Shown piece by piece: positions 1 through 64,000 of a stretch of DNA of 64,000 nucleotides. A program made the position numbers and the translations under genes. The notes below the pieces were generated by a model. The model saw only the letters and a list, made by a program, of their open reading frames with translations. It had not been told where the DNA came from and did no database searches. Source of the DNA: Pseudofabraea citricarpa (lineage: Eukaryota > Ascomycota > Leotiomycetes > Helotiales > Dermateaceae); the NCBI GenBank assembly GCA_029641185.1, contig JAPWGK010000025.1:1-64000 (forward strand). Reading direction: 5' to 3'. The number at the start of each line of letters is the position of its first letter. Position 1 is the stretch's first letter.

Positions 1-3000
1 GAATTGGCATTGCTTGTGCTCTGGACCAGAAGCGACTCCTGGAAAACAAGAGCATCCATCCCTGCTGCTGCAGTGGCATTTTTGGTAGCACTACTGATTA
101 TCGTTCTCTCATACACCGAGCAGAATCGATCTGTCCGACCATCCATACTTTTGAACTTATACTTGTTCTTCTCTCTGGTTTTGGATGTCCCACAGGCACG
201 GACTCTTTTTCTGCTCAGCCCTGACCGTGGCGGAATAGCCTCCGTATTTGTGGCTGCCGTGGCTGTCAAGCTAGTTCTCCTAATCTTGGAAGCCAAGGAA
301 AAACAAGCATATCTCAAGCCTCCTTATCACACTTGGCCACCCGAAGCAGTGGGTGGAATTTTTAACCAGTCCACATTCTGGTGGCTGAATTCATTGTTTT
401 ATAAAGGAGCGCGCAAAATTCTGGGCGTGGGCGATTTATACTCCGTCGACGAAGGTCTATGCTCTGAAATCTTGGGCCAAAGACTGATTGAGAACTGGAA
501 CACCAGATCAAAGCCCGAATCTCGAAAATCCCTCCCAATTGCACTAATCAAGACATTGAAATGGCCTCTGCTATATGTCGTATTTCCACGACTCTTCGTC
601 ACTGGCTTCAATTATTCTCAGCCATTTCTTATAACGGCGGCAATCAACTATGTGTCCAAACCTGAAACCTCTACACATGGAAAAAATGAGGGCTACGGTC
701 TTATTCTCTCAGCTTTCTTTATCTATGTTGGGATTGCGGTTGGTGATAGATGTCTCAATTTGCGAGAAACAAACTTGCTGATGTATCATAGGTTGCCAAC
801 GTCCAGTACAAACACCGTCTCTATCGTGCCATGACCTCACTTCGTGGTGCTATGGTAGTTCTGATCTATAACCATACGTTTAAGTTACGGCTTGGTATGG
901 GTGACGACACTGCAGCTGTGTCATTGATGAGTACAGATACAGATTCAATTGTAAATAGCATGGAGGCGCTTTACAACTGCTGGGCTTCCGTGATCGAAAT
1001 CTCAATTGGCGTCTACTTACTTGCACGGCAAATTGGATGGCAAGCTGTCATGCCTTTGGTCGTGGTTATACTAAGCACATTTGGAAGCGGTCGAGTTGCA
1101 AAACTAATTGGTCCCAGGATGCGAGGATGGATGGGCGCAGTTCAGAAAAGAGTATCAATGACTTCTTCGATGCTGGGTAATATGAAATCAATCAAGATGT
1201 TGGGGTTAAGCCAGGTGATGCACAAAATTATCCAGAAGCAAAGAATTCAAGAACTTGAGGAGCAAAAGCGCTTCCGGTGGATGATGGTGTGGCTTAATAT
1301 ATTCGGTAGTGGTTTTTAAATTCTGTTATATCTGTCCTCTGGCTAATGCTTTTCTGTAGCAATGTTGCCATCGATTTTAGGACCTGTGGTGACGTTCTCG
1401 GCTATTGCAATCCAGAGTGCTGTGCAAGGGGACCCATCTCTATCGGCGACAAAAGCATTCACATCTTATAGCATCATCTTGCTGATTACTGGACCGGCAA
1501 CCCAATTACTGGCAGCCGTTCCTTCTCTCTCTGCTGTTTTGGGAAATTCGGACCGTATCCAAAAGTTTCTACTTAATCCTGAATGGAAAGACGAGAGGAA
1601 AAGTACAGGAAGCGACAAAATTTCGCAGGCTTCGACCATGACAATTGAGATGGAAGAGTTGGAACCCTCTTTATCATCCGGCGACGGAGAAGTGCTTATC
1701 CGGATGAAAGACGTCTATGTCAAGCCTTCCCCCAAAGCAGATGCATCCTTAAGAAATGTGAATCTAGATGTCATGAAAGGTTCGAAGACCATGCTTCTTG
1801 GTCCTGTGGGTTGTGGTAAAACTACAATGTTGAAAGCATTGTTGGGTGAAATATCTTGCGAACAAGGAAATATTTTCATTCCAAGTAGTGACGGGGCGGC
1901 ATACTGTTCTCAAACGCCGTGGATTTTGAATACGACTGTGAAACAAAATATTACAGGATTTGAAGATGATGCAGGATTTGGGTTTGATGAAGATTGGTAC
2001 AAAACGGTACTGCATGCATGCTTGCTAGAGCAAGATTTGATACATTTTCCAAACGGAGATAATACCAATGTTGGTAGCAGAGGAGCTAAGATGAGTGGTG
2101 GTCAAAAACAACGTGTTGTAAGTGAATATTTCCTCATTTCAAATTGGTTGGCTGATGCTCATTCTGTTAAAGGCTCTTGCCAGAGCGATTTACTCCCGAA
2201 AAAGCCTTCTTATACTTGACGATGCTTTCAGTGCTCTTGACCATAAGACAGAAGAATCTATCATTAAAAGGCTCCTTGGAGATCACGGAATACTTAAAAA
2301 ATTGAAGACGACAGTTGTGTTAGCAACAAATACAAGTAAGAATTATTGCTATAATAGCATAAATATTTATTAAAATCTCGAATTTTAGATCGTCATCTAT
2401 CACTAGCTGATAAGATTATTGTCTTTTCTGCTGATGGAACTATTGTCTTCGATGGAAGTAATAAAGACCTTGAAAATGCAAGTCCATCTGTGGCTTCGCT
2501 TTTGCCTCCTTTAACCACACAAACGGAGGAAGGCACAACAAACGAAGAATTCAAAAGTGCAACCAAGTCATTTGCAGGTCCAAATCAGGATAAAATTGAA
2601 GACTTGACACGCAAAGTAGGTGATTTGTCTGTGTACAAGTACTACATTAAGTCTATTGGTTGGTCAAGAACCTTTATATTTTTAGCAGTTTCGGTTTTAG
2701 CAGTCTGCTGCAGACTGATTTCTCGTAAGTGACAACTCCAACCTTGCGTTCAGCCCAAGCTGATGACCATTCTTTACATAGAGGTTTGGTTGAAATGGTG
2801 GGCAGATGAAAATGGGGGGCAGATTGGGAAGTACATGAGTGTTTATATTATACTCTCATCTGGATTTTTGGTGTTCAATGCGGCATGTGTCTGGCATGTC
2901 CTCCTTGTCTATTGTTATATTGGGAGTGCTAATAAAAAGAAACAGGTCTATATTTATACACATAACTCCTAAAGCTGCAGCTGGCTTGCATGAGATATTG

Positions 3001-4549
3001 CTGAAAACAGTCATGTCCGCTCCACAACAATTCTTCTCGACTACGGACAGTGGAACAATTCTGAATCGCTTCAGTCAAGATATGACACTGATTGAGGGAT
3101 CTTTACCCACTGCAGCTCTAATCACTGCAACATATTTCATCACCACATTGGGCCAACTCGCTGTAATATCTACTGGGTCTGGATACATGGCTTTAACAAT
3201 TCCATTTGTCCTTGTTGTGATTTATATGTTGCAAAATATATACCTTCGCACATCCCGACAACTTCGGTTCATGGATCTCGAAGCAAAAGCGCCTATATAT
3301 TCCCATTTTACCGAAACAATTGAAGGTCTTTCGACAATCCGCGCATTTGGCCGAGAACATCAAGCCAAATCACTCAATCTTCAACGACTAGATGCGTCCC
3401 AAAGTCCGTATTATCTTCTCTACTGTATTCAAAGGTGGTTGAACCTTATACTTGATCTCATTGTTGCGGGACTTGGTGTCGTTTTGATTGGTATCGCGGT
3501 TGCCTTGAGAAGTCAAACAGACGGTGGGCTTCTTGGTGTCGCTCTTATCAATATTCTCAATTTTAACTTGAGCTTGACCTCGCTTGTCACATACTGGACA
3601 CAACTTGAAACTTCACTGGGTGCCATTGCTCGACTTAAGAATTTCGAAAATCAAACACCACAAGAGGCTCGATTGAGAGAGAAAGAGGTTCCTCCAGACA
3701 GCTGGCCACAACATGGTGCAATCGAGTTCCGTAATGTTATGGCCTCTTATGGGTAAGTATTTATCTCATACTTTTTCTACGTATGTTGCTAATATTATCC
3801 CCAGTTCTAATCCACCTGCTCTGAAAAATCTCTCATTCAAGATTGAACCGGGGAAGAAAGTAGGTATTTGTGGGCGAACTGGCAGGTACGTGTTATTCGA
3901 GGACTCTATCTTTTAGTTACAAGAGCGAAACTGATCATCTTCAAGCGGCAAGAGTTCCCTCCTGTTAGCACTGCTCCGGCTTTTAGAGATGGACGACTCG
4001 GGTACAATCACTATTGACAATCTGAATATTAAAGATATCCCAAGGGAGATAATACGTGACCGCTTAATCGCGGTTCCCCAGGAATCTTTTATTTTACCGG
4101 GCAGTGTGCGTCTAAATGCAGACCCAAGTTCAACCCTTCCGGACGATGTCATTGTGAAGGTGTTGGAACGAGTCAATATCTGGGATATCCTTGCGGCACG
4201 TGGTGGGCTTGATGCTGACCTTAAAGACGATACTTTATCGCAAGGTCAGCTGCAGCTCTTTGCACTTGCCCGCGCAATTCTGCATCGACAGCGAACTAGT
4301 GCCAAGATCCTGATCATTGATGAGGCTACTAGTAATATTGATTACTCAACAGATCAATTGCTACAACAAGTCATCAAAGAGGAATTTACAAACAAAGGAT
4401 CTACGGTCTTGACGATTGCTCATCGTCTTGAATCTATTCGAGACAGTGACGTTGTCCTTGTTTTAGAGAGGGGTAAGATCGTTGAGAGTGGCAGGCCTGA
4501 TTTGATACTTGGTAGAAAAATGGGGGAGTTACAACTCCCAACGTTGTAA
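1..4549 (+). CDS. ABCC-type (MRP) multidrug ABC transporter, 5' part cut by window edge
   Basis: Full ABC exporter of subfamily C, expected in the plasma or vacuolar membrane, exporting amphipathic or conjugated compounds. This copy lacks exon 1 and the start of exon 2; the complete copy is at 55558-60447. Modelled exons are 1-738, 792-1305, 1360-2117, 2173-2335, 2389-2724, 2782-about 2913, about 2975-3752, 3805-3885 and 3946-4549. NBD1 shows Walker A GPVGCGKT (near 1800), signature MSGGQKQR (near 2091) and Walker B LLILDDAFSALD. NBD2 shows Walker A GRTGSGKSS split by the intron at 3886-3945, signature LSQGQLQLF, Walker B ILIIDEATSNID and H-loop IAHRL. NBD1 carries Asn where an H-loop His is usual (ATNTN near 2324) and Asp at the catalytic Glu position, the latter common in ABCC NBD1. 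The frame changes between about 2900 and 2975, and I could not settle the intron there. Confidence 0.9.
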
Positions 4550-5123
4550 AGTGCGATTACTCAAGTCACAAAATCTATACTCACACCGACTTGTGGTACA
4601 CCTGCTTGAATTACGATTGTCGATTCAGCTTGTTGTACCCTGCTTCTTGCGCCGATCTGTGAGATTTACGTACATGCTATTTGTGACACAAAAGATTATA
4701 TGTAATATATACTAAACTACTTATCCGGGAACGGCTAATGCAAGGCAGCTAAGCTGTGTGCACTTGGTAAGCGTGGATTAAGTGCTTATCTGACAGGACG
4801 CTACTGTACAGTGAGCAACTAAGTCGGCTCGATCCCTGTCGGTTAAATTGTGGAGAGCACAATTCCTGTTACGGATAGCGATTACAATGAGAGCACAACG
4901 AGGGTACTAATCTACGTCAAGAATGAAGATGTCGAGCTAGCACGAAGACACCTGTCGACTGGTAGCAATCTTATCATTTGGCCTAGCTGAACTTTGCACC
5001 GTTTACTCTGATCTCCTGGTTTTCCAGTGACGCATTATTTTGTTTTCAACTATTCTGAAGTACGAAGGAACCATATGTGTGCCGGAGTTGCATTATTTAT
5101 GCACACAAGTATCAAACACAGCA
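4550..5123. other. Intergenic region between ABC transporter and UstYa-like gene
   Basis: No supported coding region. It holds the 3' flank of the transporter and the promoter side of the gene starting at 5124. No clear TATA box was seen. The mirror stretch is 54984-55557. Confidence 0.6.
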
Positions 5124-5879
5124 ATGGGACTTGAGAAGCATCACTACGAACCGGTGGAAGGGACTAACGCTGAGAACAATCGATCGAATCGACTTAAATA
5201 CATACTTACATGTCTCGGCATCCTGATGGTTCTTTGTGTAGGAGGTGCGGGTTTTCTTCTTGGAGCTAAACTGTCGTCCAGAACTCCATTCGAGATAGAC
5301 TGTTGTACTCCCACCCCTGACCAATGCAAAACTTGAATCTGATGGTTATGTAGTTCCGAAAGTTTCATTAACTTTTGAGTCCAACTCCACATTCCGCCAA
5401 CGTCCATCGGATCTCTCTGCACCTATAGAGGATATATGGGGACAGTTATATCCTCATGATCTCGGTCTTCTCAAAAACGGTGTTTTCGACTACCCAGACA
5501 AAGACCCCAAGAGAATGGTGTTCAGCGGCGTGCATCAAATGCATTGTGTGGTAAATCTTCTTCTTGAATAGTTACTGAGGACGCAGAGGGCTAATTTATA
5601 ATTTGTCAGGAATCGCTTTACCGAGGGTACTTTGAAGGTTACGACGCTCGCCAAGCGGAAGCAGAGGGAACGGATATCTCAGGGTTCCCAACGATGATAA
5701 CCCCTGAACATGTATTACATTGCGTTGAGTATTTGAGACAGAGTCTATTTTGCCATGCTGATGTTACCATGGAGGATGAAGATCTTGGGTTTGGGATTGT
5801 GCACGAGTGTCGTGACTGGTGGAGTATGATCGCGTGGGTGAACAAGAGGAATGAGCGGCGATCAAGTATTAGAGGGTGA
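5124..5879 (+). CDS. UstYa-family (DUF3328) oxidase-like protein
   Basis: Model of 215 residues with introns 5305-5353 and 5551-5609. A short cytosolic N-terminus is followed by one membrane segment around residues 30-55 (YILTCLGILMVLCVGGAGF). The lumenal part carries the two family hallmarks: HQMHC at residues 121-125 and HCVEYLRQ starting at 163, followed by SLFCHAD. Members of this family (UstYa/UstYb in ustiloxin, cyclochlorotine and asperipin clusters) catalyse oxidative cyclisation or modification of peptide backbones. The ATG at 5124 is preferred over upstream in-frame codons because it puts the charged N-terminus directly before the membrane segment. The neighbouring ABCC exporter suggests a secondary-metabolite context. 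Which substrate it acts on cannot be told. Confidence 0.82.
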
Positions 5880-6353
5880 CGGTCGAGACTGAAGGGATTT
5901 GGGATCTTCTTGGTATAAAGTGACGGGAGGACTTTATATAGAGGGAGATATGTCACGTGTTAAACACGGTGTAACTTTCCCCCGTAGAATATGGCATCCA
6001 TTGCATCTATTTATCGAACCAGACCTCACTTGTTCACCTTTTCACCTTCTCACCCCCTCGCCTCCTCCCTCGCCTCTCCACTGTCCGAATGGCAAAGCCA
6101 CGAACCCACGAATATTGCTAGGAGCGAGGTTTTCCTTCTTTAACAAAGGACGTACAAGGACGTTAGAGGAAATGCAGGAACCAGAGATGTATGGCAGCCC
6201 CATCCTTCCAGATACTTCTGGCCGAGAGAAAACTATACATTAACTATACGCCTATATAGTGCAATTTAGATGCGGCACTTCCCTACACTCTCAGCCATCA
6301 AATGCTGTACGAACACACATCCTCACAAATCTACTTGCCTTGCACCGAGAAGA
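5880..6353. other. Intergenic region with a probable core promoter
   Basis: No coding region is supported. The stretch has a pyrimidine-rich block near 6045-6085 and a TATA-like box near its end (6253-6259). The mirror stretch is 53754-54227. Confidence 0.55.
6253..6259 (+). promoter_or_regulatory. TATA-like box (TATATAG)
   Basis: It lies 95 bases before the ATG at 6354 but only 11 before an alternative ATG at 6270. This favours 6354 as the start of the downstream gene. The mirror site is 53848-53854. Confidence 0.4.
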
Positions 6354-7267
6354 ATGCCAGCGATCAGGTGGCTCACTGGGCTTACCGAGCTCATCGCCAA
6401 CCAGATGCTGTGGGCCATAAGACGGAGTTTGGTAGTCTATCTCGTGTTGGGCACCATTCACACCGTGTCCTGCCTCTACCCCGTCAAGTTCGACCTTGGA
6501 CTCTGCACCGAATACATCCCAGAAGCGACGGACAGGATGACGCCCGAGCAGCTCCCCACACCGATGCAAAATCTGGCCAGCCCTACCGACGAAGGATATG
6601 ATCTTCTCGGCGCAGACATTGCCAACAAGGCCACAAGTTGGACGAGTTCCGCCTCGGTCTGTTCTGTGGGCAATGCAGATGGGCGTTGATCGTGGGCCAG
6701 GAAACAGCATCGGTCGATTTTGCAAGCATAATGCGCACAGAACACGGTCTAGTGGACGAGCTCGATATGTACAGTACGCATTACGATGCCACACGCCAGC
6801 TTATCACAGCGACTACCGATGTCATTCTTGAGGGGTTAAAACACAGCGGCCAGTGGCTCACCTGTGAACAGAGCGTGGCGTCTTCCGCATTATCACGCCA
6901 AGTCACGACTCTCGTCGAAACACCCGTGAAAGAGATGGACCAAATGGTCAAGCGTGCCCACGAAGCTGGGTTGCAAGTTGAGCATTTGAACAGAGCCATG
7001 CGCCAGGTCCAGAGACATATTGCCAACGAATGCCTCGATACGACGCCCGCACACGCCGTGAAATGTGACCTTGTCGACAACTTCCACCGGGTTGGATGCA
7101 CAGTCGACAACATGAATGATTACTGTGTGGATTACGCCAAAAGCTTTCAGATATGGGGCCAGATTTTGCACTATCAAAAGCTTCAGTGGCTAGAGGTCGA
7201 CGCTATTATACAGATGGCGGGTGCAGGTTGGGACGGACAAGCCGAGAATCAGGAGAAGACAAGGTGA
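6354..7267 (+). CDS. Unknown membrane-anchored helical protein, 289 aa model
   Basis: I do not recognise the family. The model uses ATG 6354 and an intron at about 6657-6700, where the reading frame changes; the frame before it reaches a stop at 6687-6689. Residues about 28-45 (RRSLVVYLVLGTIHTVSC) form one hydrophobic segment, consistent with an anchor. The rest is strongly helical and polar (for example ALSRQVTTLVETPVKEMDQ and HLNRAMRQVQRHIANE) with several Cys. It converges with the 561-residue gene, whose stop is 99 bases away. Both have a hydrophobic N-terminal part followed by long helical stretches, so they could be a functional pair; that is inference. The base composition is visibly more GC-rich than the flanks. 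Confidence 0.6.
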
Positions 7268-7366
7268 TGCGATGAGCAGGAAAAGGTCAATGAGAATAGA
7301 TTTGCGGTTTGCTCCGTTGTCTAGGTATGCAAGAAATTATCCACACGACAAAGTTGGTCACCACCT

Positions 7367-9052
7367 TTACTGGGTCCGCTTCTCACTCAACTGGCGCGCA
7401 TTCAGGTAACATTTCTCCAAGTCAGCCTCTGCAGGCTTCGCCCACTTCCCGGCCAGGCGGGCTTCTCGGCGCACCTCTATCGTACACGCCTTCGACTCCC
7501 ACATTCCTAGCTTTCGCTCTATGCTACGCAGCGCCTCGATATAGATCTGCCTCGAGATCTCTGGGTCCTGATCGGTGATCTGGCCCTTGAGCATGAAGCT
7601 GGTGAAGTCACCCCACATGCGTAGCTGGTCCGTGAGCATGTCGCGCGATAGCTGGAGCTGGCCCAGGTGGGTGATGCAGTTCTCCTTGATGGCCGCTGTG
7701 TCTTCGTACTCAGCCGGCCGCGCAGGCAGATGGGGTTCGGAGCGCATGCGCTGGAAGAACCACTTGGCCTCAAAGGCGCGCATGCTGGCGTTGCGGTCCA
7801 CTTCCCAGATCCTATCGGCTTCCACCTCGATGTTGTGGAGGATTTTCTGCAGCTTGTCAACCTGTTGTATCTCTTCCTTCGACGTGGTCATGAGCACATC
7901 GACCTGTTCGATCAGTTCTTTGAGCTTGTCGTTCACCAGCCTGCTGAAGCTCGTGTAGCGCAAGCGAAGAGAGTCCGTCATCTTGCTGTCTTTGCTCTCG
8001 GCCAGCCGGGCGACCAGGTGATTGACGGCCATGTGCAGCAGGAAATAGAGGCCGCTGACGTCGATGCTGTACCCAGTCAACTCGTTGGCGTGGACCGAGG
8101 CGATCTCGATGACCTTGCCCAGCGCCGCGACGGCCTCGTCAAGTCCAATTGGACGGGGGTGCTGATATCTCCATTTCGCTCGAACGCTCAGGAACTCGTC
8201 GCGTGTTGCACGAAGCTCGATTGCTTTCTCCTCGACCTGCTCGGCCAGAGCGACTGTCTCAAACAAACTGCCGGGATCTGCCAGACTCGTGAGGTGTTTC
8301 GATACTTCTTCGGCCGTGATGGCCGGTATGAGTTGCGTAGAAGGGGATCGCTCTGGCTGCGGCGGCTGCGATAGACAGATGCCATAGCCAAACGTATTGT
8401 CGATCGCGACCACATATTGGTTGAAGCAGATCAGCCCGTCGGCGGGCGTCAGCAGTGGTGCAAACCGGGTCTGGTCTACGCACCCACGCACAACGTAGAC
8501 AGCAAGCCAAACCAAGACAATCCACTGGACGAGCGCCATGGTCCATGGAAGGAACAGCGAGGAGAAGATATGGAAGAGCAGACGTAGCGTCAATAACGCA
8601 ACATGGCATGCTACCAGCAACATCTCCCTCGCCTGGTTGAAGCACTCTTGCTGGCCTCGCTGGACCTGAGCCAGCCACATGCCCACTGCTGGACTTGTTA
8701 TCAAGCTGTGGAATGCTGTGACGGCGTGCAAGAGCCAAGTGTAGACGCTGATCATGTTTCTTCTGCATGCCCCATATAACACCAGTGCTCGTTGCCGTGG
8801 CGTCGTGGGTCGGATCTCGAGGAGGGGACCGTGGAAGTTGGCCAGCATGTGTTCATCTGGGAGAGAGACGCGTCGGTCTTCCTGGTGCTCGATCGATCCC
8901 AATGTCGGGACCGAAGCAGCGCGAGTGCGTCCAGTCGGCGGGAAGGGAAGCTTCGCCATGTCTGCATTCCAATCCGGATCGGAGATGTTTGGCATGTTGA
9001 TGTTGTCGTCGTTTGGAGCGTGCGGCCATTCTGATTGGACGTTGCGTGGCAT
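7367..9052 (-). CDS. Unknown multi-pass membrane/coiled-coil protein, 561 aa
   Basis: Intronless coding region with ATG at 9050-9052. Residues 1-90 are polar and probably disordered (Pro/Arg/Asp rich). Hydrophobic helices follow at about 99-120 and 140-190, the clearest being ALVQWIVLVWLAVYVVRG. After a loop with Cys comes a long helical region (about 255-540) rich in Glu, Lys, Leu and Arg, with heptad-like stretches such as LKELIEQVDVLMTTSKEE. No catalytic motif was recognised. Codon use is GC-rich at third positions, unlike the AT-rich neighbourhood, so this gene and its convergent neighbour stand out as a compositional island. Expression is plausible from a TATATAAA element about 295 bases upstream. 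Function is unknown. Confidence 0.75.
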   Translation of the reverse strand: MPRNVQSEWPHAPNDDNINMPNISDPDWNADMAKLPFPPTGRTRAASVPTLGSIEHQEDRRVSLPDEHMLANFHGPLLEIRPTTPRQRALVLYGACRRNMISVYTWLLHAVTAFHSLITSPAVGMWLAQVQRGQQECFNQAREMLLVACHVALLTLRLLFHIFSSLFLPWTMALVQWIVLVWLAVYVVRGCVDQTRFAPLLTPADGLICFNQYVVAIDNTFGYGICLSQPPQPERSPSTQLIPAITAEEVSKHLTSLADPGSLFETVALAEQVEEKAIELRATRDEFLSVRAKWRYQHPRPIGLDEAVAALGKVIEIASVHANELTGYSIDVSGLYFLLHMAVNHLVARLAESKDSKMTDSLRLRYTSFSRLVNDKLKELIEQVDVLMTTSKEEIQQVDKLQKILHNIEVEADRIWEVDRNASMRAFEAKWFFQRMRSEPHLPARPAEYEDTAAIKENCITHLGQLQLSRDMLTDQLRMWGDFTSFMLKGQITDQDPEISRQIYIEALRSIERKLGMWESKACTIEVRREARLAGKWAKPAEADLEKCYLNARQLSEKRTQ

Positions 9053-9123
9053 GTTTTTGTGTAGAGAAGGGGTGAAGCTGCGAAGTCCAATTTGCTACAA
9101 GATGAGAGGGTGATGGCGTGATT

Positions 9124-9171
9124 GAGGATGAAGATGAAGGATGAGGATGAAGATGAATATAAGGATGGAAG
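9124..9171. repeat. Imperfect GGATGA/AGATGA microsatellite in a 5' leader
   Basis: Purine-rich tandem hexamers on the plus strand (GAGGATGAAGATGAAGGATG and onward). They lie 71-119 bases upstream of the minus-strand ATG at 9052, so the transcript would carry a pyrimidine-rich leader. The mirror is 50936-50983. Confidence 0.6.
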
Positions 9172-10340
9172 ATCAATTTGTTGTGGGCGCCGCCTAGGTA
9201 TGCTCCCGGAGTGCAAACAGAAGTTCTAGGTCTGGGAAGTAAGAGGACATGGATTGAGGGCTACTTTCTTTGTCTTACTTTTGTTTCGTTCCACTCCACT
9301 ACACTCCACACCCCCCTTCTTTATTCCGTATCTATGGTTTTTATATAAAGAGCGAACGTTTTTCTCTTGAATAGGAATTCGACTCTTTAGAACTCACGTG
9401 GTCCACCGCATGACTAGGTTTGCCCTGTTTGATGGCTCCTCGAGCTATATAAGCTCTTGCAACCCCTGTAGCTAGCTCTTCAGCCCTTCAATCAGCCTCT
9501 TTCCTCTTTTATATTCACCGATTCTGTGTTGCCCTTTAATCTTTTTCCCCTCCCAACCAACTCATAAGCCCGTTTTTTTTTGGTTGCGTAAAACCTGTCT
9601 ATCACAAAATATGCTATGTCTTGCTGATAGTAATCTGATCAGATCTACAAGCCTTATCTTATCTTTATAAGACTGCTTCTTTTTACGCGTGCATGCATAT
9701 TGCTTTTGCACATTGGTTCCTCCGTTACAGGAGCTACCACTCTTCAACCACCTATTCCATCAATGCGCACCGATATCAGTCCTTTACGTATTATTTTCCC
9801 GCCTTTATTTTTAGATAATCTGTGGCCGAGTTGTCCAAAGGTTCAACTATAACAAAAAGGAGCCATACGAAAGTTTCCCGGGACGATCTTAAAAGGGAAG
9901 GAATCGATCATCCTCTTCCACGACAATGTCCTAGAAAATTGACTGGATTGGATTTCATTGACAAACTCCTAATTAGTTTGATACTACGGGAGGATCTTCC
10001 GAAGTAAAAACGAGTATTCGTTGATCACAGGGACCTTGGGAATTATAAAAGGCCTTTTTGTTTTACTCCGGTTGTATTTTCATTAACCTCTGTAGAATAC
10101 CCTTTACTTGATAGCATATGTATGATTTTCTAGGTGATCAAACTGGTGGGAATAACTCCCGCGTTATGAAAACGGTGTTGCTAGTGTTGACCTCTAAAAC
10201 ATTGCACCCTCTGGTTTCCCACCTTCTAGACATAATATAAGCCAATTGGTGGACTGTTTGTAAGACTATTTTCTTTCTTTTTTTTTTTAAAAAAAATACC
10301 CCCCTTCGGCGGTTTTAACATAGCTTATTTTGAACGCATT

Positions 10341-10416
10341 GAATTATCAAACCAGAGACCCCAAGACTAAATCATGCCCCGGATTTTATAAAGCATTTAG
10401 CCATTTGAGCTAGACC
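10341..10416 (-). other. tRNA-like relic or tRNA-derived SINE fragment
   Basis: Read on the minus strand, an A-box-like element TAGCTCAAATGGC is followed about 48 bases later by a B-box-like element GGTTTGATAATTC. I could not fold a complete cloverleaf with a matched acceptor stem, so a functional tRNA is unlikely. A degraded tRNA or SINE head fits better. A second A-box-like element, TGGCCGAGTTGTCC, lies at 9823-9836 on the plus strand. The mirror is 49691-49766. Confidence 0.3.
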
Positions 10417-11713
10417 GGAAGAAATTGATAACATTTCTCCCCCTCCTTTTGCATTCATCCTAGGTAGTAGTAGTTGCTAACGTAGGCTAACTTGATCCTT
10501 GCAAAGGTGGTATCAGATGCAGTAACACATTCAAATTTACGGAGGGGAGTTTATAAAGTACCCCTGTTATAAGAAGTGGTATATAGAGTAGTCTAAGAGA
10601 ATCAGTATGCATGACGGCAATTGCCATGTGAATACTGATTATTTTTCATACCGTGTACAGTACTATAATTTTTCAGATATATCAAATAATATATGAAAAT
10701 CCAATGCTTTTATTAACCAAAATATCGCTCGATATCAAAAGATTACAAGGTAATTATATGCAACTTAAAAATCGAAGACCGATAACATTAAGAACAGTAG
10801 TAAAATGTAGAAATCTAATAACTCGTAACTTATTTACGCTTGATACAACTGTAAATGTAGCACCGAAGAAGTTAAAGATTCTAACATGTCGCTACCAGAC
10901 CGCTCTCTTCGTGGGGGTAAACCCGGAACGGACAGTAAACATAGAAGAAATACAGTCGAAAGTAAACATAGTAGAAAGAGATACGTATGTATATACCAAA
11001 AGAAAATGATCAAGAAATTACCACTGTTGATTCTACCTAATATGATATAATATACTAGTGTCGCTTGTGTTAATTTCTGGAACCTGGCGTGTTATACATC
11101 CAGGAAGCAATTACTATTTCGGCCTACCTGTGTGAAATGCGGGGAATGCTAACCTAATTTCACTTTTAGCCGACAAATTTAAGTTCCAAATAGTGACCTT
11201 CGATAGCTTGGTAACCTACCAAACTGGATAAATACCCAGATCTGAGCAAGTGCCGTTCTAATTTATCCGGTCGCGGGTCTCGTTTGGAGAAATACGTCCA
11301 CGCTGCCAAGTCGGCAGTATTCAAGCAATGGTCGAATGATTTTTTGGGAAATGCGACGTAAGGGAACAGTTGAAGGTTCATAAAGAGCCCCCAGAATAGG
11401 CTGTTGTAGCTCGCATAGCGGGTAATTTGTCCCTTTGGATCTACAATAGATTTGACCGAGTGGCGAGGCTGGTCGCTTAATATTTAATTTCTTGCAACTT
11501 AAATCAAGTGATCACAAAGTACAACCCTGAGGTAGTAGATGGTAACAACACTGCCGGCTGCAGATACATTTAATATCCAGCTTTAAACTTTTGGTCTTAT
11601 GATCTCTACAGACTCTCGGGTAAGCGGCTTGTGTCTTCGTTAAAAACATCCAACTTCTACAGAAGTTGTACCAGATCTTCCGCGGATATCTCCTTTTTAT
11701 CAAACTCAACATC

Positions 11714-13161
11714 ATGGCTTTAAACTTGCTATTCTTTGCTCTTCTAGCAGTTCCAATTACCGCACAAAGTCAGGTTTGGGGGCAGTGTTCGTACTTCTTC
11801 CAGTGGATTTGGATGTCTTGCTAATGTCTTCGTCAGGTGGAGGAATTGGCTATTCTGGCAGCACGAGCTGCGTATCTGGATCCACTTGCGTCAAGCAAAA
11901 TGATTATTACTCCCAGTGTGTACCAGGTGCTGCTACAACTGCGGCTCCACCGACAACTCTTGTCACATCAACCACATCCGCGATAACATCGGTGACATCT
12001 GGCTCCGCTACCAGCCAGACCGCATCCACCACCGCTGCCGTTCCAACTGGAGCAGCAACATGCGCAGCCCTTCCTAGCTCCATAACACTCACGTCCAATG
12101 CAAAGTTACCCGATCCATTCCTTAATTGGAGTGGCTCACGAGTGTCTACCGCTGCCGAGTTCACATGTCGTCAAAGTGAGATTTTGGACCTTCTTCAGCG
12201 GTATGAGCTGGGAACTTTACCCGGTCCGCCAGAAACTTTGACTGCTTCATTTTCTGGAAGCACTTTGACAATTAATGCTGGAAACGCTGGGAAATCAATA
12301 TCTTTCTCTGTTTCCATCACTTATCCATCGTCCGGTACTGCGCCATACCCTGCCATCATCGGTTATGGTGGGGGAAGTTTACCTGCACCAGCTGGAGTCG
12401 CAATGATCAACTTCAACAATGATGACATCGCAGCTCAGGCAAGCACTGGAAGTCGTGGTCAAGGAAAGTTCTATACTCTCTATGGATCTAGCCACTCTGC
12501 TGGTGCCTTGACTGCGTGGGCGTGGGGTGTGGGACGTGTCATTGACGCCCTGGAGAAGACACCCACCGCGAGAATCGATCCAACCAAGCTTGGAGTCACA
12601 GGGTGCTCTCGAAATGGAAAAGGTGCTATGGTTGCTGGCGCTCTTAACCCTCGAATTGCCTTGACGCTCCCACAGGAATCTGGTGCTGGTGGCTCTGCTT
12701 GCTGGAGAATTTCGGATTATCTGAAGTCTCAAGGTCAAAATATCCAAACCGCCTCTCAAATCATTACTGAGAATGTCTGGTTCGGACCTGCTTTTAACAA
12801 GTATGTTAACCAAGTCCCAACATTGCCGTTTGACCACCACTCATTGGCTGCTTTGGTCGCCCCTCGAGCCTTATTCGTTATCGAGAATAATATTGACTGG
12901 TTGGGTCCAGCAAGTGCCTTTGGCTGTATGAAGTCTGCCCATAAGGTTTGGGAAGCTTTGGGGGTTCCTGATAATATGGGTTATTCTCAAATTGGAAGCC
13001 ACAACCACTGCGCGTTCCCTTCTAATCAGCAAGCCGCTCTCACAGCATTTGTACAGAAATTCCTTCTTGGACAATCATCGACTAATACCGCAGTCATGCA
13101 AAGTGATTCTTCTTTCACTGAAAGCCAGTGGGTGGATTGGACCGTTCCAACTTTAAGATAA
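11714..13161 (+). CDS. Secreted glucuronoyl methylesterase, family CE15, with N-terminal CBM1
   Basis: Model of 465 residues with one intron (11787-11836; branch TGCTAAT, end CGTCAG). Domain order: signal peptide (residues 1-about 18, MALNLLFFALLAVPITAQ); CBM1 (about 21-55) with VWGQCGG, GYSGSTSCVSGSTC and YYSQC; a Ser/Thr/Ala linker to about 115; then the CE15 catalytic domain. The nucleophile motif is GCSRNGKGA with Ser282. The acid is Glu305 in PQESGAGG, and the catalytic His lies in SHNHC near residues 413-415. The family cleaves esters between lignin alcohols and 4-O-methylglucuronic acid of xylan. The intron lies inside the first CBM1 Cys codon; without removing it the signal peptide is lost. 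Cip2-type enzymes have the same layout. Confidence 0.95.
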
Positions 13162-14524
13162 GTCAATGTACATAATTTGAAGGTTCTGGTTGTGGGAGTG
13201 CATTGGAAATTTGTTATATTTTGTCTTGAAAGATGTTTTCCCCATCTTGTTACATTCGTTTGTGGTGGTTTAAGATGGTATTTGAGATAAGGTACACTGT
13301 ACCTGGATACCATATCATATATTTAAAAGGCAACAAAATCGGTAAAAACAATGATCATATCAGAGTAAATAAAGTACGATTAGGCTGAATTATGTCTGCT
13401 TCAAATCAAATCTGACATGCTACAGCTGAAATCCAAGTCTTGGGCCGCTAGTGTTCAAGACTCTTATAGATCAAATCATGTTCTTCATGTCCGAACTCAT
13501 CCCCACAGTTGGTTCATTTTCTACCTTTCATGATGCCGGATCTCGGGAAGGGCTCTGACACGTTTCGGCACCCGGTCATCGTGGTCATAACGCTCTGGTA
13601 ATTCAAGCGAGGAACATCTGACACAACTTCCAATGCACGTTTCATCCTTTGGGCATTTGAAAATTCCCCAGACTTACGCACTCGAAAATATTTGTGTTAG
13701 ATATAAACCGACCTAACAAGGTAGCTCAATTAACCGTCAAGATATAATTACCTGCTGCACCGGTTCTTACAAAGTCATTGTGTGGGATAGTATTTCGGTT
13801 TTCTACTTTTGTAATTGAACTTTCTGAAGGGAACAACGATAAAAACCTTCTACGAAAGTGTATTCACTGGAGCTCTAATGAAAATGTGCGGTTCAAGCCA
13901 AGCTATTTCACGACTGCAAAATTGTTTGTCCAGATCCTTCTCTAACTAATTTAAGGTAGTATGAGAATAATTGGTAACGCCTTATATATCAGACTGTAGG
14001 ATAACTTTAGACTTGTGATCATGCTTAGAAGAGATCTACGTCGAAATGCGGGGCGACTAAATCATCCGATCAAGCGTCTCGGATCATCAGATGTAAGAAA
14101 ACACGCATGAACCTTCACCAGCGGCTCGAGTCGATCAAACGCCAGAGAACTGTGTTTCACCCTTGTAAGTTGTAGAGATACTGTCTTGTATCATGGCAAC
14201 GTCGTAATCTTGGCGGTGAGTTCTTAATATTTTAATGCAATAACGTCGCTTCTTGACTTTGTAACCTTTCGCGTAATGACCTGACATTCATAGCCTGCAA
14301 CGCAAATCGCTTGGCGTCTGATGTTGCTGGGAGACGATGCACGCTTGGAGATCTCCCAAAGTCAAGATGAACGACTCCAAAGTTTATAAAAGACCTTGAC
14401 TCCAGGCTATAGAGTTCTTACAATCAACTTCAAATTTATTCTCTTATCTACAAGTGGCTGACCTGGTGTCGACTCGAGTTTTACCATACCCTTTTATAAT
14501 TGCATCCTTCAATCTTTACTCAAA
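13162..14524. other. Intergenic region upstream of the small secreted protein gene
   Basis: No supported coding region on either strand. The last 140 bases look like a core promoter. The mirror stretch is 45583-46945. Confidence 0.6.
14385..14392 (+). promoter_or_regulatory. TATA box (TATAAAAG)
   Basis: Located 133 bases upstream of the ATG at 14525, a usual distance for a fungal gene with a leader of about 100 bases. The mirror is 45715-45722. Confidence 0.5.
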
Positions 14525-14904
14525 ATGGTTCGCATTATCTTCACCATGGCTATCGCATGTAAGTGCAAATTCCATTGGATCGGTGAAATTTATAATTAAC
14601 AGGTGCTTCTGTGATAGTCGCGATAACTGCTCATGCCATTACCCCCAACGATGCCGGAGCAAAGAATGTCGGCGCTGGCCAGGGAGCTCAATTCATCACG
14701 GGTGGATGCGTGTCAGATGCTGACTGCTCATCCGCATGCTGTGCTGATGCCAGCGGCGTTGGTGTCTGCTCTGCAGAAGCAGCTCAATTTCAGAATGGGA
14801 AGAATGGATGCAACTTTGTAGATCCAAATGCAGATGCAACTATTGCAGCTGCTCAGGCTCAGGTTGCAAAGCAAGGTTTCAGACGTGTAAGGAGAGATTC
14901 GTAG
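14525..14904 (+). CDS. Small secreted cysteine-rich protein, BAS2-like effector candidate
   Basis: Model of 111 residues with one intron (14559-14602, GTAAGT to TTAACAG) that splits a Cys codon in the signal peptide. The N-terminus MVRIIFTMAIACASVIVAIT is a hydrophobic secretion signal. The mature part has GAGQGAQFITGGCVSDADC, then SSACCADASG, VCSAEAAQFQ and a final Cys in NGCNFVDP, giving about six Cys. The tail is Ala/Gln rich and ends in the basic RRVRRDS. The pattern resembles biotrophy-associated secreted protein 2 of Magnaporthe and homologues in other plant-associated ascomycetes; this match is from memory. A secreted role at the plant interface is inferred. It lies between two lignocellulose esterase genes on the same strand. 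Confidence 0.8.
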
Positions 14905-16513
14905 GGTCTGGGAGGGTTTAAGCCCATTTTTGAAATTTGGTGCTTAGGAGTAGAGACAGTACGTGCTTTATGTTTGGGAGTCGGCCAAGCTATTTGATTC
15001 GATACGATTTCAATGAATAAGGGCTTGAGATGAAAGTTTTCATGTACATCTGACGACCCGATAACAAGAGATTTGACTCAGCATACTACATGATTCTTTA
15101 TTTCAAATGTGACATGGAAATAAAAATGGTAAATATAAGTTATTACTATAATTCTCCTATACTATTAAAGCGTGGTTCTTGAGATGCTCGCAATTATGGG
15201 CATGTTTACACACTCCTATAACCTCGCATTAGCCATAAAATCTTATGACAGACCTCTCCCTACCTGCAAAAAATCGGACCGCCGCTCAGCACAAGGGCGA
15301 ATAAACTTTTACATAGATAGTTTTATTTTAATGCACTGACATCCTGGTGATAACATCGAGCGACAATCCATGTGAATAATTCCATCGCCGTTTTGAACCT
15401 ATTTTTATTCCAGAGGTATATCAAAGTTTTCTGTAGCCGTATGCTTTAAAAGAAATGGGAAAGAAACCCTTGTAATTATGCTTACAGATGCAGAGTAAAT
15501 TTGAAATGTCCAGTGGTATTTGTCGAGGGGCAAGATTATAGGAAGGCAAGAAAAGGATATTAGTTGCTGCAGGAATCGCCCTTGGGCTCCACCGGTGCTT
15601 CGCTTGCTACCTTCATTGACTTTCTGATATCTGTGTAGGTAATATAAAACTTGATGAAATTTGTGATATTCTCTAGGCTTGGAGTTACCCGGCAGACCAA
15701 AAACGATCAAGATAAAATTGTCGGCACGTCCAAGTTGTTAATAAACTAGCACTATGTCCCATCTACAACCTTCAGCGCAGGTTCTACCCTGCTGTGTTAA
15801 ACAACTTCCTCGCAAATTTGCTAACACGATATACATATCAGAGAACTTTCAAGCTCTGGTAATACTAGATATAATATTTGAGTTTATTTTTAAGCGGTCG
15901 AGAGTTGAGTATCTTGATATTCGAACTTTATAATTTTTAGCAAGAGAAAAGCTTCCTTATAAGCGACAAACACATGTGACAGAATATTATAACCGGATTT
16001 GAGAGGCATAATTAATTGAGAACGTAAACAGAGAACGTAAAGCTTTAATTTCAATTTAAGATAATTAACAGCCATATAATATTCTCCAAAGATAAATTAT
16101 TCTCGGTTACCTTATTATTATCAAATGTACTTACCGCTTTCAAATGCCGTATTTTCTTTTTTTTTTAGGCTACACTTCTTCTACTCAGGCTATTAACATT
16201 TCGGGATTCCCCACATCACTTTTGGCCATTTTAGGCCACAATGCGACGCAAGTGATCTTTGTATCAATGAATCTATGTTCAAAATATTTCTTTCTACTCG
16301 ATTTGGGTCTTCTCACCAATAATTTATCTTGCTAATTGGGACATGCCTTTTCTTGGGATAGATAATAGCAATGGGCCAAAGGATGTAACGTCACCCTGTG
16401 AACCTGTTCTTTTTCCTAAGCTAGAAGCTGTCATGTATAAAAGGACATATGGGCCTCCTCCGCATTTCAATCGAAAAATTTGAGTACAAGATAAATTTGT
16501 ATCTTATCATCAA
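14905..16513. other. AT-rich intergenic region
   Basis: Nothing recognisable as a gene. AT-richness is strongest around 15800-16160. A TATA box near the end serves the following gene. The mirror stretch is 43594-45202. Confidence 0.6.
16436..16443 (+). promoter_or_regulatory. TATA box (TATAAAAG)
   Basis: It sits 70 bases before ATG 16514 and 100 before the alternative ATG 16544. The mirror is 43664-43671. Confidence 0.5.
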
Positions 16514-17636
16514 ATGGCATACTATTATCTGTTCCGCAGCCGTATGGTCGTACTTTCACTACTGTATTCCACAGTTATGGGCGCGCTTGTTAGTGTCCCT
16601 AATTTTGGTTCAAACCCAACCAACATACAAATGAGCATCTACGTTCCTGCAAACGTTGCTTCGAAGCCAGCCGTCATCTTAGCCGTAGGTTCTCTTTCCC
16701 GCAGAATTTCTAGTATCTAATGTTAAATAGCTTCATCCTTGCGGTGGCAATGGCCCAGCGTATGCACAGATGGCCAACTATAACACAGCTGCAGACCAAT
16801 ATGGTTTTATCACTATCTATCCAAGTACCACCCACGATAACAACTGCTGGGATGTTGCCAGCACCAAGTCTCTCACTCACGAAGGAGGCGGTGACACTCA
16901 ATCTTTAGTCAACATGGTCAAATACACCATTACGAACTACAATGCAGATACTTCGCGTGTTTTTGTTACCGGCTCCTCTTCCGGTGCGATGATGACCAAC
17001 GTCCTCTGTGCAGTCTATCCAGATTTTTTTATTGCCGGATCTGGTTATTCGGGCGTCGCTGCTGGTTGTCTCGCTGGGTCCCCTGGAGCCAGCCCCTCGA
17101 CTGCCGATCCCGCATGTGCCAATGGTCAGCATATTAAGACCCAACCAGAGTGGGTAGCTCAAGTTAAGGCCATGTACACTTCTTGGACTGGCCCTTATCC
17201 GCGCATGCAAGTCTGGCATGGGACAAGCGATAACTTTGTCTGGTACGCGAATTTAGGCGAGCAGATCAAGGAATGGTCGGGCTTGTTGGGCGTGTCTTTC
17301 ACTAAGAACTTAACGAACACGCCGCAAACAGCATACACGGAAATGGTTTATGGAGACGGCACCAAGTTTGTGGCTTATAGTGCGGCAGGTGTGGGGCATA
17401 CAGTGCCAGTACATGTTTCCGTCGATTTGGCTTGGTTTGGTATTCCAGGCTCAGGCTCATCCACGACTTCCCAGGTGACAAGCCCAACAAGTGTGACAAC
17501 AACAGCGACTCCAACATCTGGTGGGACAATTCCAAAATATGGACAGTGCGGGGGACAACAATGGACGGGCGGTACGGTTTGTGCTACCCCATATATCTGC
17601 ACATATTCAAATGCGTATTATTCGCAATGTCTTTGA
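16514..17636 (+). CDS. Secreted feruloyl/acetylxylan esterase, family CE1, with C-terminal CBM1
   Basis: Model of 358 residues with one intron (16685-16730) joining VILA to LHPCGGNG. The N-terminus is a secretion signal; Met11 (ATG 16544, [17 protein letters not shown]) is an equally good start. The alpha/beta-hydrolase domain has the oxyanion segment LHPCGG, nucleophile elbow GSSSG with Ser140, Asp224 in WHGTSDN and His280 in GVGHTVP. A Ser/Thr/Pro linker (about 300-325) leads to a CBM1 at about 327-358 ([15 protein letters not shown] to YYSQCL). CE1 enzymes of this type hydrolyse ferulate or acetyl esters on arabinoxylan; sequence alone does not separate the two activities. With the CE15 gene 3.4 kb away it targets ester cross-links of the plant cell wall. 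Confidence 0.93.
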
Positions 17637-18397
17637 ATGATTTAGGACGAAGGAAGGGAAGAGTTCGAAAAGATGAAAGAAAATTTGTGTTTAGGCCTGT
17701 AGGCAAGCTATCGACTTCGCCAACCAAACTTTGAATTTATTTTGAGAATTAAAGAAGCCACAAAAAAAGACTTATTAATCTCTTCGTTTGAGGATTGGGC
17801 ATTGCTCGTTGAAGTTGAGGCATCAGGACACAACATGCTGTGTTATAATTGTTGCCAAGTGAAATAAAGAATTAACACGCAGGCCTTGGTTACATCATAA
17901 TAATCGGATCAGCTCTAATAAAATTAGCAATTGTACTAGCACAAACTTATAGAGCGTCAGATAATCCATCCATCTACCACTAATCACGATCTGCATCAGC
18001 AAATATGTTCCCGCACTGATCTCGTCCACTCAGACTTGTCTGGTACGTACCCTCAGTCCCATTCAACCCTCTATTATCATACTATTAAATAGCATATAAA
18101 CTTGCTCTGAATTGAAAATATCTCAAATCGTCAAAGAGATTACGACAACCGCTTGCTTTTATGAGTTTTTAGGATTTCCTGTCTATTTAGAGTGGAGTAT
18201 CACCTATGATATATTTACTATAGAGGCTGGAACACTTGCCTATTCTGCTACGAATGAAGGAAGCCTAACACACAAAATACACAAAAAGTTTATCGTGATG
18301 GCTATTAGCAAAGAGAATTATGATACACGTATTATAGTATTGGTGAAAGTGTCTCGAGATAAGTATGAATTTGAGTCTAAGTGGTAGATACTACCAG
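17637..18397. other. Intergenic region, tail-to-tail between esterase and kinase genes
   Basis: No supported gene. An open frame at about 18112-18387 has no ATG and no recognisable domain. The stretch holds the 3' flanks of two convergent genes. The mirror stretch is 41710-42470. Confidence 0.55.
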
Positions 18398-19903
18398 CTA
18401 GGTAGCTAGCATGTCCGCCAAACGAGTCTTCGCAACTTCCGGATCCCACTCGACAAGTTTTCGCTCCTTCATGTCCTTTACCTTCTGTTCTACAAATGGC
18501 TCCATCGCATTCCTCGCAGCCTCGCTCAGAAGATGTACTCTTGTCTTCCAAAGTTCATTTTTCTCCACACCAACTTTCCTCCGTCCAAAGAATCTCTCGT
18601 CCAGATATTTCCAGAAGACTGTGTCAAATGCCCAGCTCTTCCGCGCTGCATAAGTCAACCAGAATCGTCCCGTTTCCCAGCTCTCTCTCATGTATGCTGA
18701 TAACGGGAGTTCCGTAGACCTGGATTCAAAACCCGTACTCTCCTCAGCTTGTTCCATGGCTAATAGCCATGTTTTAAGTCGAAGCCCATAATTCTTTGCC
18801 CAATCGTCGATACCAGCATCCCACATTTCTGGGGTGTCAAGCAGTAACCACCATGGAGGATCGAGAACGAACTGGGTGGGTGCAGTATACGTGAATTCCC
18901 AGTCAATGACGGAAACGATTTCGTTGGCATCGTTGATGAGCATATTTCCTGGACGAAAATCATCGCCATAGAGCCGAAATGAGTCGGAATTTGAAGGCGC
19001 TGGCAAGAGTTTTGAAGTTCTGGTCCCTGCCTGGGCAGACCAGTTATCCTCAGCGAATCCAAAGGTAGAGAGTTGGCCTTCTATTGCTAGCTGGTAAAAA
19101 AGCTTACGAGCAACGTATTTGTTTCGGCAGTCGTCCGCTGATTTGACCAAGTCGTTACGTTGGAATATCAGTTGTGCCAAATGACCCTGCGCCAGGTTCA
19201 AGTAGTACTCATCTGAGGATTGGAACGTCTTATACTCTGGTGAGAAGATAGCAGAAGGTATATTGGCGAGCTGAAGCATGTCGTTCATATTTTGAGTGAT
19301 TGGGCGCCCGCCCACAGAAAAGGAACCGTCGTCCGCTTCGAGCAGGGACCCAATTTGTGTAAATGTATGACGGGAGAGTTCGAGGATGATACTCGCCACT
19401 TTGAGATAGAGGTCTTCTAGTGTAGTTTGGGAGATATTGGGATCCAAGGCATGAGTTATGGAAGAATCAAGGCCGGGTGTAGTCAGGGCATGCGATAAGG
19501 TTGACTTGTTTTCGACGCGGTCCATGAGGATGAATGGCCCGACGTCAGAGAAATCGCTGTAAAATAATACTTGCGGAATGGGTATTCTAGTATTCCGTTG
19601 TATATACTTCGCAGTTGCTGCCTCTCGGAGTGTTTTCTCTTCCGGAAGCTGTGCTTGACTGACGGAGGGCCGTCGAACCATTATATCAGGGGAAACACCT
19701 TCAACGTGTATTCGATATAGATTGTTGAAACCACCAATAATCATCGGGGAAATCCAGGTCGCTGGCTTTCCGAATTTTTCCGTCACCAGCAACTCGAGGC
19801 GACGACATAAGGACCTCTTGCTCAACGCTTTCTGGGCCTCTTCCCATTCCTCGTCATTCTTATCCCACGCGAGCTCGTCAAAATCTTGCCTGGCGTTCTC
19901 CAT
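18398..19903 (-). CDS. Aminoglycoside-phosphotransferase-fold kinase, 501 aa
   Basis: Single-exon model beginning at ATG 19901-19903 (MENARQDFDELAWD). Open sequence extends further upstream but has no ATG. The kinase-like fold is shown by the N-lobe segment (IIGGFNNLYRI, MVRRPS), the catalytic loop YGDDFRPGNML with Asp314 and Asn321, and the metal-binding VSVIDWEF with Asp334. The catalytic loop lacks the usual His before Gly-Asp (Tyr here), so activity on a small molecule is likely but not assured. The fungal APH family is large and its substrates are mostly unknown; some members act on choline-like compounds. It should not be taken as antibiotic resistance. Confidence 0.87.
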   Translation of the reverse strand: MENARQDFDELAWDKNDEEWEEAQKALSKRSLCRRLELLVTEKFGKPATWISPMIIGGFNNLYRIHVEGVSPDIMVRRPSVSQAQLPEEKTLREAATAKYIQRNTRIPIPQVLFYSDFSDVGPFILMDRVENKSTLSHALTTPGLDSSITHALDPNISQTTLEDLYLKVASIILELSRHTFTQIGSLLEADDGSFSVGGRPITQNMNDMLQLANIPSAIFSPEYKTFQSSDEYYLNLAQGHLAQLIFQRNDLVKSADDCRNKYVARKLFYQLAIEGQLSTFGFAEDNWSAQAGTRTSKLLPAPSNSDSFRLYGDDFRPGNMLINDANEIVSVIDWEFTYTAPTQFVLDPPWWLLLDTPEMWDAGIDDWAKNYGLRLKTWLLAMEQAEESTGFESRSTELPLSAYMRESWETGRFWLTYAARKSWAFDTVFWKYLDERFFGRRKVGVEKNELWKTRVHLLSEAARNAMEPFVEQKVKDMKERKLVEWDPEVAKTRLADMLAT

Positions 19904-20521
19904 GAATTTTGGACTGATGGGAGAAGCTAGATGGGAGAAGGGTATCACCGTTGGCAGTGGAGTTTTTGCAATGCGAACCTGGATTACCGTCAGATGATAT
20001 TTTCAGCGTAAATATTGGCAGCGGAATACTTGTATGTTGGTGGTGTTCTTGTCTCGAAATGGCGGTGGGTTCTGTGGTTGGCGGCGCTTGAGCTTCTAAT
20101 CCCATTGGTCATGGCACAGTCACCTCCGGTACTTCCCAATCAGACGCCTTCTGCATTGCCGCCGGCCTCAGCCTCAGCCTCGGCCTTGGCCATATTATTC
20201 TCGTCTTCTAAGCGCTCGCTCAGTGGAACGGGCCACAAATGCCGCCAGTTCTAGCACAAAACGTGCATGTGACTTCGCGTTGCGGGATTCCACCACAAGT
20301 GCTATGAATGATACATACTGACATCATATCTATTCACAGCTTCTGTATCTCTACCGTGCGGACTTGATTCTTTTGATCTTCGTTACCGTGGGCAGAGCTG
20401 ACTATGAAACTCAGTTCTACTTATGTCAGGCACAAAACAATTGCACTTACAGGTGTTCGAAAATAAAGCACCAGCGGGGCGCAGTAACCAACATCTTTTA
20501 CCCTCGAAGAAGCCAATACTT

Positions 20522-20537
20522 GCCTGCTTCGGCAGGC
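20522..20537. other. Perfect hairpin with TTCG tetraloop
   Basis: GCCTGC, TTCG, GCAGGC: a six-pair stem closed by C(TTCG)G, one of the most stable RNA tetraloops. It lies in an intergenic region with no gene assigned. The mirror is 39570-39585. Confidence 0.6.
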
Positions 20538-20554
20538 CGAGACAGGATCACTGC

Positions 20555-20587
20555 GCCGATCAATTAGGCCGATCAATTAGGCCGATT
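20555..20587. repeat. 13-base tandem repeat, about 2.5 copies
   Basis: Unit GCCGATCAATTAG occurs at 20555-20567 and 20568-20580, with a partial third copy from 20581. The mirror is 39520-39552. Confidence 0.85.
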
Positions 20588-20886
20588 CATACCAATACCG
20601 CTCAGCAAAGCAATAATGGTACGAGCCGCTGCTTCCCTCGTTCTCAAACCAACAACACCAACAACGGAGTCATATCTGGCCATCCAACACTTACATCAAG
20701 CCCGCTGAAAAAAAGAAGTGAACTGGTCTGGATTACGCTGATTGGTATGTAACACAGCCTGCAGCGTCCACTTGGCCATGGCTGAATTCTGGTCATGTTT
20801 GACATTGAGATATCTTCCTGCGAGGTGAGTAATAGCGGTTAAATCTCAGACCATCCATAGATCATGATGTAGCTGCTCCAGCGAGC

Positions 20887-20894
20887 TATATAAG
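20887..20894 (+). promoter_or_regulatory. TATA box (TATATAAG)
   Basis: It is followed by a CA-rich start region and a leader of about 270 bases with a likely intron (21109-21162, GTGAGA to TATATAG) before ATG 21186. The mirror is 39213-39220. Confidence 0.5.
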
Positions 20895-21185
20895 GACACT
20901 CGTTGTGCACCATTTCAGTTCATCCAACTCATCATCCACCTTGTCATTTGAGAAGCAATTTCCATACAACTTCTACCAGCCGCTTCCTTCCCTATTTTCC
21001 ATCCTTTTTGTCTTATCCTAAGTCACCAAACTACCACATACACCATCGTTCTGCATTTGACTTCACAGTCCAGTCTGATCGTCTGCAGGAATAAGATCTC
21101 TCACCAAGGTGAGATTGTCTATTTTCATCCTTTTAGCGATTTGTGATTAACTTTGTATATAGGAATCAAATTATCCCCCCTCGAG

Positions 21186-21407
21186 ATGTCTGCAGAAGAT
21201 AGACGTAGCAAGAATAGTCTCGAGGATGAACTCACCGCCGAGGATATGATGGTTGACGCGGCCACGGCTAGCAAGAGTAAACGCCAGAAGAACAGAGAGG
21301 AAAGGGAGGAGAGGGAGCGTCAGAAAGAGGAAGATCGGAAGGCAGAGGCGATCCAAAAGACACTTGATGCTGGAACTTCGAGCAGGCAAAAGCGCAACAA
21401 GCAGTAA
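21186..21407 (+). CDS. Small highly charged coiled-coil protein, 73 aa
   Basis: Not recognised as a named family. The protein starts MSAEDRRSKNSLEDELTAED, then runs into a Lys/Arg/Glu-rich helix (KNREEREERERQKEEDRKAE) and ends QKRNKQ. A single charged helix of this type is often a small RNA- or ribosome-associated or stress protein, but that is only a guess. Reality as a gene is supported by a good TATA box, a canonical leader intron and an ATG with A at -3. It lies just upstream of the 104-residue coiled-coil gene on the same strand. Confidence 0.55.
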   Translation: MSAEDRRSKNSLEDELTAEDMMVDAATASKSKRQKNREEREERERQKEEDRKAEAIQKTLDAGTSSRQKRNKQ

Positions 21408-21656
21408 GAGCTTTGTCAAATTAGAATTTACTAAAGTAATTATCAAAAGATAAAAGAATTCTAGAAGCACTTCTTGTATTGCATCTTACTCTATTTAACC
21501 GGCGTCAAGTGACCAATCTGCATGATGCGCTGGCGGGTTAAGGTTACGCTTGCCCGATAACGGCTATTGACAGAGCCTGTAAAGTGCAAATATCTTCACC
21601 TGTCATATCAAGCTGAAATAATGATATTAATCTATAGATTACCAAATATTTTCAAG

Positions 21657-21971
21657 ATGTCAAACAAAATCACCGACGCCCGTATCGACGAACTTCAAAG
21701 GCTGAAAGACCTAAAGAAAGAGTTGAGCGATAAAATCCAGACACAAAAGGATGATATGCAGAAAATTTTGGATACAATGGACGATGAAGCTCAGGAAGTT
21801 GCGTCATCATCTTCAAAAGCAGCAAAGGCTGCTCGAGGCATAGCGTCGTCTAGTCTCAACTATCAAGACACAATTGACGCCCTCGAATTGACTATCGGTC
21901 GCTTGGAGGAGGATTATTTCGGAGTAGAGAAAGAGCTGGAAGAATTGGAAGAGGCGATAAAGTCAACCTGA
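21657..21971 (+). CDS. Small coiled-coil protein, 104 aa
   Basis: No family was recognised. The start is ATG 21657 (MSNKITDARIDELQRLKDLK). Residues about 10-48 and 65-103 form two helices with heptad spacing (LQRLKDLKKELSDKI; LELTIGRLEEDYFGVEKEL) separated by a Ser/Ala-rich linker (VASSSSKAAKAARGIASSS). This predicts an antiparallel hairpin or an oligomer. Its stop codon overlaps the end of the convergent kinase gene by 9 bases (21963-21971). It sits two genes from the NOD-like receptor; a partner role is possible but unsupported. Confidence 0.6.
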   Translation: MSNKITDARIDELQRLKDLKKELSDKIQTQKDDMQKILDTMDDEAQEVASSSSKAAKAARGIASSSLNYQDTIDALELTIGRLEEDYFGVEKELEELEEAIKST

Positions 21972-23554
21972 TTTTAATGGGATATGGATGCGCTTGACGA
22001 GAAGGTATGATGTCCCAGTGATGACTATAGCCGCTCCCAAGACTAATTGTGCAAGAGTCGGACTGACCCAGATAGCATCTTTACATATATGACGAAGAAA
22101 GAAGTGCTTCATAGTCGCATATGCTGAAGCGGATTTATCTGTAGCCGATTTGATAGTCGTATCCTCAAGTCTATCTGCTTCGACCTTGTAAATAATTCCC
22201 TCACACAATTTTCGTTCAATGAGTGATTTGTGAGCTGGATCCTTCTTCATGAATGCCTTTACACGTTCATCCAGGTCACCCTTGTCTTTGTAACATTTCC
22301 AGTTAATATATCGGTTCGCGAACCAGTCGATATCCGTCCAATTTTCCAAGGCATTGGCGACAAGAAATCCGCTATCCACCTTTGCCTTTGCCCATCCATT
22401 CGACAACAACTCATTCCCATACTTCTCGCGCTCTCGGGTCCGCACAATTTCCAGAAACTGGTCGAGGCTCTTCAAGTAGTCCCGATAGACGAAGTTCCAT
22501 GCTAATTTGGTGGTATCAGGATTCTTGAGCCACAATGGAGGCTTGAAAAATTGCAGAGGTACTACCCGACTCCATTCCCAATCTAAAAGCGAGACAATAT
22601 CCATGTTGTCATTCACTATTAAGTTGTAAGGTTCCAAATCACCATGGACCAAAACGAACGGACCTTGATCAAGGCGGCAATCCATCCAGCTCTTGGCATA
22701 CTCGCGGAAGATATGGAGATGGTATAGAGCATCCTCGCCCTGATGTCTTTCAGAAACACTGTTTCTACCCTCCACGAACGCATTATCCGCAACCTGAAGT
22801 AGCATCGCCACGTAGTCATTAGCCGAAGTGAGAGAACCTCTGTCATCGTAGAAGGAGCTTTGGATCTTGGAAGGCTGCAGACCTTCTAGCTCTTGCATAT
22901 TGATGTCGATAGTGGCAATCCTCTTTCGTACGTTGAATCCCTCTGGACCGTGAGCCAAGCACCCAATCGACGGAAATTCGAGCCTCCTCAGCTGGATATA
23001 AATATCAGCAAGCGAAATATAAAACCGCTTTCGTTGTTCGTCTGAGAGGGTCCTCAGCCGCGCATACGAGAATACCTCTCCCTCAATGTATTCGAGGATA
23101 ACATACGACGATAGTGGCTGGGAACCGTCACCCAGGTTATAGGCATAGATCTTTGGGACTGGAATCGTCGTCTTATTAATCACTAGCCTGCCAAATAGTA
23201 TTTGTTAGTATCGCTTCAATAGAACAAGATGAAATAGCCTTACTGCATTGAAGCAATCTCCCTCTCGAGCTTACTCCTGCTCCCTTCGGCCAGGCATGGA
23301 GCTAAGGGAACACGTACTACCCACTCTTCTACATCTCCACTAGAGCGCGACGGAAAGCGCACAAAATAACAGATATTGTAACTCCCACGAGAAGGGGGCT
23401 TGAAGAAGCTGCAGTGATCGCCGTTATGGTGCGATGATGCCAAGCGGCAGACGTCGTCTTCTTGGATAGCTTCGATAAATCGGTCGCGTTCGCGGTGGAT
23501 ACGGGATTGCACGATACAGTCCTTCAGTTGTTCTGGGCCATGGCCCGTTGACAT
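21963..23554 (-). CDS. Aminoglycoside-phosphotransferase-fold kinase with C-terminal membrane tail, 511 aa
   Basis: Two exons (23244-23554 and 21963-23187); the intron 23188-23243 has GTAAGG, a perfect TACTAAC branch site and GGCAG. The start is ATG 23552-23554 (MSTGHGPEQL). The fold is shown by VVRVPLAP (N-lobe Arg in the Lys position), the catalytic loop LVHGDLEPYNLIV with His285, Asp287 and Asn292, and LLDWEW with Asp306. Residues about 482-503 (LAQLVLGAAIVITGTSYLLV) are a single hydrophobic helix followed by KR, so a tail-anchored membrane position is likely and unusual for the family. Substrate unknown. It is not a recent duplicate of the 501-residue kinase, as little matches beyond the motifs. 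Confidence 0.88.
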
Positions 23555-24146
23555 CTTAGCTCTGGATTTCAGAATCGTTATAGACGAGGCATACGTACTT
23601 GGGCTTTGTAAAGCCGGAATAATCGTTGCCTAAGGCCTCTCATACTTCTAAGAAGGAGGTACGTTTAACAGCTATTCTAAGAGTATGCCTATCACGTCAC
23701 ATGACAAAGCACGTGACCCAGCTTAGGCACCTCAATTAAGGCTTAACTTATATATTACTTGCTTTTAGAGGCTAATAATTAATTAGAATTAATTTATTAG
23801 CTAGTGGTCCGATAAGGCACCCTTGTTTGTCTCACCAATGCACCATCGTGTTGACTCCGTGGAATTGATACACTGCAAGAGGTTTTGGGTTCTCGTAACT
23901 GAATGCCCTAGAGGGCTGGATATTTCGACGACTACATTCCTATTTCTCTAGCTGTGCCATGTCTACCACCTGAAGCCGTATTTTCCCACCGAAAGTTTAC
24001 TGAGTGGGAAGAGGTATTCCAGCTTCTAGATCTTGATTTGAATTGAGAGTATGTCTCCAGGACCATTGGGAAATTCATTGAAAGTAGCTATATGCACAAT
24101 ATGAGCAAGAATATTCCTTACTTATCTTCGCAACGTTGCTACTAGT
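23555..24146. other. Intergenic region between kinase and receptor genes
   Basis: No coding region is supported. An AT-rich block sits around 23745-23815. A cluster of CACGTGAC and related sites lies about 150 bases upstream of the kinase start. The mirror stretch is 35961-36552. Confidence 0.55.
23710..23717. promoter_or_regulatory. E-box CACGTGAC
   Basis: A TCACGTCACATGAC run lies just upstream (from 23692), giving three closely spaced bHLH-type half-palindromes 138-165 bases before the kinase ATG. Binding is not shown. The mirror is 36390-36397. Confidence 0.3.
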
Positions 24147-27100
24147 TCAGCGTGACCAAAAGATCACCAAGTCATCATAATCCTTCTCACTCAGCTCGCT
24201 TTTTCCACGTTTGTCGTTGGGAAGTATGGACCGCCGAAGATCAAAAGCTTGTTGGAAAGACAGAAGTGAAGAGTCCTCATCTCCCATGGCCTTAAATATC
24301 TGGCCTTCTTTGAACTTTGCTCGAGCGAGCTCGTTTTTGTAGTAAGGTCGACCGGAGAAAATCTTCAAAGCTTGGTGGATGAGTTTCCTATCAGCATCAG
24401 CGTTCGCTCCGGGTTCTAACCTCAATAGCATACTTGGCTTCGGCGAAATTCTTCAGTCTGATGTTGTGGTCTGCAAGACGCACGCAGGCATCACCGACTC
24501 GATGATGTTCCTTGCCTAGGGTGATACTGTATTGTATGAGACAGCGGGTATGAAATAAGAATCCCTCGTCAAATAGACCTTGACTGACGTAAACGTTGCC
24601 AAGCGCATATAGAATCTTTCCGGTTCTGCTGCATGTTAGCTTGTTTTGAAGAAGCTGCTGATTAGAGCCATACTTAAAGGATTTGGTATCATCAATACCA
24701 TATGCTATTTCATGTATATCTAGAATCTCGTGAAGCACACGTTTGGCCTCGTCATATTTACCTTGTACCCAATATATGAAACCCAAATTTGGTTCCGGCC
24801 AGTTCAACATGGTGTCATCGTAATTGGAAAGCTGCTGGAACCTTTTGATAGATGTCAGAAAGTATTCTAAAGCTGTGTCGTAGTCCCCATTCATAGCATA
24901 TGCAACTCCAGTCTCGTTGTAAATGCAAGCTACCTCATAGCCAAAGTCCGTGTTTTCAGAATCGTCCTGTGTTTCCAGAGAGTTCTCAAGCCATTGCTTA
25001 TAACGTCTTAGACACTCCTTACCATCGTTCGTTTCCATACTGGCTGTACCTTGGTTGAGATTGGCTCTTCGAAGTTGATATATCATTTCAGGGGACAGTT
25101 GATCAACAGAGAGCTCGCATATCTTCTGAACCAATCCGAAAAACTCCTTTGCCTCTTGTGGGAAGCCACGTTCGAACCAATACCTTCTTTTGTTAGTAAC
25201 TCTAAGGATTTAGGTTAGAGATCATACCATCCGGCGTCATTGTACAATGCAGCAACAGTCTCCATCTCCATGCAATTCTCTTCTTCGTAAACTCGTTCAT
25301 GTGCATTCTTGAGACGCACAACCGTCGGAAAGATAGTTTCACACTCAATGTGTCGTTTTGTATCAAACCGGGCCACCAAATCACCGAATGGCCATGTCTT
25401 ATAGACAGCACGAATAGCTGTCTCAAAAATACGTGCCTGACGTGACCTCGGCATGCCATCTCGAGCAATATCCTGGACGATTCGATGTAGCCATATTTCC
25501 CCGGTCTTCTCGTTAACATTCACCAGGGAAGAATGCAGTAGCTGTAGCCTTGCTTCAAAGTATTCGCGAATGGTTTCTGGGAAATCCTTAATCAAGGGAT
25601 GTGAACATGCAGTCTTAAGTATCTTTTCTGGTATACGATCTGGGTCCAAGATGGCGATGAGTTCTAGTAAACCACGGCTTTTTGCTGACAGACCATCCAT
25701 ACCGAGTTTCGACGATATCGAATACATTTGTTGAGACTGCGTGGTACAACTATCAGTCTGATTTACCTTTTCAATTCCGCTTTCTGCAAACATGTCGAGG
25801 AATTCTACAAGAGAGATACGGAGCCTGTGAATGACGCCGACCATTTGGCGTATGAGCAGTGGGAGGCCACCTAGTTTGTCTGCAATTTGAGTGAGATACT
25901 TTTCTTGGTCGGTCGCGATGGATTTGGTGGTCAGAGCCTTTAGAAAATCGACTGCTTCTGGCACCGTTAAAGGTCCAAGGTCCATACCTTGGCGGACAGT
26001 AAATGTTTGTGTCTTTGCATAGGAATCCCGACTAGTTATGAGCACTGATCCAATTCCATTGTCAGGCCAGAAGCCATTCAACACTTCGAAGTCGTCCACA
26101 TTGTCGAATACCAGTAGCCATTTTGCTTCATTAGTGCCAGTGGTTGCAACATTGTGGTGTATTACGGGGTTCGACAGCCACCCCATAACCTTGTCACACG
26201 CTCCAGGCAGGTCCTGTGCCTCCATTTGATCTGCCAAGCCAAGATCAACTGCAATACGAGCAAATTCTTCCGCCAAAATATTACGATCATCAGCAGACAC
26301 CCAGAAGATCGCATCAAAGTTTTCTTTTTGGGAGTAAACGTACTCCACCGCAACCTCCGTCTTCCCGATACCTCCCATACCGCATATAGCGAATGACTCC
26401 AGGGATGAGCGATAAGGACTTCCAGATGGCTCAGACTGGCCTGGGAAGAAGGCACAGTGGATAGCTTCCAAACACTCGGATCTACCGAAAAAGCCGTCCC
26501 GTCGTTCGTGTGTTTTGACAGAAAAGCAAGGTAGTTTAGGATCTTTCGTCACAGGATCAAAATTCGTTGGCAGATAGACTATTTCTATCGATGCATCTGT
26601 CAAAGAGCCTTTCGTGGCGTCCCCGGTTTGCGAGGGAGTATTTGAGCGCACCCTAACGTCGGTTATTCTTTTATCGATACCAGCTACACTTCTTGTGCCA
26701 CTCTCACTTTGACTTCGCAATGTACCCCCTTCTAGTCCATCAAGGACGCTTACTGTAGAGATATCAGTAATTTAGCACAGGCAGAAAAGGGTTGGGAACC
26801 CCACCTCCAGACAGCGCCGCAAAATCCAACAACGTCTTTCTGAAGGTATCCCTTATAACTGGGTACAAGGTGCCATCCACCATGACTCTGCATATGTCGT
26901 TATGTGACGAAGCTACTTGTACTCGTGTTTCATTTGACGACCCAACAGTGCAAAGACTCTCTGACACAATCTAAAAGATAAGCTTCAATTTTATTTCCAA
27001 AGACAGGAACATAATACCTACAATAGTTCTGATAGGTTTGCGGAACTTTGCAAAGACGTTTCTATTCACCTTTGACTCTTCACCCTCAAAGCATGATATC

Positions 27101-27861
27101 ATAGGCACCACGAAACCCCTCTGTTCAAACTCTTGCGACATCTTGGCTAGGAAGACGTTATCTCTATCTGGCTCCAATGACTTCCTGGGTAGGGCTTTTT
27201 TCCGTGTGCACCTCAAAATGAGCTCCAGTATATTTGGCTGTAGAGGAACTTTCATACGTAGGTGAGGAGTGCCAAGGAAGACAATGCCACTTAGAAAGTC
27301 AACAACATTGCGATGCTTGTAAAGATTCTCGTGGATGACGGAAAAAGCCTATCGTGAATTATCAGAAGGTCATTCGACATCCGACTAGTATCACGATTAA
27401 AGACATACCTTTTTGAGAATGATACCACCTAAGCTGTGACATAAATAGAAGACTGGGCGTCGCTTGGCCTTGGTGAAAGTAAACTTGTAAGCCATAATGT
27501 CCCCAGAGAAAAGTCATTCGTGGGCAACTTACGTGTCCTTCGCTACACAGCGCATCTAAATGCCCTAAAAGAAAACGCCCTTCTTCGAACAGCTGCAATA
27601 GTACAGCACCCTCTGGGTCTTTCAAGCAGTACTTGTAATGCCAGATCTGAACCTGGCCTTCCAGATCTTCCACAAGCTTTTCAATCCAGTCGATTGAGCC
27701 ATCTGTCCACTCACTTGGTTCAAGAGTCCAGAGCCCTGGTATGATTACTATACTGAAAAATTACATCAGCTGATGTATCCAACAGAGCATAATCATTGAT
27801 CTTACTCGGCTCTGCGATCCTCAATGAGAATTGGTGTTAGGGGGTACAGTGGTTGAAGCAT
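24147..27861 (-). CDS. NOD-like receptor: SesB-type esterase domain, NB-ARC, TPR (1114 aa model)
   Basis: Eight modelled exons: 27806-27861, 27533-27752, 27409-27468, 27022-27348, 26805-26970, 25228-26752, 24434-25183 and 24147-24387. The N-terminal alpha/beta-hydrolase (about 18-190) has IVIIPGLW, the nucleophile elbow CHSLGG with Ser104, and IVFLGTPH. The NB-ARC domain (about 370-700) has P-loop GMGGIGKTE (401-409), FWVSADD, Walker B WLLVFDNVDD, sensor SVLITSRDS and GLPLL. A winged-helix region ending LHRIVQD replaces the MHD motif. The C-terminal third carries TPR-like repeats (YAMNGDYDTALEYF, YWVQGKYDEAKRVL, NIRLKNFAEA). This is the layout of fungal STAND receptors in heterokaryon incompatibility or immunity: TPRs sense, NB-ARC switches, the hydrolase executes. 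No frameshift or stop was found, so it looks intact. Confidence 0.9.
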
Positions 27862-28633
27862 CGTTATGTCTAGCTCGATAGGATACACTTGATTACCAAG
27901 ACTTGAGCCTTTCTATTTGGATACTGGAATCCAGCAAGAGGAAGATTTTCCGTCAAAAAATGAAACTCGTTCTCGAACAGAATGTCTATTACTAAAACAA
28001 TCTCAGTGCTGGGCTTGAGAAATCAAACAACATCACAGACAGGATATGTTTCCCATCGCATGAGGCTCTTCTTACCTTCAAGTAACAAGTAGCAACAAGA
28101 AGAAAAGCTGGCGCATGCTTGCTTCCTCAGGACCCACCTATTAAAAAGACAGTCATGCACCCAGACCCAATGAACAGCTCCCAATCGAGCCCCTGAGTAT
28201 AAGACGGGAATCCAGAATCTTCAGGCTAAAGACAATGGGCACAACCAGGTCCTATCAGTCGAAAGCGCTGCTTGATTCAGCTTCTTACTGGAGGGTGGCA
28301 ATATGAATGCTGCTAAGCACTATGTGTGCTCCAAGAAATTGGTATGCAACCATCTTTGAGCAGGCCCCGAAGGTGGTATAATGTACACACGGAATTTCGT
28401 TGCTTTTTCCTTGGTCAGTATCATACGGATCAGTTGGCACATTGCTAACAGTCGCGGGATAAATTGTGGCTGCTAGATTGAGTGCTACATGTGACAGCAT
28501 GTTTATGTCTCAAATCCAGTGCACTAGTGTTCTCGTCAGCTTTCTCAGCCTCTCCATTGACTTTTGACTTCGGTTGCAAGATACGTTCTTCTCCTTACGA
28601 AGTATTTGCAAGGCGATATCAAACCTTAGGAAG
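27862..28633. other. Divergent promoter region with one small open frame
   Basis: Shared upstream region of the minus-strand receptor and the plus-strand desaturase-like pseudogene. It contains the doubtful 71-residue frame at 28285-28500. No clear TATA box was picked out. The mirror is 31474-32245. Confidence 0.5.
28285..28500 (-). CDS. Doubtful small protein, 71 aa
   Basis: ATG-started frame (MLSHVALNLAATIYPATVSN) with a weakly hydrophobic C-terminus. No family was recognised and no flanking splice sites convincingly extend it. It may be part of the receptor's upstream leader or chance. Confidence 0.2.
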   Translation of the reverse strand: MLSHVALNLAATIYPATVSNVPTDPYDTDQGKSNEIPCVHYTTFGACSKMVAYQFLGAHIVLSSIHIATLQ

Positions 28634-29704
28634 ATGAAGCAACATTTTCAAGCTAGCGTATATTTCCTTGAAAGGAATGAGCGTTTCTTAACTGAAAAGC
28701 CATACAACTTGGATTACATTCCCGAACCTCCGGCTGCGAAAACAAACATAAACATCCATCGAGAAAACATCGATATCACAGACATTCGTGGCTACGAAAA
28801 CGATTTCAACTTTGCACAGAATGGCTTTGGAATTTTCCGGCTCGATTGTCCTATAACTTCGGAAGACTACTCTGATAATACGAAAGTCAAGGAAATTTTC
28901 CTTCCCGATACTGCCGAGTCGATAAAACAAGCCTTAGGGGCTAGTCGTGTCCAGGTCTATGATTACACAGTAAGTAACTGTACTACGAACTTAGTGTTCA
29001 CCCACTCATTTATTACAAGGTCCGAAAGAGGAATTCGGCATTTCCGACTAGTACTAGAGGGTACTATTCGTACAAGCAGCCGTCTTCTATTGTGCACGTT
29101 GGTTGGTTGAGCCTCAAGGCTTTTAGGATGGAAGGTAGTCACTAATAATCGGTAGACACAACTCCTGCTTACACTATAGAGATGCTACAAACTTTGAATC
29201 CAGACGAATCGGATCCTGTTCGGAAGTGTTATTACTAATCTGTAAAGTATGTACCTCTTTAACGAACCCATGCCTATGTAATAAAAGTCCAACAGAGCGC
29301 AATCAGTTTGTGGAAACCTCTTTGTAGGCCGATTCGCGACTGGCCTCTTACTCTCTACGATCCACGATCGGTTGACCCAAAGGATCTGCAGGCTCGCGAC
29401 ACAGTAAAGCGAGATGCCTTCATTAAGACCTTCCAGGTACACCACTCTAAGTCTCAGAAGTGGTATTTTATCAGTGATTAGAGCTCTAATAAAGCTTGGA
29501 TTTTCCTCCAAGCAGATTCATCTCTAGGGGGGATGTTAGGTACGTGAATATTATATTAACAGACGACCATCTCTTACTAACGTTAGGGACATAGGCGTGC
29601 CGCATACTTCCTTTGACTTTGCATCATCCACAAGCAGCCAAGTTCCACGAGAGAGCATTAAGGTGAGGGCATTAGTATTCTACGAGAATAAAATGTCGGA
29701 ATAG
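28634..29704 (+). pseudogene. CmcJ/GA4-desaturase-like oxidoreductase, broken by in-frame TAG
   Basis: Five exons can be followed: 28634-28969, 29020-29101, 29156-29227, 29288-29539 and 29595-29704 (branch ACTAAC, TAG end). Family landmarks appear in order: ITDIRGYENDF, GASRVQVYDYT, VHVDTTPAYT, LWKPLCRPIRDWPLTLYD, DPRSVDPKDL, KWYFISD, VPHTSFDF and VPRESIKVRALVFYE. The family (CmcJ of cephamycin, AsaB, GA4 desaturase) comprises small oxidising or hydroxylating enzymes of secondary metabolism; catalytic chemistry here is inferred. Inside exon 4 a TAG at 29479-29481 follows KWYFISD and would end the product at 227 residues, while the frame continues with family-like sequence to 29704. It is the last gene before the telomere-like DNA, about 200 bases away. 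Read-through, a sequencing error or an unrecognised intron remain possible. Confidence 0.72.
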
Positions 29705-29900
29705 GAACAAGAATCTTAGTAACGAGAGGAAGAAGTTAGCAGATAGGTGGAAAATACGAAAGTGTGCCAGTCTCCTAAATATGTACGTAGGATACTGTGT
29801 TACAAGCAATCAAATATGCTTTCCAAAGTTTCCCTACTATACGCAAACGAATGATACTTCAATCTGGTTCCTTGTTCCCATACGAAAAGACAGTGCACTC
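29705..29900. other. Terminal subtelomeric DNA
   Basis: No gene. The exact inverted match ends at 29878; from 29879 the sequence only approximately matches the other arm, though both reach a telomeric TTAGGG soon after GTGCACTC or ATGCACTCG. Confidence 0.6.
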
Positions 29901-30005
29901 TTAGGGTTTGGGTGGGTTGGGGGTGGGGGTGGCGTGGTGAGGGTGTGGGGCCTGTGGGTTTGGAGTGTGGAGGGTTAGGGTGGGGGTGAGGGTTAGGGGT
30001 GTGGG
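29901..30005 (+). repeat. Degenerate telomere-like tract, G-rich strand toward the centre
   Basis: About 105 bases made of G runs separated by T, TT or TTA, with exact TTAGGG at 29901, 29974 and 29992. Orientation is that of a right-hand chromosome end: the G-rich strand runs 5' to 3' outward. The length is typical of a fungal telomere, but the units are far more irregular than a normal TTAGGG array. Confidence 0.8.
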
Positions 30006-30098
30006 ACGTGTCTTGCATCGACTCCAGTAGACCGAGACGACAACAGCAGCTGCTGTTGTCGTCTCCGCGTTACTGCTGTCATGCACTGACAAGACACG
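30006..30098. other. Junction core with perfect 28-base palindrome
   Basis: Bases 30036-30063 form a perfect palindrome centred between 30049 and 30050 (half-site GACGACAACAGCAG). The flanks GTGTCTTGCATCGACTCCAG and its counterpart ending GCACTGACAAGACAC are similar only after several substitutions and gaps. This is what a linker read twice with errors, or a diverged inverted repeat, would look like. I do not recognise it as a common adapter. Its centre is 4 bases off the arm centre (30053.5). Confidence 0.75.
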
Positions 30099-30205
30099 CC
30101 ACATCCCCTACCCCTCACACCTCAACCCCCACCTCCTAACTCCACCCCCACCCCCCTACAGCCCACCCCCACCCCCACCCCTCAACCCCACCCCCAAACC
30201 CTAAC
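30099..30205 (-). repeat. Degenerate telomere-like tract, C-rich on plus strand
   Basis: About 105 bases of C runs with A/TA separators ending in CCCTAAC at 30199-30205, the expected orientation of a left-hand chromosome end. It is not an exact mirror of 29901-30005: unit order and lengths differ. Confidence 0.8.
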
Positions 30206-30402
30206 GAGTGCATGGTCCTATTTCGATTGGAACAAGGAACCAGATTGAAGTATCATTCGTTTGCGTATAGTAGGGAAACTTTGGAAAGCATATTTGATTG
30301 CTTGTAACACAGTATCCTACGTACATATTTAGGAGACTGGCACACTTTCGTATTTTCCACCTATCTGCTAACTTCTTCCTCTCGTTACTAAGATTCTTGT
30401 TC

Positions 30403-31473
30403 CTATTCCGACATTTTATTCTCGTAGAATACTAATGCCCTCACCTTAATGCTCTCTCGTGGAACTTGGCTGCTTGTGGATGATGCAAAGTCAAAGGAAG
30501 TATGCGGCACGCCTATGTCCCTAACGTTAGTAAGAGATGGTCGTCTGTTAATATAATATTCACGTACCTAACATCCCCCCTAGAGATGAATCTGCTTGGA
30601 GGAAAATCCAAGCTTTATTAGAGCTCTAATCACTGATAAAATACCACTTCTGAGACTTAGAGTGGTGTACCTGGAAGGTCTTAATGAAGGCATCTCGCTT
30701 TACTGTGTCGCGAGCCTGCAGATCCTTTGGGTCAACCGATCGTGGATCGTAGAGAGTAAGAGGCCAGTCGCGAATCGGCCTACAAAGAGGTTTCCACAAA
30801 CTGATTGCGCTCTGTTGGACTTTTATTACATAGGCATGGGTTCGTTAAAGAGGTACATACTTTACAGATTAGTAATAACACTTCCGAACAGGATCCGATT
30901 CGTCTGGATTCAAAGTTTGTAGCATCTCTATAGTGTAAGCAGGAGTTGTGTCTACCGATTATTAGTGACTACCTTCCATCCTAAAAGCCTTGAGGCTCAA
31001 CCAACCAACGTGCACAATAGAAGACGGCTGCTTGTACGAATAGTACCCTCTAGTACTAGTCGGAAATGCCGAATTCCTCTTTCGGACCTTGTAATAAATG
31101 AGTGGGTGAACACTAAGTTCGTAGTACAGTTACTTACTGTGTAATCATAGACCTGGACACGACTAGCCCCTAAGGCTTGTTTTATCGACTCGGCAGTATC
31201 GGGAAGGAAAATTTCCTTGACTTTCGTATTATCAGAGTAGTCTTCCGAAGTTATAGGACAATCGAGCCGGAAAATTCCAAAGCCATTCTGTGCAAAGTTG
31301 AAATCGTTTTCGTAGCCACGAATGTCTGTGATATCGATGTTTTCTCGATGGATGTTTATGTTTGTTTTCGCAGCCGGAGGTTCGGGAATGTAATCCAAGT
31401 TGTATGGCTTTTCAGTTAAGAAACGCTCATTCCTTTCAAGGAAATATACGCTAGCTTGAAAATGTTGCTTCAT
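30403..31473 (-). pseudogene. CmcJ/GA4-desaturase-like pseudogene, mirror copy
   Basis: Mirror of 28634-29704, with the same in-frame stop at 30626-30628. Exons are 31138-31473, 31006-31087, 30880-30951, 30568-30819 and 30403-30512. The identical lesion in both arms means either the duplication came after the mutation or the two arms are one locus. Confidence 0.72.
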
Positions 31474-31606
31474 CTTCCTAAGGTTTGATATCGCCTTGCA
31501 AATACTTCGTAAGGAGAAGAACGTATCTTGCAACCGAAGTCAAAAGTCAATGGAGAGGCTGAGAAAGCTGACGAGAACACTAGTGCACTGGATTTGAGAC
31601 ATAAAC

Positions 31607-31822
31607 ATGCTGTCACATGTAGCACTCAATCTAGCAGCCACAATTTATCCCGCGACTGTTAGCAATGTGCCAACTGATCCGTATGATACTGACCAAGGAA
31701 AAAGCAACGAAATTCCGTGTGTACATTATACCACCTTCGGGGCCTGCTCAAAGATGGTTGCATACCAATTTCTTGGAGCACACATAGTGCTTAGCAGCAT
31801 TCATATTGCCACCCTCCAGTAA
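31607..31822 (+). CDS. Doubtful small protein, 71 aa, mirror copy
   Basis: Mirror of 28285-28500; the same doubts apply. Confidence 0.2.
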   Translation: MLSHVALNLAATIYPATVSNVPTDPYDTDQGKSNEIPCVHYTTFGACSKMVAYQFLGAHIVLSSIHIATLQ

Positions 31823-32245
31823 GAAGCTGAATCAAGCAGCGCTTTCGACTGATAGGACCTGGTTGTGCCCATTGTCTTTAGCCTGAAGATTCTGGATTCC
31901 CGTCTTATACTCAGGGGCTCGATTGGGAGCTGTTCATTGGGTCTGGGTGCATGACTGTCTTTTTAATAGGTGGGTCCTGAGGAAGCAAGCATGCGCCAGC
32001 TTTTCTTCTTGTTGCTACTTGTTACTTGAAGGTAAGAAGAGCCTCATGCGATGGGAAACATATCCTGTCTGTGATGTTGTTTGATTTCTCAAGCCCAGCA
32101 CTGAGATTGTTTTAGTAATAGACATTCTGTTCGAGAACGAGTTTCATTTTTTGACGGAAAATCTTCCTCTTGCTGGATTCCAGTATCCAAATAGAAAGGC
32201 TCAAGTCTTGGTAATCAAGTGTATCCTATCGAGCTAGACATAACG

Positions 32246-35200
32246 ATGCTTCAACCACTGTACCCCCTAACACCAATTCTCATTGAGGATCGCAGAGCCG
32301 AGTAAGATCAATGATTATGCTCTGTTGGATACATCAGCTGATGTAATTTTTCAGTATAGTAATCATACCAGGGCTCTGGACTCTTGAACCAAGTGAGTGG
32401 ACAGATGGCTCAATCGACTGGATTGAAAAGCTTGTGGAAGATCTGGAAGGCCAGGTTCAGATCTGGCATTACAAGTACTGCTTGAAAGACCCAGAGGGTG
32501 CTGTACTATTGCAGCTGTTCGAAGAAGGGCGTTTTCTTTTAGGGCATTTAGATGCGCTGTGTAGCGAAGGACACGTAAGTTGCCCACGAATGACTTTTCT
32601 CTGGGGACATTATGGCTTACAAGTTTACTTTCACCAAGGCCAAGCGACGCCCAGTCTTCTATTTATGTCACAGCTTAGGTGGTATCATTCTCAAAAAGGT
32701 ATGTCTTTAATCGTGATACTAGTCGGATGTCGAATGACCTTCTGATAATTCACGATAGGCTTTTTCCGTCATCCACGAGAATCTTTACAAGCATCGCAAT
32801 GTTGTTGACTTTCTAAGTGGCATTGTCTTCCTTGGCACTCCTCACCTACGTATGAAAGTTCCTCTACAGCCAAATATACTGGAGCTCATTTTGAGGTGCA
32901 CACGGAAAAAAGCCCTACCCAGGAAGTCATTGGAGCCAGATAGAGATAACGTCTTCCTAGCCAAGATGTCGCAAGAGTTTGAACAGAGGGGTTTCGTGGT
33001 GCCTATGATATCATGCTTTGAGGGTGAAGAGTCAAAGGTGAATAGAAACGTCTTTGCAAAGTTCCGCAAACCTATCAGAACTATTGTAGGTATTATGTTC
33101 CTGTCTTTGGAAATAAAATTGAAGCTTATCTTTTAGATTGTGTCAGAGAGTCTTTGCACTGTTGGGTCGTCAAATGAAACACGAGTACAAGTAGCTTCGT
33201 CACATAACGACATATGCAGAGTCATGGTGGATGGCACCTTGTACCCAGTTATAAGGGATACCTTCAGAAAGACGTTGTTGGATTTTGCGGCGCTGTCTGG
33301 AGGTGGGGTTCCCAACCCTTTTCTGCCTGTGCTAAATTACTGATATCTCTACAGTAAGCGTCCTTGATGGACTAGAAGGGGGTACATTGCGAAGTCAAAG
33401 TGAGAGTGGCACAAGAAGTGTAGCTGGTATCGATAAAAGAATAACCGACGTTAGGGTGCGCTCAAATACTCCCTCGCAAACCGGGGACGCCACGAAAGGC
33501 TCTTTGACAGATGCATCGATAGAAATAGTCTATCTGCCAACGAATTTTGATCCTGTGACGAAAGATCCTAAACTACCTTGCTTTTCTGTCAAAACACACG
33601 AACGACGGGACGGCTTTTTCGGTAGATCCGAGTGTTTGGAAGCTATCCACTGTGCCTTCTTCCCAGGCCAGTCTGAGCCATCTGGAAGTCCTTATCGCTC
33701 ATCCCTGGAGTCATTCGCTATATGCGGTATGGGAGGTATCGGGAAGACGGAGGTTGCGGTGGAGTACGTTTACTCCCAAAAAGAAAACTTTGATGCGATC
33801 TTCTGGGTGTCTGCTGATGATCGTAATATTTTGGCGGAAGAATTTGCTCGTATTGCAGTTGATCTTGGCTTGGCAGATCAAATGGAGGCACAGGACCTGC
33901 CTGGAGCGTGTGACAAGGTTATGGGGTGGCTGTCGAACCCCGTAATACACCACAATGTTGCAACCACTGGCACTAATGAAGCAAAATGGCTACTGGTATT
34001 CGACAATGTGGACGACTTCGAAGTGTTGAATGGCTTCTGGCCTGACAATGGAATTGGATCAGTGCTCATAACTAGTCGGGATTCCTATGCAAAGACACAA
34101 ACATTTACTGTCCGCCAAGGTATGGACCTTGGACCTTTAACGGTGCCAGAAGCAGTCGATTTTCTAAAGGCTCTGACCACCAAATCCATCGCGACCGACC
34201 AAGAAAAGTATCTCACTCAAATTGCAGACAAACTAGGTGGCCTCCCACTGCTCATACGCCAAATGGTCGGCGTCATTCACAGGCTCCGTATCTCTCTTGT
34301 AGAATTCCTCGACATGTTTGCAGAAAGCGGAATTGAAAAGGTAAATCAGACTGATAGTTGTACCACGCAGTCTCAACAAATGTATTCGATATCGTCGAAA
34401 CTCGGTATGGATGGTCTGTCAGCAAAAAGCCGTGGTTTACTAGAACTCATCGCCATCTTGGACCCAGATCGTATACCAGAAAAGATACTTAAGACTGCAT
34501 GTTCACATCCCTTGATTAAGGATTTCCCAGAAACCATTCGCGAATACTTTGAAGCAAGGCTACAGCTACTGCATTCTTCCCTGGTGAATGTTAACGAGAA
34601 GACCGGGGAAATATGGCTACATCGAATCGTCCAGGATATTGCTCGAGATGGCATGCCGAGGTCACGTCAGGCACGTATTTTTGAGACAGCTATTCGTGCT
34701 GTCTATAAGACATGGCCATTCGGTGATTTGGTGGCCCGGTTTGATACAAAACGACACATTGAGTGTGAAACTATCTTTCCGACGGTTGTGCGTCTCAAGA
34801 ATGCACATGAACGAGTTTACGAAGAAGAGAATTGCATGGAGATGGAGACTGTTGCTGCATTGTACAATGACGCCGGATGGTATGATCTCTAACCTAAATC
34901 CTTAGAGTTACTAACAAAAGAAGGTATTGGTTCGAACGTGGCTTCCCACAAGAGGCAAAGGAGTTTTTCGGATTGGTTCAGAAGATATGCGAGCTCTCTG
35001 TTGATCAACTGTCCCCTGAAATGATATATCAACTTCGAAGAGCCAATCTCAACCAAGGTACAGCCAGTATGGAAACGAACGATGGTAAGGAGTGTCTAAG
35101 ACGTTATAAGCAATGGCTTGAGAACTCTCTGGAAACACAGGACGATTCTGAAAACACGGACTTTGGCTATGAGGTAGCTTGCATTTACAACGAGACTGGA

Positions 35201-35960
35201 GTTGCATATGCTATGAATGGGGACTACGACACAGCTTTAGAATACTTTCTGACATCTATCAAAAGGTTCCAGCAGCTTTCCAATTACGATGACACCATGT
35301 TGAACTGGCCGGAACCAAATTTGGGTTTCATATATTGGGTACAAGGTAAATATGACGAGGCCAAACGTGTGCTTCACGAGATTCTAGATATACATGAAAT
35401 AGCATATGGTATTGATGATACCAAATCCTTTAAGTATGGCTCTAATCAGCAGCTTCTTCAAAACAAGCTAACATGCAGCAGAACCGGAAAGATTCTATAT
35501 GCGCTTGGCAACGTTTACGTCAGTCAAGGTCTATTTGACGAGGGATTCTTATTTCATACCCGCTGTCTCATACAATACAGTATCACCCTAGGCAAGGAAC
35601 ATCATCGAGTCGGTGATGCCTGCGTGCGTCTTGCAGACCACAACATCAGACTGAAGAATTTCGCCGAAGCCAAGTATGCTATTGAGGTTAGAACCCGGAG
35701 CGAACGCTGATGCTGATAGGAAACTCATCCACCAAGCTTTGAAGATTTTCTCCGGTCGACCTTACTACAAAAACGAGCTCGCTCGAGCAAAGTTCAAAGA
35801 AGGCCAGATATTTAAGGCCATGGGAGATGAGGACTCTTCACTTCTGTCTTTCCAACAAGCTTTTGATCTTCGGCGGTCCATACTTCCCAACGACAAACGT
35901 GGAAAAAGCGAGCTGAGTGAGAAGGATTATGATGACTTGGTGATCTTTTGGTCACGCTGA
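32246..35960 (+). CDS. NOD-like receptor (SesB-type esterase, NB-ARC, TPR), mirror copy
   Basis: Mirror of 24147-27861, here in reading direction. Exons are 32246-32301, 32355-32574, 32639-32698, 32759-33085, 33137-33302, 33355-34879, 34924-35673 and 35720-35960, summing to 3345 bases. The nucleophile serine codon is at 32672, the P-loop GMGGIGKT begins at 33726, and the TPR part starts with exon 7. The intron at 33086-33136 uses GTAGGT rather than the nearby GTATTA because only the former keeps frame. Both copies are intact, so two identical receptors would be present if the palindrome is real. Confidence 0.9.
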
Positions 35961-36552
35961 ACTAGTAGCAACGTTGCGAAGATAAGTAAGGAATATTCTT
36001 GCTCATATTGTGCATATAGCTACTTTCAATGAATTTCCCAATGGTCCTGGAGACATACTCTCAATTCAAATCAAGATCTAGAAGCTGGAATACCTCTTCC
36101 CACTCAGTAAACTTTCGGTGGGAAAATACGGCTTCAGGTGGTAGACATGGCACAGCTAGAGAAATAGGAATGTAGTCGTCGAAATATCCAGCCCTCTAGG
36201 GCATTCAGTTACGAGAACCCAAAACCTCTTGCAGTGTATCAATTCCACGGAGTCAACACGATGGTGCATTGGTGAGACAAACAAGGGTGCCTTATCGGAC
36301 CACTAGCTAATAAATTAATTCTAATTAATTATTAGCCTCTAAAAGCAAGTAATATATAAGTTAAGCCTTAATTGAGGTGCCTAAGCTGGGTCACGTGCTT
36401 TGTCATGTGACGTGATAGGCATACTCTTAGAATAGCTGTTAAACGTACCTCCTTCTTAGAAGTATGAGAGGCCTTAGGCAACGATTATTCCGGCTTTACA
36501 AAGCCCAAGTACGTATGCCTCGTCTATAACGATTCTGAAATCCAGAGCTAAG

Positions 36553-38144
36553 ATGTCAACGGGCCATGGCCCAGAACAACTGAAGGACTGTATCGTGCAA
36601 TCCCGTATCCACCGCGAACGCGACCGATTTATCGAAGCTATCCAAGAAGACGACGTCTGCCGCTTGGCATCATCGCACCATAACGGCGATCACTGCAGCT
36701 TCTTCAAGCCCCCTTCTCGTGGGAGTTACAATATCTGTTATTTTGTGCGCTTTCCGTCGCGCTCTAGTGGAGATGTAGAAGAGTGGGTAGTACGTGTTCC
36801 CTTAGCTCCATGCCTGGCCGAAGGGAGCAGGAGTAAGCTCGAGAGGGAGATTGCTTCAATGCAGTAAGGCTATTTCATCTTGTTCTATTGAAGCGATACT
36901 AACAAATACTATTTGGCAGGCTAGTGATTAATAAGACGACGATTCCAGTCCCAAAGATCTATGCCTATAACCTGGGTGACGGTTCCCAGCCACTATCGTC
37001 GTATGTTATCCTCGAATACATTGAGGGAGAGGTATTCTCGTATGCGCGGCTGAGGACCCTCTCAGACGAACAACGAAAGCGGTTTTATATTTCGCTTGCT
37101 GATATTTATATCCAGCTGAGGAGGCTCGAATTTCCGTCGATTGGGTGCTTGGCTCACGGTCCAGAGGGATTCAACGTACGAAAGAGGATTGCCACTATCG
37201 ACATCAATATGCAAGAGCTAGAAGGTCTGCAGCCTTCCAAGATCCAAAGCTCCTTCTACGATGACAGAGGTTCTCTCACTTCGGCTAATGACTACGTGGC
37301 GATGCTACTTCAGGTTGCGGATAATGCGTTCGTGGAGGGTAGAAACAGTGTTTCTGAAAGACATCAGGGCGAGGATGCTCTATACCATCTCCATATCTTC
37401 CGCGAGTATGCCAAGAGCTGGATGGATTGCCGCCTTGATCAAGGTCCGTTCGTTTTGGTCCATGGTGATTTGGAACCTTACAACTTAATAGTGAATGACA
37501 ACATGGATATTGTCTCGCTTTTAGATTGGGAATGGAGTCGGGTAGTACCTCTGCAATTTTTCAAGCCTCCATTGTGGCTCAAGAATCCTGATACCACCAA
37601 ATTAGCATGGAACTTCGTCTATCGGGACTACTTGAAGAGCCTCGACCAGTTTCTGGAAATTGTGCGGACCCGAGAGCGCGAGAAGTATGGGAATGAGTTG
37701 TTGTCGAATGGATGGGCAAAGGCAAAGGTGGATAGCGGATTTCTTGTCGCCAATGCCTTGGAAAATTGGACGGATATCGACTGGTTCGCGAACCGATATA
37801 TTAACTGGAAATGTTACAAAGACAAGGGTGACCTGGATGAACGTGTAAAGGCATTCATGAAGAAGGATCCAGCTCACAAATCACTCATTGAACGAAAATT
37901 GTGTGAGGGAATTATTTACAAGGTCGAAGCAGATAGACTTGAGGATACGACTATCAAATCGGCTACAGATAAATCCGCTTCAGCATATGCGACTATGAAG
38001 CACTTCTTTCTTCGTCATATATGTAAAGATGCTATCTGGGTCAGTCCGACTCTTGCACAATTAGTCTTGGGAGCGGCTATAGTCATCACTGGGACATCAT
38101 ACCTTCTCGTCAAGCGCATCCATATCCCATTAAAATCAGGTTGA
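36553..38144 (+). CDS. APH-fold kinase with membrane tail, mirror copy
   Basis: Mirror of 21963-23554. Exons are 36553-36863 and 36920-38144. The catalytic His-Gly-Asp codons are at 37461-37469 and the DW motif begins at 37524. The terminal hydrophobic helix is encoded around 38051-38120. Confidence 0.88.
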
Positions 38145-38450
38145 CTTTATCGCCTCTTCCAATTCTTCCAGCTCTTTCTCTACTCCGAAATAATCCTCCT
38201 CCAAGCGACCGATAGTCAATTCGAGGGCGTCAATTGTGTCTTGATAGTTGAGACTAGACGACGCTATGCCTCGAGCAGCCTTTGCTGCTTTTGAAGATGA
38301 TGACGCAACTTCCTGAGCTTCATCGTCCATTGTATCCAAAATTTTCTGCATATCATCCTTTTGTGTCTGGATTTTATCGCTCAACTCTTTCTTTAGGTCT
38401 TTCAGCCTTTGAAGTTCGTCGATACGGGCGTCGGTGATTTTGTTTGACAT
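38136..38450 (-). CDS. Small coiled-coil protein, 104 aa, mirror copy
   Basis: Mirror of 21657-21971, with the same 9-base tail overlap (38136-38144) with the kinase gene. Confidence 0.6.
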   Translation of the reverse strand: MSNKITDARIDELQRLKDLKKELSDKIQTQKDDMQKILDTMDDEAQEVASSSSKAAKAARGIASSSLNYQDTIDALELTIGRLEEDYFGVEKELEELEEAIKST

Positions 38451-38699
38451 CTTGAAAATATTTGGTAATCTATAGATTAATATCATTATTTCAGCTTGAT
38501 ATGACAGGTGAAGATATTTGCACTTTACAGGCTCTGTCAATAGCCGTTATCGGGCAAGCGTAACCTTAACCCGCCAGCGCATCATGCAGATTGGTCACTT
38601 GACGCCGGTTAAATAGAGTAAGATGCAATACAAGAAGTGCTTCTAGAATTCTTTTATCTTTTGATAATTACTTTAGTAAATTCTAATTTGACAAAGCTC

Positions 38700-38921
38700 T
38701 TACTGCTTGTTGCGCTTTTGCCTGCTCGAAGTTCCAGCATCAAGTGTCTTTTGGATCGCCTCTGCCTTCCGATCTTCCTCTTTCTGACGCTCCCTCTCCT
38801 CCCTTTCCTCTCTGTTCTTCTGGCGTTTACTCTTGCTAGCCGTGGCCGCGTCAACCATCATATCCTCGGCGGTGAGTTCATCCTCGAGACTATTCTTGCT
38901 ACGTCTATCTTCTGCAGACAT
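38700..38921 (-). CDS. Small charged coiled-coil protein, 73 aa, mirror copy
   Basis: Mirror of 21186-21407. The likely leader intron is at 38945-38998 and the TATA box at 39213-39220. Confidence 0.55.
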   Translation of the reverse strand: MSAEDRRSKNSLEDELTAEDMMVDAATASKSKRQKNREEREERERQKEEDRKAEAIQKTLDAGTSSRQKRNKQ

Positions 38922-40203
38922 CTCGAGGGGGGATAATTTGATTCCTATATACAAAGTTAATCACAAATCGCTAAAAGGATGAAAATAGACAATCTCACCT
39001 TGGTGAGAGATCTTATTCCTGCAGACGATCAGACTGGACTGTGAAGTCAAATGCAGAACGATGGTGTATGTGGTAGTTTGGTGACTTAGGATAAGACAAA
39101 AAGGATGGAAAATAGGGAAGGAAGCGGCTGGTAGAAGTTGTATGGAAATTGCTTCTCAAATGACAAGGTGGATGATGAGTTGGATGAACTGAAATGGTGC
39201 ACAACGAGTGTCCTTATATAGCTCGCTGGAGCAGCTACATCATGATCTATGGATGGTCTGAGATTTAACCGCTATTACTCACCTCGCAGGAAGATATCTC
39301 AATGTCAAACATGACCAGAATTCAGCCATGGCCAAGTGGACGCTGCAGGCTGTGTTACATACCAATCAGCGTAATCCAGACCAGTTCACTTCTTTTTTTC
39401 AGCGGGCTTGATGTAAGTGTTGGATGGCCAGATATGACTCCGTTGTTGGTGTTGTTGGTTTGAGAACGAGGGAAGCAGCGGCTCGTACCATTATTGCTTT
39501 GCTGAGCGGTATTGGTATGAATCGGCCTAATTGATCGGCCTAATTGATCGGCGCAGTGATCCTGTCTCGGCCTGCCGAAGCAGGCAAGTATTGGCTTCTT
39601 CGAGGGTAAAAGATGTTGGTTACTGCGCCCCGCTGGTGCTTTATTTTCGAACACCTGTAAGTGCAATTGTTTTGTGCCTGACATAAGTAGAACTGAGTTT
39701 CATAGTCAGCTCTGCCCACGGTAACGAAGATCAAAAGAATCAAGTCCGCACGGTAGAGATACAGAAGCTGTGAATAGATATGATGTCAGTATGTATCATT
39801 CATAGCACTTGTGGTGGAATCCCGCAACGCGAAGTCACATGCACGTTTTGTGCTAGAACTGGCGGCATTTGTGGCCCGTTCCACTGAGCGAGCGCTTAGA
39901 AGACGAGAATAATATGGCCAAGGCCGAGGCTGAGGCTGAGGCCGGCGGCAATGCAGAAGGCGTCTGATTGGGAAGTACCGGAGGTGACTGTGCCATGACC
40001 AATGGGATTAGAAGCTCAAGCGCCGCCAACCACAGAACCCACCGCCATTTCGAGACAAGAACACCACCAACATACAAGTATTCCGCTGCCAATATTTACG
40101 CTGAAAATATCATCTGACGGTAATCCAGGTTCGCATTGCAAAAACTCCACTGCCAACGGTGATACCCTTCTCCCATCTAGCTTCTCCCATCAGTCCAAAA
40201 TTC

Positions 40204-41709
40204 ATGGAGAACGCCAGGCAAGATTTTGACGAGCTCGCGTGGGATAAGAATGACGAGGAATGGGAAGAGGCCCAGAAAGCGTTGAGCAAGAGGTCCTTAT
40301 GTCGTCGCCTCGAGTTGCTGGTGACGGAAAAATTCGGAAAGCCAGCGACCTGGATTTCCCCGATGATTATTGGTGGTTTCAACAATCTATATCGAATACA
40401 CGTTGAAGGTGTTTCCCCTGATATAATGGTTCGACGGCCCTCCGTCAGTCAAGCACAGCTTCCGGAAGAGAAAACACTCCGAGAGGCAGCAACTGCGAAG
40501 TATATACAACGGAATACTAGAATACCCATTCCGCAAGTATTATTTTACAGCGATTTCTCTGACGTCGGGCCATTCATCCTCATGGACCGCGTCGAAAACA
40601 AGTCAACCTTATCGCATGCCCTGACTACACCCGGCCTTGATTCTTCCATAACTCATGCCTTGGATCCCAATATCTCCCAAACTACACTAGAAGACCTCTA
40701 TCTCAAAGTGGCGAGTATCATCCTCGAACTCTCCCGTCATACATTTACACAAATTGGGTCCCTGCTCGAAGCGGACGACGGTTCCTTTTCTGTGGGCGGG
40801 CGCCCAATCACTCAAAATATGAACGACATGCTTCAGCTCGCCAATATACCTTCTGCTATCTTCTCACCAGAGTATAAGACGTTCCAATCCTCAGATGAGT
40901 ACTACTTGAACCTGGCGCAGGGTCATTTGGCACAACTGATATTCCAACGTAACGACTTGGTCAAATCAGCGGACGACTGCCGAAACAAATACGTTGCTCG
41001 TAAGCTTTTTTACCAGCTAGCAATAGAAGGCCAACTCTCTACCTTTGGATTCGCTGAGGATAACTGGTCTGCCCAGGCAGGGACCAGAACTTCAAAACTC
41101 TTGCCAGCGCCTTCAAATTCCGACTCATTTCGGCTCTATGGCGATGATTTTCGTCCAGGAAATATGCTCATCAACGATGCCAACGAAATCGTTTCCGTCA
41201 TTGACTGGGAATTCACGTATACTGCACCCACCCAGTTCGTTCTCGATCCTCCATGGTGGTTACTGCTTGACACCCCAGAAATGTGGGATGCTGGTATCGA
41301 CGATTGGGCAAAGAATTATGGGCTTCGACTTAAAACATGGCTATTAGCCATGGAACAAGCTGAGGAGAGTACGGGTTTTGAATCCAGGTCTACGGAACTC
41401 CCGTTATCAGCATACATGAGAGAGAGCTGGGAAACGGGACGATTCTGGTTGACTTATGCAGCGCGGAAGAGCTGGGCATTTGACACAGTCTTCTGGAAAT
41501 ATCTGGACGAGAGATTCTTTGGACGGAGGAAAGTTGGTGTGGAGAAAAATGAACTTTGGAAGACAAGAGTACATCTTCTGAGCGAGGCTGCGAGGAATGC
41601 GATGGAGCCATTTGTAGAACAGAAGGTAAAGGACATGAAGGAGCGAAAACTTGTCGAGTGGGATCCGGAAGTTGCGAAGACTCGTTTGGCGGACATGCTA
41701 GCTACCTAG
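40204..41709 (+). CDS. APH-fold kinase, 501 aa, mirror copy
   Basis: Mirror of 18398-19903. The ATG at 40204 is the first in frame; open sequence before it back to 40159 starts with GTG. Catalytic Asp codon is at 41143 and the DW Asp codon at 41203. Confidence 0.87.
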   Translation: MENARQDFDELAWDKNDEEWEEAQKALSKRSLCRRLELLVTEKFGKPATWISPMIIGGFNNLYRIHVEGVSPDIMVRRPSVSQAQLPEEKTLREAATAKYIQRNTRIPIPQVLFYSDFSDVGPFILMDRVENKSTLSHALTTPGLDSSITHALDPNISQTTLEDLYLKVASIILELSRHTFTQIGSLLEADDGSFSVGGRPITQNMNDMLQLANIPSAIFSPEYKTFQSSDEYYLNLAQGHLAQLIFQRNDLVKSADDCRNKYVARKLFYQLAIEGQLSTFGFAEDNWSAQAGTRTSKLLPAPSNSDSFRLYGDDFRPGNMLINDANEIVSVIDWEFTYTAPTQFVLDPPWWLLLDTPEMWDAGIDDWAKNYGLRLKTWLLAMEQAEESTGFESRSTELPLSAYMRESWETGRFWLTYAARKSWAFDTVFWKYLDERFFGRRKVGVEKNELWKTRVHLLSEAARNAMEPFVEQKVKDMKERKLVEWDPEVAKTRLADMLAT

Positions 41710-42470
41710 CTGGTAGTATCTACCACTTAGACTCAAATTCATACTTATCTCGAGACACTTTCACCAATACTATAATACGTGTATCATAATTCTCTTTGCT
41801 AATAGCCATCACGATAAACTTTTTGTGTATTTTGTGTGTTAGGCTTCCTTCATTCGTAGCAGAATAGGCAAGTGTTCCAGCCTCTATAGTAAATATATCA
41901 TAGGTGATACTCCACTCTAAATAGACAGGAAATCCTAAAAACTCATAAAAGCAAGCGGTTGTCGTAATCTCTTTGACGATTTGAGATATTTTCAATTCAG
42001 AGCAAGTTTATATGCTATTTAATAGTATGATAATAGAGGGTTGAATGGGACTGAGGGTACGTACCAGACAAGTCTGAGTGGACGAGATCAGTGCGGGAAC
42101 ATATTTGCTGATGCAGATCGTGATTAGTGGTAGATGGATGGATTATCTGACGCTCTATAAGTTTGTGCTAGTACAATTGCTAATTTTATTAGAGCTGATC
42201 CGATTATTATGATGTAACCAAGGCCTGCGTGTTAATTCTTTATTTCACTTGGCAACAATTATAACACAGCATGTTGTGTCCTGATGCCTCAACTTCAACG
42301 AGCAATGCCCAATCCTCAAACGAAGAGATTAATAAGTCTTTTTTTGTGGCTTCTTTAATTCTCAAAATAAATTCAAAGTTTGGTTGGCGAAGTCGATAGC
42401 TTGCCTACAGGCCTAAACACAAATTTTCTTTCATCTTTTCGAACTCTTCCCTTCCTTCGTCCTAAATCAT

Positions 42471-43593
42471 TCAAAGACATTGCGAATAATACGCATTTGA
42501 ATATGTGCAGATATATGGGGTAGCACAAACCGTACCGCCCGTCCATTGTTGTCCCCCGCACTGTCCATATTTTGGAATTGTCCCACCAGATGTTGGAGTC
42601 GCTGTTGTTGTCACACTTGTTGGGCTTGTCACCTGGGAAGTCGTGGATGAGCCTGAGCCTGGAATACCAAACCAAGCCAAATCGACGGAAACATGTACTG
42701 GCACTGTATGCCCCACACCTGCCGCACTATAAGCCACAAACTTGGTGCCGTCTCCATAAACCATTTCCGTGTATGCTGTTTGCGGCGTGTTCGTTAAGTT
42801 CTTAGTGAAAGACACGCCCAACAAGCCCGACCATTCCTTGATCTGCTCGCCTAAATTCGCGTACCAGACAAAGTTATCGCTTGTCCCATGCCAGACTTGC
42901 ATGCGCGGATAAGGGCCAGTCCAAGAAGTGTACATGGCCTTAACTTGAGCTACCCACTCTGGTTGGGTCTTAATATGCTGACCATTGGCACATGCGGGAT
43001 CGGCAGTCGAGGGGCTGGCTCCAGGGGACCCAGCGAGACAACCAGCAGCGACGCCCGAATAACCAGATCCGGCAATAAAAAAATCTGGATAGACTGCACA
43101 GAGGACGTTGGTCATCATCGCACCGGAAGAGGAGCCGGTAACAAAAACACGCGAAGTATCTGCATTGTAGTTCGTAATGGTGTATTTGACCATGTTGACT
43201 AAAGATTGAGTGTCACCGCCTCCTTCGTGAGTGAGAGACTTGGTGCTGGCAACATCCCAGCAGTTGTTATCGTGGGTGGTACTTGGATAGATAGTGATAA
43301 AACCATATTGGTCTGCAGCTGTGTTATAGTTGGCCATCTGTGCATACGCTGGGCCATTGCCACCGCAAGGATGAAGCTATTTAACATTAGATACTAGAAA
43401 TTCTGCGGGAAAGAGAACCTACGGCTAAGATGACGGCTGGCTTCGAAGCAACGTTTGCAGGAACGTAGATGCTCATTTGTATGTTGGTTGGGTTTGAACC
43501 AAAATTAGGGACACTAACAAGCGCGCCCATAACTGTGGAATACAGTAGTGAAAGTACGACCATACGGCTGCGGAACAGATAATAGTATGCCAT
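42471..43593 (-). CDS. CE1 feruloyl/acetylxylan esterase with CBM1, mirror copy
   Basis: Mirror of 16514-17636. Exons are 43423-43593 and 42471-43376. The CBM1 is encoded at the 3' end, near 42474-42570. Confidence 0.93.
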
Positions 43594-45202
43594 TTGATGA
43601 TAAGATACAAATTTATCTTGTACTCAAATTTTTCGATTGAAATGCGGAGGAGGCCCATATGTCCTTTTATACATGACAGCTTCTAGCTTAGGAAAAAGAA
43701 CAGGTTCACAGGGTGACGTTACATCCTTTGGCCCATTGCTATTATCTATCCCAAGAAAAGGCATGTCCCAATTAGCAAGATAAATTATTGGTGAGAAGAC
43801 CCAAATCGAGTAGAAAGAAATATTTTGAACATAGATTCATTGATACAAAGATCACTTGCGTCGCATTGTGGCCTAAAATGGCCAAAAGTGATGTGGGGAA
43901 TCCCGAAATGTTAATAGCCTGAGTAGAAGAAGTGTAGCCTAAAAAAAAAAGAAAATACGGCATTTGAAAGCGGTAAGTACATTTGATAATAATAAGGTAA
44001 CCGAGAATAATTTATCTTTGGAGAATATTATATGGCTGTTAATTATCTTAAATTGAAATTAAAGCTTTACGTTCTCTGTTTACGTTCTCAATTAATTATG
44101 CCTCTCAAATCCGGTTATAATATTCTGTCACATGTGTTTGTCGCTTATAAGGAAGCTTTTCTCTTGCTAAAAATTATAAAGTTCGAATATCAAGATACTC
44201 AACTCTCGACCGCTTAAAAATAAACTCAAATATTATATCTAGTATTACCAGAGCTTGAAAGTTCTCTGATATGTATATCGTGTTAGCAAATTTGCGAGGA
44301 AGTTGTTTAACACAGCAGGGTAGAACCTGCGCTGAAGGTTGTAGATGGGACATAGTGCTAGTTTATTAACAACTTGGACGTGCCGACAATTTTATCTTGA
44401 TCGTTTTTGGTCTGCCGGGTAACTCCAAGCCTAGAGAATATCACAAATTTCATCAAGTTTTATATTACCTACACAGATATCAGAAAGTCAATGAAGGTAG
44501 CAAGCGAAGCACCGGTGGAGCCCAAGGGCGATTCCTGCAGCAACTAATATCCTTTTCTTGCCTTCCTATAATCTTGCCCCTCGACAAATACCACTGGACA
44601 TTTCAAATTTACTCTGCATCTGTAAGCATAATTACAAGGGTTTCTTTCCCATTTCTTTTAAAGCATACGGCTACAGAAAACTTTGATATACCTCTGGAAT
44701 AAAAATAGGTTCAAAACGGCGATGGAATTATTCACATGGATTGTCGCTCGATGTTATCACCAGGATGTCAGTGCATTAAAATAAAACTATCTATGTAAAA
44801 GTTTATTCGCCCTTGTGCTGAGCGGCGGTCCGATTTTTTGCAGGTAGGGAGAGGTCTGTCATAAGATTTTATGGCTAATGCGAGGTTATAGGAGTGTGTA
44901 AACATGCCCATAATTGCGAGCATCTCAAGAACCACGCTTTAATAGTATAGGAGAATTATAGTAATAACTTATATTTACCATTTTTATTTCCATGTCACAT
45001 TTGAAATAAAGAATCATGTAGTATGCTGAGTCAAATCTCTTGTTATCGGGTCGTCAGATGTACATGAAAACTTTCATCTCAAGCCCTTATTCATTGAAAT
45101 CGTATCGAATCAAATAGCTTGGCCGACTCCCAAACATAAAGCACGTACTGTCTCTACTCCTAAGCACCAAATTTCAAAAATGGGCTTAAACCCTCCCAGA
45201 CC

Positions 45203-45582
45203 CTACGAATCTCTCCTTACACGTCTGAAACCTTGCTTTGCAACCTGAGCCTGAGCAGCTGCAATAGTTGCATCTGCATTTGGATCTACAAAGTTGCATC
45301 CATTCTTCCCATTCTGAAATTGAGCTGCTTCTGCAGAGCAGACACCAACGCCGCTGGCATCAGCACAGCATGCGGATGAGCAGTCAGCATCTGACACGCA
45401 TCCACCCGTGATGAATTGAGCTCCCTGGCCAGCGCCGACATTCTTTGCTCCGGCATCGTTGGGGGTAATGGCATGAGCAGTTATCGCGACTATCACAGAA
45501 GCACCTGTTAATTATAAATTTCACCGATCCAATGGAATTTGCACTTACATGCGATAGCCATGGTGAAGATAATGCGAACCAT
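45203..45582 (-). CDS. BAS2-like small secreted protein, mirror copy
   Basis: Mirror of 14525-14904. Exons are 45549-45582 and 45203-45504. Confidence 0.8.
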
Positions 45583-46945
45583 TTTGAGTAAAGATTGAAG
45601 GATGCAATTATAAAAGGGTATGGTAAAACTCGAGTCGACACCAGGTCAGCCACTTGTAGATAAGAGAATAAATTTGAAGTTGATTGTAAGAACTCTATAG
45701 CCTGGAGTCAAGGTCTTTTATAAACTTTGGAGTCGTTCATCTTGACTTTGGGAGATCTCCAAGCGTGCATCGTCTCCCAGCAACATCAGACGCCAAGCGA
45801 TTTGCGTTGCAGGCTATGAATGTCAGGTCATTACGCGAAAGGTTACAAAGTCAAGAAGCGACGTTATTGCATTAAAATATTAAGAACTCACCGCCAAGAT
45901 TACGACGTTGCCATGATACAAGACAGTATCTCTACAACTTACAAGGGTGAAACACAGTTCTCTGGCGTTTGATCGACTCGAGCCGCTGGTGAAGGTTCAT
46001 GCGTGTTTTCTTACATCTGATGATCCGAGACGCTTGATCGGATGATTTAGTCGCCCCGCATTTCGACGTAGATCTCTTCTAAGCATGATCACAAGTCTAA
46101 AGTTATCCTACAGTCTGATATATAAGGCGTTACCAATTATTCTCATACTACCTTAAATTAGTTAGAGAAGGATCTGGACAAACAATTTTGCAGTCGTGAA
46201 ATAGCTTGGCTTGAACCGCACATTTTCATTAGAGCTCCAGTGAATACACTTTCGTAGAAGGTTTTTATCGTTGTTCCCTTCAGAAAGTTCAATTACAAAA
46301 GTAGAAAACCGAAATACTATCCCACACAATGACTTTGTAAGAACCGGTGCAGCAGGTAATTATATCTTGACGGTTAATTGAGCTACCTTGTTAGGTCGGT
46401 TTATATCTAACACAAATATTTTCGAGTGCGTAAGTCTGGGGAATTTTCAAATGCCCAAAGGATGAAACGTGCATTGGAAGTTGTGTCAGATGTTCCTCGC
46501 TTGAATTACCAGAGCGTTATGACCACGATGACCGGGTGCCGAAACGTGTCAGAGCCCTTCCCGAGATCCGGCATCATGAAAGGTAGAAAATGAACCAACT
46601 GTGGGGATGAGTTCGGACATGAAGAACATGATTTGATCTATAAGAGTCTTGAACACTAGCGGCCCAAGACTTGGATTTCAGCTGTAGCATGTCAGATTTG
46701 ATTTGAAGCAGACATAATTCAGCCTAATCGTACTTTATTTACTCTGATATGATCATTGTTTTTACCGATTTTGTTGCCTTTTAAATATATGATATGGTAT
46801 CCAGGTACAGTGTACCTTATCTCAAATACCATCTTAAACCACCACAAACGAATGTAACAAGATGGGGAAAACATCTTTCAAGACAAAATATAACAAATTT
46901 CCAATGCACTCCCACAACCAGAACCTTCAAATTATGTACATTGAC

Positions 46946-48393
46946 TTATCTTAAAGTTGGAACGGTCCAATCCACCCACTGGCTTTCAGTGAAAGAAGAA
47001 TCACTTTGCATGACTGCGGTATTAGTCGATGATTGTCCAAGAAGGAATTTCTGTACAAATGCTGTGAGAGCGGCTTGCTGATTAGAAGGGAACGCGCAGT
47101 GGTTGTGGCTTCCAATTTGAGAATAACCCATATTATCAGGAACCCCCAAAGCTTCCCAAACCTTATGGGCAGACTTCATACAGCCAAAGGCACTTGCTGG
47201 ACCCAACCAGTCAATATTATTCTCGATAACGAATAAGGCTCGAGGGGCGACCAAAGCAGCCAATGAGTGGTGGTCAAACGGCAATGTTGGGACTTGGTTA
47301 ACATACTTGTTAAAAGCAGGTCCGAACCAGACATTCTCAGTAATGATTTGAGAGGCGGTTTGGATATTTTGACCTTGAGACTTCAGATAATCCGAAATTC
47401 TCCAGCAAGCAGAGCCACCAGCACCAGATTCCTGTGGGAGCGTCAAGGCAATTCGAGGGTTAAGAGCGCCAGCAACCATAGCACCTTTTCCATTTCGAGA
47501 GCACCCTGTGACTCCAAGCTTGGTTGGATCGATTCTCGCGGTGGGTGTCTTCTCCAGGGCGTCAATGACACGTCCCACACCCCACGCCCACGCAGTCAAG
47601 GCACCAGCAGAGTGGCTAGATCCATAGAGAGTATAGAACTTTCCTTGACCACGACTTCCAGTGCTTGCCTGAGCTGCGATGTCATCATTGTTGAAGTTGA
47701 TCATTGCGACTCCAGCTGGTGCAGGTAAACTTCCCCCACCATAACCGATGATGGCAGGGTATGGCGCAGTACCGGACGATGGATAAGTGATGGAAACAGA
47801 GAAAGATATTGATTTCCCAGCGTTTCCAGCATTAATTGTCAAAGTGCTTCCAGAAAATGAAGCAGTCAAAGTTTCTGGCGGACCGGGTAAAGTTCCCAGC
47901 TCATACCGCTGAAGAAGGTCCAAAATCTCACTTTGACGACATGTGAACTCGGCAGCGGTAGACACTCGTGAGCCACTCCAATTAAGGAATGGATCGGGTA
48001 ACTTTGCATTGGACGTGAGTGTTATGGAGCTAGGAAGGGCTGCGCATGTTGCTGCTCCAGTTGGAACGGCAGCGGTGGTGGATGCGGTCTGGCTGGTAGC
48101 GGAGCCAGATGTCACCGATGTTATCGCGGATGTGGTTGATGTGACAAGAGTTGTCGGTGGAGCCGCAGTTGTAGCAGCACCTGGTACACACTGGGAGTAA
48201 TAATCATTTTGCTTGACGCAAGTGGATCCAGATACGCAGCTCGTGCTGCCAGAATAGCCAATTCCTCCACCTGACGAAGACATTAGCAAGACATCCAAAT
48301 CCACTGGAAGAAGTACGAACACTGCCCCCAAACCTGACTTTGTGCGGTAATTGGAACTGCTAGAAGAGCAAAGAATAGCAAGTTTAAAGCCAT
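46946..48393 (-). CDS. CBM1-CE15 glucuronoyl methylesterase, mirror copy
   Basis: Mirror of 11714-13161. Exons are 48321-48393 and 46946-48270; the signal peptide and the first CBM1 residues come from the short first exon. Confidence 0.95.
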
Positions 48394-49690
48394 GATGTTG
48401 AGTTTGATAAAAAGGAGATATCCGCGGAAGATCTGGTACAACTTCTGTAGAAGTTGGATGTTTTTAACGAAGACACAAGCCGCTTACCCGAGAGTCTGTA
48501 GAGATCATAAGACCAAAAGTTTAAAGCTGGATATTAAATGTATCTGCAGCCGGCAGTGTTGTTACCATCTACTACCTCAGGGTTGTACTTTGTGATCACT
48601 TGATTTAAGTTGCAAGAAATTAAATATTAAGCGACCAGCCTCGCCACTCGGTCAAATCTATTGTAGATCCAAAGGGACAAATTACCCGCTATGCGAGCTA
48701 CAACAGCCTATTCTGGGGGCTCTTTATGAACCTTCAACTGTTCCCTTACGTCGCATTTCCCAAAAAATCATTCGACCATTGCTTGAATACTGCCGACTTG
48801 GCAGCGTGGACGTATTTCTCCAAACGAGACCCGCGACCGGATAAATTAGAACGGCACTTGCTCAGATCTGGGTATTTATCCAGTTTGGTAGGTTACCAAG
48901 CTATCGAAGGTCACTATTTGGAACTTAAATTTGTCGGCTAAAAGTGAAATTAGGTTAGCATTCCCCGCATTTCACACAGGTAGGCCGAAATAGTAATTGC
49001 TTCCTGGATGTATAACACGCCAGGTTCCAGAAATTAACACAAGCGACACTAGTATATTATATCATATTAGGTAGAATCAACAGTGGTAATTTCTTGATCA
49101 TTTTCTTTTGGTATATACATACGTATCTCTTTCTACTATGTTTACTTTCGACTGTATTTCTTCTATGTTTACTGTCCGTTCCGGGTTTACCCCCACGAAG
49201 AGAGCGGTCTGGTAGCGACATGTTAGAATCTTTAACTTCTTCGGTGCTACATTTACAGTTGTATCAAGCGTAAATAAGTTACGAGTTATTAGATTTCTAC
49301 ATTTTACTACTGTTCTTAATGTTATCGGTCTTCGATTTTTAAGTTGCATATAATTACCTTGTAATCTTTTGATATCGAGCGATATTTTGGTTAATAAAAG
49401 CATTGGATTTTCATATATTATTTGATATATCTGAAAAATTATAGTACTGTACACGGTATGAAAAATAATCAGTATTCACATGGCAATTGCCGTCATGCAT
49501 ACTGATTCTCTTAGACTACTCTATATACCACTTCTTATAACAGGGGTACTTTATAAACTCCCCTCCGTAAATTTGAATGTGTTACTGCATCTGATACCAC
49601 CTTTGCAAGGATCAAGTTAGCCTACGTTAGCAACTACTACTACCTAGGATGAATGCAAAAGGAGGGGGAGAAATGTTATCAATTTCTTCC

Positions 49691-49766
49691 GGTCTAGCTC
49701 AAATGGCTAAATGCTTTATAAAATCCGGGGCATGATTTAGTCTTGGGGTCTCTGGTTTGATAATTC
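49691..49766 (+). other. tRNA-like relic, mirror copy
   Basis: Mirror of 10341-10416. A-box-like element at 49695-49707 and B-box-like element at 49754-49766; no complete cloverleaf. Confidence 0.3.
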
Positions 49767-51054
49767 AATGCGTTCAAAATAAGCTATGTTAAAACCGCCG
49801 AAGGGGGGTATTTTTTTTAAAAAAAAAAAGAAAGAAAATAGTCTTACAAACAGTCCACCAATTGGCTTATATTATGTCTAGAAGGTGGGAAACCAGAGGG
49901 TGCAATGTTTTAGAGGTCAACACTAGCAACACCGTTTTCATAACGCGGGAGTTATTCCCACCAGTTTGATCACCTAGAAAATCATACATATGCTATCAAG
50001 TAAAGGGTATTCTACAGAGGTTAATGAAAATACAACCGGAGTAAAACAAAAAGGCCTTTTATAATTCCCAAGGTCCCTGTGATCAACGAATACTCGTTTT
50101 TACTTCGGAAGATCCTCCCGTAGTATCAAACTAATTAGGAGTTTGTCAATGAAATCCAATCCAGTCAATTTTCTAGGACATTGTCGTGGAAGAGGATGAT
50201 CGATTCCTTCCCTTTTAAGATCGTCCCGGGAAACTTTCGTATGGCTCCTTTTTGTTATAGTTGAACCTTTGGACAACTCGGCCACAGATTATCTAAAAAT
50301 AAAGGCGGGAAAATAATACGTAAAGGACTGATATCGGTGCGCATTGATGGAATAGGTGGTTGAAGAGTGGTAGCTCCTGTAACGGAGGAACCAATGTGCA
50401 AAAGCAATATGCATGCACGCGTAAAAAGAAGCAGTCTTATAAAGATAAGATAAGGCTTGTAGATCTGATCAGATTACTATCAGCAAGACATAGCATATTT
50501 TGTGATAGACAGGTTTTACGCAACCAAAAAAAAACGGGCTTATGAGTTGGTTGGGAGGGGAAAAAGATTAAAGGGCAACACAGAATCGGTGAATATAAAA
50601 GAGGAAAGAGGCTGATTGAAGGGCTGAAGAGCTAGCTACAGGGGTTGCAAGAGCTTATATAGCTCGAGGAGCCATCAAACAGGGCAAACCTAGTCATGCG
50701 GTGGACCACGTGAGTTCTAAAGAGTCGAATTCCTATTCAAGAGAAAAACGTTCGCTCTTTATATAAAAACCATAGATACGGAATAAAGAAGGGGGGTGTG
50801 GAGTGTAGTGGAGTGGAACGAAACAAAAGTAAGACAAAGAAAGTAGCCCTCAATCCATGTCCTCTTACTTCCCAGACCTAGAACTTCTGTTTGCACTCCG
50901 GGAGCATACCTAGGCGGCGCCCACAACAAATTGATCTTCCATCCTTATATTCATCTTCATCCTCATCCTTCATCTTCATCCTCAATCACGCCATCACCCT
51001 CTCATCTTGTAGCAAATTGGACTTCGCAGCTTCACCCCTTCTCTACACAAAAAC

Positions 51055-52740
51055 ATGCCACGCAACGTCCAATCAGAATGGCCGCACGCTCCAAACGACG
51101 ACAACATCAACATGCCAAACATCTCCGATCCGGATTGGAATGCAGACATGGCGAAGCTTCCCTTCCCGCCGACTGGACGCACTCGCGCTGCTTCGGTCCC
51201 GACATTGGGATCGATCGAGCACCAGGAAGACCGACGCGTCTCTCTCCCAGATGAACACATGCTGGCCAACTTCCACGGTCCCCTCCTCGAGATCCGACCC
51301 ACGACGCCACGGCAACGAGCACTGGTGTTATATGGGGCATGCAGAAGAAACATGATCAGCGTCTACACTTGGCTCTTGCACGCCGTCACAGCATTCCACA
51401 GCTTGATAACAAGTCCAGCAGTGGGCATGTGGCTGGCTCAGGTCCAGCGAGGCCAGCAAGAGTGCTTCAACCAGGCGAGGGAGATGTTGCTGGTAGCATG
51501 CCATGTTGCGTTATTGACGCTACGTCTGCTCTTCCATATCTTCTCCTCGCTGTTCCTTCCATGGACCATGGCGCTCGTCCAGTGGATTGTCTTGGTTTGG
51601 CTTGCTGTCTACGTTGTGCGTGGGTGCGTAGACCAGACCCGGTTTGCACCACTGCTGACGCCCGCCGACGGGCTGATCTGCTTCAACCAATATGTGGTCG
51701 CGATCGACAATACGTTTGGCTATGGCATCTGTCTATCGCAGCCGCCGCAGCCAGAGCGATCCCCTTCTACGCAACTCATACCGGCCATCACGGCCGAAGA
51801 AGTATCGAAACACCTCACGAGTCTGGCAGATCCCGGCAGTTTGTTTGAGACAGTCGCTCTGGCCGAGCAGGTCGAGGAGAAAGCAATCGAGCTTCGTGCA
51901 ACACGCGACGAGTTCCTGAGCGTTCGAGCGAAATGGAGATATCAGCACCCCCGTCCAATTGGACTTGACGAGGCCGTCGCGGCGCTGGGCAAGGTCATCG
52001 AGATCGCCTCGGTCCACGCCAACGAGTTGACTGGGTACAGCATCGACGTCAGCGGCCTCTATTTCCTGCTGCACATGGCCGTCAATCACCTGGTCGCCCG
52101 GCTGGCCGAGAGCAAAGACAGCAAGATGACGGACTCTCTTCGCTTGCGCTACACGAGCTTCAGCAGGCTGGTGAACGACAAGCTCAAAGAACTGATCGAA
52201 CAGGTCGATGTGCTCATGACCACGTCGAAGGAAGAGATACAACAGGTTGACAAGCTGCAGAAAATCCTCCACAACATCGAGGTGGAAGCCGATAGGATCT
52301 GGGAAGTGGACCGCAACGCCAGCATGCGCGCCTTTGAGGCCAAGTGGTTCTTCCAGCGCATGCGCTCCGAACCCCATCTGCCTGCGCGGCCGGCTGAGTA
52401 CGAAGACACAGCGGCCATCAAGGAGAACTGCATCACCCACCTGGGCCAGCTCCAGCTATCGCGCGACATGCTCACGGACCAGCTACGCATGTGGGGTGAC
52501 TTCACCAGCTTCATGCTCAAGGGCCAGATCACCGATCAGGACCCAGAGATCTCGAGGCAGATCTATATCGAGGCGCTGCGTAGCATAGAGCGAAAGCTAG
52601 GAATGTGGGAGTCGAAGGCGTGTACGATAGAGGTGCGCCGAGAAGCCCGCCTGGCCGGGAAGTGGGCGAAGCCTGCAGAGGCTGACTTGGAGAAATGTTA
52701 CCTGAATGCGCGCCAGTTGAGTGAGAAGCGGACCCAGTAA
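51055..52740 (+). CDS. Unknown membrane/coiled-coil protein, 561 aa, mirror copy
   Basis: Mirror of 7367-9052. A TATATAAA element lies near 50759, about 295 bases upstream, and the leader carries the pyrimidine-rich hexamer repeat at 50936-50983. Confidence 0.75.
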   Translation: MPRNVQSEWPHAPNDDNINMPNISDPDWNADMAKLPFPPTGRTRAASVPTLGSIEHQEDRRVSLPDEHMLANFHGPLLEIRPTTPRQRALVLYGACRRNMISVYTWLLHAVTAFHSLITSPAVGMWLAQVQRGQQECFNQAREMLLVACHVALLTLRLLFHIFSSLFLPWTMALVQWIVLVWLAVYVVRGCVDQTRFAPLLTPADGLICFNQYVVAIDNTFGYGICLSQPPQPERSPSTQLIPAITAEEVSKHLTSLADPGSLFETVALAEQVEEKAIELRATRDEFLSVRAKWRYQHPRPIGLDEAVAALGKVIEIASVHANELTGYSIDVSGLYFLLHMAVNHLVARLAESKDSKMTDSLRLRYTSFSRLVNDKLKELIEQVDVLMTTSKEEIQQVDKLQKILHNIEVEADRIWEVDRNASMRAFEAKWFFQRMRSEPHLPARPAEYEDTAAIKENCITHLGQLQLSRDMLTDQLRMWGDFTSFMLKGQITDQDPEISRQIYIEALRSIERKLGMWESKACTIEVRREARLAGKWAKPAEADLEKCYLNARQLSEKRTQ

Positions 52741-52839
52741 AGGTGGTGACCAACTTTGTCGTGTGGATAATTTCTTGCATACCTAGACAACGGAGCAAAC
52801 CGCAAATCTATTCTCATTGACCTTTTCCTGCTCATCGCA

Positions 52840-53753
52840 TCACCTTGTCTTCTCCTGATTCTCGGCTTGTCCGTCCCAACCTGCACCCGCCATCTGTATA
52901 ATAGCGTCGACCTCTAGCCACTGAAGCTTTTGATAGTGCAAAATCTGGCCCCATATCTGAAAGCTTTTGGCGTAATCCACACAGTAATCATTCATGTTGT
53001 CGACTGTGCATCCAACCCGGTGGAAGTTGTCGACAAGGTCACATTTCACGGCGTGTGCGGGCGTCGTATCGAGGCATTCGTTGGCAATATGTCTCTGGAC
53101 CTGGCGCATGGCTCTGTTCAAATGCTCAACTTGCAACCCAGCTTCGTGGGCACGCTTGACCATTTGGTCCATCTCTTTCACGGGTGTTTCGACGAGAGTC
53201 GTGACTTGGCGTGATAATGCGGAAGACGCCACGCTCTGTTCACAGGTGAGCCACTGGCCGCTGTGTTTTAACCCCTCAAGAATGACATCGGTAGTCGCTG
53301 TGATAAGCTGGCGTGTGGCATCGTAATGCGTACTGTACATATCGAGCTCGTCCACTAGACCGTGTTCTGTGCGCATTATGCTTGCAAAATCGACCGATGC
53401 TGTTTCCTGGCCCACGATCAACGCCCATCTGCATTGCCCACAGAACAGACCGAGGCGGAACTCGTCCAACTTGTGGCCTTGTTGGCAATGTCTGCGCCGA
53501 GAAGATCATATCCTTCGTCGGTAGGGCTGGCCAGATTTTGCATCGGTGTGGGGAGCTGCTCGGGCGTCATCCTGTCCGTCGCTTCTGGGATGTATTCGGT
53601 GCAGAGTCCAAGGTCGAACTTGACGGGGTAGAGGCAGGACACGGTGTGAATGGTGCCCAACACGAGATAGACTACCAAACTCCGTCTTATGGCCCACAGC
53701 ATCTGGTTGGCGATGAGCTCGGTAAGCCCAGTGAGCCACCTGATCGCTGGCAT
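52840..53753 (-). CDS. Unknown membrane-anchored helical protein, 289 aa, mirror copy
   Basis: Mirror of 6354-7267, with exons 53451-53753 and 52840-53406. Confidence 0.6.
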
Positions 53754-54227
53754 TCTTCTCGGTGCAAGGCAAGTAGATTTGTGAGGATGTGTGTTCGTAC
53801 AGCATTTGATGGCTGAGAGTGTAGGGAAGTGCCGCATCTAAATTGCACTATATAGGCGTATAGTTAATGTATAGTTTTCTCTCGGCCAGAAGTATCTGGA
53901 AGGATGGGGCTGCCATACATCTCTGGTTCCTGCATTTCCTCTAACGTCCTTGTACGTCCTTTGTTAAAGAAGGAAAACCTCGCTCCTAGCAATATTCGTG
54001 GGTTCGTGGCTTTGCCATTCGGACAGTGGAGAGGCGAGGGAGGAGGCGAGGGGGTGAGAAGGTGAAAAGGTGAACAAGTGAGGTCTGGTTCGATAAATAG
54101 ATGCAATGGATGCCATATTCTACGGGGGAAAGTTACACCGTGTTTAACACGTGACATATCTCCCTCTATATAAAGTCCTCCCGTCACTTTATACCAAGAA
54201 GATCCCAAATCCCTTCAGTCTCGACCG

Positions 54228-54983
54228 TCACCCTCTAATACTTGATCGCCGCTCATTCCTCTTGTTCACCCACGCGATCATACTCCACCAGTCACGACAC
54301 TCGTGCACAATCCCAAACCCAAGATCTTCATCCTCCATGGTAACATCAGCATGGCAAAATAGACTCTGTCTCAAATACTCAACGCAATGTAATACATGTT
54401 CAGGGGTTATCATCGTTGGGAACCCTGAGATATCCGTTCCCTCTGCTTCCGCTTGGCGAGCGTCGTAACCTTCAAAGTACCCTCGGTAAAGCGATTCCTG
54501 ACAAATTATAAATTAGCCCTCTGCGTCCTCAGTAACTATTCAAGAAGAAGATTTACCACACAATGCATTTGATGCACGCCGCTGAACACCATTCTCTTGG
54601 GGTCTTTGTCTGGGTAGTCGAAAACACCGTTTTTGAGAAGACCGAGATCATGAGGATATAACTGTCCCCATATATCCTCTATAGGTGCAGAGAGATCCGA
54701 TGGACGTTGGCGGAATGTGGAGTTGGACTCAAAAGTTAATGAAACTTTCGGAACTACATAACCATCAGATTCAAGTTTTGCATTGGTCAGGGGTGGGAGT
54801 ACAACAGTCTATCTCGAATGGAGTTCTGGACGACAGTTTAGCTCCAAGAAGAAAACCCGCACCTCCTACACAAAGAACCATCAGGATGCCGAGACATGTA
54901 AGTATGTATTTAAGTCGATTCGATCGATTGTTCTCAGCGTTAGTCCCTTCCACCGGTTCGTAGTGATGCTTCTCAAGTCCCAT
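54228..54983 (-). CDS. UstYa-family (DUF3328) protein, mirror copy
   Basis: Mirror of 5124-5879. Exons are 54803-54983, 54557-54753 and 54228-54497. On this side its full neighbourhood is visible: ABCC transporter, bZIP-like regulator and a second UstYa protein follow within 9 kb. Confidence 0.82.
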
Positions 54984-55557
54984 TGCTGTGTTTGATACTT
55001 GTGTGCATAAATAATGCAACTCCGGCACACATATGGTTCCTTCGTACTTCAGAATAGTTGAAAACAAAATAATGCGTCACTGGAAAACCAGGAGATCAGA
55101 GTAAACGGTGCAAAGTTCAGCTAGGCCAAATGATAAGATTGCTACCAGTCGACAGGTGTCTTCGTGCTAGCTCGACATCTTCATTCTTGACGTAGATTAG
55201 TACCCTCGTTGTGCTCTCATTGTAATCGCTATCCGTAACAGGAATTGTGCTCTCCACAATTTAACCGACAGGGATCGAGCCGACTTAGTTGCTCACTGTA
55301 CAGTAGCGTCCTGTCAGATAAGCACTTAATCCACGCTTACCAAGTGCACACAGCTTAGCTGCCTTGCATTAGCCGTTCCCGGATAAGTAGTTTAGTATAT
55401 ATTACATATAATCTTTTGTGTCACAAATAGCATGTACGTAAATCTCACAGATCGGCGCAAGAAGCAGGGTACAACAAGCTGAATCGACAATCGTAATTCA
55501 AGCAGGTGTACCACAAGTCGGTGTGAGTATAGATTTTGTGACTTGAGTAATCGCACT

Positions 55558-58500
55558 TTACAACGTTGGGAGTTGTAACTCCCCCATTTTTCTACCAAGT
55601 ATCAAATCAGGCCTGCCACTCTCAACGATCTTACCCCTCTCTAAAACAAGGACAACGTCACTGTCTCGAATAGATTCAAGACGATGAGCAATCGTCAAGA
55701 CCGTAGATCCTTTGTTTGTAAATTCCTCTTTGATGACTTGTTGTAGCAATTGATCTGTTGAGTAATCAATATTACTAGTAGCCTCATCAATGATCAGGAT
55801 CTTGGCACTAGTTCGCTGTCGATGCAGAATTGCGCGGGCAAGTGCAAAGAGCTGCAGCTGACCTTGCGATAAAGTATCGTCTTTAAGGTCAGCATCAAGC
55901 CCACCACGTGCCGCAAGGATATCCCAGATATTGACTCGTTCCAACACCTTCACAATGACATCGTCCGGAAGGGTTGAACTTGGGTCTGCATTTAGACGCA
56001 CACTGCCCGGTAAAATAAAAGATTCCTGGGGAACCGCGATTAAGCGGTCACGTATTATCTCCCTTGGGATATCTTTAATATTCAGATTGTCAATAGTGAT
56101 TGTACCCGAGTCGTCCATCTCTAAAAGCCGGAGCAGTGCTAACAGGAGGGAACTCTTGCCGCTTGAAGATGATCAGTTTCGCTCTTGTAACTAAAAGATA
56201 GAGTCCTCGAATAACACGTACCTGCCAGTTCGCCCACAAATACCTACTTTCTTCCCCGGTTCAATCTTGAATGAGAGATTTTTCAGAGCAGGTGGATTAG
56301 AACTGGGGATAATATTAGCAACATACGTAGAAAAAGTATGAGATAAATACTTACCCATAAGAGGCCATAACATTACGGAACTCGATTGCACCATGTTGTG
56401 GCCAGCTGTCTGGAGGAACCTCTTTCTCTCTCAATCGAGCCTCTTGTGGTGTTTGATTTTCGAAATTCTTAAGTCGAGCAATGGCACCCAGTGAAGTTTC
56501 AAGTTGTGTCCAGTATGTGACAAGCGAGGTCAAGCTCAAGTTAAAATTGAGAATATTGATAAGAGCGACACCAAGAAGCCCACCGTCTGTTTGACTTCTC
56601 AAGGCAACCGCGATACCAATCAAAACGACACCAAGTCCCGCAACAATGAGATCAAGTATAAGGTTCAACCACCTTTGAATACAGTAGAGAAGATAATACG
56701 GACTTTGGGACGCATCTAGTCGTTGAAGATTGAGTGATTTGGCTTGATGTTCTCGGCCAAATGCGCGGATTGTCGAAAGACCTTCAATTGTTTCGGTAAA
56801 ATGGGAATATATAGGCGCTTTTGCTTCGAGATCCATGAACCGAAGTTGTCGGGATGTGCGAAGGTATATATTTTGCAACATATAAATCACAACAAGGACA
56901 AATGGAATTGTTAAAGCCATGTATCCAGACCCAGTAGATATTACAGCGAGTTGGCCCAATGTGGTGATGAAATATGTTGCAGTGATTAGAGCTGCAGTGG
57001 GTAAAGATCCCTCAATCAGTGTCATATCTTGACTGAAGCGATTCAGAATTGTTCCACTGTCCGTAGTCGAGAAGAATTGTTGTGGAGCGGACATGACTGT
57101 TTTCAGCAATATCTCATGCAAGCCAGCTGCAGCTTTAGGAGTTATGTGTATAAATATAGACCTGTTTCTTTTTATTAGCACTCCCAATATAACAATAGAC
57201 AAGGAGGACATGCCAGACACATGCCGCATTGAACACCAAAAATCCAGATGAGAGTATAATATAAACACTCATGTACTTCCCAATCTGCCCCCCATTTTCA
57301 TCTGCCCACCATTTCAACCAAACCTCTATGTAAAGAATGGTCATCAGCTTGGGCTGAACGCAAGGTTGGAGTTGTCACTTACGAGAAATCAGTCTGCAGC
57401 AGACTGCTAAAACCGAAACTGCTAAAAATATAAAGGTTCTTGACCAACCAATAGACTTAATGTAGTACTTGTACACAGACAAATCACCTACTTTGCGTGT
57501 CAAGTCTTCAATTTTATCCTGATTTGGACCTGCAAATGACTTGGTTGCACTTTTGAATTCTTCGTTTGTTGTGCCTTCCTCCGTTTGTGTGGTTAAAGGA
57601 GGCAAAAGCGAAGCCACAGATGGACTTGCATTTTCAAGGTCTTTATTACTTCCATCGAAGACAATAGTTCCATCAGCAGAAAAGACAATAATCTTATCAG
57701 CTAGTGATAGATGACGATCTAAAATTCGAGATTTTAATAAATATTTATGCTATTATAGCAATAATTCTTACTTGTATTTGTTGCTAACACAACTGTCGTC
57801 TTCAATTTTTTAAGTATTCCGTGATCTCCAAGGAGCCTTTTAATGATAGATTCTTCTGTCTTATGGTCAAGAGCACTGAAAGCATCGTCAAGTATAAGAA
57901 GGCTTTTTCGGGAGTAAATCGCTCTGGCAAGAGCCTTTAACAGAATGAGCATCAGCCAACCAATTTGAAATGAGGAAATATTCACTTACAACACGTTGTT
58001 TTTGACCACCACTCATCTTAGCTCCTCTGCTACCAACATTGGTATTATCTCCGTTTGGAAAATGTATCAAATCTTGCTCTAGCAAGCATGCATGCAGTAC
58101 CGTTTTGTACCAATCTTCATCAAACCCAAATCCTGCATCATCTTCAAATCCTGTAATATTTTGTTTCACAGTCGTATTCAAAATCCACGGCGTTTGAGAA
58201 CAGTATGCCGCCCCGTCACTACTTGGAATGAAAATATTTCCTTGTTCGCAAGATATTTCACCCAACAATGCTTTCAACATTGTAGTTTTACCACAACCCA
58301 CAGGACCAAGAAGCATGGTCTTCGAACCTTTCATGACATCTAGATTCACATTTCTTAAGGATGCATCTGCTTTGGGGGAAGGCTTGACATAGACGTCTTT
58401 CATCCGGATAAGCACTTCTCCGTCGCCGGATGATAAAGAGGGTTCCAACTCTTCCATCTCAATTGTCATGGTCGAAGCCTGCGAAATTTTGTCGCTTCCT

Positions 58501-60447
58501 GTACTTTTCCTCTCGTCTTTCCATTCAGGATTAAGTAGAAACTTTTGGATACGGTCCGAATTTCCCAAAACAGCAGAGAGAGAAGGAACGGCTGCCAGTA
58601 ATTGGGTTGCCGGTCCAGTAATCAGCAAGATGATGCTATAAGATGTGAATGCTTTTGTCGCCGATAGAGATGGGTCCCCTTGCACAGCACTCTGGATTGC
58701 AATAGCCGAGAACGTCACCACAGGTCCTAAAATCGATGGCAACATTGCTACAGAAAAGCATTAGCCAGAGGACAGATATAACAGAATTTAAAAACCACTA
58801 CCGAATATATTAAGCCACACCATCATCCACCGGAAGCGCTTTTGCTCCTCAAGTTCTTGAATTCTTTGCTTCTGGATAATTTTGTGCATCACCTGGCTTA
58901 ACCCCAACATCTTGATTGATTTCATATTACCCAGCATCGAAGAAGTCATTGATACTCTTTTCTGAACTGCGCCCATCCATCCTCGCATCCTGGGACCAAT
59001 TAGTTTTGCAACTCGACCGCTTCCAAATGTGCTTAGTATAACCACGACCAAAGGCATGACAGCTTGCCATCCAATTTGCCGTGCAAGTAAGTAGACGCCA
59101 ATTGAGATTTCGATCACGGAAGCCCAGCAGTTGTAAAGCGCCTCCATGCTATTTACAATTGAATCTGTATCTGTACTCATCAATGACACAGCTGCAGTGT
59201 CGTCACCCATACCAAGCCGTAACTTAAACGTATGGTTATAGATCAGAACTACCATAGCACCACGAAGTGAGGTCATGGCACGATAGAGACGGTGTTTGTA
59301 CTGGACGTTGGCAACCTATGATACATCAGCAAGTTTGTTTCTCGCAAATTGAGACATCTATCACCAACCGCAATCCCAACATAGATAAAGAAAGCTGAGA
59401 GAATAAGACCGTAGCCCTCATTTTTTCCATGTGTAGAGGTTTCAGGTTTGGACACATAGTTGATTGCCGCCGTTATAAGAAATGGCTGAGAATAATTGAA
59501 GCCAGTGACGAAGAGTCGTGGAAATACGACATATAGCAGAGGCCATTTCAATGTCTTGATTAGTGCAATTGGGAGGGATTTTCGAGATTCGGGCTTTGAT
59601 CTGGTGTTCCAGTTCTCAATCAGTCTTTGGCCCAAGATTTCAGAGCATAGACCTTCGTCGACGGAGTATAAATCGCCCACGCCCAGAATTTTGCGCGCTC
59701 CTTTATAAAACAATGAATTCAGCCACCAGAATGTGGACTGGTTAAAAATTCCACCCACTGCTTCGGGTGGCCAAGTGTGATAAGGAGGCTTGAGATATGC
59801 TTGTTTTTCCTTGGCTTCCAAGATTAGGAGAACTAGCTTGACAGCCACGGCAGCCACAAATACGGAGGCTATTCCGCCACGGTCAGGGCTGAGCAGAAAA
59901 AGAGTCCGTGCCTGTGGGACATCCAAAACCAGAGAGAAGAACAAGTATAAGTTCAAAAGTATGGATGGTCGGACAGATCGATTCTGCTCGGTGTATGAGA
60001 GAACGATAATCAGTAGTGCTACCAAAAATGCCACTGCAGCAGCAGGGATGGATGCTCTTGTTTTCCAGGAGTCGCTTCTGGTCCAGAGCACAAGCAATGC
60101 CAATTCCAAGCTAGCATACAAAATAGCAGTTCCCTAGCAAGATAATCAGCAAAGGGTTTGATAGAAACAAGTAGTGGTTGGCTTGATCATACCAGTTTCA
60201 AAAATCTCACATGATTTGGATATGTCTTGATGCTGGATTTATAGAGTTGCAACAGCCGCAACGGAACGAGCAAGAGGAATAGAGCAGATGGGCCGATGGA
60301 AAGAATACTCTGTTCGAAATAGAGTGTAAAATCAAAATTGTCGCGACAACCGACCACGGTCGGCCCAAAATCTGCGTCGTTTGACTGACACCAGCGAGGC
60401 GATATACCCGAGACGGCGAGAATGCGATAAGTATCATTTGTGGCCAT
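55558..60447 (-). CDS. ABCC-type (MRP) multidrug ABC transporter, complete copy
   Basis: Complete gene, about 1461 residues, the usual fungal ABCC length. Exons are 60193-60447, 59369-60133, 58802-59315, 57990-58747, 57772-57934, 57383-57718, about 57194-57325, 56355-57132, 56222-56302 and 55558-56161. The N-terminus contains FGPTVVGCRDNFDFTLYFEQ, typical of fungal ABCC proteins, followed by an extra N-terminal membrane domain (TMD0). TMD1, NBD1 (Walker A near residue 658, signature near 754), TMD2 and NBD2 (Walker A near 1256-1264, Walker B near 1381, H-loop near 1418) follow. Exon 1 and the first 27 bases of exon 2 lie beyond the part paired with the left arm. The exon 7/8 junction (57132-57210) is unresolved. 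With UstYa proteins and a regulator next to it, export of a secondary metabolite or peptide is a reasonable inference. Confidence 0.92.
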
Positions 60448-61172
60448 TTTATCGTTATCAAATCAAAGAGACTTTGAGCGATGGGGAGATTTGAGCAAGT
60501 AGACATGGCAATTGACATGCCCATTGATGGATTGTGGATGATGATAGCCCGGCCGGCCGGATTTCGTCATTGGCAGCGGTGACAGATTGTACGAACTATG
60601 AAGAACAAGGGTGACATTGCCCCTCAGCCACCACCCATCGTCTACGCTACGGTACATCCGTATCCATGTTACTTTAACGCCAAGTACCTGCCATATCCAT
60701 CTGCCAAGTAGGCTAGGGCTGTGATACCGGAAGTAGTGAGCTTACTGCATATGCCGAACCACTCACGGCTGACAATTTTTCAGTCCTGAGTTTCAATTCC
60801 TGGTGCAACAGGCAACGACATTTTCAGAGTTGGAGCAAACATGCGACCGTACGGCGTATTTTATATAAACCCATGATGATGGACATCAGCGTTCCTACCT
60901 CGGATGTTCGAGTTAATTCTCAAATCCTGGTATTCTGCTTTCCCCCCGCCAGGTCTTCTACTTCCATCCTCCGTTCTCCCACTCATGAAGCTGTTATAAA
61001 GCTTTCTCGGGAACATCTATCTTCCAATGTGCGATAAAAGCTGTTTTGATAGCTTATCAGGTTGTGTCGGACTTTGCCCCCGGGTTTGAAGGGAAAACAG
61101 TTAGTTCTCGAGAGCCGTGTTACATACACATGGTTCACATGGATCATGGCTTTGCGCTCTGGCTGTCTGGAA
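60448..61172. other. Divergent promoter between ABC transporter and bZIP-like gene
   Basis: No coding region is supported. The transporter and the regulator are transcribed away from each other, so this stretch holds both promoters. A TATATAAA-like element (TTTATATAAA) lies near 60860. Confidence 0.6.
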
Positions 61173-62450
61173 ATGGATCGGAGTATGTTCCAGGACTATG
61201 ACGAAAGAAGACGAGCACAGAACAGGGAAGCGCAAAGAAAGTACCGTAAGTTTGGTCACCTTCTCGCTGCCGACAACCACTGAAAATAATCCAGGTCAAA
61301 GATTAAAGGCGATTCCCATCTCAAATCATAAGATGGGAAAGCCTTCCCCGCCTATTAATGACAAGGGACCGCAGATAAACCAAGTGGGGAGGACAGACAC
61401 GCCAGACTTAAGCTACCCATCTCCATCCGTGGCTACCTCTTTGCCCTTCGCATTACCACCAAGCACAAGATCTCATTCTTGGGCAGAAGAGGTTGAATGC
61501 TGGAATTCAGGATTTTCCCCAAACGACATGGCCTTCCAAACGTGCATTGATAATTTGTATGCCAAACCCCAGAATGTTTCAAATCTGTCGAGCACATCCG
61601 CAACGAATGCCGAAGTAAATTCTACTCTCGTGCCATACGACCAAGACCGATCATCGTGGCAACCAATGGATGAAAATTTTAGCCAGGATGGCACATCTAG
61701 CACTGGTTGCGTTTCATCTACCGACAGCCAAATTTTTAACAATATGGGTTATAGCATGGTACCGCCATCTCCACAGAACTCGGATTGGAGCCCAAATAGT
61801 TCTTTTTTTGAACGAAGAAGCTCTACTGTTCCTATACCGACCAGCAATAACAGAACCAGAAAGCGGCCCTCACCTATGAACAATGAATCGAGTGTATTGC
61901 CTGAAGAATTTCACGCATATTGTACTCCCAGGAGTGAATGCGGATCATTTTCTGCAGACGATGCGCACCGTCCATATTTGCCATATGTGTCACAATACCA
62001 AGAAATTGAGAATACCACCGATGATGTGAGTTTGAGACGAGCCACTAATAAGGATCTCACTGACTTGTGTCTGTCTCAAAGACCAATATTCACCAGAGGG
62101 TTGTGGCTTCCGCAGCAAAACTAAATGACAAGGCCGCTAATTTGCGAAATGCAAACTGTGCCCTTTTGCAAAAGCAGCTAAGTTCTTTTCGAACTCGAGC
62201 CCTACGAACAACAGATCGCCTTCTCGAGCTTTACGATCTCGGTCTCTGTTTGGACTTTTACCGTCACGACGAGGGTCTGAAGAATCTCCTGGACTTGGTT
62301 CACGAACGGTTTGCTGACCTTATACTTACACGTGATGATTATGGAAATGATGAAGATTGTTTGAATGAGGGAGAAATTGTGCCAAGGTCACAAAAGAGGA
62401 GAAAGTCCACAAGCAAGTCTCAGCAACTTTGGAATATCCAAGCGGGATGA
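61173..62450 (+). CDS. bZIP-like transcription factor, 390 aa model
   Basis: Three exons (61173-61245, 61295-62025, 62082-62450); the second intron has GTGAGT, branch CTAAT and CAAAG. The start MDRSMFQDYDERRRAQNREA puts a bZIP basic region at residues 11-28: RRRAQNREAQRKYRQRLK, with the invariant Asn and the Arg eight residues on. The first intron cuts the basic region at the last Arg codon. No leucine zipper follows; instead a long polar Ser/Asn/Pro-rich region runs to about 265. A coiled-coil-like helix is encoded in exon 3 (VASAAKLNDKAANLRNANCA, LLQKQLSSFRTRAL) and the tail is basic (SQKRRKSTSKS). It may be a pathway-specific regulator of the neighbouring transporter and UstYa genes. An in-frame upstream ATG exists at 61146. 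Confidence 0.72.
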
Positions 62451-62605
62451 ATACTGGCACGTGTAGGTCTTTCAATAAAACACGATTTACACTTCCCGTT
62501 GCGTCAAATGGTATTTGCGAGAGATTGTGACATATTCTTAGGTACTTGCAGGTTTCTTTTGTTCTTACTTCTTCTAGCAATTCTCAGATATAATCTTGTG
62601 CTACA

Positions 62606-63377
62606 TCATATAATGATTGGCTGCTGCCACATTGATGTTCTGACCCAACTCCATCCACATACATTATCCCAGAACCATCGACTTTCGTCGTCTCTTTTGT
62701 TCCGTCTGCGTGGCAAAGGATAGACTATTGGCGAAACCAAGTCAGTAAACATTCTGTCTTAGATCCATGGACTATTTGTTTTCAGTTGGCCACCTTGGAA
62801 CTTGCGATGATTTGCAAGAAAGCATTGCATTTCATTTCAAAGTAAATAAGCTTACCTGTCTCAAGTAGTCTAGACAATGAGTCCAATGTGGCTGACCCTC
62901 TGCGACGTGTACTTCGTCATTATTCCTTCCGTCATGATGATGTTCTCCCTCGTGATGTCCTTTGTTGCCAGTTTGTAATGCCATACGAAGCATCTGCAAA
63001 CAATGTAGCTGATGAAACATAGCAATTCCGTATGCCTGTGGTGAATCACTGTTGTCATACTGGAGGCCAAATCCACCATTCGAAGGGAGTAAGTTTTGCC
63101 ATAGACTATCAAAGCTCGGGGATAAATCTTGATACGAGTGGTTTGAGATAAGCACTCTGGTGGTTTGGCTTGTTTTTATAATAGTTGATGTGGACAAAGA
63201 CGCAGACGAGGTGTTGATTCCATGATTTATGGAAGAAGGAGAAGTAAATACTGGCCAGAAAGATTTGACAGAAATTTCTATTGTGTTGTGAATGTAGTAG
63301 CCCAACAAAATAGATGCAAAAATGAAAATCAAGATCGTAAAATAAATCGACCTTCGAAAGTTCACAGGAATTGACAT
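62606..63377 (-). CDS. Second UstYa-family (DUF3328) oxidase-like protein, 213 aa
   Basis: Two exons: 62856-63377 and 62606-62725. The start MSIPVNFRRSIYFTILIFIF places a single membrane segment right at the N-terminus; a longer start at 63572 would add a 65-residue leader unlike the family. A Ser/Thr-rich stretch with possible N-glycosylation sites follows. The first motif HQLHC lies at residues 122-126. A His/Glu/Asp-rich loop (HHEGEHHHDG) comes next, then the second motif HCLDYLRQ, completed across the intron as SILCHAD. The loop of clustered His and acidic residues is not usual and could bind metal. The gene is convergent with the bZIP-like gene (155 bases apart). Confidence 0.82.
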
Positions 63378-64000
63378 TTTCGACTTGTGTTTCTTTTCGA
63401 TGCCTTGTGAGTTTCTGGGTATCAGGGGGTTATTGGATTTTCGAGCTCTTGTCACTTTCAGCCTTAGGCAGTATCCCAGCTGCATAATACTCACATCGTA
63501 GATCCCACCTGTTCCAATCGACCGGGGCGTGGTTTTGTCGAATTGGTTAGTCCAGTCACATCTTTCGATCATGATGTCAAACGAGGCTTTGGCCTATTAG
63601 ATTTCCCGTGGTGATTATTCTGCTCGCAGCTTGCAGCATGCCTGGTCAGAGCACTTTCCAGAGATTTTTAGATGTCGGTACCCGTTTTTCAACCCTTGGC
63701 TTACTTTGCATAAACGATAAGGCTAACATCCCTGGATTACATTACATGAACCATAAAGCTAATCTAAGCGATCTTACTATCAAACTCTTATCTGATTTTT
63801 ACGTGATATTTTTTAACAGATTTAAACAAGGATATAGAAATAATTATTTTATAATATGAAATTAGGACATGGGGTAATTTCCTCAGATAATTAATTAGGC
63901 TTTTAATTTATTTTAAATTCTTTTTATAAGATAAGTATTGAATAATAATTTGTAATACTAGAACCTATAAATATTCCCTTATATTATATTATATTGAAAT
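63378..64000. other. AT-rich right edge of window
   Basis: No supported gene. An open frame at 63608-63859 has no domain or splice support. From about 63780 the sequence becomes very AT-rich. An upstream exon of the minus-strand UstYa gene could lie here but was not identified. Confidence 0.5.

What the first reader, a model, noticed from the sequence alone, without database searches (positions are those of the whole stretch)
1..60106. Near-perfect 60-kb palindrome around a telomere-like centre
Seen: every feature at x recurs at 60107-x on the other strand, without net indels, over 29878 bases, homopolymers included. Such identity over intergenic DNA means very recent origin or one locus represented twice. 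Candidates: fold-back (template-complement) long reads assembled through a chromosome end; a sister-chromatid telomere fusion giving an inverted-duplicated chromosome; or an inverted-dimer linear chromosome. I favour an artefact, but a real isochromosome-like fusion would be striking.
Basis: partly seen in the sequence, partly recalled or inferred. Interest (0 to 1): 0.85.

Follow-up and report, generated by a model that had tools for sequence, protein, structure and literature searches.

The report
Sequencing fold-back artefact at fungal telomere
The 60-kb mirror image at the start of this fungal contig is almost certainly one chromosome end read twice, forward and back, by a long-read sequencer and then assembled as if it were double, so it is a technical error and not a strange chromosome.

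Summary
The palindrome is real in the assembled sequence: window 1-29878 is the exact reverse complement of 30229-60106. The 350-bp centre is a noisy telomere, a 92-bp non-telomeric core, and a noisy telomere on the other strand. The window is the START of contig C18 in a 43.99-Mb, 43-contig fungal genome, so the left arm runs out at the contig end. The same assembly has telomere-centred fold-backs on four other contigs (C2, C9, C12, C35). Their centres match a PacBio SMRTbell hairpin adapter plus barcode better than all 300 shuffles each, C12 most weakly. The outer parts of C2 and C9 run into non-biological sequence, for example 7098 consecutive bases without a C. I conclude that C18 is the same kind of artefact: a PacBio read that passed the telomere end and came back along the other strand. 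In C18 itself the adapter is not recognisable by the plain test (75 of 300 shuffles score as well) and only suggestive under an error model trained on its own telomere. A polymerase strand jump is therefore an open variant. No raw reads were available.

The parts
1..29878 (-). Distal (artefactual) arm: exact reverse complement of 30229-60106, starting at base 1 of contig C18, apparently inside an ABC-transporter gene
   Evidence: the gene at base 1 is inferred from the ABC domains at 2839-4549
29879..29900 (+). Last bases before the telomere on the distal side; differ from the proximal side at raw-read error level
29901..30005 (+). Noisy G-rich telomere reading (79% of bases match a TTAGGG array; clean telomeres elsewhere in this genome are TTAGGG)
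30007..30098 (.). 92-bp non-telomeric core, imperfect inverted repeat (halves of 43 and 49 nt); possibly a degraded barcode plus hairpin adapter (suggestive only), or a strand-jump junction
30034..30065 (.). Perfect 32-nt palindrome at the turning point
30099..30204 (-). Noisy C-rich reading of the same telomere (74% of bases match a TTAGGG array); agrees in register with the left half beyond all 95 rotations and all 500 shuffles
30205..30228 (.). Last bases before the telomere on the proximal side; differ from the distal side at raw-read error level
30229..60106 (+). Proximal (genuine) subtelomeric arm, continuous with the rest of contig C18

Best explanation
One chromosome end of an ascomycete fungus is represented twice. 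The turn was not cut, because the hairpin adapter was missed or because the polymerase jumped strand. At a telomere no other read continues outward, so the assembler accepted the fold-back as an extension of the contig. Polishing then made both arms identical, except in the last 350 bases, where raw-read noise remained. Shown: the exact arms, the noisy self-complementary centre, the distal arm ending at the contig start, and sister cases with adapter and barcode. Inferred: that C18's own turn was the adapter or a strand jump, and the assembly and polishing steps.
For: (1) The window is the first 64 kb of contig C18, and the distal arm ends at contig base 1. (2) Four other contigs have telomere-centred fold-backs: C12 centre 58,948 (contig bases 1-1500 and 54000-58742 match their mirrors exactly; the part between was not fetched); C9 centre 1,177,638 of 1,191,798; C2 about 8,456; C35 about 112,603 of 117,169. 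(3) Their centres match barcode + SMRTbell adapter + barcode: best scores 120 (C9), 87 (C2), 70 (C35), 48 (C12, reverse orientation), each above all 300 shuffles (highest 39, 34, 26, 37). The adapter letters are in PMC10936554 (passage) and the barcode is 'Barcode 2' of a PacBio workflow in PMC9096486 (passage). (4) Three places in the genome match the barcode with at most 1 mismatch, all at telomere junctions or ends: C9, C35 and the very end of C39. (5) The outer part of C2 has a 7098-base run without C, and C-free runs in the outer C9 pieces reach 1383 bases; the C35 arm is 79-81% identical to its mirror, raw-read level. (6) In C18 the arms are identical while the centre is noisy, and the two telomere halves agree in register (score 113; 95 rotations max 101; 500 shuffles max 91).
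Against: The C18 core does not match the adapter by the plain test: score 21, and 75 of 300 shuffles reach it. With an error model trained on C18's own telomere, the barcode + stem + 5' loop reference is reached by 2 and 5 of 500 shuffles (of query, of reference) for the left half and by 16 and 30 of 500 for the right half. With the 3' loop reference the counts are 9 and 48, then 137 and 166 of 500. So this is suggestive at most. C18's telomere is noisier and more G-rich than C9's or C12's. A perfect 32-nt palindrome in so noisy a stretch is not simply explained by two noisy passes. An intact adapter loop, allowing 3 mismatches, is found nowhere in the genome. No read depth was available.
Confidence: 0.95

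Rival explanations
1. A read artefact without an adapter at the C18 centre: a polymerase strand jump or other snap-back that gave a palindromic read. This is a variant of the best explanation with the same consequence (one locus counted twice). Its confidence is a share of the artefact case, not in addition to it.
For: The C18 core lacks a recognisable adapter by the plain test and has a perfect 32-nt palindrome at the turn. Polymerase strand jumps are listed beside missed adapters as read artefacts in PMC6977585 and PMC6304105 (passages).
Against: The four sister cases carry the adapter. A snap-back would not obviously add 43 and 49 nt of non-telomeric sequence on the two sides of the turn.
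Confidence: 0.25
2. A real inverted duplication: two sister telomeres fused head to head, giving a chromosome end with an interstitial telomere and an inverted copy of 30 kb or more.
For: The G-rich to C-rich order at the centre is what a telomere fusion gives. Exact arms would fit a very recent event.
Against: It would have to coincide with four adapter-bearing fold-backs in the same assembly. A fusion does not predict a 92-bp core that is an imperfect inverted repeat of itself, telomere halves that match in register, or noise confined to the centre. The outer arm ends at the contig start without a new telomere.
Confidence: 0.03
3. A natural covalently closed hairpin chromosome end, read through by the sequencer.
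For: A hairpin end read through would give a palindrome with an imperfect centre.
Against: Four other telomeres are plain TTAGGG arrays at contig ends: C1 both ends, C23 and C24. C39 ends in telomere plus barcode, as a ligated open end would. This is indirect: a contig end does not show whether the DNA end was open.
Confidence: 0.01

Closest known systems
Palindromic PacBio reads from missed SMRTbell adapters (described in the Pacasus paper, PMC6218980, passages seen)
   Same: A read with template followed by its complement, said there to be able to affect de novo assembly; here an inverted duplication at contig ends, with adapter and barcode at the turn in four sister contigs.
   Different: In C18 the turn is too degraded to show the adapter by the plain test, and the arms are exact.
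Polymerase strand jumps in PacBio reads (named beside missed adapters in PMC6977585 and PMC6304105, passages seen)
   Same: A palindromic read without a clear adapter, as at the C18 centre (that strand jumps give palindromes is recalled).
   Different: C18 has 43 and 49 nt of non-telomeric sequence on the two sides of the turn, and the sister cases have adapters.
Telomere-telomere (sister-chromatid) fusion, recalled
   Same: Head-to-head G-rich then C-rich telomere repeats between inverted arms.
   Different: The noise, the core and the sister cases point to the sequencer; depth could not be tested.

Membership tests
Missed-adapter or strand-jump PacBio fold-back artefact | Two arms that are reverse complements around one turning point | tested here: met
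   0 mismatches in 29878 pairs
Missed-adapter or strand-jump PacBio fold-back artefact | SMRTbell adapter (and barcode) at the turn in the window | tested here: inconclusive
   Plain score 21, reached by 75 of 300 shuffles; suggestive with a trained error model for one of two loop references
Missed-adapter or strand-jump PacBio fold-back artefact | The same artefact with adapter elsewhere in the same assembly | tested here: met
   4 of 4 other telomere fold-backs found (C2, C9, C12, C35) score above all 300 shuffles each; C12 is the weakest (48 against at most 37)
Missed-adapter or strand-jump PacBio fold-back artefact | Distal arm runs out at the contig end, without new unique sequence | tested here: met
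   Met for the window: C18 base 1 is mirrored exactly; C12 base 1 too. In C2 and C9 the outermost stretch is C-free sequence that did not match the mirror pieces compared
Missed-adapter or strand-jump PacBio fold-back artefact | Junction reads are only self-complementary fold-backs; arms at single-copy depth | not testable with these tools
   No raw reads
Real telomere fusion or inverted duplication | Doubled depth over the arms and independent junction reads | not testable with these tools
   No raw reads
Real telomere fusion or inverted duplication | Fused telomere repeats of the species' own kind (TTAGGG) | tested here: inconclusive
   Halves are 79% and 74% TTAGGG-like, separated by a 92-bp non-telomeric core
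Hairpin (closed) telomere | Covalently closed chromosome ends | tested here: inconclusive
   Indirect only: 4 plain TTAGGG contig ends, and C39 ends in telomere plus barcode as a ligated open end would

The most novel reading that the evidence does not exclude
C18 carries a real, very recent inverted duplication of its chromosome end, made by sister-telomere fusion, and only by coincidence sits in an assembly with four adapter fold-backs.
Probability: 0.03. Interest if true: 0.6.

Novelty: not a real feature. Interest (0 to 1): 0.06.

Why it matters
As biology it does not. As quality control it does: five of the ten telomere positions I know of in this assembly are fold-backs. By their coordinates, about 116 kb of false inverted duplication or junk (about 30 kb in C18, 59 kb in C12, 14 kb in C9, 8.5 kb in C2, 4.6 kb in C35) would inflate gene counts and could be taken for subtelomeric duplication.

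Tried and rejected
Adapter in the C18 core by plain alignment: not significant. Trained error model: suggestive for the 5' loop reference, weak or none for the 3' loop reference. Adapter loop pattern (23 nt) in the own genome with up to 3 mismatches: 0 matches, 2 for the reversed-pattern control; the adapter copies in the sister centres are too error-laden or cut to match it. C18 core as a known sequence: a 22-nt pattern gave 1 stretch in genome contigs (a Bdellovibrionales MAG, L046, not examined further) and 0 in viral contigs. C18 core elsewhere in the own genome: only itself. The 16-mer with up to 2 mismatches gave 58 places against 64 for the control, no excess. The barcode pattern with up to 2 mismatches gave 28 places against 22 for its control; I used only the 3 places with at most 1 mismatch and dropped the other 25.

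C-free stretch of C2 as the mirror arm with C removed: no BLAST match, and a local test at the C2 boundary was also negative (C removed: 116 against shuffles mean 108.5, max 128; the best variant, C read as T, 161 against max 165). The C9 tests were also without match, but the pieces compared may not have been the true mirrors. So these stretches are not explained as simple loss of C; I read them as failed base calling, an inference. One search failed partly on BLAST gap settings and was repeated. ARAGORN found no tRNA in the window. The last 300 bases of C18, printed, show no telomere array.

Literature: searches (20 of 302 papers listed; 20 of 42 listed; 8 of 8; 1 of 1) showed, by title and abstract start, no paper on adapter fold-backs capping telomere contigs. 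Only the passages cited were read. The general artefact is in print (PMC6218980, passages).

Full report
OBSERVATION. The palindrome is in the sequence as described. With mirror sum 60107, 29944 of 30053 pairs are complementary and all 109 mismatches fall in 29879-30053; the 24 neighbouring offsets tested give 25-27%. Bases 1-29878 are the exact reverse complement of 30229-60106. Self-BLAST of the window gives, besides the self match, one row: the inverted match over 1-60106. Chance is not an issue.

WHERE IT IS. The window is bases 1-64000 of contig C18 of a genome of 43,985,132 bases in 43 contigs; C18 is 666,755 bp. Base 1 is therefore a contig end, and the limit at 60106 is only its mirror. 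Of 9 ORF pieces scanned, 8 matched a Pfam family: ABC transporter (two pieces), glucuronoyl esterase with CBM1, esterase with CBM1, two APH-fold proteins and an NB-ARC/DUF7779 protein in the arm, and a UstYa protein beyond it. The left arm stops at base 1, apparently inside the ABC transporter gene; on the right the same reading frame runs 15 bases past 60106 and further ORFs on the same strand follow. The 1979 bp next to the centre were found only at the two mirror places.

CENTRE. Between the arms lie 350 bases: 22 noisy bases, 105 bases of G-rich telomere-like sequence, one base, a 92-bp core at 30007-30098, 106 bases of C-rich telomere-like sequence, and 24 noisy bases. Left and right halves are imperfect copies of each other. 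The telomere halves align in register with score 113, against at most 101 in 95 rotations and at most 91 in 500 shuffles. This is what two noisy passes over one molecule give. The telomere reading is poor: 79% and 74% of bases match a TTAGGG array, against 98% and 95% in C9 and 98% and 92% in C12.

SISTER CASES. The exact 24-mer of four TTAGGG units has 88 places, all listed, on eight contigs: C1 (both ends), C2, C9, C12, C23, C24, C35 and C39. C1 (both ends), C23 and C24 are plain contig ends, and C39 ends in telomere plus CTATACATGACTCTGC. The other five are fold-backs: C18, C12, C9, C2 and C35. In C12, 4743 consecutive pairs next to the centre and the first 1500 bases of the contig match their mirror exactly. 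In C9, 4809 consecutive pairs next to the centre match, but the last 1499 bases do not. The C2 fold-back is a palindrome of about 2.4 kb, that is about 1.2 kb a side, at 90% identity; the C35 arms are 79-81% identical.

ADAPTER. The four other centres match a reference of barcode, SMRTbell adapter and barcode with scores 120 (C9), 87 (C2), 70 (C35) and 48 (C12, reverse orientation). The highest shuffle scores are 39, 34, 26 and 37 (300 shuffles each). The adapter sequence is the one used for cutadapt in PMC10936554 (passage), and the barcode is Barcode 2 of a PacBio workflow in PMC9096486 (passage). C35 also has a long run of G inside the adapter. The outer part of the C2 fold-back has a 7098-base run without a single C, and the outer C9 pieces have C-free runs of up to 1383 bases; the longest C-free run in the window is 56 bases. 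Removing C from the mirror of C2 does not reproduce its stretch, so how it arose is not settled, but I hold such sequence to be non-biological.

C18 ITSELF. The core of C18 does not match the adapter by the same test (score 21, 75 of 300 shuffles as high). With substitution counts learned from its telomere, the left half fits barcode + stem + 5' loop better than most shuffles (2 of 500 and 5 of 500 as high) and the right half less well (16 and 30 of 500). The 3' loop reference fits weakly or not (9 and 48, 137 and 166 of 500). These comparisons are not independent. So the C18 turn may be a degraded adapter or a strand jump; the artefact reading rests mainly on the sister cases, the contig end and the noise pattern.

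KNOWN. Missed SMRTbell adapters are described as a source of palindromic reads that can affect de novo assembly (PMC6218980, passages), and missed adapters and polymerase strand jumps are listed as PacBio read artefacts (PMC6977585 and PMC6304105, passages). That a telomere favours acceptance of such a read, because nothing outvotes it, is my inference.

VERDICT. It is a sequencing and assembly artefact, with a small remaining chance of a real fusion that only reads or bench work can remove.

Noticed in passing
L033 (C2) 139-7236; L042 and L047 (C9): Long stretches without any C (7098 bases in C2; up to 1383 in the C9 pieces fetched) at the outer side of the fold-backs; in C2 not reproduced by removing C from the mirror arm.
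   Followed up: partly
L037 (C35), about locus 4560-4700: A long G homopolymer inside the SMRTbell adapter at the fold-back centre.
   Followed up: no
L038 (C39) last 16 bases: The contig ends in telomere followed by the PacBio barcode CTATACATGACTCTGC.
   Followed up: yes
window 62832-63572 (-): A UstYa-family protein (PF11807, E 4.4e-11) just beyond the mirrored stretch, possibly part of a secondary-metabolite cluster.
   Followed up: no
window 25215-26720 (-), copied at 33387-34892 (+): NB-ARC plus DUF7779 protein, an NLR-like subtelomeric fungal gene; 867 relatives at E 1e-3 or better among the 7993 candidates scored.
   Followed up: no
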